NCBI GenBank assembly: GCA_009869945.1
Contig: WIXG01000050.1
Location: 124,001-188,000, forward strand
Length of the DNA: 64,000 bases
Direction of reading: 5' to 3'
DNA from: Mesaphorura yosii
Lineage: Eukaryota; Arthropoda; Collembola; Poduromorpha; Tullbergiidae
In this document: positions 1 through 64,000 of the stretch, piece by piece
Layout of the letters: every line of letters begins with the position of its first letter
Numbering within the stretch: the stretch's first letter is position 1
Program-made: the position numbers and the translations under genes
The notes under the pieces: model-generated
Database searches by the model: none
What the model was told of the DNA's origin: nothing
Seen by the model: only the letters and a program-made list of their open reading frames with translations

Positions 1-2251
1 TCCATTCTTGGCGTGCACGCAGAAGTTTTCTGCAGATCTCGGACATTCCTTTATGAAAATTTTGAGTTGGATATCGCCTTTGGTTGTATGAATGGTTGCA
101 TTCTCGTAGACCTTCTGGGAAACTGAACATGGAGAAATTCATCAATAATTAACAATACGCCTGATGTGCAATTATTATGAATTTATTCTATATACTTACC
201 GGCGTCGTCTGTAGCTGAAATTATATCCTCCTTTGAAGGTTTCTCGTTAAATACATCTCGACTTGTTCCACTTTCAGCATTGGTGTCTTCATCCCTTTTA
301 GTGAACATGTAGAACCGATTCTTCTTGAAAGCGGTGCAAAATAGTGTTGGATCACTTTCGGATCCAACCAGTGTCGGATTCTCAGCAGTCTCCAACTCAA
401 TTGTTGGTGCCGCGGCGGTTAGTTTCTTAGGCTTCCCTTGGAACAGTGCAATCTGAATTATGCGAAGATTTTCGGTTTTACCAATCAGCTTTACCAATCT
501 GTTCGTCACAATGTTTACAATCTGGAAAAGGAAAATTCTCATTTAGCTTTCCTTACGAAGTGCGATTCAATAATGCTAAGACCTGTGCCATGCCATACCT
601 TAACGCCCAACACAGTTGGGTACATCAAGAAGCTTGAAGTGTCGTCGAATAGCATGTTGGTAAATTTCATGAAGTCCGATTTCTCCAGTTCTCGCTCCGT
701 TGCCATTCTTCGCCCAAATTCCATGGCTGGAATTAACTGCTTCGAGTTTTGCAGTTCAATGGTTACGCTCAGCCCTTCGTCAAACACGCGTATCAGTTTT
801 CCTGTGCTGAATTTAAACAGGCACACTCGCCTGTCCGATGTGAGCGTTGCAAAATACCCTCCATTTGGTGAAATGGTCAGCGTCAAGAGTGTAAGCTTGT
901 TCTGTACAAATTCGAACAAATCCGTGTCGAGCTTTGAGTCGAAAGAAACGCTGGGCCTTTTAGGGAACTCAAAGTCGTCTTTCAAGCTAGACCAGTACTC
1001 AATCATCGCTGTTGAATCGACTGAAATGACAACGTCGTGAACAGCAGAGTATTTGATAATCGTAACAGGATTCCGGTGTATTGCCGAAAGGACTTTAATC
1101 GGAGTAGATGTCGACTGTGACGAATCATAGATGTAAATCTCATTCGTAGTCATTGTGGATCTGCGAAGGATAGGATTTTAAATTAGATAAATGTGTTCGG
1201 ATTCCAAATAACAAAGATTAAGATTACGTACACTGCCAACGCTGTGACTGCATCTCCAGAACGATGAATCCACTCCGCAGTTCGTGGCTCGTAATCCAAT
1301 TTCATCATGTTGATCATGTCTGAAAATTCCAAAGTCAAAGGTCGCGTCAAAACACAATACTACGTCTCTTCTCACGGCACTTACCAAAATTAACAACATC
1401 AAAAACTTTCAAACTTTTGTCGTTCGATATTGAAACGAGTAATGTTCCAGTAGAGTTAACAGCAATTGCTTGGATATTTCCTAAATGAGATCTGAAATGT
1501 TTGACGAATTCAATTCCAAGTTCTTGTTTCTTCCAAAATTTGATGTGACCGTCTTGACTTGCAGTAATCACAAAGTCTGTCCTAAAATCAAATTAAAGTC
1601 CGTTACTGCTAAAAGTCAGATTGATTGCACTGATTGCCTACTTACTTTGTAACAGCCAAGTGCACAACCACATCACGGTGCATGTAGCTTCGTTCGTAGT
1701 ACTCGGCGCTTGGCAAATTGTCGATGTAAATGTTTTCAAATTCAAGAACTGTTGAAAAGCATTGAAGCATCATTAGTCATTCGGGTTGCATTAGTCAATT
1801 TCTTAAAACAATGGAGCCATGGGCTGTGGACATGTCTTGGCGTACCCTTCTTTTTCTTCTGCGGGACCATCACGATTTCATCTTGCCGGCCTTCTTTGGC
1901 AACTTCTGCATCCGCCTCTCCAACTTCGACCGAAACCTCCGAAGTTGGTGCCGGTTGTGGTCCTATGTCATCATCGCTTTTGTCACCACCCTTATCTGCG
2001 CCTGGTGTGTTCACTGTAACTCCTCCGGCTGCGGGAGCGCCCGCTTCCCTACTAATCGGTGGCGGATCGGAATTGTTTGAAGCTTTCTTGTTATCAGTAG
2101 AAGACTCCGGGTCCAGTTTACGTTTCCTGCTCTGCCCCTCGTCCTTCCTCTGCTCATGCTCATCTTCCGACGACGATGATGATGAACCAGAGGAGGATGA
2201 GGACGAAGATGACCCAGAAGATGAAGATGACGATGACGACGACTTTGGCAT
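1..2251 (-). CDS. PPWD1: PPWD1 homologue: spliceosomal WD40 / cyclophilin peptidyl-prolyl isomerase (C-terminus cut by window edge)
   Basis: Exons on the minus strand: 2251-1846, 1748-1646, 1581-1385, 1319-1232, 1160-599, 521-200 and 122-1. Introns are 64-97 bases, all GT-AG, and phases agree throughout, giving 600 codons. An acidic poly-Ser start is followed by the WD40 region, with PPWD1-typical stretches ([59 protein letters not shown]). The last visible exon opens the cyclophilin domain ([14 protein letters not shown], then [10 protein letters not shown]). About 150 residues, including the catalytic Arg and Trp region, lie beyond base 1. PPWD1 family members are nuclear and spliceosome-associated. 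The start is the ATG at 2251, head to head with the E2 gene. The last junction uses the acceptor at 123-125, because a nearer AG would break frame. The poly-Ser head is longer than in the human protein. Confidence 0.93.
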
Positions 2252-2902
2252 CCTTCCACAGACAACTGCAACCGCACTGCGTTAACTTTTACGCAACCAA
2301 AACGATACTTGTACGTTGTCTTGTCTGGCTGGACGGGTCCAGCAGGAGGTTCACACGTCAAGTCACGGATTAATTGCGCAAATGACAGGCGAATGCAATT
2401 GCAAATTCAATAAATTGATAACTTCAATCGAATACGTAGCGCATTCATAAAATGCGTTCGGTTTAAACTCGCGGTGCCAGCAAGTTCATCCATGCACAAT
2501 TTTGAACAATTGGAAGCGGTGTTGAGTTGAGTGCAAAAAACGTACGACTCGTGTCAAGTCGAACTGTGCCTCTTGTCTTGAGACGTACGAGTACTTACGC
2601 TTTAATTAACATCAAGCTTCGCGATCATGATTCCTAATATTCTAGAAAGGTCTTCAATTTACTAATTTCTTTGTGACTGCTGCAGTGACTGGCCCAAGGA
2701 CATTCAACATCGGTGGCTCCTTTTGTCTGATCTTCGAAGTTCGTGATTTCGTGAACAGTGAAGACGAGGGTGTCAAGTCAAGCCAAGGGATAGGCACACA
2801 TTGCATCTTCTGCCTCATCTGTCAGAAATCTCCTAACCATTAGCCAGTGACCATCGATCGAACTTTAACTTACTTCAGAAAACACAAGATCTTATCGTAA
2901 CC
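2252..2902. promoter_or_regulatory. Probable shared promoter of the PPWD1 (-) and UBE2T-like (+) head-to-head pair
   Basis: These 651 bases separate the two start codons, and no coding exon is visible. Both 5' UTRs and both promoters must lie here or use short upstream introns. I see no convincing TATA box. Divergent housekeeping pairs commonly share such a region, so the regulatory role is inferred from gene layout only. Confidence 0.5.
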
Positions 2903-3657
2903 ATGCAACGACTAGCGAGATTCAAGAAAGAACTGGAGATGTTGACCAAAAACCCACCGCCAGGTAAGTCTGAACGAACGCGTCTCACGTCGACAGGTCG
3001 CAATGCCAATGGAGCCTAACGGACACTCATTCATTTTGCAGGAATCCATTGCTGGCAAGAAAATGATTCCACAGAAGCGTTGATGGCTCACATTTCCGGA
3101 CCGCCAGGCTCACCTTACGAGAAAGGACTTTTTCAAGTTGAGGTCATTTTAAGTGACAGGTGAGTTGGAGTTGCTAGAAAAAGTCCCCCCAGTGCACACA
3201 CTCGAAGAACGTTCGACACATGTCGCTTTGCGAATTATGATTGACATGAACTAAATGAGCTAGCAGATAAAATTGGATTGCTTTCAGATATCCGTTCACA
3301 CCTCCGCTTGTAAGATTCATCACACCAGTCTATCATCCGAATATTGATCCATCCGGCCGAATCTGCCTCTCCGCGTTGAAGCCGAAGCCAACCGGTACTT
3401 GGACTGTCACGATGAACATTCCAGTTGTAAGTAAAATTTCCCATCGTGTACAACATTCTGGTCTCTTTTAATTAATTAGTGAACGCTGCATCGTATTTTC
3501 ACAGGTCCTCAGCGCAATTCGAATTCTTCTGGCAGAACCAAATTTGTCGGACCCGCTTATGGCAGACATTGCAAAGGAGGTTGCTGAAGACTATCCAGTT
3601 TTTCGCAGTAAGGCTGAAGAAGCTACTCTTAAACACGCAGTTAAGAGGACAGATTAA
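2903..3657 (+). CDS. UBE2T: Ubiquitin-conjugating enzyme E2, UBE2T-like
   Basis: Exons 2903-2963, 3042-3159, 3288-3426 and 3505-3657 join in frame to 156 residues. The protein is a single UBC fold. It starts MQRLARFKKELEML like UBE2T. It has HPN at 76-78 and the active-site cysteine at residue 86 in GRICLSAL, the same position as human UBE2T. The PPGI(H/T)CWQ stretch near residue 20 and LLAEPNLSDPLMADI in the C-terminal half are also UBE2T-like. In vertebrates UBE2T pairs with the E3 FANCL to monoubiquitinate FANCD2/FANCI in crosslink repair. That role is carried over by homology. The human basic C-terminal extension is short here (HAVKRTD). It shares an upstream region with PPWD1 and ends 234 bases from the convergent NDUFB8 stop. 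A UBE2D-type E2 is less likely given the N-terminus. Confidence 0.9.
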
Positions 3658-3891
3658 AGTGCGTTCATTTCATCTAATCTATTTCATTGGTATTTTCATT
3701 GTCATTTTGTACTTCTCCTAATGTTACACGCAGTATTGTGCCTCCAGTAAAATGTAAGACTGAAACAAACTTCATGTACCTTGTCACGCCTTTTATTTAC
3801 GTACGTGTTTCGAAGTTTCGACATTTGTAGTAATTGACTTGAACTTTCTACAGTAAGAACTTAACATCTCAAACTAACTGCTAAAATTCTG
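3658..3891. other. Convergent 3' ends of UBE2T-like and NDUFB8
   Basis: The two stop codons are 234 bases apart. TTTATT at 3792-3797 is AATAAA on the minus strand and is the likely NDUFB8 poly(A) signal. No clear AATAAA for the plus-strand gene is visible before the NDUFB8 coding end, so the two 3' UTRs may overlap. Confidence 0.5.
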
Positions 3892-4624
3892 TTATTCCAC
3901 ATCAAAAGTGTAGTGCGCTTTACCATCGCCTGGCATCTGTTTCGGCATTTTCTTGCCAACCTGAATTCGATACCTTTCTCCAATTTGAAACAGAATCCAG
4001 AACCCACCCATCCACGCAATGAACCAAACGTACTGAGCCCACAGTGGGACCAGAAACCTGAAAGAATTAGTCAGTCAATGCATTAACATGGTCAGAAGTC
4101 AATCACTATCAACATGCAAATGCAAACTTTCGTGAACTTTAAGTAATCGCCCACCTTTCATTAGGATTGAATCGGTCTTCACCATACAAATCAATGTCAA
4201 CATGCAGTGGTTCGCCGAAATGCCTCTTCATGGAGTCGATTTCGTACAGCTCATTTGAGTCCCTTTCTTCGGCCGCAACAATTGGCAGTTTGGGGTAGTC
4301 ACCGTATCCAAATCCGTCGTCCGGATAAGGTTCATAGTCCTCTCTCAGCAGTCCGTACTTCTTGGCAGCTGCGATCTTCTCTTCTTCGGTCTAAGAGCAT
4401 GCAATGGCCAAGCTTAACAGCATCATCCTACTCAACTGCTTCAACTACTCTTTCTGGATTCTGAAACTCACCTTTGGGTACGGGCCAGGACGCCAATCGC
4501 GATTCCAGTAACCAGTACCAGGCTGATGCGCCTCTCTTACAGCAGTGATGACATTGGATTTCGTTAACGGAATAAGTATTGCCCTGCTGCTGATGAGCTT
4601 ACTCCGCAATAGTGCTAAAGACAT
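3892..4624 (-). CDS. NDUFB8: NADH:ubiquinone oxidoreductase subunit B8 (complex I, ASHI)
   Basis: Exons 4624-4472, 4390-4155 and 4057-3892 give 184 residues with consistent phases. The first 30 residues are rich in Arg, Ser and Leu with no acidic residue, as expected for a mitochondrial targeting sequence. The family signature EDYEPYPDDGFGYGDYPKLP sits near residue 70. One membrane helix at about 131-152 (FLVPLWAQYVWFIAWMGGFW) is followed by a short polar tail. NDUFB8 is an accessory subunit of the distal membrane arm of complex I. The length matches the family. The start is the first ATG, and it lies head to head with SMCR8, 511 bases away. Confidence 0.93.
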
Positions 4625-5135
4625 GGTGAAGCCTCGCCAGGCAGCCCCAGACTAATGTTTAACAATCAAATTTCAACTTTATTTAATTTCTTGGTAGTAA
4701 TTTATCGACCGAAATGGAACGAATTCGAAACTTGGTACGGTTTCTCTTTCACTGCTTGCGTGAGAATTTTATATACGATCTTGATTTTATCAACAGACTG
4801 TCTGCCTGCAGTTTCAAAGATGATGGGCAGAGCCACTCAACTCAGCTGCCCACTGTTTATGTTTCATCATACTACGCTTCAGCAGAAACAGAACTATGAA
4901 GCTGAGAATCAGTCACGTAATTAGTCAACATTTCGCAAATCGAAAGTTTTAACCAGCACGATCAACTCGTGTTTGTCCTGGTGGCTGGAGGGGATTCGCT
5001 TGTGAGACAGAACAATTTTGTAGTTCCATTCGCTCATTAACTTGCTCCTTTGTAAGTGACGATTCGCACCATGCAGTGGCGACTGAATTTGCTGATGTTT
5101 TATATTTTTGCTAGACGCGACAGACAGCCGAAGTT
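4625..5135. promoter_or_regulatory. Probable shared promoter of the NDUFB8 (-) and SMCR8 (+) head-to-head pair
   Basis: These 511 bases separate the two start codons. A pyrimidine tract and an AG lie at about 5105-5116, just before the SMCR8 ATG, so a 5' UTR intron for SMCR8 is possible. No other feature is visible. The role is inferred from position. Confidence 0.4.
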
Positions 5136-8101
5136 ATGATTATTACGACCGGTCAGGGCGGCCAACAAGAGCAGTCTGCTTCTGACCAGGATATTCCAGA
5201 ACCACAAATTCTATTGAGCAATTCCAGCACCAGCACCATGTCGTTGACGTATTCAGAATTCATTAATCCAATTGAGCAACTGGAATCAGTTTCGTCTGGT
5301 TCAACCGAGTACGGGTATGACACTCCACCCTCAAATGTACGGCATAATTTGCCACATGAATTCCAAGTCATTGATCTCGACGCGCCAGTGCCATTTCTGC
5401 AGGTATGTTAACTGTTGGTGGCGTTCATTTTTATCAAAAAATTAAGATTGCTTGCTTCGTTACAGAATATGGACGAAGTTAATGAAGACTTCATTCTTCT
5501 TTGCGAATTCTCTGAAATTCAGGGGCCAATTCCACTGTTAACCATTCCAACGGATGCTCTGGAAAAGACTGATATCAACTTAAATTCACTTGCTATTCAT
5601 GTGATGTTCACCGACTATCAAGTCAACACCGTGTACGCAGAATCTTATTAGGTAAACATAACGGATCTGATTGAATGACATTTTTGTAATTTGTAGTGGC
5701 CAGTTCAAAGTTACTCAAGATACTCAAGTCATGAGGACGAATGTGTTCAAGAATGTCCACGTATTTATGCAATATTTCACTTTGTATGATATCAAAGCTC
5801 GTGGCTTCGTTCGACCATTTTGTTTTGGATTTGTGACCAAAGACAACATGAAGTTGGAAACACACCTCGAAGCATTGATCCGCCATTTTAATGAAGTAAG
5901 AAGCTGAATCCAGAAAAGTATTTAATGCTGGTTGAAGCAGAAGCTCTGATCTGACCGCACTCATTGGTTTCCGACTTACAGGTTACAACGATTCTGAAAT
6001 ATGCCAATCGTAGTTGGTTCAAGGGAGAACTAAGCAATTACTTGAACAAGCTGAATAATGCGAAAGAAAACTATCCATTCATTCGCTCCTACACTCCGCC
6101 GTCCTCCGATGGTTCTAACTTGGACGATCACTTCATCCATGGAACTGAGTCGTACAACTCGGACACAATTGACGTGGACAGCTGTGGTGACACGATCAGC
6201 CTTCAGCAGATTGAGCATCAGTTTCAAGAAATTAGGAACATTTCTCAAATTATTGACTCTCTTGAAGTTAATCATTTCATTGTCGCCAAACTAAACGAGC
6301 TCAAACAAAAGTGTGCTTCGGATCCAGAATGTGCATTATCTCAAGCTATCTCCGAATTGAATTTCGTTGGAAACTCATTTTCAGCGTTGCACCTGCCACT
6401 TGTTCACCCTCTGAAGAGAAAAGGCGAAGGTCTTCGTCCGCTGACAGTGCTTGGTCAGCATGGTGCTATTCTTTTTGTTCATCGTCTGCTGGAAATCTAC
6501 ATCCAATTTAGGGAAGATTTAATATTTACCGAAATGAGTAAACTTACCGAGGATTTCAGAAAGCATACGGCGTGCGTTGATGTACACGACGAAAACGATC
6601 CTGAGGTTGATGAAGAAGCAATTGATGCCGCAACGTCGGTAACCGAGATAGTTGAACCAGGGGAAATCATTCCCAATGAACTAGAGTCAAGTGGCTCAAT
6701 AGGAAGTTTAGGAAGTCAAAATATAGAATTGCTCAACAACATTGAAATATGCCAAGTCCTTGAAAAGTTGCATATAAGTTGTCCAATAATTTCATCGACT
6801 GACAATCGAAGTGATTCCTTTGTTACATTATCAGAGTGCTCCGGCACGCTTACTCCTGTGTGGGTAAGTATATATTGCAATTTGCAAAGAAATTCATTTT
6901 CTGTAGTTGGTTTTTGCCTTACTGTTAGAATCCAAGCACAGATGGAAATGAATCGAGCTCGTACCAGACAGCTTTCGGCTCGGTGGACAGCCGAATCGTT
7001 TCTGCCACTACCGCCAACGAGAAGTGCTCTCCATCGCCATCACAGGTCCGGTCTTTGCAGGAGCATAGTGAACCCGAGGGCTCTGGCTCTGAACAATTGC
7101 TATCCACTTCAAGCAATCCTCCAAAATACAGGAATGACGAAGCCACCTATGGTATATGGGTGGATTTGGAGCCAGAGTTCTCAGAGGAAGAGGTACAACT
7201 AAATGAAGCTGCTTCATGCAGTTCGTCGTCCAATCACGCCCAGAAAGTGCCAAAATCTTCGTCGAGTTCGAATTCGACACAAACCCGAGGTTCAGTGAAT
7301 CAGTATGGAGGAGATGCATCAGGGGACGAAAGTAGCCTTATCAAAACGCTTCGAAATGCCTTCGATGTTGTTTCAGTAGAGGAGAGTTCAATTGCAGAAG
7401 TTGAGAAGAAGCACTGGTGGATTTACGCTGCAAAGACTAAACTGGAAAAGAACGATTCTGGTTACGGGCTCCTGAAATTCTTCCGCCATTTTCATTCGAC
7501 AGCTCACCACGTCCTTTATTCCATCCTCATTGGGCGTCCTGTAGTGATTTTTGGTAAAGAAACGACAAGACTGAAGATTGCCCAAATATTTAACTGCCTG
7601 ATTCCTTTCGTCCCTTGTTATCCATCGAAATCATTCAAACTACTTCAGTGGCATCAAGGAATATTGGTCGGGGCTCATTTCCAAAGCTTCAAACTCATCG
7701 GGCTCTGCCTGCCCGAACGATTGACTATTCACGAGTTAATTCATCAGAACGATCTTAGCTGCGTCACAATTTTAGACTACGAAAGCAAGAAAATATCTGG
7801 TCCCGCCTATTCTGGGGTCTTCTTTGAAAATTTCAGAAACGCAGGTTTTTGCCAAACGAAATTCTTCGACGACTTGAGCTTACTTTCGTACATCGGCAGC
7901 ATTTTGAGCGAAATCGAAGGCCAAGTGTACATGTTCAAGACTATGCTTATGGAGAGCGAAGAGAACGACAACAGCTACGACACATTCAAGTCCATTCCGA
8001 AAATCCTGAAGCAGCTCAGCCTTAAAAGCTCGGACTCTGAAATTGTGAAGCATTTGAGTCATATTTTGCTTGATCCGTCGGACTGTACTGAAATTTTCTA
8101 G
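5136..8101 (+). CDS. SMCR8: SMCR8 homologue: DENN-domain partner of C9orf72 (autophagy / Rab-Arf GAP complex)
   Basis: Exons 5136-5402, 5466-5632, 5697-5895, 5982-6863 and 6929-8101 give 895 residues (human about 937). The N-terminal uDENN/longin part carries FILLCEFSEIQGPIPLLTIP, then FMQYFTLYDIKARGFVRPFC, both close to vertebrate SMCR8. A Ser/Glu-rich linker follows. The C-terminal cDENN part from about residue 680 carries YSILIGRPVVIFGKE and SFKLIGLCLPER. In vertebrates SMCR8 binds C9orf72 and WDR41 and acts in autophagy and small-GTPase regulation. Exon 2 uses the donor at 5633 (GT|GTACGC), which gives DYQVNTVGQF. A later donor at 5652 would follow an in-frame TAG. The first 89 residues are low-complexity, and their start is less certain. 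The gene is absent from flies. Confidence 0.9.
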
Positions 8102-8815
8102 CGACAACGTCGAATCCGGCTGGACGTTGTAAACGCGTGTACGCGTTAATTGTTAGCGCATATCCAATAAATTCTATCGCTTACTACGCTATTCATGATG
8201 AAATGGTGATCGAAGACTGAATTTGAATCACTACTTTGCAACAGGACGCAATGACACACTCTTCGTTGGTTTTCATCGCATTATCACATTGTTCGAGTGC
8301 AAAATGTAATGGCTCAAGTTAGGTTAGGTTAGGCTCAAGAACAATAAGAACCGCGTTGCTGATGTCATCGTTCTCGTTAATGTTCACATGGGTTAAAAAT
8401 AAGCTTGATTCACAACCTTCATCCTTCAAGCCCCGCTCATAATGTGAACCAGCTCAGGCTCAGACTCTTGTGCATTTGTTTAGCTTGCAAGAATCTCTGA
8501 TACACTGTAGGCATGTACGAGTACGAGTGGCCATGAATAACTAACTAATGATTTCATTTATGGTACAACATCATTGCTGAGACATCCCACACACTCTCCC
8601 ATATAAGCTTGAAAGTACTAACATCTCGCTGTGAGAATTTTACTTGAAAAGGTTTAGATAATGTGATTAGCACATTTAAATCAAAGATCACAACGGACAG
8701 TCAACAGTGTTAAATAATCAGCAAGCCACTCTTCACTCAGAACTCGACTGCAACACCAGAGTTTTTGTAAAGTAAACAGTCAGACAGGCATTGCATATTG
8801 CATTGCAGGAAGAAC
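8102..8815. other. Intergenic: SMCR8 3' UTR and upstream region of the group-7-like gene
   Basis: AATAAA at 8166-8171 is the likely SMCR8 poly(A) signal, 65 bases after the stop. A short TTAGG run lies at 8319-8333. A possible acceptor (ATTGCAG) stands at about 8803-8809, just before the next ATG, so a further 5' exon of the next gene could lie here. I found no clear one. Confidence 0.5.
8319..8333. repeat. Interstitial telomere-like repeat, three TTAGG units inside a direct repeat
   Basis: Three TTAGG units (the usual arthropod telomere unit) are flanked by two copies of GGCTCAAG, at 8311-8318 and 8332-8339. The second copy shares its GG with the last unit. It could be a repair scar or chance. 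Confidence 0.5.
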
Positions 8816-9891
8816 ATGAGCGTTGCAGCGGTAGAAGAAAATATTCAGACCACAGAAGCGAGCGAATTAGACCGGCCTAAATTCTTGGACGATCTCGTGG
8901 ATGGCGTGTCCAAGAAGATATCGGATGTGAGTTTTAATAATCTTGCCGGTGGGTGCTTCGTGCTTCGTTCGTTTTGGGCAAAGTACTTATCTGATCCCTT
9001 GCAAATACTTCGACGTCTGAATGAGTTGTAAACTCAGTTAACTCAGGGTATCACCTTTGTTCCAGAAAATCTGTGATGTCACAGGGGGCGTGGTGCAGAT
9101 TCAATCCATCTTGGATGGACAAATCAAGGTCGATTTCAATGGCTACATTGACAAAGTTTTGACCAAAATGGCGGAAAAACTAGAATCCAATCAATTGGAC
9201 CAGTTTGAGTTGCCAGACCACAAAATGGCGGTGGAGAAAACAATTCTTTGTGGACTCACGATTCCGGCAGATGTCGACTTCCAAAAAGGACTGATTACGG
9301 GGCTGTCATCACTTTGTCGGATGGACGACTCCGCCCTCACAATAAACGTAAAAGAATATGCACCAATCAGTGTCGGCTGAAAAGGCATCATTTGCCAACT
9401 GACTCGTGAGTCGTGACTCGGCCTTTGTCCTTTTAGGCGTTCAGTGATCCAATCATTTCCGCCAAAGCTGTGATTGGAATCAAATCCGCGCTGATTAAGT
9501 ACTTGGCACAAGTGACCATGTTGTGCCTTTCCGAAGATGAGGCGCAAGTGACAGGAGGGTTGAAAGACGTTCAATTGAGTATTGCTTGCAGTGTCAGCAA
9601 AGAGTTTGCCGTAAGTCTTGACAAATTCGATGTTGACAGCGATGGTACCCTCGCGCTTGATTTTGGGAGGCTGGGAGAAGTGGATTTGCTGTCCAATGAT
9701 GAGGTAAGGTTCAAGATTGTTCGAATAATTGGCTAACTGGTCGGATGCCTTGACGCGATTTCGTTTTTGGTTTCATCCAGAATGACTCAGCCCTTGAAAC
9801 TCAAATCAAGACTTCCGTGAAGGAATACTTGCAGAATACGATCAAGAAGACTGCGAGAGAAATCATTGAATGCCTTCCACTGAGTCTGTAA
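8816..9891 (+). CDS. Mite group-7-allergen-like (TULIP / JHBP-like fold) lipid-binding protein
   Basis: Proposed exons 8816-8926, 9066-9371, 9437-9703 and 9781-9891 give 264 residues. The pattern resembles Der p 7-type proteins: alternating hydrophobic strands, LPDHKMAVEKTILCGL, a DPI motif in exon 3, a VQLSIACSVSKEFAVSLDKF strand, and a C-terminal amphipathic helix with Lys/Glu. These are TULIP-superfamily proteins that bind hydrophobic ligands. The ligand here is unknown. Two points are weak. The exon 2 donor (AGT|GTCGGC) is poor, and was chosen because an in-frame TGA follows at 9378. No signal peptide is visible after the ATG at 8816, although family members are usually secreted, so a 5' exon may be missing. 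AATAAA at 10098-10103 is the likely poly(A) signal. Confidence 0.65.
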
Positions 9892-10425
9892 TTCCGAACT
9901 TGTCATTTCTGAAGAGCTTACATAAAAAGAATCACCATGTTCGCAAGTTCATGATTGTGGATTTTGGCAGCATTCAGTCAGACATGCAACTCGCGTTTCG
10001 TTTCTGTATTTAAGCTGGCATCATTCTCGCCTTTTCACCACGCACACTTGCGTTTATTGTCTTCTGTCTAATTTCTTACAAAAATTAATCACCGAACAAT
10101 AAACATTTTAAACACCATTCCCAACCATTCTGATTTTTAATCGTGATTGGACCAAATCATGAATTTCATGAACGCAGACAAGAGAAGGTAGTGAGACGAG
10201 AAACCTCAAGCGAAATTATACCGGGAATTTTACTCGCTTTTGACGTCATTTCATTTTAAATTGTGTGCAAATTCGCGTATCCAGTATAAGGTGGCTGTCC
10301 ACTTCCAACTGTGTCGCAAATGGCAATGAAGTGAACTAATCTGTCTTGAATTGTTCAAGAAGGACCTGGATCACACGTCACACTTGACCTCCTCGCTTGG
10401 ATTGGAATTAACCTTCATTTGAAAA
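9892..10425. other. Intergenic between the group-7-like gene and MED29
   Basis: Contains the 3' UTR of the upstream gene (AATAAA at 10098-10103) and the MED29 promoter/5' UTR, with a TGACGTCA-type CRE octamer at about 10241-10248. Nothing else was recognised. Confidence 0.4.
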
Positions 10426-11353
10426 ATGATGCAGCAATCCGGTGGTGGACCCGGATCACAACAAATGCAGCAGCCGCAAATACCAAACATGGGCAGTGGC
10501 GGTCTGATGCACCGTGGCAGTCCGACAATGCATCAGCAGCAGGTGATGATGGGGCCTGGTGGTCAAATGCAGCATCACCATTCCCCTGCAGGACCGGATG
10601 GAGGAGTGGGCCAGGCGCAGCTGCACGGAAGGATGACAATGGAAGGTATGCACGCTGCAGCGTCGCCCCATCATCCTCAGCATACTCAGCAGCAAGGTCC
10701 TGCACCTCCCAACGTGCAGTCAGGCGGAGGACTGAACCCGAACGAGCAGCAGAAACTGGATAACATTTCCAAAGCCAAGCAGCTTATTCCAAATTTGAAG
10801 GAGTCGTGTCAGGTAAGGATCTTTTATTGATTTTGACTCTCGACTTATTTAATATGCTCATTTTAATTCTTATCTCCAGAATGTTCTGAGGACCGGGGCA
10901 CACCTTGCGTATACTAACAACGTCGTGGATAGTGGATCGTAAGTCTTATTTCTCTGGTAAAATCGTTCGAATTTACTCGACTCCAACACACCTTCTCAAT
11001 TCTTGATAGGAAACCGGTGGATGTTGACCCAAATAAATTTGAACGAGCCTACGAGGAATTCTCAACCGTATGTGACCAAATGGAAATGCACTTGGTAGGT
11101 TCCTATTCCTGCATGCTTCTAGCGCAGTTTCTACATTGTCCATCCTGTTAAATTATAATTCAAGAGGACATCCATCGAATGTTTGGCGCAAGGAATGAGT
11201 TCGCAGAGATACCTTCCCACCCCAGTCACTCAAACAAAGTTGGACCAAAGTATGACGTACCCGCAGTACCTTACCACCGTGAAGGGCCAGATTGCGTATG
11301 CAAAAGAAGTTCATGACCTGCTAACAGAAGCTGCTCAGAAAATGGTGGAATAA
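10426..11353 (+). CDS. MED29: Mediator complex subunit 29 (intersex homologue)
   Basis: Exons 10426-10812, 10880-10938, 11010-11094 and 11165-11353 give 239 residues. Residues 1-105 are rich in Gln, Met, Gly, His and Pro, a low-complexity head also seen in insect Intersex. The MED29 domain follows: QKLDNISKAKQLIPNLKES, NVLRTGAHLAYTNN, then SIECLAQGMSSQRYLPTPVT and a C-terminal helix with YAKEVHDLLTEAAQKM. MED29 is a tail-module Mediator subunit linking activators to RNA polymerase II. In flies it works with Doublesex in female differentiation. Two Met codons open the frame and I took the first. AATAAA at 11455-11460 is a likely poly(A) signal. It is convergent with IQSEC. Confidence 0.92.
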
Positions 11354-12113
11354 ATGATGGACCAACGCCAATACTCTTGTTAAATGTTTAAATGTTACTT
11401 ATTTTTCTTTTATTGCGTACAATATTAAATGTATTCCAGAAATCGTAAATGTGTAATAAATATGCGTTCATACGAGATAATTTTAACTCACTTCTGCGAA
11501 CACATTCAAATTACTTATTTCTTGCTTCTCGCTAATGACTGTCGGACTAGAGACGAATTTGCTTCTGTATTTTTAGAGATTTTACGAGATGATCGAAAAT
11601 TTATGGCTAATAATTTATACTTTCTGGCTGGAATAGAACACCGAAGCTTTTTTCCTTGTATAAATTACAAATCCGTTAGCGATCATTCTCTTGGCATTTG
11701 GCAAGACGATAACGACACAATTACAACGCTTCAAAGACGAATGTACATGACACTGACAAGTACATCCTTGTTAACTGCCTTACACGATAAATATGAAATT
11801 TTGCTTTACAAAATGTTAACTTCTTAAGATTATTTGCTAGAGTATTATTTGACTTGTAAACAGGCTTGAAAGTTTCTTAGAAAGCTAAATTAGTTTCATT
11901 TACATACGGACTAATTAAACTTAACTTAAACCGTGAAATTTACAAATGGGATTTTTAACTTAGCTTTACTTTAAGCTCTAGCGAAAATTTCCGATATCAG
12001 TTAGCGCGTAGGGTAAGATCTGTCATCTGCGACTGCGATGCATTTTTAATTCTTCTACCTGTAGGTCATGCCTTTAGAAACGAGGGTAAGCTATTGCTAG
12101 AATACGTGTACAC
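11354..12113. other. Convergent 3' region of MED29 (+) and IQSEC (-)
   Basis: 760 bases, AT-rich. It holds the MED29 poly(A) signal (AATAAA 11455-11460) and candidate IQSEC signals on the minus strand: ATTAAA-type near 12045 and AATAAA at 11414-11409. If the distal one is used, the two transcripts overlap. A plus-strand open frame at 11429-11827 looks like chance. Confidence 0.5.
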
Positions 12114-12316
12114 TTATTTGGACTGAGTTGTGCTTGTACTGCTGTTGCTGCAAGAACTGTTTTGATGCTTATGACAAATACTACTGCTGCTTCGTGAAGA
12201 GTTGTTGTTGCTGCTATTCTGCTGAGATTGCTGCGACTGCTGATTTTCATCAGAGTGAAACGATATGGACATTCCAGAGTCCAGCGAACCGCAACTACCA
12301 CGTCGAGTCGGCTTGC
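12114..12316 (-). CDS. IQSEC: IQSEC last coding exon (Ser/Gln/Asn-rich C-terminus)
   Basis: The acceptor CGCAG is at 12317-12321, and the exon enters with two bases of a split codon. It reads [19 protein letters not shown] and then a low-complexity Ser/Asn/Gln tail ending in STTQSK and TAA at 12116-12114. The ending is not a recognisable PDZ ligand, unlike the vertebrate IQSEC1/2 ends. If the preceding donor at 12398 is ignored, the frame reads seven more codons (KFAFMCS) to a stop at 12375-12373, a possible short alternative end. Confidence 0.8.
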
Positions 12317-15300
12317 CTGCGAAAACGAAAAGCATTGGTCAAATTTTAATCCGTGCACAAGCAAAATTTCCATCACGAACACATGAACGCGAACTTACAT
12401 TGATCATTGATGTCCAAAAGGGAATTGCTAAATCGTTTAATTTTTCCGACATCAACTCCAGAGTCTCGATTCTCCTTCGATAAGCTTTCCATTCGAGCCA
12501 TTTCATCCGACTCAGCAATCGCTTCACGCAGATCTTCAGCAAACTTGGCACGATCATGTTCATTGCGAGCGTTCAAGTTGAGTAGAACTGTATCGCCACG
12601 TCTGAGACTTAACCCAAATTCGTAGTACTGGTTTGTGAACAGCATCAGAGAGACGCCCATGAGAGGGTACGATTGACGGAAGCTGTAAGTGACTGAGTTG
12701 CGTTTCTTGTGAAATATCTTCGTCAAAACGAGGATATCATTGAAGAGAAATACTTCACGCTGATGCGCTCCAACTTTTTCGCGTTTGTTCGAGTCAGCAA
12801 CTTCATACAAACGACAGTAGCAGACGAGTCGGCGATGAGGAAGAGCCAAGTTCTGAGAAATGAATGAAAGAAAACGGCCATTAGTAACTTTTCAACGCTT
12901 CTATTCGAGAGCATAGCTTCAGGCGTCAGTTTAGCTAGAAAAACTTACCGGTTTCTTCCCGACAATAGTTTGTTGGACTTTCATGACTTGCGTGACGTGG
13001 TCCGAACCAGTGCGGAATTCATTTTGCTTAATACGCTCGTAAATCTCAACCAACATTTCTCTTGAAATATCTGCGCCATCGTCGATTCCACGCAGGTTTC
13101 TCACGAAATCTTCAAGCTTCATGCGACGGTCAGCTTTCAGGTGCGGAGTGTGTAAATCTGTATTCAGCATTATTATTGCGAATGCCAAGACGAAGACGGT
13201 GTCAGCGCCATTGCGAAATTGACTCCTGCAAAGTAACATTCATTTCTGTTATTTCGTGTCGCTGCTGGCTTTTAAGCAAGCCGTCAGTAAACGGGCATGG
13301 TTAAACCACTTACGTGACTTGAGGATTACAGACTCCATATCGCTAGAAATATATATTGAATACATTAGTCATCTTGAAAGATTTGTTTTAATATTGCTGG
13401 CGGCAATCAATGCAGAGAAAACAAAACAAGGCGATACTTTGTTTTGCTTTTCTCTGCTCACTCAGCTGAGTCAATGGAAGCGGACGAAGCCTACTTTCTA
13501 GTAAGGATTCATTCATTCTTGTAAATGCTATTCTAATTACGAATGTTCATTGTAACTAGTACATGGGTTTGTGGCACGCTGAAACAACTGAGCCAATTCA
13601 ATGGGTTGTCATGAACAAACTGAGGTGAGAAATTTAAGATTTCTGGATTCCGTCGGACAAAAGAAATTGAACAAAGTACTTCATGATGCTACTAAGCTCG
13701 GACTTCGAAATCATCTTTTCATCTGCCTCCACAAGGAAGGATGTCAGCGTAATCATAATATCGAAGGTAGAACGTTCTTTGCTAAGTTTCACGCTGCAAA
13801 TGATATTGTTAGGTTGGAACATGAGAGTACTTGTAAGCAAAAAGTCTCAAATGTTAAACACAATTGTTAGAAACACCAACTGTTTGATTGCAGCTTTCTC
13901 TTACGTAAAAACACAAATAAAGTGCTTCTCGTACGTACCTGGCTAAAAGTTTCCATGATTCTCTCGATCTTTTGAGCTTCACCAGGCATGCGAAGAAAGG
14001 TTTGGAATCTGCGTAAAGCTAAATCGATGGGCAGCTTGGACAGATCAATTTCACTTGAGAAATGCCTGGAAAAGCAACAAGTATTGTGTTAAGAATTGAA
14101 GTTCATCCGACCATTTAAATATACGAATTGAGGCGATTAAACTTACTCGAGGCAAGATTGACAAAACGGATTCTGCAAATTCGCCAAATACTCTCCAATC
14201 ATTTGTTTACTCAGTCCTTTTCTTGAGATTAAGAATCGTGAGACGGCACCAGCTGAAATATGAAACACACTTGTTAAATCTCACCCTATCTCGGCAAGAC
14301 AAAACGTAAATATCCGCTTACTCTTACCTGTTCCTTCGATAAACTTCTTTTTCACTAAATACGAGATTCCCACTTCGGGCTTCTTATTGAAAAGGTTCAG
14401 CCCAACACGATATAGTCTTTTTCTTAGGATTTCGCATTCTACATCAGTCATCGGAAGTCTGTAGTTGCTATTGTTTATTGGAATAAGGGGAGGAACATTA
14501 TTTGAGTGATGCTGCGGTCCAGTGATCGAACTTCTGCTGACTCCATTCGCATTCGCAACGCATTGTCCACGATGATGACCATGTTGCGCCAGTACTCCGT
14601 TGTTCGGAGAGAGCACGACAGTGGAATTATCTGGCGATGATGAAGACACAGTCACAGACACTTTACTGCACGGCTGTTGCTGTGAGTTTATCGAACTATG
14701 GTTAACACAGTGATGCACATGATTGCCGTACACCATTTGGTGATTGTGATTAACGGCGTGCGGGGGTTGGACCTGATGCTGATGCGGATGGTGATTATTG
14801 ACGACGTACGGGTGCTGGTATTGGTAGTCCACGTAATGACGCGGAGGTTGTTGCTGTTGCGGCAGCGGGTACTGATTATTCACAGTCACATTGTTCGTAG
14901 GAATGTATCTAGCACTGGGCTCGTACTGCGAGTTGTGGACACGACTAGACGCAGTGCCATTTGTATTTGCGGCAGCTGGGGACCCATTCTGGTCACCGAC
15001 ACTGGCGTTCATCTTTTTATGGGAATAGGGGAGGGTTTGTTCTGGCGATTTGGCGTTGTACTGCTGGAGCTCATGCTGGGCCATGGAACTTGTCGGAGGC
15101 ATCGTGGCAGCGCTTCCTGTCACCGCCCTGCTGGTGCCGCTGCTGGCACTGATGCTGGTCCGAAGATGTGGTGGAAGATGCTGTTGATCAATTTCAATCT
15201 CTACTTCAGTAACGTCGGGGCAAGGCGAGCGCGAGAGTTCGCCAGAGTGCACGGAAGAATTCTCCTCCTCGTCGTCTCCGCCACCGCAGATTGAGTGATG

Positions 15301-18300
15301 AACGTCTTCGGAAGATGAAATGTGACAAAGGTCTACGCAAACATCGCATCTACAGGAGACAGAATAGAAAATGCGTATTAGCAAGATCAATCATCGAAGG
15401 CTCAATATTTTTGTGGCGCTGACAATTGAAATTAAATTCCAAAATGGAATTGAAAACAAGTCAGGCTGTGGTTGACAGAGAGAAAGATCTTATGCCAAGC
15501 AGGCTTTGGAAGGTTTTGATTCATAAATCACGTTTCTTTTCTTGAGACATGTCCAAATATTTCATCCACAGCGGAGCAAAAGCAAACTTTGGGATTTTTA
15601 TGCACAATACGCAAAGAAAAAATAGAATTAAGAGTTTGTATTGGAAACTTCTGAAATATTTTTGTATTTTTGAGCACAGTGTCAAGTTTTGTCTTTTTAA
15701 GTTCTTTTTCACTTCGCTCCACGCTTCGAGAGTATCGTAACAAGGGATTAAAACTAATTCCTCACCCGAAGCGAACTGAAGCTGAGAAACTCTGAACTCG
15801 AACTGAGAAAAGTTTGCTATCATAGAGAAAGGGTTCCTTTTATCATCATTTATCCGGACCGGCAACTCATTCGTCAAAGTCAAACTTCATTAACAACAAA
15901 AGTTAAGCCAAAGCACGCCAAAGCCAAAGTGGTAGCTCGCAGAGTATTTGATATGAAATCAATTATGAGATTTGTTATTTTTGGAAATGGCCTAAAATAG
16001 AATCAAAGAGGTCTTTCCAAGTTTGATCTTCAAGATAATATTTCGAGCATTTCCATTGTCTGATCAAAGTATCTTGACAATGAATTTAGACAAAAGGGCT
16101 GCTAATAATTTATAAAAAGTTGAAGTCGCCATTTTTCAGCCGGTCAATTGTCTTAGGATACAATAAGCGTGCGATTTTCCTCCTTCGGGAAGGAAGCTAT
16201 TGCATTTGGTCACATATTACATGGAAATGTACTAAAATATTGAAGGAGCAAGAATTTTCCACTTTAACCGGCCACAAAGTAGTGTTTCACTTCAATTGAG
16301 ATTGGCGTCTCCTGAATGTTTCAAATAACATGCCATTTTTCTTGAGGCAACTTTCTGCATCGGAAATGCGCGCGCTGCCGTTCGACCTAGTTAATGCAGT
16401 TAATGGTAGTATTCAATTAAGCGAAAACAAGTGTCACGTCATGTCCCATACATTCTAGATACACAAAATAGCGTGTTATATAATTTATGTGTGTTTAGCT
16501 GTGAATATAAAATGCATGTTGTAGCAAATTAGGCAGAATATTGTGGCCTTATTAAGTTTGTATGGTGAATTGCCAATTAAAGCTTGGCATCCGATTAGAG
16601 TGGAGCGAGAAGGTACTTATTGTTTACAAGAACTGAAACGCAATACTTGATTTCAGTCAAACTGCGCTTCGAAATTCTCACCGGGAGTACAAAATAACGC
16701 ATCGAAGCCAGCAGTTTCAGCTTGAATGTTTTCACCCAAAACAGCAACTTCCTGATACAGATGCTTAGCAAGGGCAGGGGTCTGTGAAATAACTGACAAG
16801 CGAACGCCAGGCGAAATTCCTTGAAAGCTTCTAGCTAATGCACGTGGAAGAATTCCATGGACGAATTCCCTGATTAATTGGCAGGCATTTCTTTCCCCGC
16901 TTTTCTCGTTCCCATCATGCATTCATTCTCTCTTGTAAAGTAACTAAACTGGATGCCTGACGCTGTCTCCCTGAATTCTAATTCGCAGTTGTGGTTTTTC
17001 CTTCCAGGAGCTGCTTGGCAAGGCATCTTAATTTTTCTTCTTCTACTTTCTTCTTCCTACTTTTAATTATTTTTATTCCTTGAGTGTAAAAGTGCCAGAA
17101 GAAGACCGCACTTGAATCATGATCCCAGGTTCTAAAGCCTCACAACCATTAGCCAAGTCCAAGTTTAATCCAAGTCGCGTAGTCTCGTAGTCTGGGCCGG
17201 TTTGCAAATTGCATTGTTATATTTACAGCTCTTCATTCTTCAGCGACTGTGGTCGTAGGGAGAAAGCAAATTGTCTGGAGAAAGCTGTATCGCATTTACT
17301 TCTGTGGCTACAGCGAGGAGAGAGCCCATTATGCCTGTTATTTATAGCGAGAGATAAGTGACCAGCCAAGCCAACCCAGGACCAAGTCTTTGTATTTTCG
17401 CCTGTCGCAGACTGAATGCTAAAGATTTTTCCCCTTCGTGAACCACATTATGCACAGTACAGCCTAAAAAACTGGCAATGGCTGAACTATTCTACTTTGT
17501 CGCTGTCGCTGTCGCTGTGTCTGCTTCCTATGGACTGGAATAAACGAATCGAGTCAGGAACGAGCAGAGTAGAAATAGTTTACAACACATTGTGACTGTT
17601 CAAGCTGTTTAAGGCGTAAGAGAAGTAGTTTAATGTTTAGTCTCAAAAACAGCAGCAGAAATAGTAGCATGGAGCGTTGTAAATAGTGTCTACGAATTCT
17701 ATGCATATGAACACGACTGAAGTGAATAGAGACAATTTCAGCTCGGCTGTCCTCTTTTTCATCTTTGTCTCAAACATGCTCAGATTTTAGAACAGAATGG
17801 CAGAACACAGCAGCACAGAAGAAAGTTCGCACCGTTATCTGAGTCGGAACAGGGAGGACAGGCTGGCGTGGAGAAAGTTTTTACTTTCTGTCTCCTCCTC
17901 GACCCTCGCCGCTTTCTCTTTGTCTCTTCCAGTTTCGCCCGCTTCCACTTCACATTACGAGCATAATATTCCCCTGCTCATATTCGTATTCTTGTTCCTG
18001 GTCTTGCCACTCAGAGATATTAAGCTTCACGTAACACGTTGGTTGACGTTGCATTGCATTGTGTTTTATAATAAATGCTGTGTGTAATGCGTGTATTACG
18101 TTTTATGTATTTACTCGGTCTGACTTGGAGCGGAGTGGAGTCCTCGTAACATAACGAAACGTGAAAGTGAACGTACCCATTATTGAGTCCTCCGTTAGCA
18201 TTGGTTGTCGGAACATTATTATTGATCCTTCTTGAGAGTCGACGTTCAGTCTTGATTCGTTGAAACTCTTTTACCATGCTGTACCTGAAATGCAAAGGAA

Positions 18301-21300
18301 GAGAGAATGAATGAGTCGGTCGGTTGGTCTAGAGAGCGAAATTCCCGTCGCCGCAAATGCATGAGAGAAAGTTTATCCGCGCTCATTTTATTAAATGAGG
18401 ATTGTCGAGCCATCGCCGTCGCTGTTGTCATCTAGAAGATAAGCCTTTGTCTAAATCTAATAAACCGGCTAACAGACGCTGTGCAGCGCAGCGAAGAGCC
18501 GAGGATCTTTCTCATTTCATTATCGTTATAAAGACATCAGCCTTGGTAATGAAATAACTCATTCTGGCTCGTCGTCGCAGTCGCTGTTCAGTTTTAGAAA
18601 ACTTCGCCTGTGATTGTAATAATCATAACGTGGCAGTAGTCGTGGTCGTGAGCCTCGTCATTGTCGCTTTAATGCGTGCAATTTGGCTCGGTTCGGCGTT
18701 TAGGAAGATTAGAAAGCTTTGTCATTTATCCTTTGGTTTATAACTTCTATTATTCATACCCGCCTATTTTTGGATGGAGATGAAAGTATAAAATAATGAA
18801 TATTTGAGCCGCGAGTGGCGCGAACGCTATTTTTGGCACTTGCTCCAGTCACTTCTACGGCTTTCCTTCCCAGAGTAGGATAAATATTTAAAGGTTCGTA
18901 AAGGGCAAAGATTCAAATCATGGACGCCGAACTCGACTACGCGCCCATAAAATCAATATTCCATCTATTTAAGCCTGTCGGGATCGAATCTCCGGTTGCA
19001 TTAGTAAAACAAGCCAACACAATTACACGGGCAGTGGAAGGAAGTTGAGTAATGAGTAATAATAAGAGGGCGGAAGCAGCTGCTGGGGAAAGTAGAACGC
19101 AACAACAAATCTTTAGTATTGATATAATTTGCAAAGGCGCAAAACACATTTCAAGTTAAGTGCACTGCACTGTGCATGAAAAGGCTTGAAATTGGCTATC
19201 GGCAAAATTCTACGCGAGCGCTAACGTTAACTCAATGTTCATGATTCAAGGTTAGGGCTGTAAGCTTTTCGTTTTCGCGAGGACGGATGACAAAAATTGA
19301 AAACTCGATCAGCAATGCAGTGCAGATCTCAAGAGCATGCGCCAAAGTAAACAAATATCAAGAGCAAGGGCGACAGGCGACACTCAGCACTAATGCTTTA
19401 TAGCGATATCTTCGCAGTTGGATGCTCTTATAATTATTTGTATCTAGTCCAAAGGACAAACAATGAATAAATAGTAAATATGAAGACGAAACGTGGACCA
19501 GAAATGAATTCTGCACGAATATCTCCTCGTATCTTATCTTATAGCTCATTCGCTCGCTTATGCTTTATGCCATGCCATACACAACATTTGTTTCGTCTTT
19601 CGTGCGTGCTCTGAACTGTAAATAAAGCTCACGTGCTGTCCGGAATACAGAAGCAGGTCCTCTTTTCTGTTTATAGCATGTACTTTGAAGCTTTGTTATT
19701 GAAAAACAATGTTAGCAGTGCAAAAATTGACCGGATCTGAAAAGTGCGTAGAGAATATTGATTGATTTCAGGTTGGCTAGTTTTTGTGTCGCAAATTCAA
19801 TTTTTGTGGTTAATCACTCCAATGAGATGGAAATTGATCATCCTCGATTAAAAGGTTCTCTGCTCCTTTGATCATGCTCGTTTGAAAAGTCAATCAGGCA
19901 TAAAAGTGTAAAATTCAGCAAATGGGTGCAAAACTTTTAAAAAAATGCAACGCACGCTTTAGAAACGCGTGACGCACCCGCGAGCGTGCAAGGCATCACC
20001 AAGCACTTTTATTAAGCATGGCACGCTTCTCATTATGCCGCGTGATGATTTATTGCAATTTTCTTTCGCGTACGAGCAAGAATGATTATCATTTTCTATT
20101 CAAAATGAAATGCACGCAGTAGCAGTGGCAGTAAAGCACATTTGAAATTGAAAGTGCTTTGATTTGCTCTCGCATCACTTGGCTCACAGAGCAAAAGGTG
20201 AAAGTAATCAAAAATCTGTTGTCGTGCATGAAATACTTCTCCTGAGTGAAGCACAGACTCGAAACTCATTTTATGCGGCATGGCATGGCAGAGCATAACA
20301 AAAATGGCACACGTTAAGCTTAAGAGATTTACTTCAAGAGTTTTATGGTTCATAAAATTGTGAATTGTGCAACTCTTCGTTATGTTATTACATAAAAATT
20401 GCAATTTTATTAGAGGGCTGCCGTCTTGCATCTAAAGTTCCTGCTCCTAGCTCCATTTTAATAAAACGGTCACACTTGTGATTGACTTGAATTGACTTCT
20501 TTCAAAGCTGACTTATTTCATGAGATTTGGAAATGCCAGAGTCGGGTATTTCTTACCTTCTGAATGCTCGCTGAATGACGAGGGCGGCATTCCGCGCTGG
20601 TTGGCCTCCATAAGTTCTCTCAACAACTCCAGATTCACCAGTCTCCTGCAAATTTCACAATAGGCGGACAGTTTAGACGATGCCGATTAACTCGTCCTTC
20701 GTGTTCGTGCAAAAACGTGCACAAAATTGCAATTATCTTGACCGTCGTTTTTCGAGAGCAACCTAATTGACAAATAACAATTGAGTTGACATACTCGGTG
20801 TCCTCTCCTCACAAGAAGAAATGACAAATCAAAGTCGCACTTGCACGAACTTAGCAACACAGACCAGCAAGAGCAAGGCTGTGCTCGACTCGACTTTGAG
20901 ATTGTGACATCCTTCACTTTTTTTATGAAATGAGACTGAATCTGTGTCTGTGTCTGCTGTCGTTCGCACTTGCTCAACGAATGCAGGCAATAATTATCAA
21001 TAATGTTTATTCTCCGTCGGGGTTACATAACGTAAACGGGGGGACATGGATTAATTAATGTGCCAGTGCGCACTTCGTTACTTTGGTCTCGCACCATTTA
21101 CCAAGAATACAAGCTGACCATAGGAGTAATGAGATTGATCGTTTGATGGAAAGAGTCCATAAATCTCAGACAGGACAGCATAAGTGATAAGATCATCATG
21201 TAAAGTAGACGTTGGCAAGCAAATTGAACCTCTACAATCTACAAAGTGCGTCACTGATTTGATTTATTGCGAATATTCGTATATGTTGATAAACATTTCT

Positions 21301-24300
21301 CCAGAATCTGGTTGGACTTGCAGTGCAAGTGACGAAAGACGGAATGGCAGCTTGAACTTGCTAATGTTCGACGTTCGCAGTTGCGTTGCGTGTCAGGAGT
21401 GATACTGGTTATTTACAGATGACTGATAATGTTAGCGCTTATAGCTTTAGCCGATAAGCCAGCTAATTATATGCACTTTGCATCACGATGAGAGGTGCTT
21501 TCATGTTTCGTCTCACGTGTCACTTTTTCGTATCTACTGTGTTATACTAGACGAGTTTGTTGTGCAGCTTTGCCATGCCGTGTGAGAAACTAACCAAGTT
21601 GACCTTTGTTCGAAATTAGTTGGCAATCGACAAGCTCGTGCGAAAAGCGAAAACAGCGAAAATGTTTATTCAGCTGCGTGCGTCTACATGCGAAAATATT
21701 TTCTAGACGGTGTGAATTTTAGCATCCAGTACTCACTCAGTACCTCAGAGCAACTCAATTCTTCTCTGGTTTTCAATCGAATCCAGGACGAATTTCGTCT
21801 TCAAAGCGGAAAATAACTGGATAGAAAGAAAGACTTTGTCATGCGACGATTTCGTGTACACAGCTCAAGAAAAGCGTAAGAGACTCAAGAGTAAGACATT
21901 CCAAGAAACTAGTGAGAAGGCAGATATAAATTGTACCTCGAGGAAGGATTATTGCGACTCTGTCCTGCCTGCACTGGAAGGATTTCATTACATGGTACTT
22001 TGACATTAAGAATTCAACGACCAAAAACGGTTAAAGTCTACTCCGGGAGCGCTCTTCAAACTTAATCTGACAATCACCAGCAGCATTATGCTACTCTCGA
22101 GCACGGAAAGCAAGTCAATAACAGAATTTCCAGACTTCTCTCGCTTTTTAGTAAAACTTTGCAACGTAAAGTTACGTGTTTTTGCGAATTGTATTGCATT
22201 TTGACATAACATTGAAGGCAGATTTGTCTCTTAAAGCAAAGTCTGTCAATTAGATTTTAATTAGCGTAAATGCAAACCAGTTTCGCAAGGTTTTCTCCTG
22301 GGAGGTGCAATAAAGGAGGAAAATATTCTAATTTTACGCCTGCTTGTCTGTGTCGGTGCCAGGTACCATTGCGCACTGCTTCGAGTCCTCCAGGCGAGGC
22401 TTTACAACAATTATCCAGGCGAGCCTCGCCTTGAGCCACAGACCAAGTCTGGACGTCTGGAGTACAAAAATCTGCAAACGAGTTTTCGCACAAGTAATTT
22501 GAGCGTAACTGACGTAAGATCAAAGTTTTCCTCAGTGCGTGTACGGTAGCTTTGTAGCAGCCGTGCAAGACGTGCACAAGATTCAATTGAGTCTGGCGGA
22601 AACTTTTGATATTTCTAACTTAATTAATCTGACCATGACCATGGCAGAGGAACGAATAACCGCGTTTATTGTTACGTAAACTATATCAATGCTCTGTAGG
22701 CTCTGCCAAATGTCCATTTCTTGTCACTGTTGCAGAACACTTCACACATTTCTGTTACCTTTTCCGTGATCTTCGCAAGGTAAACACAAATCAGCCGTGC
22801 GCCTTGAAACAGGGCAAACATAACACCAAGCAAAAATGGGCTGAAGTTATACACTAAACCAAAACATTAACTACAGACGATGAAAAAGTATTGCAGGGCA
22901 CATCGCAGAATTTACTGGAAGTGTTCACGGCCACGGCACAGAAGAATTGAGACTGATTGCATCCAGCAGCAGCAGCATGATGCATTAAAATCGTAATTTT
23001 CAACTTCGTTAACGAAGAGTTAACCATTTTCGAGCTTATTATCCTTATCGCACATACTGTGTTGTGTGTAATTTAATTATCACGCCAGCCTTAGCTTTAG
23101 TGCTACAGGGCAATGCTACTACTGCTGTTTCTAACTGCGTTCGCGTTCGAGCTTCCAGTACAAAACAAACACAATTATCTCTCCGATTCAATTATGATGC
23201 AGCCTTTTATCTCACGTTGGCTTATTCTCCATTGACTGCGCCGGTACTAACTGTTCGATCGTGATTAGATGACGATTAGGGATTAGGCGATAAGGAAGCG
23301 ACACAAGCCCAAATCATGAGGCATGCAAATTGAATTTAGTAGAAAGTGGTTACGATTAATGGTACGTTTAATAGAATTCCCAGAAATCGCCAACGCCAAT
23401 AAAATGTTTTCGATCGCCGCGATAAAAGTTCAGTTGGTTCAAGATAAGGGTTTTCGAGCTAATTTATTGCACAACATCGGCCGTCGGGTTTAATTAAGTC
23501 AAATAACCATGAAAGTTTCGCAGTCTCAGTTTGCTCAGTCAATTTACACGGTTTCTACTTGGAAATTTGTGAATGTGAATTTAATCTCTGCCCTTCGGCT
23601 CATGTAAATTTCAAATTCTTTGTGTAAGCCTGAGTCCAAACCTCGTGCCGCGTCGCGTCGATGTCGATTGAGACATTCTATTGCAAATCACAGTTTCTAT
23701 TGTTACCCTAATTCAAATAATGTATTCTGTCCCGTGTGGCACTGCCTCAAGTGTTTGTTAATTGTAAACGCAAAATTTTGCCGGTGCTGCTGACTCTGCA
23801 TTAATTTTGATGGTTGAGGAGCAATAAATACATCAGAAAGAGGCTAAGGCTGAAGATGAAGATGACGGTGTGACTCTGAATACAATTATTCGCGACTGGT
23901 AATCACACTTGCTCCTCGCACATCTTCAACTTGAACGAATAACAACGACAACTTAATACGCTTTGCTTTTCCATTTAAGAGTCTTATGACAAATGACGTC
24001 AAGGCTGCTTAAACTCGCAAGTCGCAAATATCAGTGCAATTAAGCTACTATCCACATTACCAGGTTGTGGTAGTAGAATGAGTGATGATGAAGTCTCGTC
24101 TGTCTCGAGAACATCGGATTGACCGGTGGACGCCATGCAGCCGAAGGTATCCAGTAGACGGCCGGAGCGTGGACGTACAGCACCATTTTCGGTTTACTTC
24201 CAAATCGCAAATCAATACTTGACCATTTTCTATGTTCTTGCAGTGCGAAGTTTAATGAGCTTCATTAAACTGCCTCGAAGTAAGCACTTTGTCCATTCTA

Positions 24301-27300
24301 TTTCTAAAGCAGCACCACCACTTCAAACGTGAATAACAGCACCAACAGAAAACTACTTCTCAGAATTTTGAATTAGCACAGTTTTGAACTTGTCTCCTTG
24401 TCGCTTGAAGTCAAATCCTCAAGCTATATTGACAGCGAAGTGCGAACTTACAAGGCTTAAAATTTTCACTCCATTAAAACAAGAGACAACAGCAATTGAC
24501 TTGACTTGATTTGACGAAGCCATCACATCACTCACTGCCCAGCCACTGACCACTTCTGTCCTGAATAATACGCGCATTAACTTGCTTTTAATTGGCCACT
24601 TCCGCTGCCTCGTCTTGTCTTGGCTCATGCATTTGGGAAACTCGCTTGTACTTGTAAAGCCTGTACCGCACCGTACCGTGGCTAATCTTGTACTGCTACT
24701 ACTCTGATCGTTTGTGTTTGTTTTCTTGTAGTAGGAAAATTCAATCATCTTTCTCAATTGTGCTTGCCAATGCCAATAATGATCTCTGCATTTACACGTT
24801 GAGTTGCAGTAACAGGTTAATTTACTTACTACAACCAGCGTTAGTCACAGCGTCATAGTCACAAGTCAGCCCTTTTCTTGTTCACCAAAATTGCAGTGCT
24901 AGACGTACATTTGCAAGTGCATCTCTCAACTGCCTCAACAATACAAAACATAGCACAGCTCACAGCTTCTAATCAACCTTTTCCCAAGCCAAGCCTTTTA
25001 GTTTGGTTAATAGAGCTTCAAGACAGAGATTCATCTCATCTCATCATTGCATTGTTATCTATCATCTTCTCATGCCATGTGTAAAGTGTAAGTCAAGCCA
25101 CAGCCTTTTTGTCCACATTATGGGCAATACAATAAGCTACGCACGTACTCCTCATTATGATCGCCTCCTTTTGTGATGCAGTGCACTGTGATGGTTTCTT
25201 GTCTCATTTGAGTTGCCCACTTAATTACGCTTTATGACTCTAAACAGTTAGCACTTTAACCTCTTCTTGCAGTTTTGCACTTGCTGGCTGCATTGTTTAC
25301 GTACAAAACTGCATTCTGAAACAATAAACGCCTTGTCGCTTCTCGCCAGTGCGTTTGAACGTACTCCGGGTGGTAACTCTAAAATGGATCTGGTCGTGAA
25401 GCGGTGAGGTTCGCTTTGAAATAATTACAGGTCAAGCTTATAGCTTACTTTAATTGCAGTTATGATTGGTTACATCAATACAACGGCGGGCAGTCTGTTA
25501 TTACCAGAAATGGAGGTGGTTAAACTTGTCAGAGAATCTCTTCGTGATTGATTACTCTTTTAATTAAATTCCGTTCACTAGATGGTAAATAATTACTACA
25601 AGTCAAGGCAGAGATTAGATCGAAGCCAACGACGGAGCAATGTCAATGCACATTTATGGCCTTGTGTTCGAGTTAATCAGTCAGCGTTAAGTGATTCAGG
25701 TTTATGTTTCAATTGGGAGATGATAGCAGTGAAATGGGAACAAGACGTGAGCTTCGATGTAGCTTGACAAGGTTACGCACGGCAAGGGTTTTAATAAACT
25801 TTCTCAAGTGACAATCAAATCAAGTTTCAAGTTCCTTATTTCACATGGCCAATTTCGCGTTTCGTCTGATTTAATAATTAAGATAAAGCGGATTCTAATC
25901 GGTTTTTCATGACCTGCACAAACAACAACAGACTGACAATTGGAAATCGAAAACACATAACTGAACTATTGACATATTGACAAAGTTCACTCTCACATTC
26001 AGAGCGCTAGGATGGTCAGTTCACCTTTTGATTGTTCAGACACGAAGTCATAATTTGTGAGGAATCAGAACGAAGAACGAGGAAGATTTTTCATTAAACA
26101 TGCTCTAAACAAGACTTCAAATCGAACACGAACACGAGTGTGTTTCATTGAAACCCTAATCATTGTTTGGCTTCATGGTCATAAATTATATCTCAATTTC
26201 TTGTGTTTGCTGTACGACAAAGTTTTTAATGTCCCATTAACTTGCCGGCGTGGCAGAGGCAGTAAAGTAAATTCGTGCTCATTGCAATGCACATGCACGC
26301 AAAGGCATGGCAAGATGCAATGGCGATGAATGGTTGACATTTCTTAAGACACGCGTGCATGCCGTCTTTAATTTCATGACTCGTTCACCAAAGTCAGTCA
26401 GTCAGTGCTGAAAATGTAAACATTTTACAGCTGTCAATGCGTACATGAGCGTGAACGGAACAAGTTTCCCAAAGCCCAGTTCCTGTCCTGCTTTGACTTC
26501 TGCTTCTTGGATGCTGATGCTACCGCTGCATGGCAAATTGGTTAAATACAAGTAACTCTATTTCACTGGCGCAATACACGTTTCCTCCTCAGCGTGTTTG
26601 GGTGAGTATTGCATTGCAACTGTAAACAGGCCGCTGAATGGTGGCCTTTGTGCCGAAAAATGCCATAAACCCTCACCGCATTGGTGCCATGCAGACTTTT
26701 GGCACAGATACAAAATGACAATGACCTCGTCACACGTCCTGCAAACACGTCTAATTCCAATCCGTTTTGTCTCCACAAACTTTGTAATAGCAATAAATCG
26801 ACGGTGATCATATTTTCGTAGTTCGTATTTACGAAACACAATAAGAACGACGTGAAGCCGTCAATATAATTGCAATCTTGTTTCCACATTTATTCCTGGA
26901 ACGGTAGATGCATCCACGCGGTCTAGGTTGCTTATGGAACTTCTACTTACCTCAGTCGAATCATGGAACTGCGAGGAGGATGACTGCGAGGAAGCGAAGA
27001 GCACTGGCGAAGAAGAGGCTGAGGATGATGAGGACGAAGTAGACAGACGAGTCATCTCTGAGCTCGAGTAAATACTGCAAATTAAACAGAGAGGAGAAAA
27101 TTAATTGCATGTTCACCAAAGAAGAGTTGAAAGACATGAAAGGAACGCTGTTGACTTTCAAGCAGTTTGGTGCTCGCACGTAGAAATCGTATCGATCGTA
27201 TCGTATTTATTTCCAGCACCAGTTTCATGCTTCAGTACAAACTCACGCTTTGTTTGGACTCGTCGCAGGCAAACTGCGAGCACACTTCATTAATCAAGAC

Positions 27301-30300
27301 CTTTTCGCTTCCTACTGATAAAATTATCAAGGCAGACCAATAATATAAATGGATTCGCCCGACTATTCAAATATCCTTGATTTAAGAAACAGATTCACAA
27401 ATCGATCTGCGGGTCTGCGAGTGCCGACTTGCCGTAGTCAAGCAGTCATCGCTCATGTCACGATGCTTCTTCCGTGCCTTAGAAATAGTAAATTAAGGCG
27501 AAGAAACGCAATAAATCATTTCGAGAGAAATTATCATAAAAAGTGACACCAAATAAACATTTTTGAAAAGATTCCAAGAACGAGGACTTGGAAAACTTGG
27601 AATGTAGTTAATCGATATATTTTTCATTATCAAGTTTATTTCAGAGTTCAGACGGATCAACTGGGATCCAACTCTATCCAAATCGTTCAAGAGGGTTAAG
27701 ACGTACTTGACACATTCGCGCGAACAATTTTGTCCCATGCCACAAATTCCTTTTGGGTTCGGCTTAGCATCGGCATTTGCAAGTTCTTTAGTGCTAAGCT
27801 ACTCTTACTCAGGGCTCAAGCCTTGAACTGACTTTGGATTGGCTCTGGCAAGCGCAAAATGGAACTCAACAACTCAAATAATTTTACAACCGGGCCAGAC
27901 ATCACAACAATAACTCGCCGGTGACATGATGACAGGAGGAAGAAAATAAATACCGCTCAGGCACACAATAGTCGACCGACAGCCTAGAAGTACGGAAATG
28001 AATCGAATCTCCAATGTTCAAGTTGGTGCTTTCGCTGCACACACGAAAACATGAACGTTACGTGAATGCGAGCGAGCGACGAATCTCGAATGGTGAATTG
28101 GATTATTTCGTCTCTATTTTGTAAATCCCTTTCAATTTCTTCCTTCTTCGTCTCTGTCTTGCGTTTTGCGTCTTGCAGTCTGCAAGTAGAAGCGCAAGTT
28201 CTTAGAACTACAAAGAAATTCTCAATAATCATTTCTCTCTGCTTCTTCCGCCGCGCCACTCGCGCTCGCACGGCCGAACACTGCACACTGCCATGCATTG
28301 CTCCTTAGTGCTACTTAATCCTATCTATTTCAAACTTACGAGAGGAAGAGGCAATAAAAACTGCCCATTCAAGAAGAAAAATACGGAGCTGAGAGAAATG
28401 TCATGGCTATTTGAACACTTTTATGGCACATGCAGAGAGCGGGCGCAAGAAACGAGAAAGCTTTATTAAAACGCGAAGTTTCCACTTGTATTTTCAAGTT
28501 TCCCATCGCTGGAACTTGAAATCATTATAATTGGGTTGAGCGTGGTCGTGGGACAATGGGAACTAAGACTAACGTCACAGAGAATTAGAGCCAGGCAGTC
28601 ATCATCTGTGCCTCCAGTAAATTAACGTCAATAAATCCATAATCATAAACCCGTCGCGTCGCGCTTCGTGTCTCGCGTCATTCTGCTGCTCTCTAGTTTT
28701 CTGGCTCTTGGTCAGTCGCCCGTCCCTCGAGACACTCAGCCTGATGAGCATTTTATGGCCATAAATATATTATAACATCACGCAGTCAGTCAATACCTTT
28801 CACCTTCACCCTCTTGACTCTGCTGGCTTTTCTCATGAGTATGACGACCCAAATGATTTGGTCTGCTCGGTCGTCTACTTGTACTTGCACGAAGTGTATC
28901 ATTCTTGTTATCAGTGAAAGATGAAGCACTTGGAGCAGAAGTCGAAGTCGAACCCGTAGAAGTGACGGGTTGAGTTGCCTGACCCTGTTGACCAGAAGAC
29001 GTAGGCGAAGGGGCTATGGCACTTGATCCCTGTTCGTTACTCATGTCGATTTCTGGTTGCCAGGTTTTGTTATTTATTACCAGTGCAGTGCAGGACCCAA
29101 ATGCAGCATTTTATTGTCTTACTAATTTATGAATATTATTGACAAATGAATGAATGCTACATGAGCAGAGCATGGAACATGTGTGCTGCTGCTGAGCGTA
29201 ATCTCAGTTTTCAATCTTCCATCAGTCCACTTCCATTTCTCCGTTCACATTCACATTTTCAACTCTACGCACCACGCACGCATTGTTGTTGTAACCAGGT
29301 CATTGTTTGTAGGATGACTAAGGAAAAATTCCCACCAACACATAGTCGATGTTCACTCTAATCAGGCTTTGCTTTCAGACTGTTGTGTTGTGCGTTGGTC
29401 CGTCTCCGTTGACAATGCGTGCACCTACACCGCCTATGCGACACGGAAACCTAACCATGAATCATGTGTCCATGTCCACTCTAATATAATTTAGGATGAC
29501 GCTGACATTCTGTTCTGTTCTGCTGTGCTGTATTATTTCAGGTGAATAGTGAACAATAATTTCTGAAACCACACACAGCGCTGAGCTGAGTTCTCGGAGA
29601 CACTTAATACAAATCTTGAGCACTAAACACTGCTAATACGCGTTAAAGGGTCCTTCGTCTTGTAAATAAACGTAATTGTTTAAGGATACCCTTATCAAAA
29701 CAGCAGTGCACTACAGTGCGGCCCAGCGACAATAGCACGTTGAAAATACAACAAAATAATTTACAACAATGTTTCCGTTTCCAGAACCCTGCAGGCAGGG
29801 ATCAAGCTCAAGTCAGAACTGAGAATAGAACCCTTTTGGTCTTGAAACTTCACTCTTCTTTTGGGTTTGACTCTGGGCTTGAAGAAAAGTTAGAAAATCA
29901 ACAGCATTTGAGTAAAATGGTCCGATCCAAATCTTGCCTGCCTTGCACGACAACACTCTCACTCGACTTGGTCTGACTTAAAAGTTTCTTGGTATCGCGT
30001 TCGCCTCGCCTTCTGAGTTCGAAGCTAGCCGATAAGCCAGACCATTAAAATTCGAAGATAGTCGTCTGAACAGGGCTACCCAGTCGCAGCCAGAAGACTG
30101 TGAACTTCTGCATCGGCCGCATTTATTGCGGGCAATAATTGTGTGGATGATAAGCGCATGTGATGCTTCACTTCACACACTTTTCCACAAAACTAACGCC
30201 AGCCAACACACAATTATGTTAATAATGTATGAGATCGCTTTCTGCCGTGCCTGCGCGAGAGCGTGAGACACAGACGAAGACTAGAAGTAGGAACGCTCTT

Positions 30301-33300
30301 GACGAGCGAGCAAGTCAAGATTTGACGAAGATCACTGCACTGCACGCATCACGCAGAAGGAAAGGCATCCAAATGCTATTTTTAATTTTTTTTGCTCCTT
30401 TAGAGGGGTTGATTTTCTTCGTACTCTTCGATCTCTTGAGCTTACGCTTGCCTGGCTTCCTTCTCAGACTCCATTTTATAGTCTTCTAAGGAAGTAGTAC
30501 CTCGGCTCGACTGTAAATTTTGCACTGCTCTGCACGGATAAAGACGACTGGAAAATAGTTCATTGAACAAACCAGACTTACTGTCTCTTCGTTGCAAAAA
30601 TTTGCTGGAAAATTTTAGCTGGCTTGGAATTCTACTCAAGGAAGAGTTGCGGAGGAGACAGACGACTACGGCAGCGGCTTCACGACACGAATACTTCACG
30701 GCCCACGGTCTCTGAAGCACTGGTGCGCTCGCACTCGCAGGAAGAAAGTTTCGGTGTGGGAGAGAAGCGATAGCAATGCGAAACGCGAAATACCCGATTC
30801 TGGAAAAGCCATGCAATAACATGTACCATTAAAAGAGAAGGAAAGGAGACCAAAGCCGACATGCGTGCGTACATGCACGAGATACGAGAGCCCGTTGCTT
30901 ACTGCTTTCCTTGCACGCACTGCTTGCATCTCGTTGCACAACGAGCTTTCGGGTTCCTCGGTGAAATTCGGCTACGGCGAGGAACCCAAATCAGTCAATA
31001 CCACTTCCATTACAAGTCTCTCGCCAGTCGTGCAAGTCTTTTCATTGCATTTCACCCACAATGTAAAATAACACTGCTTGTACGTACACCTTCGGTCTAC
31101 GAACTTGCATGGTCTTGTACAAAAATTTTACTTTCACATGTTCCCAAGAAGCAAAAGTCTTCAACCTACGCACAACACAGTGCACAACCCAAGCCAGTTC
31201 CCAACTTTCCTCAACTCCACTTGCCGTGCCGCCACTCCAGGAAAGTCCGAGCCAGCCAGGCCGCACGTTAACGTAATCGTAATGTGAAAGGAATACAAAG
31301 AAGTACACGGTTCTCATTCGTAGTAGTCAAGTTAAGAGAGAAATTCAACTTTCATACTGCTACTCCGACTCAAGAAGAGACCAAGACGAAAATTTCAAGT
31401 GGGGGAGAAAACTACGAGACGAGAAGGAAGAAAACAAAGGTGGAGTAAGCAGCACGCAGGATATTATGTGCTCTCATTTTATTAGTTCAAATATCTCGGA
31501 ATTTCGGACGCTAACCCTTCTCGTCCCACTCCTTACTGGCGGCACTTCGTGTTTGTACCTCGTAGCCATAATTCTATTCCATTTCATCATGATACCGTAT
31601 CGTAGTCGTATCTGGAAGCGAAACAGAAGCTAGGATATTATTATACCTCCTGCTTTCTTTCACGAGGTCTAAAATTGCAGCATCGAGTATAAACGAGTTG
31701 TACCAAATTTCATTTCGAGCAATAGTAGCAGCAGCATAAAAAACATGGTGAAGTGTAAACTTCTTCCAGGCCAGGCCATGAGTTTTCTATTTATTTATTG
31801 GATCATACCGTATACACACAACGTAATGAAATGCATTAACCGTACGCTTTCGCTCTCCTCGACGCGCTCTTCTGTATACTAACGAATCGACATGGGCTAA
31901 CTTTCTCTTCTTGGCTTTTGCTGTCTAGTCAAGTGTAAGTGAGAGAAAGCAGGTCTCCAACGCGAATAACTTTTGTTGTCCGTCCATTCTATGCGTTCCG
32001 CGTTCTTTGCATTATGCATGGTTTGTTTACAGTGTAGTACACCAGTTCGAGATACAAATGACCATTACTATTACGAAAACGACTATGATTCCTATTAGCA
32101 TTAGCCTGGTTTTGTAATCGGTCAAGCAACCCGAGTTGTGCGTGTTTTCTGTCAGCACGCGCTCACGTGTCCTGACATTGAGTGAAGCCAGCCAGCCAAT
32201 TCCCATACCCATTGCCCAGCGTGTCCGTCTCATGACAGTCATGACGTAAAATGGTCAACTGAACAACAACTCTTGAGCCTTTAAACTCCTCTCAATCTTT
32301 CACCGACCACGCACGAATCTGGAATGCCCTATTCAATGGACAGGAGTGTTCCAGTTTCTAGTTCTATTGCATTCAAGTTCAATTCAATGTCGGCCTCGTG
32401 ATAATGCTCGTGCTCGGATTCGAATGCATCATTGGCTTCTTTCTTTATGCTTACGCTTCTGCCTCTGCAGTCTGCAGTAAACAAATATTTATATGACGTG
32501 AACTATTTTTAGAATCGGCAGTCGGACTTGCTCTTTGATGATCTTCATCGTTATCCTTTGACGATTGTGGTTTGTCTATCTGACAATAGAATTTCATACT
32601 CCCATACTTATACGCTTTCCGCTCCCACTTGCACAAAGTTATGTGATTTGTTCTCTACTCCCACACTCGGGAGGCACCACGCTATTAGTGGCTATAAATA
32701 TGCTAATCTTCTTAACGGGAGAAAGATGAAATCCTCCATTTTTCAGCGTGCCCTGGATTTAAAATCGGATTCCAGCTACGCCGTCCCGTGTTTAAATTGG
32801 TCAGGGTCGTTTAGGCAGGTTCCATGAAAGCTAATACTAGAATTAAATTAGTTTTCCCCTGCCGTGAAACTATATCATTAAATTGATCGTTCTTCCTAGT
32901 ATCCTAGTGTTCTCAATTCCTAAAGACGATGCGTGCGAAATGAACATCGCCCACTGCTGCCATTACACTTTGACGTAAATAGACTTCCAGGGAAAATTTC
33001 TAGGATGGTACCCGGTTCCCGGTAATGAGAAGGTCAAACCTCGAAGTAGAAGGGGCAGAGTAATTACTTAATACCTACTCAATATCCATCAACACGACAT
33101 TGCGCCGAACCGAAAGCACTCCACCCAAGTACAGTGCATAATTAAAATACCAACCGTACTAGGAAAAGCTCTAGAATTACAAAATGTGTGACAAGGGTGC
33201 TAAAACTAATTAGCTAGTATGAGAACAACACACGTTTCTGCTATCATGTTCAAGAGGCACATTTCGTGAAAGCGCAGCGAAGAAATTTTCATTAAAATCT

Positions 33301-36300
33301 CGTTAGCATTAGCACAAGTTACGAGCGTCGAGAATAATGAATGAAAGCGCCATGTGCTGAGAATCCTATAAAGTTTTCCAGGTAAGGAAACCGCGTAATT
33401 TATTATTTGTTGTCTCATGGAATAATAGTTGCAAGATAATTCATCCCTGGGTGCCACAAAATGAATCTCCTTGTCCGGCGCCTGGTAGCTCTTACTCACC
33501 CGTAAATACGCCATGGCTATGCAAGTTATGATGGTTAAGGTTTCCGAGAAGTTGGAATGGTGGAAGTAGACTGACGTGCTTGGGTTGTAACTTGTAACTT
33601 GCAAAAACTCGCATTGCCAAGCTTCGTTCAAGAGCAGCGAACAAATTCACTTGCAGCTCGGTGATTCATCATGTTTACAATATTTGTACTAGAATCACGT
33701 TTTCTAGGTTCCAAATAAGGAAGTACTTTTCTCGAGCACACTCCATTGCAAGCATCAGTCATGATCGTGGCTGCAGGCCCGAAAATATTGACCGTGTAAA
33801 TGTTTCAGCGTATGCTTGTAGCATCTTTGAATGCAAATTCACGCATTCGCAACTCGCCAGAAGAAAGTACTCGTATGAGCCAAGTAAGAACTTCTCAGAA
33901 CAAATGGAAAAAGCACACAAAATTTCTTCGACGTGTGGTGCTTGTTTTAGAGTGAAGACTCTCCAGAGAGAAGACCAGAACAAATGCGCAAAAGGAACTT
34001 GGAAATGTTCACAACCTCAACGCAGATGGAATCCCGAGTCGAAGTAAACGCAAACTCACTCCATTCTCACGATTTTATTTTATTCCCATTTTCCATTCTT
34101 TTGAGACTGAGAGACTCGACACGAAACACTCTTTAATCTTTGCTTCGTTTCATCCTTTTCTTTGCATGTTAACGCAAAATCCTCGATTCAAGAAAGTAGC
34201 TTAGCGCATTCCATTTTAATGTAAACCCAAATAAAATATGTACTACGGAATGATTTCGTTTCGCCACACATGTAATGACAGTCATGACTACTTTTTCACT
34301 CTGCATTCGAGCATTCCAAAGCCTACATTCTTTCGCTACTTTTTGAATGCTTTCGTGTCCTGTCGTGTTGGTGTGTATAGCCTTAGAACGTAAATCACCA
34401 TCACATTGCATCATATCGCTTTCAAGACTGGACTCTGGGCACCGACTTTTGCTTACACGGCACGGGAAAGCACCATACTTTGATGATAGGCTGTAATTTG
34501 TGCGATTAGAATCTCTTTATTCGTCCACCGCACAAAGTGCCGGTCAGTCGGACCTCGCCGCTGCCTTGTACAGATCGAGAAAATCAAGATGAAGGTGCGA
34601 GAAGCACTGCATATATCCTTTTCGGGCTTCCGCACTGCATCCGCATCAGCATGGAGCATGAAGTTCACCTCCTTCTTGGGCCGCCAGAAATAATTTTTCC
34701 ACCACTTAAAAATTATGTTGACTCTTTATTTTGTATGGTGCACTGGCCTTGACTGTAAAACGATGACGAAGGAGCACGATACCCTCCTTTCATTTTCGAT
34801 TAACGTCTACATTTCTTCCACGTTACGGTTACGTTAATTCTTTCCAGATCAATTCTTCTAGAGCTCTATTTCTATTTCTGTACTCACTTGTACTGAGTCG
34901 TAAGCGCGATTCCGAAAAGGGGTCTCGCAGCACAGCACGAAGCCACGCCACAGATTCGACATTACGATTTCTATTGCGGCCTTCCTCTGCTTTGCCTGTA
35001 TTGTGTCAAATAATGAAATAATAATACGAATAGAAATAGAAATACCGGAGAGATGAAATGACAACAGAGAACGAAAACGAAGTTCACCAGGTGTACATTT
35101 TTACAGTTTTTTGCTGCTTTGTCGCTGTCGTTCCCTTTCCTGGGCAGGCAGGCAAAGATGAAATATTTAAAGCGAGAAATTCAATATCGCGACGAGGCCG
35201 AGGCGTGTAAATCCGAGCGAGATTCCCTCCCTGTACTACAAACTCATAGATCATGTAGAAAACGGCACGCTCGTACAAAAAATGCAGAATTTACGATTTA
35301 CGAGTTACGACGGGCTCGTGCTCATTAACCCAATAAAAGGAGTAAAATGACGTGCGCTGGAAAAGCACCGAAGCCATTATTTATTTACGCCCACCATGTC
35401 CGCCCGACTATATCCAACAGATCAATGATCAATCTTACTACGCGCGTCATCTCGTCTATCCCTTTCATTGTTATTCCTTCCTGCTGCACTTCACAAGGAG
35501 TAAACTGTGTTAGAGACTATTATGTGTTAGAATGCAAGGTGTCTTCTACATGCGCGAATTCCAATTCCATTTGAACAATGCTATTAGAAGGATTAAACCG
35601 GCTCAAAAAAGACAAGCTGAATTCAATCGATCAGTAGTGCATACGATTATGAACTGGCAGAAAAAGAAACCATGCATCTGCATTCTGCATTGTCAGCCTG
35701 TCTTTCTTGACCAGTCGACACAGCCGATTATTACACATCACTGGCCAGCCGCACACGTCGAGAAGCCTCATTTATAGTGTAGCGTACTCGATTAATTTCT
35801 TATTATCCGCAGGTGTCGAAGAGCAAGGAATGCAAGTTGTTCGTGATAAGCAGTTTGAATTGTAGCTTCGTAACAGGCAATAAAACTCAAATTAGAGATT
35901 TCGGTGAACTAGTTGCCAAGAAATTATTGTGCCAAGTATCACGAATTACGCCCACTTTGCCTACACTACTTTCGCTACGCTTTCTACTAAATGCACTTTA
36001 AGACTGAACATGCATTGGTCAGCTTGCGAGCACCGTCCTCGTAGGACCAACTATAACATGTCAATGCGATTATATGTTAAAAATATGATTTTATGTTTCG
36101 ACATTTCAGTAAACTAAATCGCAGGTAAAGATTTGAGTGTCTCGTATCAAAATTCAGCTGTGACATCAATTTTCGAGTGAGAACTCTTGTCTAAAACCCG
36201 GTAAGACAGTGGCTAGAATCTGAGAGTTTGTTCAGTGGGTCACGCTGACAGAGAGAAAGCACCGTCTTTGATTTACTGTGAGAAACACGATGATGCGAAG

Positions 36301-39300
36301 ACAGAAAAATTATTGATGAGCCCTCTTCCTTTTGCATTTCCCAAACAAACAGGTCGACACAACAAAATTCATTTCACCCATTTCTGCTTGACTCTACATA
36401 TCAGGTATCAGGAAATTCGAAGTCAGGCGTATCGCGTACTGGATTGGATTAGCATCGATTACCAATATCGAAGTTGACTTACTCTTCCAGGTTGAATGCT
36501 TTATGCGACGGTGAATGCACTTTAAGTATTGACGTCGCAGCCGTTGCGACACTCAACAACCCCAAGCTGACGTTGGTTGGAGAACGAGACCGATCCATCT
36601 TGTAATTAGGCACAGAATTGCGTCTGCGCTTGCGCCTGTAATTCTTGTCCTCAATTGAAAGTAGTTACATTCACATCAGTTCACCTAAAGTATAAATGAT
36701 GAACTTGACACTTCTTTCCTTCGCCGTACACGGCAGCCACAATTTTAATGAGTCCTTGTCTTGATTAAATATGAGACACGGCTTCCTTCTTAATTTTAAT
36801 CCATGGCCATGCTACAAGGACGACGGTGCGGTTGCACTGCACAGTGACTGCATTAGATCAGTCTTCACTTCTCGCTCAAGCCAGATCGGGTACGAGTTTG
36901 GAACTAAAATAAAATCATCCCAGTTGCTTAAATCCGTAATGACAGTCTTGCTTTCCTTTAGGCTGCACTGCTTGGTGAGAATTTTCGCCGTATTACGCAA
37001 TACAATCCATTTCTAGGTAACACGACGCGAACGTTAAAAGTAACAGCGCCACACCACAGCAGCAGTACAATTTTAATAGGCATAAATACAAAATTATTGG
37101 AACGGGAAGGACCACTGAACCATTTCAAATCACAACACAGACGCGATGCAATGTACTCTTGAGACTGCCAACAAATGGTCTTCTCATGGAAAAGTTTCCT
37201 TTCAGTTTAAAAAGGGAGATACGATGATTATTACGTACTGCTGTTCGTTTTTTGCTCTCGCAGTAGTGTAACCCATCTCATTTTATAAATAAACAGCTGA
37301 ATAGATGGATTGAATTGAGTTAAATGGGAGAAAGATCTTCGATAGCACCGCACCGTACTGCTACTGTTCAGTACAATGTTAAAATTTAAACATAGTAGCG
37401 GTCCATTTTTCTTCTTGTGGTTTTTATAAATAATATTTTTCAGTTCGAGTTAAGTTGATGGAGATGAAGAGCCGAGCCGGAGACGACCAGTACCGGCTTT
37501 TAGTTTTTTGTTGCGTTAAAATCCGTGTCCATTGCATTCTATTGCATCTTGCATCTGAGAGTTTTATGAAAAATTAGTTTATGTCTCGCACCACAACGAA
37601 AAACACGAGAACACGAAACACGATTGCTGTGATGTAATGATTTCCTTTTGGATGTCAGCGTATAAAAACTCACAGTCGCTTATTGCATTTGAAATCTGTC
37701 CTTTCTTGAGCATAAATACACACGCATATGTACAAACTACGTTTATTCTTCTGAAAAGAAAATAATTGAATCTCTCATCCTCTTCTCTTTTCTCTTGTGC
37801 ACTCGGTGAACTTGAATCCTCCTCTTCCTTTATACTCCTACAATTGCAAGCATTGCACAACAATTGCAGTACGGGAGAAGCTGTTTACTGTTCACTATTC
37901 ACTGCTGCTCGTGTTCATTCATTCATTCAGTTTTCCAGTAGCAGCAGCTTATAAGATTTCGTTCGTTCAAGCAGCTTTACTATTCATATTCATTATCTTA
38001 CGTGATCGGGATCACAATTCTCAATTCCCGCTCGAGTTTTTTTCGTAAGATTACACAATTTTGCTAAAAACTCTTTCGCCTGTCAATTTACAGAGTTCAA
38101 TTTACGGTTGAATAGAATCCCAAAGATTGAAGGTCGGCATTAATCACACAAAGATGCTTTCTTTCTTTGCTTCACGGCAAAACCGCCTTATACAAATACG
38201 CACTCAAAAATTCTGAATTCCAGCCCTTTCCATTGCCATAATTGAGGAAACATCTTTCAACACGATTCAATTGTTTTTATTTTTCTCGGGCTAGATAAAT
38301 AGCACTCAGAACATTAACCAGTTACAGTTCACCGCACAAGCTCCAAACACAAAGGCAGGTACTTACAGCGATGATAACCGACTCACATGCACAATGTCAC
38401 GAAAAGTCAGAAGACAATGGAGAATGAAGTTAGTCAAACAGTTGACTGGACTTTGATAACGGCAAGTTTTGAGTTTTGTTTTAAGTCCGTAACGTGGGAA
38501 AATGTGAAACTCATCACCTCGCCACTGCTGCTGCTGGCAAAGATGATCTCGTAATGAGAGCCACAATCGTAGTGATTAACTTTATCGACGGTGCGTTGAG
38601 TAGCGCGTTGCAGCCAGCGCAGCGTCCAAAAGAAAGTTGCACTGTGGACTGCGCACTGACAACAAAACTCTGACTGACTGCTGACTGGGTTCGTGCATTG
38701 CACTAGAACGAATAAATCCAATTTGCGCGAATGCTAAGCATATGGAATGGAATTTTATATGATTCTATATCGACTCTTAATTCTTTTGTTTTTTATGGCT
38801 AGGCTGAGAGCAATCGTACTCGTAGTAGTAATGGGTAATGTGAGTGTATGAATTCGCCGTCACGCCACGACCCAGACTCAAGCCCAAGTTTATACTCGTT
38901 AAATTCAAGTTTAGCTGTGCAATTTCTCATTTCACTTTTTTTTTCCTGCATCAAATCACATGACGCAGTGTAGAAACGAGTTACGGCGTACGTTCGAGTT
39001 ATGCGATATAATAATTTTATGTAATGCACGAAGATTAGGTTACGAGAGGCAGAGCTGAAGCTAAACTAATGGCACAGCAAGGTTTGAGTACACAAGGAGT
39101 TCATGGTGCCGATAGACACAAATGCAAGAACTTGTCCGATGGCATTTATGAATATTTTAAATTGCTCTCCAGGCCAGGCCGGTCAAACTCAAACTGTGCG
39201 CACATCAAGAATTAAACTTTAAGCGCTTAAACTGAGCTGAAACCCAACACCACTTTAAACTTAAACTCAAATTCTTTTCACCAAGCCATAAACCTCAAAT

Positions 39301-42300
39301 ATGAACACTGGCATTTGGTGATGCTTGTTATTTTTTCCACTGCATTGGGTTACATGGGCGGCTTTTCTTTCTCTTTACACAACGGGAAAAATTCATAATT
39401 GCGAGGCGCGCATGGGATTATTACGCGTTTGGCATTTGCAATGCGATGATGGACGTCACAATAATTTAAACTGAAATTTAAGAGCAACAACAGTTTAATG
39501 AAAGAGTCTATAAATATCAAAATCATTAACCCGTGAATTGTGAATTATGAATGCTTTTCTCTTAAAATATTGTACTACAGCGCGGACAAGCGGAGAGCAG
39601 TGAGAAGGATCGCAATTGGCCACTTTTTATTGCTTACGTCAAATTCAAAACCCTAAACCAATAATAAAATACATCATAAAAACCACGAACTACGAACTTC
39701 ACAAGCTAACTAAATGTAACTGTAAGCCAAAGCTGCTGGCTGGCTGGCAACATGCAGATTTACAGATGCACATCGTGAAACTTACAAACTGTTGCTGTCA
39801 TTGTTAGAATGAATCACGCGCAATGGCAGTACACTGCAGTTCTACACTGCATAAATGTCAATTATTACATCTTTACAAGGTATGCAATGCATTTTTATGA
39901 GATATGCTGCAGATTGCATATTACACATTGTCTTGCTGTCCTGCCGGCATTCGCTGCTGGAGCAAATGCCGAGCAAGCAGAGCACGCAATCTTTTTATCC
40001 ATAACACATTATAATTACAATGGAAATTCGATAACCATAAAAGAAAATGCATGCCACGGCAGTCCGTCTTTCTCTCAGCATTAAAAGGATGAGCCAATGA
40101 ATCACGTCCAAATACGGACAAGAATTTTTTACTCGATATACCCGCTGACATGAAATAAAAATGCACTACGTGCACAAAATTCATGCACATTCCAGAGTTC
40201 AGAGAGACCAGCAAAACCAATCTTTGCATTGCATTCCATGCAACTGTATGCAATTCAAGTTGAACTGGGGAATGCAATGCACTGCAATGGAATGCACATG
40301 CAGAATGTATGGCAGAGAAAAAGAATACGTGAACGATTGCGCGACCTGGAGTCTGCTGACTGCGGTCGCAAGTCCATAGATGCAGTTCCTGTTTTTCCAG
40401 TTCAATTAAACGAGACTGCATTTTTGTGCAATCAGAAACTGGAACTTGTCAATAGCACAGTCGTGACAGTGCCATATTTGGCCAGTGTCACCATTTAATG
40501 TTTATGGCAATCCCACACATTTAGCACAGATAGCAATATATACGGGTTAGTTCATTGTCTACACAAGTTTACACAATAATTTGGAATTCATTTGCATTCG
40601 TTTGGGTTCTCGAAGAAAATTGTCTCCAATTCATTGCTCCCGCTGTTGTCTTGCACATTGGACATTTAAAGGACAAAATGCTACACGTGCCCATGCAGTC
40701 TTGAAGACATACAGTCCACAAGTTGTCAAAAAACAAACCACGAGTCCAGTAGAGCCACATCGAATACTCTTTCATTAACCTACGAATTTTGGTTCCAGTC
40801 GCGAACCGGTTGAAACTGGAGCCTGATTTCGGACTCTAGGACGTCAATAGCTGTTTTGATGCACGGGTTTTCCACTTATGCGCTATTTCTGTATCTTTGA
40901 TTTCTACTAATAAATAGTTTCCTGGAAGTCTTTAATGTCAAAAGGCGAGAATGCCTCGTGTGTGATTTGAGAGAATTTATGCCATGCTACATTGTTACTC
41001 GCCAAGTCCTCACTTTTCTCTGAATACAAAGGCTAATGTCAAGGCTGTCTCTTACAATTTTTGCCCTGGATTCAATTAATCTTTAATTACCTCGTGTCTC
41101 TTTTTAAAACTTATTGTGCGCATACACGCAGCTTCCAATTTTAGAAGCTTAATACCAGCACAGAGACAGAAACAATCAATCATGTGTCAGAAACGATTAG
41201 CTTCTCTAAATAGCACAGAGCATCAGAGCCGCTGCCATAAAAATAGCACTAAAATTAATAATGCATGAAGGTTAAAGTATGAATATGCACGAGAAAATTC
41301 GAGCACCTAAAGCGCGAAAGGAAAGTTTACGATCTTAAGAGTCATTCGCCATTGTTTTGTGATAATCACGTCAGTGACTCATCACAACAGAAACCCACAT
41401 CACTCGCCCATCGCCCATTTAATAGGTGCCAAAAAGCGAGCAGCAGAAGAGTGATTGCAGTGTCAACAAGCCACAGCTAAGCACAATTAACCTCATTTTG
41501 TCGTTTTCCACAACATTACAACTTTATAATTCGATTTAGATTGTTTTCTTGTGCCATCGCCAAGAATAAAACAATCCAAATCATGACCTGGCCTACATCT
41601 GCTCCATGTTTGCTTACATGCTTAAAATTAATCGGAATGTTTTCGGGTTCGCCCTTTCAGCAGATGTGTGTAAGTGCAAATTACAAACAGATGCTTTCAC
41701 TTTTCCAAGAATTAACCATTTGAATCTCAAAATTTCAGCTACAGCGTGTGTGGCATTTTGGTATCAGAAATAGAAATTACCTCATCTCGCCAGAACGCGA
41801 ACCACAATAAATCACACAAACGCCCGAAGACGCGACGACTGAATAGACAGATTCTAAAATAGAAATTGGCACAACAAATTGCGCTTGTTTGAACCGAGTG
41901 ACAAATGCATAATTCTTCCATTTCCTAAATTGGTGCAGAGGCTGTCATACATTGTAAAACGAGTGTACGAAAGGCTTCATTACTTGAAACAGGAATAACG
42001 ATCGAATTAATTTCTCAAAGCAATCCTTCTCATGGCCGCAATTCAGGAAACATAAAAATCGACATTGATTATCAGTGCGGGTGCGGGCTACAGACATGAA
42101 CTGGAAATGCAAGGGCAGAGGACGTGAGACGTGTGCTTACACAGTGAATCATGCTACACACACTCCAGTTGGGTAAACACAGCCATATTAACAACAAGTT
42201 TCAAATACGTCTAAAATGGATTAATTTCAGCTGTTTTCGCTGGTGCAGATACACACCATAATTTATTTCGATATCCTTAATTTGAAAACCGTTGTGTAAA

Positions 42301-45300
42301 TATGACGGACGTAATTCTGACTACTGCATGGTAGTGCTTTGTGAATGCTTTAATAGCGTCATTACTAAAATCTTTTACTTACGTTCCCATTTCAGATCTC
42401 GTTAAGCCGTTGATTTACAAAATTCCATAATGACACTGCCACACTGAACACTTGCAAACTTCCACATTTCGCCTGGACACAGATTTCAACAGTTCAACCT
42501 TGCAAATACATAGACCTTACTCTTATTTGGGTGAAAACGACGACTTGACAATGCACACGACAACGATGCACAATAGCGAATGGCGACCTTTCTGATATCT
42601 GCAAGCAATCTTACAAAAGCACAAAACTATTTGAAGAGCACAGCAAATGGCAAATACAAATATTAGTCTTAACGTTGCCAAAATTTGTATTTGTAGCCAA
42701 AGTCACACGCCTTTATTCGTAACACGCTGTGACGAAGACACAGGCGGGCATGTGCCTTGCCAAGATTCTTGTCTCGTTGGGCGCAAGAGCTTGCAGCTTG
42801 AATTATCCATAATTTCTACTGCTTCTCCAAGAAAGATGAGTCAGCCACACATTGTCGTGACTATGTCAAGAAAATAGAGAAAGTGTCAGGAAAGTGAAGT
42901 CGAGCCAAGAACCGACCGACATTCACACCGAAGAGCACAGAAATATAACTCACTCTAATTACACAAACTTCAAATGATTGCTTTACGGAATATGACTTTC
43001 AAATATGTAAATTGCGACTGACGTCTCAAAATACGGCCATATTCACGACTGCCAACTGTTATGCCGTGCCATGCTAAATCAAGGCAAAATAATATATCGC
43101 GCATTTCGATTTTACCTCTTCGCTGACTAATTGGCTCACACTTGCTTCACGACCATGAATCCTGATGCGAGCATGTGAAAACGAGAGGAATATTGCGCAG
43201 CACATTTCACATGGCCACTCCACGAGTTAGAAAAAAGAGTATCGAGGAATCTATGCCAAATTAGCATAGAAAAGAGTATCTATACTTCAAAAATCTTAGC
43301 CTTCTTCAAACCCAGTTAAGTCCACTTCAAAGTCTTGCCTACCCGGCTGGAATTCTTCTTTTACTCATTATGCAAGAAGAAAAGGAACACAAAAGAAGAC
43401 ATACTACAAGTCAAATCTTACAACGCAAGAGCACAATACGATTATTTTTCAGGTATGCAAGTCAAGATTGGAATGTAATTCATTCATGCGCGTATTTAAG
43501 TATGAGCGCACAGATCAGATCACCCAAGGTACTTGCCATTGGCATCGTCATGCGTGCACTGAGATTCTGTCTGAAATTGTATGGCATGTATTAGATTCGT
43601 AGGGAAGACGCACACGTACTCACGTACGCACGGAGACCCAGAAAGTCATCATAAAAATATCTTGTCATCTTTATGTTTATTAGACCGCATAGAAACCCAA
43701 ACCGCGAAACGCCGTCATCATGAATGGATGCAGCCGCACCATTTCAAAATAATATGACAATGCACGCTACGGAACAACGCGACGTAATGCATGCATGGCT
43801 GAGATTCATCTTCATCTCATTTGAATATTAGTGTTAATGGTGCTTGGGCTTGAATGCCAAGGTGTAATGTGTTAAAAATCTCTTGGCTGACTTTGACGTG
43901 ACACGTGAGATTGTATTATTTTTGGAGTTTGTGGTTTGTATTTCTCTAGAGTTCATCAAATGACTTAATGCATCGTTACTCGTTACGTACCTTGAAGGAG
44001 AAACTGCACATGAGACATTCGAGGACGGCGCAGGTGACACTGCCGTTGACATTGGCTTGGCATCAGTCGCTGCCGCTGCAATTGTCGGTTTCCCCTTCGC
44101 TCTGATTTCTCTGCAGTTGCAATCGCGACAGCTGCCACAGACAGACTCATTCTTGTGCATTCGAGCCGAATCCGATGAAGCTGAACTGGAAGAACAATCA
44201 TCTTCGTCGCCTGCCTCGACCTCATCTTCTTGTATGGGACCGAGAATTGAGACCGGGTACTCGCCACCGACGTACGCGATTGGGTTCACGAATTCAGCGA
44301 TACAAATCAACATGTTGAACGTATTTTATGGGTGAATGCCTCAAATGATTAAAAAACTGAGCAATATGTTCGACTGCCCCTTCTCAGCAAAAGTCACCCT
44401 TGCACAGAACCAACACAATGATGTACATGCTTATGTTCAAATTAAAAACACATAAATTATTCAGAATTCAAAATAATCAATGTAATTGTTCTCCGGCGGA
44501 GAAAAGTCAAACTGAAGACTTTTTTTTAGCTGAGACGAAACTTGGAAAACAATCACTCGCTTGCTGTGGAAAGAAGTAACGAACGAAAATCAGCCCGCTG
44601 CTGCTTCACGAGAACGAAAGAACGATCTCCAGACTTTGCGACTGCCAACAATCGAATGAGTCAACAAACAACAACAACCGAGACTATGGTATAAGTAAGA
44701 AACGGATTTCTTGAGGAAGGCTGTTAAGAAAAAGGGCTAAGCAGTAAGAAGTTGCATTAGCTCCGAGGGTAATCCATCCCAGTCCTGCCTTGATACACGC
44801 ACTCTGTATTCCAGCATCCCTCTAGCTGCATCTGCAGGCTGACTCAGCATTGCACTTCAGTAAGCAAGTGGCCCTTAACACAAACATGTGCATCTGCGCT
44901 TGAACCATTAGTCAGTCTCTTGTCGTTCCTTAAGACGAAGACGAACATGAGCACATTGTCGTTAAAAGATCACTTAACAGTCTCGTATCGTAATGCAATA
45001 TGAACCAGGCAGGCAGACGTCATGCATTAAGCTCAACAAGTCGCCGTCGTATTGCCCAGCTGTGTTTTTCTAATTTTTCAAAATCCAAATCCATGCCATG
45101 CGCTCGAAATCAGAGCCATCCACAGTCCACGGCTCTGTTCTGCTCTCCTTTTGCTAACTAACCTACACTTACGCATTTTTATTTCTGGCCCCAATAATTT
45201 GAGCCACACGAACCTTTCACGGGACAAGACAAGACATTTGCTGCCTTGCCCTGCCAGCCACCGAAGAGCAGATGTTCACCGTAAATTGTAAATCTGAGTC

Positions 45301-48300
45301 GAGTTCATTTTACACCACGTAAGATGGGAGCAATTGGAAAGAAAATGGAAAAGGTACGCGTATGATTCAATTATAATGAAGGGAGCCTTCCTTCTGCCTT
45401 GCCTTTCTTGCTGCACGTATGCTATAAATTGTCGTTCTTGTTATTATCGAGAAAATCAACATCTTTTATGTTTTTGGTTCGTGCTCGGCTCGGCTCCTGG
45501 CTGACAGCACAGGGCTCAGCAGAGCAAGACAGGTGGTAGACTGACGGTCGGTCGGGCCGGGTCTCTTGCTGCCTTACCTTACCTGACTGCCAGTGTTTGA
45601 TTGCTTGTTAATAATATATTAGAACCATCAACGAAGTGCAACAAAGCGCATAAAAAGTGGAGGTCCAGGCTTACGACTTGTTAATACTCTTTCCTCGGTT
45701 CTGGAGGCCAGATGTTTTGTAGAAACTTTTTTTTTGAAAACATTTCGAAGACGCAAGAAGAACCTGGAGAATCTGGCAACAATTTTCCGAGCAGTGTGTC
45801 AAAAAGACATGAAGCATGTCATGGCACGGGCACAGTCAAGACGTCGCATCTGTTTCGGTGCTTGCTGCCAGGCTTCAAGTTTGTAAATACGAAATTAAGT
45901 ACAAGTGAACAGTCTTTTCGGCGAAGTCAAAGATGGTTCCTACACACATTGTTGATTACTGAACCGCATTTCGATACAGTGCACTTCTGGTAAACAGATT
46001 TATCATCTGCTCTTCTTAATGTCTTGCCGCGGCTCGTGCCAAGCATGCTTGAAAATTGAAACGTCCCGAAATTAATTGCAAAAAGCACCAGACGCATCAA
46101 CTATGAAATACGTGTTTCAGAAGATTGTGTTTTAAGAAGCATTTGAATGGGCTACGAGCTATAATAATTCTTTCCCACTGGAAATCATTTATGAATATGT
46201 CTGCTCTGGTTTAACTATGCTCACTGTTGAAATCTTCAGCCTCGAAAACAACAACTAGCTTCTTCTGCTGTACCTTGCGGAATAAGTTAAAGTTGAATGT
46301 TACCAATTACCTGTGGAATGAATCACAGTTCAAAATTCCAGAGTTTGAAATTCGACTTGGCTTAATGGAAAAACGAAGGCTTCATTAGCTTTGTCTAAAG
46401 TTCAAATTGAAGTAAGTATCATTTGGAATCTAAAACTCATTAAAACTGTTTACGAACGAATCTTCTTTTTGAACTCAATCTCGGAGGTTAATTTTTCCTC
46501 GATCCGAGTAATGAGCAGAAACTTCCTCAAACGTTAGAGTTTAGCAATCAAACTAATATCATCGATCTTTCATGAAAAATAACATGCTTCCTTTAGACCA
46601 GGTTGAACCACAAATCAGTGCCAGTGATTATGATCGACAGCTTAGCACAGTGGCAGTCCAAAAGCCAATTCTCCAAGACACTCACGCCCTGCATTATACT
46701 TTTCGAACTGTAGTTGTTAATGTGAGCCTATTTTCTACTTTTCAACGTAGGTACGAGTGTAAAATTATCATTAATTCATTAATGAGGTAATTGTAATTGT
46801 GTCGCGACTACCAAATTGAACTTATCTTCTTCTCCCATCAATCAATTATCTGACGCCTTATTATGCTGCTCCACACTGATAGCAATAATCAATCACGGAC
46901 ATCTGAAATTTGTACTAATACTGCCACTGCCGGTAGTCAATTAATCAATTCATCGTTCATTCAACTCCTCCTTGATGACAGAATATGCAAAATTGTACCT
47001 CACAAGTTACATTTTACAACCTACACCGACAATAAACCTTTACATATTGAACATAATTCGCTGTTGCGTTGTTGGGAAATGGCAATAAATGCAAACGCAT
47101 CACACACGTTCACATAATGAAGTCTCAAGTGCGCACACCCGCATGTGGCAAGTACAGTTCCCAAATTAAGTGCGGCAAGCAATAAACAGGCGATACAACA
47201 GCATTATGAATGTTAGAGTGTTTGGTCGTAAAGCCAAAAACTAATTTTTCACTTGGTCAGTTCTTACATCATAAAGGATGTGAACAATGACCTGCAATCA
47301 CGGAGTAAATAGTGAACCGTTGCCCGTAGCCAGTAAAACTGCATTGCACTTGGGTCGCTGTTTCCCACGAGCGAGCAACGGCGTGCGCAACCTTCATAAA
47401 GAATGAAAATATTACATTAACGACAACGGGCATTTGATGCGGTTAATTGCTAATGTTTCACCGTTCCACGTGACCGCTCGTCGAGAACTTTGCGAATGAT
47501 ATTTGCCCGTTATGCTGCTGGCAATTAATTCCAAGTCAGCCTTTTGTGCTTGCGCTGCCTTGTCTTTCAAGACAAATAAACTCAAGGTGTCAAAACCTCG
47601 GTTAACAATAGAAAAATAGAATCGCGTCGGGTCGGTAATGGTAATGAATCCTTGAACGATTGAACCAATTACTTAGACACTGCGCCCCAGCTCCTCTTCA
47701 GCCTCAGTCCTCATCCATCATTCATGAACGTTGAACGTATTTACATGAACATTATTCATGAGGGAAAAGGGTAAATAAAGTCAATGACAAAGTGCACTCT
47801 CATCGTCTTTGCCACAAGGTAAACGTAAAGGTAGGGCCACTGTTTTGTAATTGGTATCACAGAAATGACGGAATAGGAGCACGGATGAGGATGATAATGA
47901 TAAAGTGGACCAAAAAACACCGTAAAGCATACATGTAAGTTGAAGAATTGAGCGTCAATGGCACCAATCTGCACACTTATCAGCCGTCAGTCAGTGTGGG
48001 AGGAAGTGCAAGAAAATGCATTCACATGTCAATGTAAATGATACGCAAAATTGTCGAAATTGTTCCACCCAACGTCCTACTGTTCTTTGGTGCAAATCCT
48101 GACTGTTTTCATAATCTTTCTGTTTCATCAGAATCTTTTATTCGTGCCTGTTCAGGAATTAGTCGAGTGACCTTCCATTCTCGTAAGTTGTCATATTTAT
48201 TCATTCAAAACAATACAAATAGATATAATGCGAGCTTTGAGTACAGTTGAAAACCTTCGCTGTGCATTATTATTAGCAGAATACTTGCAAACTCTACCGC

Positions 48301-51300
48301 ATGAGTGCAAATTAACAGGTTGCAGGCGCTAACATCTTTTCCTTTTCCACGGAAAGGAAGATTATTTTAATTTGAAGTGTAATAAATATGCAATCATTTT
48401 ACTATTTAGTGTAGGTTTCCTTGAAGTCGGACCACGCGACCACGCGCATAACGATTTGAATGGCAAAATACAACCACTCGAGAACTCTCCAATGCTCTCT
48501 TTCTTTGTTTATCTCAGTTTGAAGATTGATGTTGATGCCTATCAGTATGATTCAGAATTGATAACTTTCTATATGCCACAAGCAATAAGAACACTGTAGA
48601 AAGTTGCAGTCTTTCTTTCGCTAAAGCGCTGAGAATTTTGTCGCATCCTCCGGCTTCTGTACATGCGCGTAATCCTGCTTGGACTTTGTGCTGTTTCCGT
48701 TTCCTACAAAAGCTCTTTCAATGCGTCGTCAATTAGCTGGGTTTGAAATACTACGACAATTTACTCATTACATTTGTAAAAAGTCAAAGCAAACAATGAG
48801 TCCCCAAATCCCACGTGAGTGTACGTGTTGTTCACATATGCCAATTGAGCAGACGATTCACTTCCTTTTCCGATCGACTGCCCTAAACCTGTCACTCCAT
48901 TTGGCGCTTTCAACAATGACATTCCTTTCTGCTCAAAAGGGAGCACGCGATAGAAAACGGAAATACCAGTTGTACTCATCCAACTTAGGATTCAGAATTG
49001 TTACACATGGTTCAGCAAAAGCTAATGGTAATTGAAGAGAGCTCATGCAAAAATGCGAAATCAACCGCAGCAGCAGGGCGGCAACAAATATTTAAATTAA
49101 TTCGCGAAGGCGATAATAAAAATCAGCAATTAATACAATAACAAATAATTAAGGTTTTTAAAATACAAGTTTCAAGAATCCAATCCAAGTTTCTCATGAC
49201 AAGAAAATCAGACCGTGAACAATCACAATTGCTCAATAATTTACATACTAATAATTGGAGTCGAGACAACTTCAACTGAAAGGAACGGAATAGTTAGTCT
49301 TTCAGTGCGTAAAATTCTCATGAATCCATGCAACTGATTGCTTGAACCGCACCCTCAAAAGAAATCATAGAGCTCATTAGACAAGTGGCAACGTATTGGC
49401 AAAAAAGTAGTAAGCCAGAATAAAAGCCTTCGATTCGTTGGCCTGAAATGACGCAACAATGTCGTCGTGTCTTGTTTTGGGTAAGCAAACAGAATCAAGT
49501 GTGAAAACCTTCACGTTGTTTACCGTTTCCAATCTCCCCGATTAGCAAATTAGTAAAGCAATCAAACCGCTTTCCACATTTCTACTTGCGTTTATTTACG
49601 ATAAAAAGTCAACTTCACCGTTGGAAGCGGCGATAAATCCTTAAAATTTCTCAATTCACTCAAAACTCAAACATCAAAACCAGGTGGCAATCGCACAATC
49701 CGGTTCAACATCTTGTCGGCGCGTGCCATAAACTTCGCGGTGCCTGTTTTGGCAATTAATTATGAGACCGAATTGATCACGGCTTACTTCTCCGAGAGCA
49801 AGTCGGCACTCTCGGCACCTTGCTCTCCCATAAATTTCCATTAACAGACATTAATCGTGGCACATCCTGAATCCTGACTCTGAACCCGTATACGTACAAG
49901 CCGAAGTGAAATGTATGTCATCAAAGTCGCCACGCCATGTCAAGCCTTCTTGTCTTCTTCACCAATCCATGACATGAATCTCAATTAAGTGAACTTAATT
50001 CTCAATATGCTTCGCATACTCATTGCGAGTAAATTCTCACTACGTCTTCTGAGTGATTAAAGGTGTTAATTCTTCTTGACTTGATGCTTCACCAACTTTT
50101 GTTGCGCTTCAAGAATTTGGAATAAAGGACACACGTGAATGTCAAGCGCGGAATTTATCAAGTCATTTCCATCTTAAGCCAAAGCGAGAGACATTGCCAA
50201 CTCACCCTAATTCTCAAACATTTAATTGTAGATGCCAGCTGCGGCCGAACTTGGTTTCAGTTTATGTCTTCGGCTACTACACTTGAGTCCTACCGGAGGT
50301 CAAATCTTTCAAAATTTTACAACTCCTTGAAAAATTGAAGTGAAGCTATTACAAAGCAAGTGCATTGCAATATTCCTCTTATTACAAGTCTTTCAAAATA
50401 AATACTTCGAGCGAAAGGCGAAATGAAATGAAGTTCGTGATACATGTGTTAAGGGATATTATGATTTCGCGCAGCAGCTAAATATTAATTCGTGAATTCG
50501 CTTCAGATCGTGTCATGTTCACGTTAACGTTCATTTTATGAATCATGAGTTTGCTTTAGTAAAAGACAAGAATTCTGTGCAATGTTTAAGTAAATCATGC
50601 ATAGGCACTCTATTAATTTCCCACAATTCGTAATAAATCTTAATATTAATTAACAGCTTGGCGCATAAAAGAACGTTCCGCAATAGCCTTCAAAACAACG
50701 AAATGCACTTTCACTGATGCACTTGGAATGCTAATTTAATGATAAGGCCATAAAGCATCAATGTTGGATTGCATCGCATCGTCTCTTACAATAAATAATC
50801 TCCAATAAACAGTAATTGAGGAAATATGGCATCAACTGCCTACAAGCCTAGCTACGTTGCTTCAAAATGCAAGTTCGTGTGTACCGAAGAATTGACATCG
50901 CGTTGCGTGTAAAATGTTCTCGAGCAATTCAGAGGCAAGTTTACAATCCGTTGACCTCTTCCCGATTACCGTCGTGGAACCACAAACCATTGCCAAAGTT
51001 GCCGCTAATCACGTCCTAACGAGATTATGATTGGATAATAAAACAAGGAAGGATCGAGTTAGCGGTCTTTGAGTGATGCTGTGTGATCCTAATCCATTCT
51101 AATTCCTCCCCGTTTGAGGTAATTCTTGTGATTTAGAATAATAATAAGAAACAAGATTCATTACACTCTATGCTCTTTTGGATTACGAATCTGCATTCAC
51201 GTGGTTCTGGTTCATTCAACTCCCGAAGTTGAAAGTTCAGACAGACTGCTACTGCTAATCCAGGAATTAAAATTCTTCTGTGGCAGGAATCAACCACGGA

Positions 51301-54300
51301 AAATTCCCCAGACTTACGAATCTGCACGACAGGTTACTTAATTCAGAGAGGCAATAAACGCTTCTTGTGGTCTACCACTAGCAGACAAGACAAGATATGA
51401 AGCGCATGTTTACAAGTGTCTAGTTTCTTGACATGATGCGCTGCTCCGTTTTAATTATAACTGTTTCGCATTTCCTAAACAAAGCACAACCTGCAGGATA
51501 CGATGTGATGGTTTCGAGACAGGAGCAGGCATCGAATTACAACAGCATTGCGGGAGGCTTATCATTATACGGGAATCTTCCATGCACAAATAAGGGTAAT
51601 GTGTGAAGTTAATTAGAGAGCATACTGTAAACTTCATTCAGAAATCGGGACCAAGAATCAAGACAGGCATCACATCAAATCGAATCTTCATAAGCAGAAT
51701 AGTTAAACTACACGATCACACGTCGTATGATGTTTTCGGTTTTGAGGCAAAAATTTTGCTGTGTGGGCAGGTGCTTTATCTTGCCAGGAGCTCTATATGA
51801 TGAATCAAGATCATAATCGAAAGATAATATTTTTATGGCAGACTCAATCCCAATGGCAGGTGCTCTAATTTAACCCAATCTTAAAATGCCTTCCGCGCCC
51901 GGACACATGAACATTTAATATCTGCTTCGTTCTCAGCTACCTCATTTACACTTTCAGAACTTCTCACGACAATGAGACGAGCACGAGCATCTTATTAAAA
52001 AGATTGTAATTAAAATCTCGCAAGACCTGCACCCCAGCACTGCAAGAATGAATTTCAGCACCTTTCGTGGCCTTCACTGTTTTGGATGTTGGGTCTGTGG
52101 TTTGCATAATCAAGAAAGTTCTGAGAACGAAACACGCCAACCACTAGCCAAGAGCCTCAGTATTAGCGTGTTACAAAATCAGATTTTCACTTCTTTTGGA
52201 ACTTTGTAAGAGCGTTAGCTCGTAAGTTTATGAGACGACCGGTGAGCAAGTAGCTGCTGTTACACGTGCATAAATGATAGTAACAGGCTAGCACGCACCT
52301 TAAATTATTATCCCATGCTGGTGGGAAAATTCTACTGACTCACATATCGTAAGCAGCATCGTCAGGAAAGCCCACATTAATCTCATTTGAAAATCTCTTT
52401 GAAGTTTTTGATATTTCCAAATTGCAACGCGCCGGAATAATGACATAATAACATAAATCAAGCACAATCAAGTAAACGAATGGTACGCTGACTGATGTCT
52501 GAAACCTGAATGTTTGTAAGTGCATAAGAAACCGTGTCTTAACAATGCTTCGATTTTGCTTCATGAACTTAACTATGTGTCACACAGCGGTAGAAAGTCT
52601 TATTTGTCTTCTGGAACGAAGTCCATCACGTACTCCGCCTGAGTTAAACCTGAGAACAAATTGTGAGTCAACCTCGGCCTTGACATTATTTTTATGAACT
52701 TTAGGTACAAGCTTTAATTAAAAGAAAAGCCGACATCGATACATGCTGATTGAGTTCAAAGACCAAAGAGAGAAATCTACTTTTGATTATCCTTGCTCGC
52801 AGCTATTTGTTGAGACCTAAGAACTAAGTTAAAGAATTATTGAAATGAGTAACAATTAATGGAGACCTTCACTTCGTTTCACATGCGTTTGTCCTGTTTT
52901 GTTGGGTGGGCCAATTCTGCAGATGCACATCATCCAAGGGAAAGCATTGAAATGAACTTCATCATCTAGCATCTAGCCTCACGCAATCCAATCCTCAATC
53001 AATCTGATGCACTGATTTTGAAATAACCCAACGTCACAAAATCCCAGATGTGATCCGCCCGAGACCTACTTCCTCAATCTCATTTCATTCCGATGAATCC
53101 GATGCAGTTACAAATGAGATTCTTAATACTGTCAGCAAATGCTTACAATTTTTCTTGATGATTGCATGTCAAACTCTTTTTATAAAACTGTGTTCGCATT
53201 CGCATATTCGCACTCGCAGGAAGCTTTACATTTACCTTTTCATCATTCTTCTTTGCTTTGAAATCCAATTCACTAGTTCAAAATCAAGCTCAATGTTCAA
53301 TCAAGTTTTAAATAAAGATTTCTTCAATTTATTACAACGAGCGCATATGTTGTTCATCTTGAGAAGTAAACAAAATTCAAGTTCCCCAGAAAGCAGGCAC
53401 TCAGAAATGGAAACAATGCAATACTTCAACCGTGAAAATAAAACGAAATGAAATATAAATCAAAACCAGTATACAATTGTTATGATGAGTTACAAACATA
53501 ACAATTGAGCCAAAAATAAAAAATGCGAGCATCATACGAAATAATGATGCAAATGTTTCCATTGCGAATTCGGACAATGATAGTCTACAGCTAAACGGCA
53601 ACGCCAGCAACAAGAGCGAATGAAAGAAGATTGAGACTCGAGAAATCTAGATCAGTCGAGTCGATTCGGAGCAAGCAATGCAAAATGAGCTGTTAGAGTT
53701 CTGCTGACACACTTACTTACCTTCTATGCAGAATGTATGCACGGGATCGACACAGATAATGCGCGTAAGGATCCGAAAGCTGACCTTCGCTGTTATAAAC
53801 TCTTCGCCGGAGATTTGAAGCGAGTACCGCTTCGCTGTATTCAAGCACAGACTCATCTTCGTCAAACATGGACATGGTCGTCACCGTCTTTCGAGAATTC
53901 TTGAGTTTGGTTCTGCGCTTCATTTTTTATTAAAATTGAACAAAGTTGGGTTCAGCCAGCAAAAGGAAGGATGATCGTTGATTTAAATCCTAACTGTTTA
54001 AGTCAATCATAGGGTCATTTCTTAAAAATGATTAAGTACCCTAATGTCAGTAATTGCTACTCAGACGATTCACACTTGAATTGTTTCACATGTGGACCAG
54101 TCAGCCCGAATCCACTTTTTACAGTGGATCCTCTTTTTAATGAAGTTTAATAGCTTAACACTTTAAACTGCGGGCGAAATTCTGATAGCAAGACAATGAA
54201 CCAATTATCATAATGAGCGTAGTAAGATTCTCGCCAAATAGCAACAATCCAGTTTTCCGCGTGTCTGAGTTTGACTTGAAGTTCATCAAGGTCATCGATC

Positions 54301-57300
54301 TTTCTTCGGATTCTCTGATTAAAGATGTGCAGACCAATTATTACGTTTTACACTTCATTAAATAAGCCAACAGATCATCAGTCAATCACTTCGGTTGGTA
54401 AACAGATTAAGAACTTCTAATTCATCCGCAAATGTATGCGAGTATTTCACTGTTACTCGAACTTTCAAGATTCAGCTGCCGATAAGAACTTGAAACTGGA
54501 TTTATGCCAGTGCAGTGTTTTCGTCAAATTCATTTGGTCAATTTATTGCCCGGAATGATCTGTCCATAATTGGCCTTTGTTAACAACCACAATTAACAGC
54601 AACATTACAGCACTAAACAATGCAGCGAGCACCATAAAAAATCAATCATGACAATAAATCTGATTCCGGTTTTATCTTGAGATCATTGCATCCTAAAATG
54701 GACTCAAAACACCATTTTTGTACATAAACTCTGGCCTCGCGGACATAAATTCACAAAACGCTTGTCAAACTTTGCTTGGATTTGCATAGCAATTTGTCCA
54801 GGTTCCAGAAACTCTTAGTTTAAAATTACGATTATGTGCAAAGTCGTGGTGAATGTCGGCTTCATTTCACAAAATCACGCGTTCACATGCACATATTCAA
54901 TCAGCTACCAAAAGTTCTCGCAAGCTCACATCTAATTTGTAATATTTAGAAACCGGAAACTTGTACTATACTCAGCACGCGAATGTTTTGAATTAGCACA
55001 TATCACCTGGAAAAATGAAACGGCTGAACGCAGTTTTCAGTTCGCCGATTAATTTCGCAAAGCCTCATAGTCAACTAGTCAAAAAGACAATTTTACAACC
55101 AGCACGAGTGCAATGCAACCGCTGACGTAATTTTCACTTAAAACACGTTGCTTGCTCAAAGACTGTTTGTTCACGAATGAGTGAAGCACCCTGCTCGGTC
55201 TCACGTAGGCTTCACAAGATTATTGATGTCAAATGCTTGCAAATTGTAAATTCCATCTTGCCTCAACGGATCACATGAAAACACTTTCAATTTAGCACTC
55301 TAGTGGCTCAAGAAAACGACGGAGCTGTCGCAGAGGCCCACTCTGCAACTGTCATTTCCAAATGAATTGCTATTCACTCCTGAATGTCACAGGCGTCTGT
55401 CCACGCCACGCATTGTTTATTAATTGAAAAGCAGATACAGCCAGTCTTCAATTCAATTCACCTTTTGCTATCGAATCAACTTGCCTTGCGTCTTGTCTGC
55501 ACAGTACTGCACAAAGGAAAGAGGAGATGATGACAAATTCAGGCACACAAACAACAATATTCGGCAAAGATATTTCAAGGTCTCAGAGAATTTCTCAACT
55601 GACGCCAGTAAAAATGTTGCATTCTTCTCTGTACGATTAATTCTCTTTTAAATACTTGTTAACTTGTGCAATTCTGATTTCGTACTAAGGAAAATCTTTA
55701 ACTATGTACAATGCACTAGGAACATGACAAGCTTGGCACACAATGAACGCTTGAGTATAATAATGCAATAATGCACAACAAGTTCACATAGGCTGAGAAT
55801 ATGAAGCCTCGCGTTCTCGCTTTATTGACTTCACCTGTTCGTAAGCAAGTTTCAAGTTGTACTGTGATTGTAGTAGCAGATTGCATACAAGAAGAAGCAA
55901 AATGCAACTTTTCCTTCTATCATTATGAACAGAAGAAATGTTAATTTATCGTTACGTAATTTACTGCAATAGAATGCAACTGCACAACAGACAACAGAAG
56001 AACGTCTTTAGTGCTCGAGACTTGATTTCAAGCTTGAGAGCATTTAAGATTCCCTTTTTGTTAGCTCGAGTTGAGTAAATTAAATTTCTGGAAGCTCATT
56101 GTGCATTGTCTTACTTATGATAATCATCACATCAGCGCTTTCAGCGCACTTAATTTCCAATTCACATTCACATCCTCCAAGAGCCACAGCCAGAAGCTAA
56201 TCAGCCTGGTTCAAATCGCTTTAACGTGACTTTGTCTCGAAGACGTTAAGCCCAAGCCTCCAAATGCTTCAAAAAATGCGAAACAATAAAATTATACATG
56301 CAAATTAGAATTTTCTATTCTCTGGAGCCAGGCGCTTCATGCTATCGCAGCAATGCATTTGCATTGTTGAGCAGTTATTGTTGCAATACTCGGTCTTGGT
56401 CGACGGAGCCTCGTGTAATGAACAAATTAACGAGTTGACAATTCAAACAATACAAACAATCCACACGATGGCACGACCAAACCAATATTTTAGGCAACCA
56501 CTCTGCAACTTGAGTCATCAAGCACATATCCGTCGTAAAAGGAATAATGACGAAACTCATTAAGACAAGATAAATATAAATGACACTGTTAGAAGTGGGA
56601 ATGGTCGTAGCAGGCAATGACAACTTCTTGGTTAAAGTATGCCATCAAGTCAGTACCATTTTCACTGTTGTGTTGACATTAAATTATGCTGTCTGCTGAT
56701 GTGTACGTATGTTTACTCAACTTAAATGGCAATTATGCAATGCGTGTAATGCTTCTGAGCTTGTCTAGCCCTAACTGATCAGTCTAGGTCTAGACGAATC
56801 AGTGTTTGCCAAATACAGGAATTAAAATCAAATCAGTAACGCCGGAGCCAAGACGAAGGCACATATTGGCAATTAAAAGGAGAGGTTAAGAAGAGGCAAA
56901 ATATAGCAGGCAAGAAGTGTGTGCGATTAGTTTCACATTCTGGCTGCCGGCTTACCGGTAAATTTCTTTGGCACTGCGTTATCAGCTATTACATTAGTTT
57001 CACACTCTTTGATCTCAGCTGCAACAACATTAAAAATGCATTAACGTAGCTAGATATTAAATTGCTTCATCCGCTGCTTGTGATCTTCACCTTCCCTACA
57101 AATAACGCACGTGAATGTGCGATTCATTCGTGCAAAGTTCAGCCAGCAGGAAGTAATTGGCGAGGTTATGACTCCGACCGGCATCGGCTCACAAACGACT
57201 AACGGCACTTTTCCAATCGCATTTGCCAATTTGCTGAGCTGCCGCTGCGTTTTTGCAGACCGGCAAAAGTCTCTCAGCAGGTGTACATAGAAATATTTAC

Positions 57301-60161
57301 CACCTGCTCTTTCAACCATGGAAAATAAATGCATTTCCAAGTTCATGAGCTATTAACTTCTAGACTTTTCGGCATGGTAAGTTAAATCTAGAGTTTTAAA
57401 GTTCAGTCTTCAAATGAACCCGAAGATTCTCGCTTGTTTGCCATCAAAGCTTCAGGTTGCAGATATGAGCAGGCAAACACTTCGCCGCCTATTCGATATT
57501 TTCTAACCTTCAGTCATAGACATCCTTTAGTACAAGTTACGTTGAGTTACACAGAGTTGACTGTACTTTACGAACCGGAACACGAACAAGGTCATGCACA
57601 ACAATGATAGCAATGGAAGTAATGATCTTGAATATTAAGTAATCACTGGATTTATTTCGGCTATTAAAGCCAAGTGTCTAGTTCCTTTTTAACTTACATT
57701 ACTTGCACCGTAGCAGAATATACAAATTGGGCAAAAATCCAAGAGTAAGATTATCTATTCAGTGACACTGTCACCTGTTTGTCACGGTCGATTCTTATGT
57801 GCGTTCATCAGCTAGAGTGACACATTTTAAACTGATACAGCTACCGCATTAAAATGCAAAACGAAAGATGAACAAACGACTCACAGACTACGCACTTGAA
57901 AACGCCGCGATTTGATCACTTAACAATTGACCCAACCATAATTAATAATAGCCGAATAGCCCAAATATTCAAATTGTGGCTCACCTATGGGCTCTCAGCT
58001 GTGCCATCCTTCTCGCAATCCTCCAGTGATGGAATTCGCGCTTGTACATTGTTAATCGCAGTTGCCTCTAAACTTCTCAAAAGAAACACTCACTTGCGAA
58101 TTTTAACTTGTCTCACTCCTGGTTCAGAAATTCTCAACTGAACTGATGGTTAACTAACTAAACAGTGGGTTTATTAAGTTGATGATTGAATGCGAAACGA
58201 ATGACAGGCACGTGCAGCCACGACATAGGACACAGTACACAGTATCACATGCAAAATTCCTGTGAAGCAAGTTATAAAATGTTGAAGCTATTAAAATTGG
58301 TTCATATGATTATTACGTAAAGGCAGTATGGCATAGCATTATTGAGCAGCTTACTACGTCTAGAGTCTGCTCGTGGTCGATTGTCACTCCAATGTCATTG
58401 TCATTAAACTCTGCATTGTGCATCGGACGCGCAGCAGCACGCAACCCAGTCTATATGCTCGAAATTAATGTAGTGCAATTTATTATGCTATGCAATTACA
58501 GATTTGCCTGACAGCTAGCACAACCTTTGGACCCCTTCTCGGAGAACTTCAAGAATTCAAGAACAGCCAGTCAATAAAATACTCACTGCCGACGGTTAAT
58601 TAGAAAGGTGTGAAAATTTATGTAAAGTCCATTCGATATTTATTGCATTGTTACCCCTTCTCCATATTAAACAAGAAACGAGAAAGGTACCGCTCGGACC
58701 CCTGTAACGGTGCATGCAATCATTAAGTAGCGGCACTTCTTTCTTATGGAAATGCCGGTCGGCCCCTTTGTTTCAACCTGCTTCCTTTGAGGTTTTGTCC
58801 GTATAAACCGAGACTACAGAATTTATTGCAAATTACTCTTAGTAATTGAATTCCAGGATTTTTTTTCAGATTGTCTCATCCATTAAAAGCAAGAATCACC
58901 TATTGACATTTTTGTATGCCGTCAGTTTAACGGCAGCATTAATACCACAAAGATACCTTCGACTCTTCGCTACTTGAATAGAAGCGACTTCAGTTACACT
59001 CATTGGCCAATAGTGTTAATAATGGTGTACATGATTGATTTTGCTTTTGCTTAGATACTTCCCTATACTTTTAATCTGCGATGGTGGAAATTGGGCAAAT
59101 CTTGGACTCTCTCTCATATTGCCAGCCGTAAATGCGAATCATTGCGATCTGTATGTCAACGTAATTAACCGACAATGCTAAAGAAAAAAATCAATACCAA
59201 TGACACCATCATTTAAAAGAGCACTTTAAGCTCACCATATTTGGTCAAGTGCCGAGGTATAATTATTTGCACGATGAGAGTTGGCGATAGCATAATCCAA
59301 TTTACTCGGCAGTACAATCAGGAAGTCAACATTATACAATTTATGTAATAACCGTTTTGGCAGACAGTATCGCATAATGAAATGCAATTGACATTTACTT
59401 GGACGCGATCTAAATCCTGAGCCTCCTATGGATGAAATTATGAGAATCCAATAAGGCGATAATACGATGCGGGTATTCGAAAACTAAACTAAACTAAACA
59501 AAGTACTAAACTAAATGGAATTAAAGAAATTGGCAAATTCTTACATTGTCTTTCCATCGTCCACACGTGTCTCATGGAAATGATTTCCGTAATACAAAGA
59601 ATCTTGTGCATTCTCGTCGCTAATCGCGAAAGCATCCGTGTGAAGGAGTTTCGGTCGCATTTTCTCGTTGTTATTGTTGTTGATGTAGCGCCTGCCCAGT
59701 CTGACAGGCCCAGACCCCAATCTTGAGCTCTCATTACCATTTTTCTTGGAGTTGCATGTGTCGTCGTCGTGTTCACCATCTGTGTCTCCATTCTCATCCA
59801 GATTAAGGTCATCATCGTCTCCACCGCCAACGCTTGTGCTGCTGCAGCTTCCAATTCGACCCAATTCACTGGCCAGAATGTCCATGTTCAGATGATGAAC
59901 TTCACACAGTAAAGCGTCTCTCTCATTAGTTACGTTCAGCACTTCTTTCCTGAGTTTGCGGATTTCTTCGGCTTGCTGTCGAACGAGCAGCAATAAACTG
60001 GCCTCACTGCCCGCTCCTGCCACGCCATTGCTTGCACTTCCCGGAGGCAATGCGATGCAGCCTCCTGACAGCGTCGGTGTCAACGTCTTCGTTGCTGTCA
60101 CTAATTGGTGGCTGTACCTCTCAGCCTTTACTGGCGTTGCTGCTCCGTTGATCGATTCCAT
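12114..60161 (-). CDS. IQSEC: IQSEC/BRAG-family Arf guanine-nucleotide exchange factor (schizo/loner homologue), longest confident isoform
   Basis: Exons 60161-59545, 27074-26951, 20645-20557, 18284-18177, 15349-14328, 14252-14147, 14065-13939, 13342-13314, 13225-12949, 12852-12399 and 12316-12114 encode 1051 residues. Every junction agrees in phase. Domains in order: coiled coil (54-100), Ser-rich exon (207-247), IQ motif spanning two exons ([17 protein letters not shown], about 266-285), a long Ser/His/Gln linker, Sec7 (about 612-810, starting [17 protein letters not shown], with [13 protein letters not shown]), and PH (about 830-945, [28 protein letters not shown]). The tail is rich in Ser, Gln and Asn. 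The family activates Arf6 or Arf1 at the plasma membrane, binds calmodulin through IQ, and acts in myoblast fusion (fly loner) and at synapses. Sec7 differs from vertebrate BRAGs in its active loop. The first intron is 32.5 kb. Other first exons are listed separately. Confidence 0.9.
13314..13342 (-). CDS. IQSEC: IQSEC 29-base microexon inside Sec7
   Basis: CTAG acceptor at 13343-13346 and GTAAGT donor at 13313-13308. It encodes RYGVCNPQV plus two bases and joins FSQ on one side and (T)[11 protein letters not shown] on the other. It matches the family's Q-RY-x-V-C-N-P segment exactly in register, so skipping it would both shift the frame and break Sec7. Confidence 0.88.
15350..18176. other. 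IQSEC intron, no exon accepted
   Basis: 2.8 kb. A short GTCGCT hexamer repeat (three copies) lies near 17500-17518. A segment at 16682-16781 has an acceptor, a donor and an open frame, but does not fit the flanking phases. Nothing else was recognised. Confidence 0.5.
18285..20556. other. IQSEC intron between the two halves of the IQ motif
   Basis: 2.3 kb of AT-rich sequence with no recognisable gene. A GTGAGC donor-like site on the minus strand near 19630 has no ATG-opened frame before it. Confidence 0.5.
20557..20645 (-). CDS. IQSEC: IQSEC exon carrying the first half of the IQ motif
   Basis: TTTGCAG acceptor at 20646-20652, GTAAGA donor at 20556-20551. It enters in phase 0 and leaves in phase 2. 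It reads [15 protein letters not shown] and then [13 protein letters not shown], matching the family's MLERKYGG...AARTIQTAFRQ segment. The phase-0 entry matters, because first exons lying between this exon and 26.95 kb must end in phase 0 to join it, and two candidates do. Confidence 0.87.
24452..24748 (-). CDS. IQSEC: Candidate IQSEC alternative first exon, phase 0 (99 codons)
   Basis: An ATG at 24748 opens 99 codons ([20 protein letters not shown]..., with a basic [14 protein letters not shown] stretch in the middle) ending at a consensus donor, CTT|GTAAGT. The exon ends in phase 0, the phase accepted by the next exon in the gene (20645-20557). The product would replace the Ser-rich exon and join straight to the IQ segment. 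No homologue is recognised. The alternative is a chance open frame with a chance donor. Confidence 0.4.
26677..26889 (-). CDS. IQSEC: Candidate IQSEC alternative first exon, phase 0 (71 codons)
   Basis: An ATG at 26889 opens 71 codons ([19 protein letters not shown]..., ending SLHGTNA) to a donor GCG|GTGAGG. It sits just downstream of the Ser-rich exon on the minus strand and ends in phase 0, so it can join only from the IQ exon onward. This is the second case where position and phase agree. The residue mix is hydrophobic and Cys-rich. The family relation is unknown, and chance is not excluded. Confidence 0.35.
26951..27074 (-). CDS. IQSEC: IQSEC common Ser-rich exon, acceptor for the first-exon array
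   Basis: TTTGCAG acceptor at 27075-27081 and GTAAGT donor at 26950-26945. It enters needing one base to complete a codon (phase 2) and leaves in phase 0. The frame reads [12 protein letters not shown], then a Ser run with mixed Ser codons, ending FHDSTE. An internal ATG at 27055-27053 could serve as the start for any transcript with a non-coding first exon. Confidence 0.8.
27247..27290 (-). CDS. IQSEC: Candidate short IQSEC first exon ([14 protein letters not shown])
   Basis: An ATG at 27290 opens 14 codons plus two bases to GC|GTGAGTTTG, a strong donor in phase 2. It lies only 172 bases before the common exon, so the intron would be of normal compact size. The shortness makes chance possible. 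Confidence 0.35.
27707..27738 (-). CDS. IQSEC: Candidate short IQSEC first exon with acylation-like start ([10 protein letters not shown])
   Basis: An ATG at 27738 opens ten codons plus two bases to AA|GTACGT, phase 2. The start MGQNCS fits the N-myristoylation pattern (Gly2, Ser6) with a neighbouring Cys that could be palmitoylated. Such a lipid anchor would suit an Arf6 exchange factor. Evidence is thin because the exon is only 32 bases. Confidence 0.2.
28340..28368 (-). CDS. IQSEC: Candidate short IQSEC first exon (MGSFYCLFL)
   Basis: An ATG at 28368 opens nine codons plus two bases to TC|GTAAGTTTG, a near-perfect donor in phase 2. It is a hydrophobic Met-Gly start. Short enough to be chance. 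Confidence 0.22.
28797..29044 (-). CDS. IQSEC: IQSEC alternative first exon (MSNEQGSS..., 82 codons)
   Basis: An ATG at 29044 opens 82 codons plus two bases, ending in phase 2 at AG|GTATTG, and joins the 27074 exon in frame. The sequence is low-complexity Ser/Thr/Gln/Pro ([20 protein letters not shown]), then a basic [20 protein letters not shown] stretch. Composition and codon use resemble the other IQSEC exons. The full product with the common exons would be 928 residues. The nearest long first exon, only 1.7 kb from the common exon. Confidence 0.62.
31088..31317 (-). CDS. IQSEC: Candidate IQSEC alternative first exon (76 codons)
   Basis: An ATG at 31317 opens 76 codons plus two bases ([18 protein letters not shown]..., later [20 protein letters not shown]) to GT|GTACGT in phase 2. 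The same donor style is used by confident exons in SMCR8, PPWD1 and the 44 kb exon. An aromatic, hydrophobic N-terminus followed by a Trp/Gly-rich stretch. No homologue is known to me. Confidence 0.33.
32031..32242 (-). CDS. IQSEC: Candidate IQSEC first exon with a membrane-helix-like end (70 codons)
   Basis: An ATG at 32242 opens 70 codons plus two bases, ending in phase 2 at CT|GTAAAC, a weaker donor. The frame starts [17 protein letters not shown] and ends with Lys-Thr-Arg followed by a strongly hydrophobic run ([18 protein letters not shown]), typical of a single transmembrane helix. If real, it would give a membrane-tethered exchange factor. The donor is the weak point. Confidence 0.22.
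32455..32597 (-). CDS. IQSEC: Candidate IQSEC alternative first exon ([13 protein letters not shown]..., 47 codons)
   Basis: An ATG at 32597 opens 47 codons plus two bases to GC|GTAAGC in phase 2. The content is polar and protein-like ([20 protein letters not shown]), ending LLQTAEAE. The frame is open 13 codons further upstream without an ATG. The stop lies inside the donor, as phase-2 GTAAG donors require. Confidence 0.42.
34457..34659 (-). CDS. IQSEC: Candidate IQSEC alternative first exon ([14 protein letters not shown]..., 67 codons)
   Basis: An ATG at 34659 opens 67 codons plus two bases to GT|GTAAGC in phase 2. Charged start ([20 protein letters not shown]), a basic middle ([15 protein letters not shown]), end HQSMVLSRA. 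It has the same length and phase as the 53.9 kb exon (203 bases), without visible similarity. Confidence 0.42.
34888..34962 (-). CDS. Candidate first exon in phase 0 ([18 protein letters not shown]...)
   Basis: An ATG at 34962 opens 25 codons to CAA|GTGAGT, a strong donor in phase 0. It could join the IQ exon at 20645 only by skipping the common Ser-rich exon. The vicinal cysteines (LCCETPF) are palmitoylation-like. Alternatively chance. Confidence 0.22.
36483..36598 (-). CDS. IQSEC: IQSEC alternative first exon ([14 protein letters not shown]..., 38 codons)
   Basis: An ATG at 36598 opens 38 codons plus two bases to GA|GTAAGTC, a consensus donor in phase 2. The sequence is protein-like and rich in G/C-ending codons: [20 protein letters not shown], then a Ser/His/Lys stretch ending AFNLE. 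It lies well inside the array. The start is the only ATG in the frame, and a stop (TAG) is seen upstream within 30 bases. Function of this N-terminus unknown. Confidence 0.6.
37239..37276 (-). CDS. IQSEC: Candidate short IQSEC first exon ([12 protein letters not shown])
   Basis: An ATG at 37276 opens 12 codons plus two bases to CA|GTACGT, phase 2. Another Met-Gly start. Too short to separate from chance. Confidence 0.2.
40188..40294. promoter_or_regulatory. Cluster of four TEAD/Scalloped-type CATTCC sites
   Basis: CATTCC or its complement occurs at 40188, 40232, 40269 and 40289, four times in 107 bases, where about 0.05 would be expected. Two lie in a 12-base inverted repeat (GCATTGCATTCC at 40226-40237 and its complement at 40269-40280). 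CATTCC is the core of TEAD (fly Scalloped) sites. An intronic enhancer is plausible but inferred. Confidence 0.35.
40573..40775 (-). CDS. IQSEC: Candidate IQSEC alternative first exon ([14 protein letters not shown]..., 67 codons)
   Basis: An ATG at 40775 opens 67 codons plus two bases to GT|GTAAAC, phase 2 but a weaker donor (no G at +5). The sequence is Trp/Cys-rich ([20 protein letters not shown]) and ends ANEFQII. Protein-like, but graded down for the donor. Confidence 0.28.
43991..44313 (-). CDS. IQSEC: IQSEC alternative first exon ([20 protein letters not shown]..., 107 codons)
   Basis: An ATG at 44313 opens 107 codons plus two bases to AG|GTACGT, phase 2. A hydrophobic start ([20 protein letters not shown]) is followed by an acidic block, a Ser run, a Cys-rich stretch (CGSCRDCNC) and a Ser/Ala-rich end (SCAVSPS). 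Codon choice is GC-richer than the surrounding intron. Joined to the common exons it gives 953 residues. The open frame continues past the donor, so the exon is defined by the donor, not a stop. I recognise no domain. Confidence 0.62.
49788..49831 (-). CDS. IQSEC: Candidate short IQSEC first exon ([14 protein letters not shown])
   Basis: An ATG at 49831 opens 14 codons plus two bases to AA|GTAAGC in phase 2. An acidic, helix-prone peptide. It may be a real short N-terminus or chance. Confidence 0.3.
52344..52564 (-). CDS. IQSEC: Candidate IQSEC alternative first exon ([14 protein letters not shown]..., 73 codons)
   Basis: An ATG at 52564 opens 73 codons plus two bases to AT|GTGAGTCAG, a strong donor in phase 2. 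Basic start, a hydrophobic segment in the middle ([18 protein letters not shown], long enough for a membrane helix) and a polar end ([14 protein letters not shown]). If used, it could place a membrane segment before the IQ/Sec7/PH core. Confidence 0.42.
53721..53923 (-). CDS. IQSEC: IQSEC alternative first exon ([14 protein letters not shown]..., 67 codons)
   Basis: An ATG at 53923 opens 67 codons plus two bases to AG|GTAAGT, a perfect donor in phase 2. A strongly basic start ([18 protein letters not shown]), an acidic middle ([14 protein letters not shown]) and a basic/Tyr end ([12 protein letters not shown]). Joined to the common exons it gives 913 residues. The sequence before the ATG (run of A) is not a good acceptor, which supports a first exon rather than an internal one. 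Confidence 0.62.
56956..57346 (-). CDS. Unassigned two-exon candidate (not in IQSEC phase)
   Basis: An ATG at 57346 opens 85 codons plus one base ([20 protein letters not shown]...) to a possible donor G|GTGAAG at 57090. A 72-base intron ends at a good acceptor (GTTGTTGCAG), and a 63-base exon at 57018-56956 reads [20 protein letters not shown] and ends G|GTAAGC. Both junctions are phase 1, so the piece cannot join the IQSEC common exon. It may belong to a separate minus-strand gene nested in the intron, or be chance. No homologue recognised. Confidence 0.25.
57985..58049 (-). CDS. IQSEC: Candidate IQSEC alternative first exon ([20 protein letters not shown])
   Basis: An ATG at 58049 opens 21 codons plus two bases to AG|GTGAGC, phase 2. 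The peptide is very basic, with His/Trp/Arg and an amphipathic-helix pattern, a plausible membrane-phosphoinositide-binding N-terminus. A short exon, so chance cannot be excluded. Confidence 0.4.
59479..59517. repeat. TTTAG pentamer repeats just downstream of an IQSEC first-exon donor
   Basis: On the minus strand TTTAG occurs five times within 39 bases, 28-66 bases after the donor at 59544. It could be an intronic splicing element for UAG-binding proteins, or a simple repeat. Confidence 0.4.
59545..60161 (-). CDS. IQSEC: IQSEC first exon of the long isoform, with coiled coil (205 codons)
   Basis: The ATG at 60161 has an in-frame TGA 24 bases upstream. The exon ends AT|GTAAGA in phase 2. After a Gly/Ala/Ser region, a coiled coil runs from about 54 to 100 ([20 protein letters not shown]), comparable to the N-terminal coiled coil of vertebrate IQSEC2/3. 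Acidic Asp/Gly-rich and Asn-rich stretches follow, then [12 protein letters not shown], reminiscent of the RRPKLQHS segment of IQSEC1. Confidence 0.75.
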
Positions 60162-60902
60162 CTTGAGATGTTCCAAGAATTCCAAAATTCAGCCAAATTG
60201 ATGGAAAAGCTGGAGGTGTTGTTGTAGTGGCGCTGACACGAAGAAAGGACGATGCAGTTTCTTCCTCCAATGGAATATTTCACAGGTCGAAACCTTGAAC
60301 CTTCTCAACCAAGCTCAAAACTCAAAGAGTAGTCATTACACTGCTTCTGATTATCACATATCCATGTGCCAGGTCTCATGTCTCATAACGCCGACTTCTT
60401 TAAAAGTTAAAACCCCAAGATAAAAGCCTAACGACCAATAAAACTTGAACACAAGGTTAGCCGTTGCCTTTGATTAAAACGTGGTTTAAAATGTTGCATG
60501 ATGCCGGTTAAACTTCCACAGCACAACACAGCAATTATTAATGCACATTTCCTGTGAATGTTAAAGTTCTTATCAAGGGACGGCACGGCGATTAATATCT
60601 TGACTCGTTGACTGTTGATGCTCGTGCCTGATGCGATGCGTTTATGTTCAGGCTGCAACGAAGAAGGGTACACTGGCGCGGGAGACGCGAAGACCATTCC
60701 ATGTTTGTCTAGTGTGCATGTTAATTAACCCCATCTGAAAAACAAGAAACGGTCCTAATTGATCCTTTATTGTACCAGTTCTTTTGCGCCTTCGCCTTCC
60801 AGCAGCAAACTTACATGTAAATGTAACTGTTGGCTCGTTTCTTCTTAAGAATAACAAGTTCTGTTGTACTCAGAAAATGAACCCTTGACGCCTTAAACTT
60901 AC
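60162..60902. other. Upstream of the long IQSEC first exon; possible terminal exon of another gene
   Basis: Likely promoter/5' UTR of the 60.16 kb first exon. On the minus strand an exon could begin at 60708 (ACTAG acceptor) reading KHGMVFASPAPVYPSSLQPE, in phase with the exon at 60903-60995. No good donor or early stop closes it, so it is only noted. Confidence 0.3.
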
Positions 60903-60995
60903 ATGCAGGTGACGATCCCGCTGTGTGCTGCCCGCTCGTGCTATCGTCCTTCCTCAGTTTCTTCACCGGCTGTTCTGGTTTGGCTTTGGGCTTCC
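60903..60995 (-). CDS. Unassigned internal exon, Lys/Pro/Ser-rich
   Basis: A good acceptor (CAATTATTGCAG) and donor (AT|GTAAGT) bound 93 bases with only one open frame: KPKAKPEQPVKKLRKDD, then STSGQHTAGSSPA. It enters and leaves in phase 1, unlike the IQSEC first exons. The GC-rich, polar content looks coding. It is probably an exon of another minus-strand gene entering from the right. The protein family is not recognised. Confidence 0.42.
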
Positions 60996-63900
60996 CTGCA
61001 ATAATTGCTTGACTTGACTTATTACTGTTCTTCGAGGAAATTAGGGTCTCCTCCTTTGTGTGTTTCCGGTCATGGTGCAGGCGTTCGTTCGTTGCTCGTT
61101 GGTGCTGGGTTCTTGATTAGAATTGACTTGTGTGTTGTATTTGTATCAAGTCTGTTCGTTTGTCGTTTTTCGATTCTCATACAGGCGAAGGATCAAAAAA
61201 TCCAAACTCGTTCAAACCAAATGGTATTCTTCTTCTCACTGCGTCGTTGTCCGAATCCCTGATGTGTTTTGAACCAATTCTTATGAGTACGTCTAAGCGT
61301 CTTGTATAACGTTGTATACAACACAGTACCAATGCAACGGATGACAAACTTTGTTTTTGACTTAACTCCAACAATTGGCACTGAAATGTTCAGTTGCGCA
61401 CAATTTATTGGTTGCACTGTGGCCATGCAGTGTACGAAACACGAATTGAAGTTATTGGAGCTCCAAAGTAATCCAAAGTTCCAAAGATGTATTTGAGTGA
61501 GTTGACTGTTGGTTCGCCTTCCTAAAGGCAGAGAACAATGACAGGGACAGAAATTAATTTTTAAGCTGGACTTGACCAGATCGCGAACGAGAACAAGAAG
61601 GAGCAACAAACTACACTACGAATTAATGTACCGTTTTGTCTTGGCTTGTCCAGTGACTAAACTCAATGGCAAACACGAGCACGGTCATGTCATGTTGGAC
61701 CACTGAAGATTAACTGCGTACGTAACGTAAACCAATGAACTATTCGTTGTTCAGTCACTCTTGTCTTGTTATGCCATTATTTATTTGCTTTGTTCACACT
61801 TCTTCATCTTTACACAGCACAGTTGTTGTTGCTTTGCATTCATTCAACTTTCACTAAATACAATGTCCTGTCCTGCCCTGCGCCGCACTGTTAAATAATC
61901 CTATTTGGTATTTTTGTCTTTGTTTGGTCTGAGGTTCGAGAATTAGAATTTATTACGACATTTATGTCGTGTCAGTACGCACAGGCACTCAGTCACCACC
62001 ACTACACGGCGCATCAGCCTTTGTGGACAATAATGAGATGAATCAAATTATTCGTACGTCTGCCTACCTTACTCTTGGTCTTACTCTTGTACCTCATTCT
62101 ATTATTGAAGTTACTGTACCCCACTGGCGATGGCGACAAAAGGATTACGTCACCAGTAATTTTGACACTACGGTCAGCCCACATTGGAAATACACAAACA
62201 AGATCACTCATCGCGCCAGATTTGCAAACGAAACCACTGTACGATGGAAATGGATCACGCAGCCTAATCTTACAGCTGACTACTGGATAACTCTGAATCT
62301 ATTTAATCGATAATGGCGCACGTAAACGGAGAAAGGAGACAAATACTTGGTGATGGTGATATTGGAGCTGTAGTTCGTCAATTAGTGCGCATCTTCTCCC
62401 AACGCGATAAGTGTGATTAGGCGAAAAATTATGAATCATGAAGCTTTTGTCCGAACTTCGCAACTTTCTATGAAAGATGCCTTCTGCGGATTGTACATTG
62501 CAAAAGTGCAGGCATTCCCATATTGTTTTTGCATTGTTAATCTGGTCAGACAATACACACACCTTGCCAATGTACAACAGTACAAGTTGTCTTGCAAAGC
62601 CATAAATCACCTGAATAACAAGGCAAAAGCGTTGTAACTCGATTGCAGGACCAGCAAAAACAGAAATTCCAGCCCATAACTTTAATTGAGGCATAGTGAA
62701 TTCTGCCCTGATGGTTTCTCTTACGCTTAGATTAAGATATCAACTTACACGATGATGAGCAATAGGCAACAAGTAATAACTGTCATAGTGGTCAATGTCA
62801 TTGCATTACTCATATCATTAATATCATGCACATGTAATCTGGCTATGGCTGTCCGACAAGGTTTACTTTGAAACTTAATATTGTACAACTTTGATGAGTT
62901 AATCTTATGGTACAGATTCTGCATTTTTATCATTTCATTTCAACGTATACTCCACGCTTGTGTACTCCACAATACATAGAATAGAAATTAATCACGTACG
63001 ACTCATGTTTGGTTTCAAGTATACGTTGCTTGACGGGAATGGTAAATATTATTCTGGCTTGCCCTGCTTGATAATTTAAACTTGTCTTTAACTTCGGGTT
63101 TGGGCTGAATCATCCTCCTTCAATGAGTAATGCAATTGCCAACTGATACTTGCTGAACTTGATAATAAATGGTAATCACAGTCTCGCTTGTCCAAATATC
63201 GATAACCCTACCGTAGAAGTTCAATGTCAAATGTCGAATATCATCAATGACGGTTATTGGATGTTTCGGTGATTGACAGAGCCCAGAGTAAATATTTGTG
63301 CTTATGTCTGTCGGTCCGTAAAGGAAAGTGTGTTGCTAATTTTCCTGTGTCTTTTTCCAGACGAGTCAAGAGTTTCAAAAAAGGAACACAGGCACAGGGT
63401 GAGGTAATTAACAATGAACAACAAAAGAATTAAGATCAGAACACGAAAATGAATGCTGGCTTGGCTTAAATTAGTGGATGCTCTAAATCTTGGTTTGCAT
63501 TTATAAGACTAAATGTGTCTGTCCATGACACAACAAAGAAATCTAAAGCCGAATTGCGGACGGCAAGACTGCTTCTCGCTAAGTGGCGATGACCATGATT
63601 CATCCTCAGTTGACTGATATTTATTTTTGTTATTTGCCCTACATTAAATTGTTTTTAATTGATCAGCACACTTTGCAGACCCGAAGTCAGTACGATAGCG
63701 TTTGAGACTTTCAGTAAACAAGCACATAAGTGAAAAGTCATCAAGTAAAGCCTACTAATGAGTCATCATTTTAAAAATTGCAATGACCCGATTTCACTTC
63801 TTAACGGATGTATCCTGAACACGTGTCGAGGGTGGACGCCGAATCAAACTGATATTAAAAATTATTTGGGCAAGGTTAGCCACTCTAAAGAAGTTTATAA

Positions 63901-64000
63901 AGTACAGTGGTTATATCAATTTCGGCTCACAACCTCAACCAACCTCAAACTTCAGCTTGTCAGTCTCAACCTCGAACCCGTTTAAATTTTGACGAAACTC
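60996..64000. other. Right end of window, mostly no recognisable gene
   Basis: AT-rich sequence with several long but unconvincing open frames. The only exon-like piece I keep is the minus-strand candidate at 62749-62933. A plus-strand acceptor/donor pair frames about 38 bases near 63361-63398 but has no supporting context. Confidence 0.4.
62749..62933 (-). CDS. IQSEC: Candidate IQSEC alternative first exon, most upstream (61 codons)
   Basis: An ATG at 62933 opens 61 codons plus two bases (MIKMQNLYHKINSSKLYN..., ending TVITCCLLLII) to GT|GTAAGT, a strong donor in phase 2. A later ATG in the same frame would give a short signal-peptide-like start (MTVITCCLLLII). It may be the furthest IQSEC first exon, or the first exon of a different secreted protein. 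Confidence 0.33.

Follow-up and report, generated by a model that had tools for sequence, protein, structure and literature searches.

Candidate alternative first exons upstream of an IQSEC/Schizo-type Arf-GEF gene in Mesaphorura yosii

In the 64,000-nucleotide stretch analysed here (the window), the minus strand carries a genuine IQSEC/Schizo (BRAG) Arf-GEF gene, and the 36 kb that precede its common exon probably supply that gene with a small set of some three to five unrelated alternative first coding exons (probability roughly 0.6, judged from sequence). The earlier note on this DNA had proposed an array of about 17 such exons; the best-supported reading is still one Arf-GEF core fed by alternative first exons, but their number is put at about three to five instead of seventeen. 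Naming candidates by the position of their ATG, we expect the set to comprise 60161, very likely 44313, probably 53923 and perhaps 29044, 58049 or 32597. The upstream 36 kb would then form a long 5′ region, probably transcribed, in which each first exon would have its own nearby promoter and would join base 27074 by a phase-2 splice, yielding proteins with unrelated N-termini on a single IQ-Sec7-PH core. Choice among these N-termini could determine where and with which partners the Arf activator works, and some transcripts may start translation within the common exon itself.

The Arf-GEF core and its common exon

All features described below lie on the minus strand unless stated otherwise. The open frame encoding the PH domain (12376..12891) matches the Pfam family IQ_SEC7_PH (PF16453, E 6.5e-52) and, among human IQSEC1 structures, 3qwm (E 3.5e-46). 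The Sec7 domain is read in two parts, the first (13939..14424; PF01369, E 9.1e-20) in a match that spans an intron and the second at 13015..13212 (PF01369, E 5.3e-22). The succession of Sec7 and IQSEC-type PH domains that characterises IQSEC/BRAG proteins is thus present, in the PF01369 pieces, PF16453 and the likeness to the human IQSEC1 PH domain. Upstream of Sec7, at the position expected for this family, lies a candidate IQ motif; the exon holding its start (20557..20645, borders and frame read by eye), taken with the next exon, scores 18.6 bits against PF00612 (cut-off 20.3) and 25 bits against PF24609 (cut-off 27.7), both just below the cut-off.

The Ser-rich common exon (26951..27074), with splice sites and frame read from the sequence, is entered in phase 2, as had been described, and left in phase 0. 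Its donor scores 11.0 bits and its acceptor 7.8 bits, the latter ranking 40th among 2566 AG sites scored. The restriction of this exon to phase 2 applies to coding first exons but does not extend to exons carrying only 5′ leader, since the common exon has an in-frame ATG of its own at 27055 and could be fed by a pure leader exon of any phase.

Coding character of the candidate first exons

Candidates were ranked by a combined score, the sum of coding, start-context and donor scores. The weight tables for donors, acceptors and start contexts came from general knowledge, softened by eye, and were not learnt from this genome, because iterative learning of splice signals collapsed in a first run on false introns inside coding sequence and in a stricter run returned 38 introns of mixed quality. 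Control DNA amounted to 123.4 kb, from which one stretch inside IQSEC was removed for the combined-score counts (226 kb over both strands); it may contain real unrecognised exons, so that the comparison errs on the strict side. The null frames for coding scores were drawn from outside the tested region and outside the remainder of IQSEC. Two exons are longer than 90 codons; each was represented by its best 90-codon stretch and compared with the opening 90 codons of null frames, a comparison that slightly favours the exon.

The coding signal supports the reading of alternative first exons, with 60161, 44313 and 29044 exceeding every one of their 60, 60 and 91 null frames, respectively. Exon 60161 (59545..60161, 205 codons; phase-2 donor AAT/GTAAGA, 8.1 bits) is clearly coding: it reaches a coding score of 39 bits, 31.0 bits over its best 90 codons and a combined score of 49.8 bits. 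Its sequence occurs at a single place in the genome, and by eye it contains a helix-like stretch of heptads. This helix may be akin to the coiled coil at the N-terminus of human IQSEC2; a search of it against the PDB returned five matches, the best at E 0.3. Exon 44313 (43991..44313, 107 codons, Ser/Cys-rich; phase-2 donor AAG/GTACGT, 8.8 bits) is coding-like, at 16.4 bits over its best 90 codons and 18.0 bits combined, and has an in-frame stop 5 codons ahead of its ATG. Exon 53923 (53721..53923, 67 codons, basic) is borderline as a coding exon, its coding score of 2.7 bits being equalled or exceeded by 9 of 191 null frames; it has the top donor of the set (AAG/GTAAGT, phase 2, 11.5 bits), a combined score of 16.1 bits, and in-frame stops two and three codons ahead of its ATG.

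These three ATG-opened phase-2 frames were among five that had been called solid, and the description stands for their frames and donors. The other two fare less well. At 29044 (28797..29044, 82 codons, Ser/Thr/Gln-rich) the frame is present and coding-like (9.6 bits), but its phase-2 donor AAG/GTATTG is weak (4.5 bits) and is beaten by a phase-1 donor, AAG/GTGAAA, 7 bases upstream at 28804 (6.1 bits). At 36598 (36483..36598, 38 codons) a phase-2 frame and donor (AGA/GTAAGT, 6.7 bits) are likewise present, but it finds no support as a coding exon, its coding score of -8.5 bits being equalled or exceeded by 331 of 738 null frames. Two further phase-2 frames are possible first exons: a short one of 21 codons (57985..58049), with a combined score of 14.2 bits and a coding score equalled or exceeded by 94 of 1821 null frames, and one of 47 codons (32455..32597), with 10.9 bits combined, a poor start context (-1.8) and a coding score equalled or exceeded by 5 of 478 null frames.

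Phase-2 excess and competing explanations

As a group, good phase-2 candidates are in excess. At a combined score of at least 14 bits, the minus strand of the upstream region holds 0/1/4 candidates in phases 0/1/2 and the plus strand 0/0/0, compared with 7/3/2 in the 226 kb-strands of control DNA, equivalent to 0.32 phase-2 candidates per 35.7 kb. In 400 Markov simulations the number of phase-2 candidates at this level never rose to four, and the Poisson probability is 3e-4 for all four and 4e-3 for the three besides 60161. Pooling the phases leaves a modest excess (5 candidates, where control DNA predicts 1.9), and the share of phase 2, four of the five, has P=0.045. Leaving out the start context, at a threshold of at least 12 bits, gives 0/1/5 for the minus strand and 0/0/0 for the plus strand, against 8/7/3 for the controls; a re-fitted model with 150 simulations again finds five candidates, four of them in phase 2 (simulated mean 0.22).

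The most serious alternative, which we nevertheless consider unlikely, is that the real IQSEC first exons are limited to 60161 and perhaps a second one, the other phase-2 frames having arisen by chance in a long intron. It draws on the non-coding score of 36598, on the roughly 5% of null frames that equal or exceed 53923 and 58049, on the 12 candidates of at least 14 bits that control DNA yields too, and on the overall phase count: minus-strand candidates with a donor of at least 6 bits and a length of at least 45 nt split about evenly into 15/18/16 for phases 0/1/2 (17 in phase 2 when the region is read within the contig). Chance frames account poorly, however, for three good phase-2 candidates besides 60161 where 0.32 are expected, and for two, 44313 and 29044, that lie above every null frame of similar length. 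Among 20 combinations of thresholds, phase 2 is clearly ahead only for long candidates; with a donor of at least 7 bits and a length of at least 150, the count is 0/3/6, compared with 9/5/5 in the controls (Fisher P=0.05).

Alternatively, the candidates could be coding pieces of another, unrecognised gene, or internal exons of a longer 5′ part of IQSEC, which we judge improbable. A coding-like piece that lacks an ATG (61095-60907, 15.2 bits) does lie upstream of 60161 and its frame ends at a phase-2 donor, and the translations of four exons gave nothing above the cut-off in Pfam, so that their kinship to IQSEC is putative. On the other hand, the in-frame stops shortly ahead of the 53923 and 44313 ATGs fit start exons, and scans of open frames, Rfam and tRNAs, together with a few Pfam queries, revealed no other gene from 27 to 64 kb, the Rfam and tRNA scans being empty over the whole window. 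Farther out, two minus-strand pieces near 66.8 and 69.3 kb look SEC14-like at first sight, and Pfam assigned neither to a family.

A large array of at least 10 first exons, including many short and weakly coding ones, is very improbable: although 16 phase-2 frames have a donor of at least 6 bits and short exons carry little coding signal, so that individual ones may be real, phases 0 and 1 are equally rich, 11 of these 16 score below zero for coding, and the threefold excess of phase 2 over each other phase reported in the earlier note (3:1:1) is rejected (P=0.0004). Hand-counting of phases over a long upstream stretch can take chance frames for an array.

The non-coding GC skew of 27-63 kb exceeds that of 195 other 36-kb windows of the contig, with a sign that fits minus-strand transcription; the skew has the opposite sign over 12.4-20.6 kb, within the same IQSEC gene, and a two-border fit places its limits at 22.0 and 73.5 kb, reaching beyond the gene. 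In simple scans around six ATGs, five had no TATA word, Inr-like words occurred at about the background rate, and CpG content was uninformative.

Relation to known genes with alternative N-termini

The layout had been likened to that of the protocadherins. In the clustered protocadherins, UGT1 and the chelicerate sDscam, variable first exons or cassettes are spliced to constant exons (PMC1885805, PMC4835542), and the M. yosii gene would resemble them in joining variable starts, here candidates, to a constant part. Their variable exons are tandem duplicates, and on this defining feature the comparison fails: no two of the seven candidates are similar (all-versus-all blastp, E<=1), and the region has no self-match (blastn against itself, 1e-3). 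A search of the genome with three exons and one DNA stretch returned only the query loci and weak matches (E 0.9 to 3.9), and there is consequently no allele or paralog to compare.

Closer parallels lie within the family itself, where the alternative N-termini that the earlier note mentioned for vertebrate genes agree with published accounts for human and mouse. In human IQSEC1 (BRAG2), alternative initiation produces two variants, v1 and v2, each with an N-terminus of its own ahead of a shared part (PMC7955138), whereas the M. yosii gene is predicted to have perhaps three to five such N-termini. Mouse Iqsec1 is listed fifth among the 20 genes with the most start-site switching events in the cerebellum (PMC5470264). 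Fly Schizo (Loner) is likewise described as two proteins with differing N-termini (PMC10810563), but there the variation concerns the first 12 residues only, compared with whole modules of 67 to 205 codons among the candidates here. Outside the family, the DPP6, DPP10 and KChIP genes also combine several alternative first exons, encoding variable N-termini, with a shared core, and the cited account names five variants of DPP6 and four of DPP10 (PMC3973911); the proteins are unrelated and their expression is proven, whereas the M. yosii exons are predicted.

On the best reading, the arrangement in M. yosii therefore belongs to a known kind, that of IQSEC1, Schizo and DPP6, and is no new kind of gene layout. 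A bolder version, which we regard as possible but doubtful, would have at least five alternative first exons, most of them long and unrelated N-terminal modules (a coiled-coil-like one of 205 codons, and Ser/Cys-rich, basic and Ser/Thr/Gln-rich ones), more varied than the cited papers describe for human IQSEC1 or fly Schizo; the choice of promoter would then set the site of the Arf activator. Should several of the exons prove real, M. yosii would possess a natural collection of N-terminal modules attached to a single Arf-GEF core, and the gene would help to probe the role of the N-terminus in a family with links to intellectual disability and epilepsy in humans.

The IQSEC core and its common exon

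On present evidence, a large array of first exons is not there; the sequence points to perhaps three to five long, varied alternative first exons, an arrangement of known type in a known gene family. Within the 93 Mb assembly (1127 contigs), an animal's to judge from its genes, profile matches place an Arf-GEF gene at 12-27 kb on the minus strand. Two parts of a Sec7 domain fit PF01369, its PH exon matches PF16453 (IQ_SEC7_PH, E 6.5e-52) and human IQSEC1 structures (E 3.5e-46), and its IQ exons score slightly below the cut-offs of IQ models; the gene is IQSEC/Schizo. The common exon (27074-26951, minus strand) has a good acceptor (7.8 bits, ranking 40th of 2566 scored AG sites) and an excellent donor (11.0 bits). 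As read from the sequence, its upstream junction is in phase 2 and its downstream junction, with the IQ exon at 20645, in phase 0. It also contains an in-frame ATG at 27055, absent from the earlier note, so that leader-only first exons could feed it too.

Two other minus-strand frames in the window are of note. An ATG-opened phase-0 frame at 24061-24186, matched in score by 36 of 606 null frames (non-coding frames of like length), could splice straight to the IQ exon, and an overlapping phase-1 frame from 24136 looks more coding. At 1745-2281, a Ser- and acid-rich open frame has a strong coding score and carries a 27-base tandem repeat (2181-2240).

Candidate first exons and their phases

It had been proposed that about 17 candidate first exons end in phase 2, and that this phase outnumbers each of the other two roughly three to one. 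Taking every frame of 45 nt or more that opens with ATG and terminates at a donor-like site of at least 6 bits, we found 15, 18 and 16 in phases 0, 1 and 2 on the minus strand of 27247-62933; the earlier count had no stated threshold, so the two may differ somewhat. These numbers are compatible with an even split (P = 0.87), a 3:1:1 ratio is rejected (P = 0.0004), and a figure near 17 is about what either other phase yields; coding scores are negative in 11 of the 16 phase-2 candidates. Across 20 combinations of donor and length thresholds, phase 2 led clearly only at lengths of at least 120, for example with 9/20 versus 12/64 in controls for donors of at least 6 bits (Fisher P = 0.02), and 6/9 versus 5/19 for donors of at least 7 and lengths of at least 150 (P = 0.05).

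A signal of smaller extent does emerge from the combined scores. Our three-periodic coding model was trained on 38 kb of open-frame pieces from the same contig, the tested region being excluded from the coding set; its AUC of 0.94 (209 held-out coding pieces versus 746 non-coding frames) is flattering, as the pieces were model-chosen. With coding, start-context and donor scores summed, 0, 1 and 4 candidates in phases 0, 1 and 2 reached at least 14 bits on the minus strand and none on the plus strand, while control DNA (226 kb-strands) gave 7, 3 and 2, an expectation per 35.7 kb of 0.32 in phase 2 and 1.9 over all phases. The phase-2 candidates, named by ATG position, are 60161, 44313, 53923 and 58049 (Poisson P = 3e-4 for the four; 4e-3 for the three without 60161), and in 400 Markov simulations the count never rose to four. 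Taken alone, phase 2 in four of five candidates has P = 0.045. The phase-1 candidate is 29044, via a donor unused in the earlier note.

Individually, these minus-strand exons differ in strength. Only 60161 (205 codons) is safe as coding: its best 90 codons score 31.0 bits, a value reached by 0 of 60 null frames. Leucines in one of its stretches appear heptad-like by eye, and it is predicted to splice to 27074. Among the five exons previously called solid, 44313 (best 90 codons 16.4 bits; 0/60) and 29044 (0/91) likewise stand above all null frames and 53923 is matched by 9 of 191, whereas 36598, matched by 331 of 738, is unsupported as a coding exon. The top donor of the set belongs to 53923. 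Of the remainder, 32597 is matched by 5/478 and has a poor start context, and 58049 is matched by 94/1821. Stop codons in frame precede the 53923 ATG by two and three codons and the 44313 ATG by five, more in keeping with start than with internal exons. Farther upstream, a minus-strand open frame at 60814-61116 has a coding-like segment (61095-60907, 15.2 bits), lacks a usable ATG and terminates at a phase-2 donor (CAT|GTAAGT); it may represent an internal exon or a leader exon 5' of 60161.

Strand skew and neighbouring genes

On the minus strand, G outnumbers C and T outnumbers A in the non-coding DNA between 27 and 63 kb. The plus-strand GC skew there is -0.065, outside the range of -0.010 to 0.036 seen across 195 further 36-kb windows taken with overlap from the contig. 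Elsewhere on the contig, in 40 intervals separating coding pieces of one strand (51 kb, introns plus some spacers), the coding strand shows a weak bias of like direction (0.013). Together, these observations suggest that a long stretch including 27-63 kb is transcribed on the minus strand. Against this, across 12.4-20.6 kb of the IQSEC gene the skew has the opposite sign, and a two-border fit sets its limits at 22.0 and 73.5 kb, the upper one beyond a COQ5-like gene near 71.7 kb in window coordinates. In the fitted segment (22000-73500), which runs beyond the window end, plus-strand C exceeds G. Simple promoter words and CpG content around six ATGs were uninformative.

In the stretch beyond the window (L009), the COQ5-like methyltransferase exon (L009:7652-7792, minus; PF01209, E 2.9e-9) marks the nearest recognised minus-strand gene upstream. 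Two minus-strand coding pieces, L009:2787-2930 and 5236-5388, resemble each other by eye; neither matches Pfam alone.

Comparison with known first-exon systems

Protocadherin, UGT1 and chelicerate sDscam clusters are described as repeated variable exons or cassettes (PMC1885805, PMC4835542). The protocadherin-like layout once suggested here does not hold, as no likeness was found between any two of the seven candidate exons, and the three searched for further copies in their own genome each occur once. Closer likenesses are the DPP6 and KChIP genes, in which several first exons are reported to code different N-termini on one core (PMC3973911), and the IQSEC family itself, members of which have alternative N-termini. 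Unique ones are reported for human IQSEC1 (PMC7955138) and two short ones for fly Schizo (PMC10810563), and mouse Iqsec1 ranks fifth in a table of the top 20 genes by number of start-site switching events (PMC5470264). In the open-licence literature searched on IQSEC/schizo/BRAG2 isoforms, alternative promoters and first-exon clusters, we recognised no case of an invertebrate IQSEC carrying three or more coding starts.

As to function, in the human IQSEC1 work the N-terminal extension common to both v1 and v2 is reported to be required for invasion, but the N-terminus specific to v2 is not (PMC7955138), and unique N-termini therefore need not carry function. The N-terminal coiled coil of IQSEC2 is said to mediate self-association, so that a coiled-coil-like first exon would suit the family.
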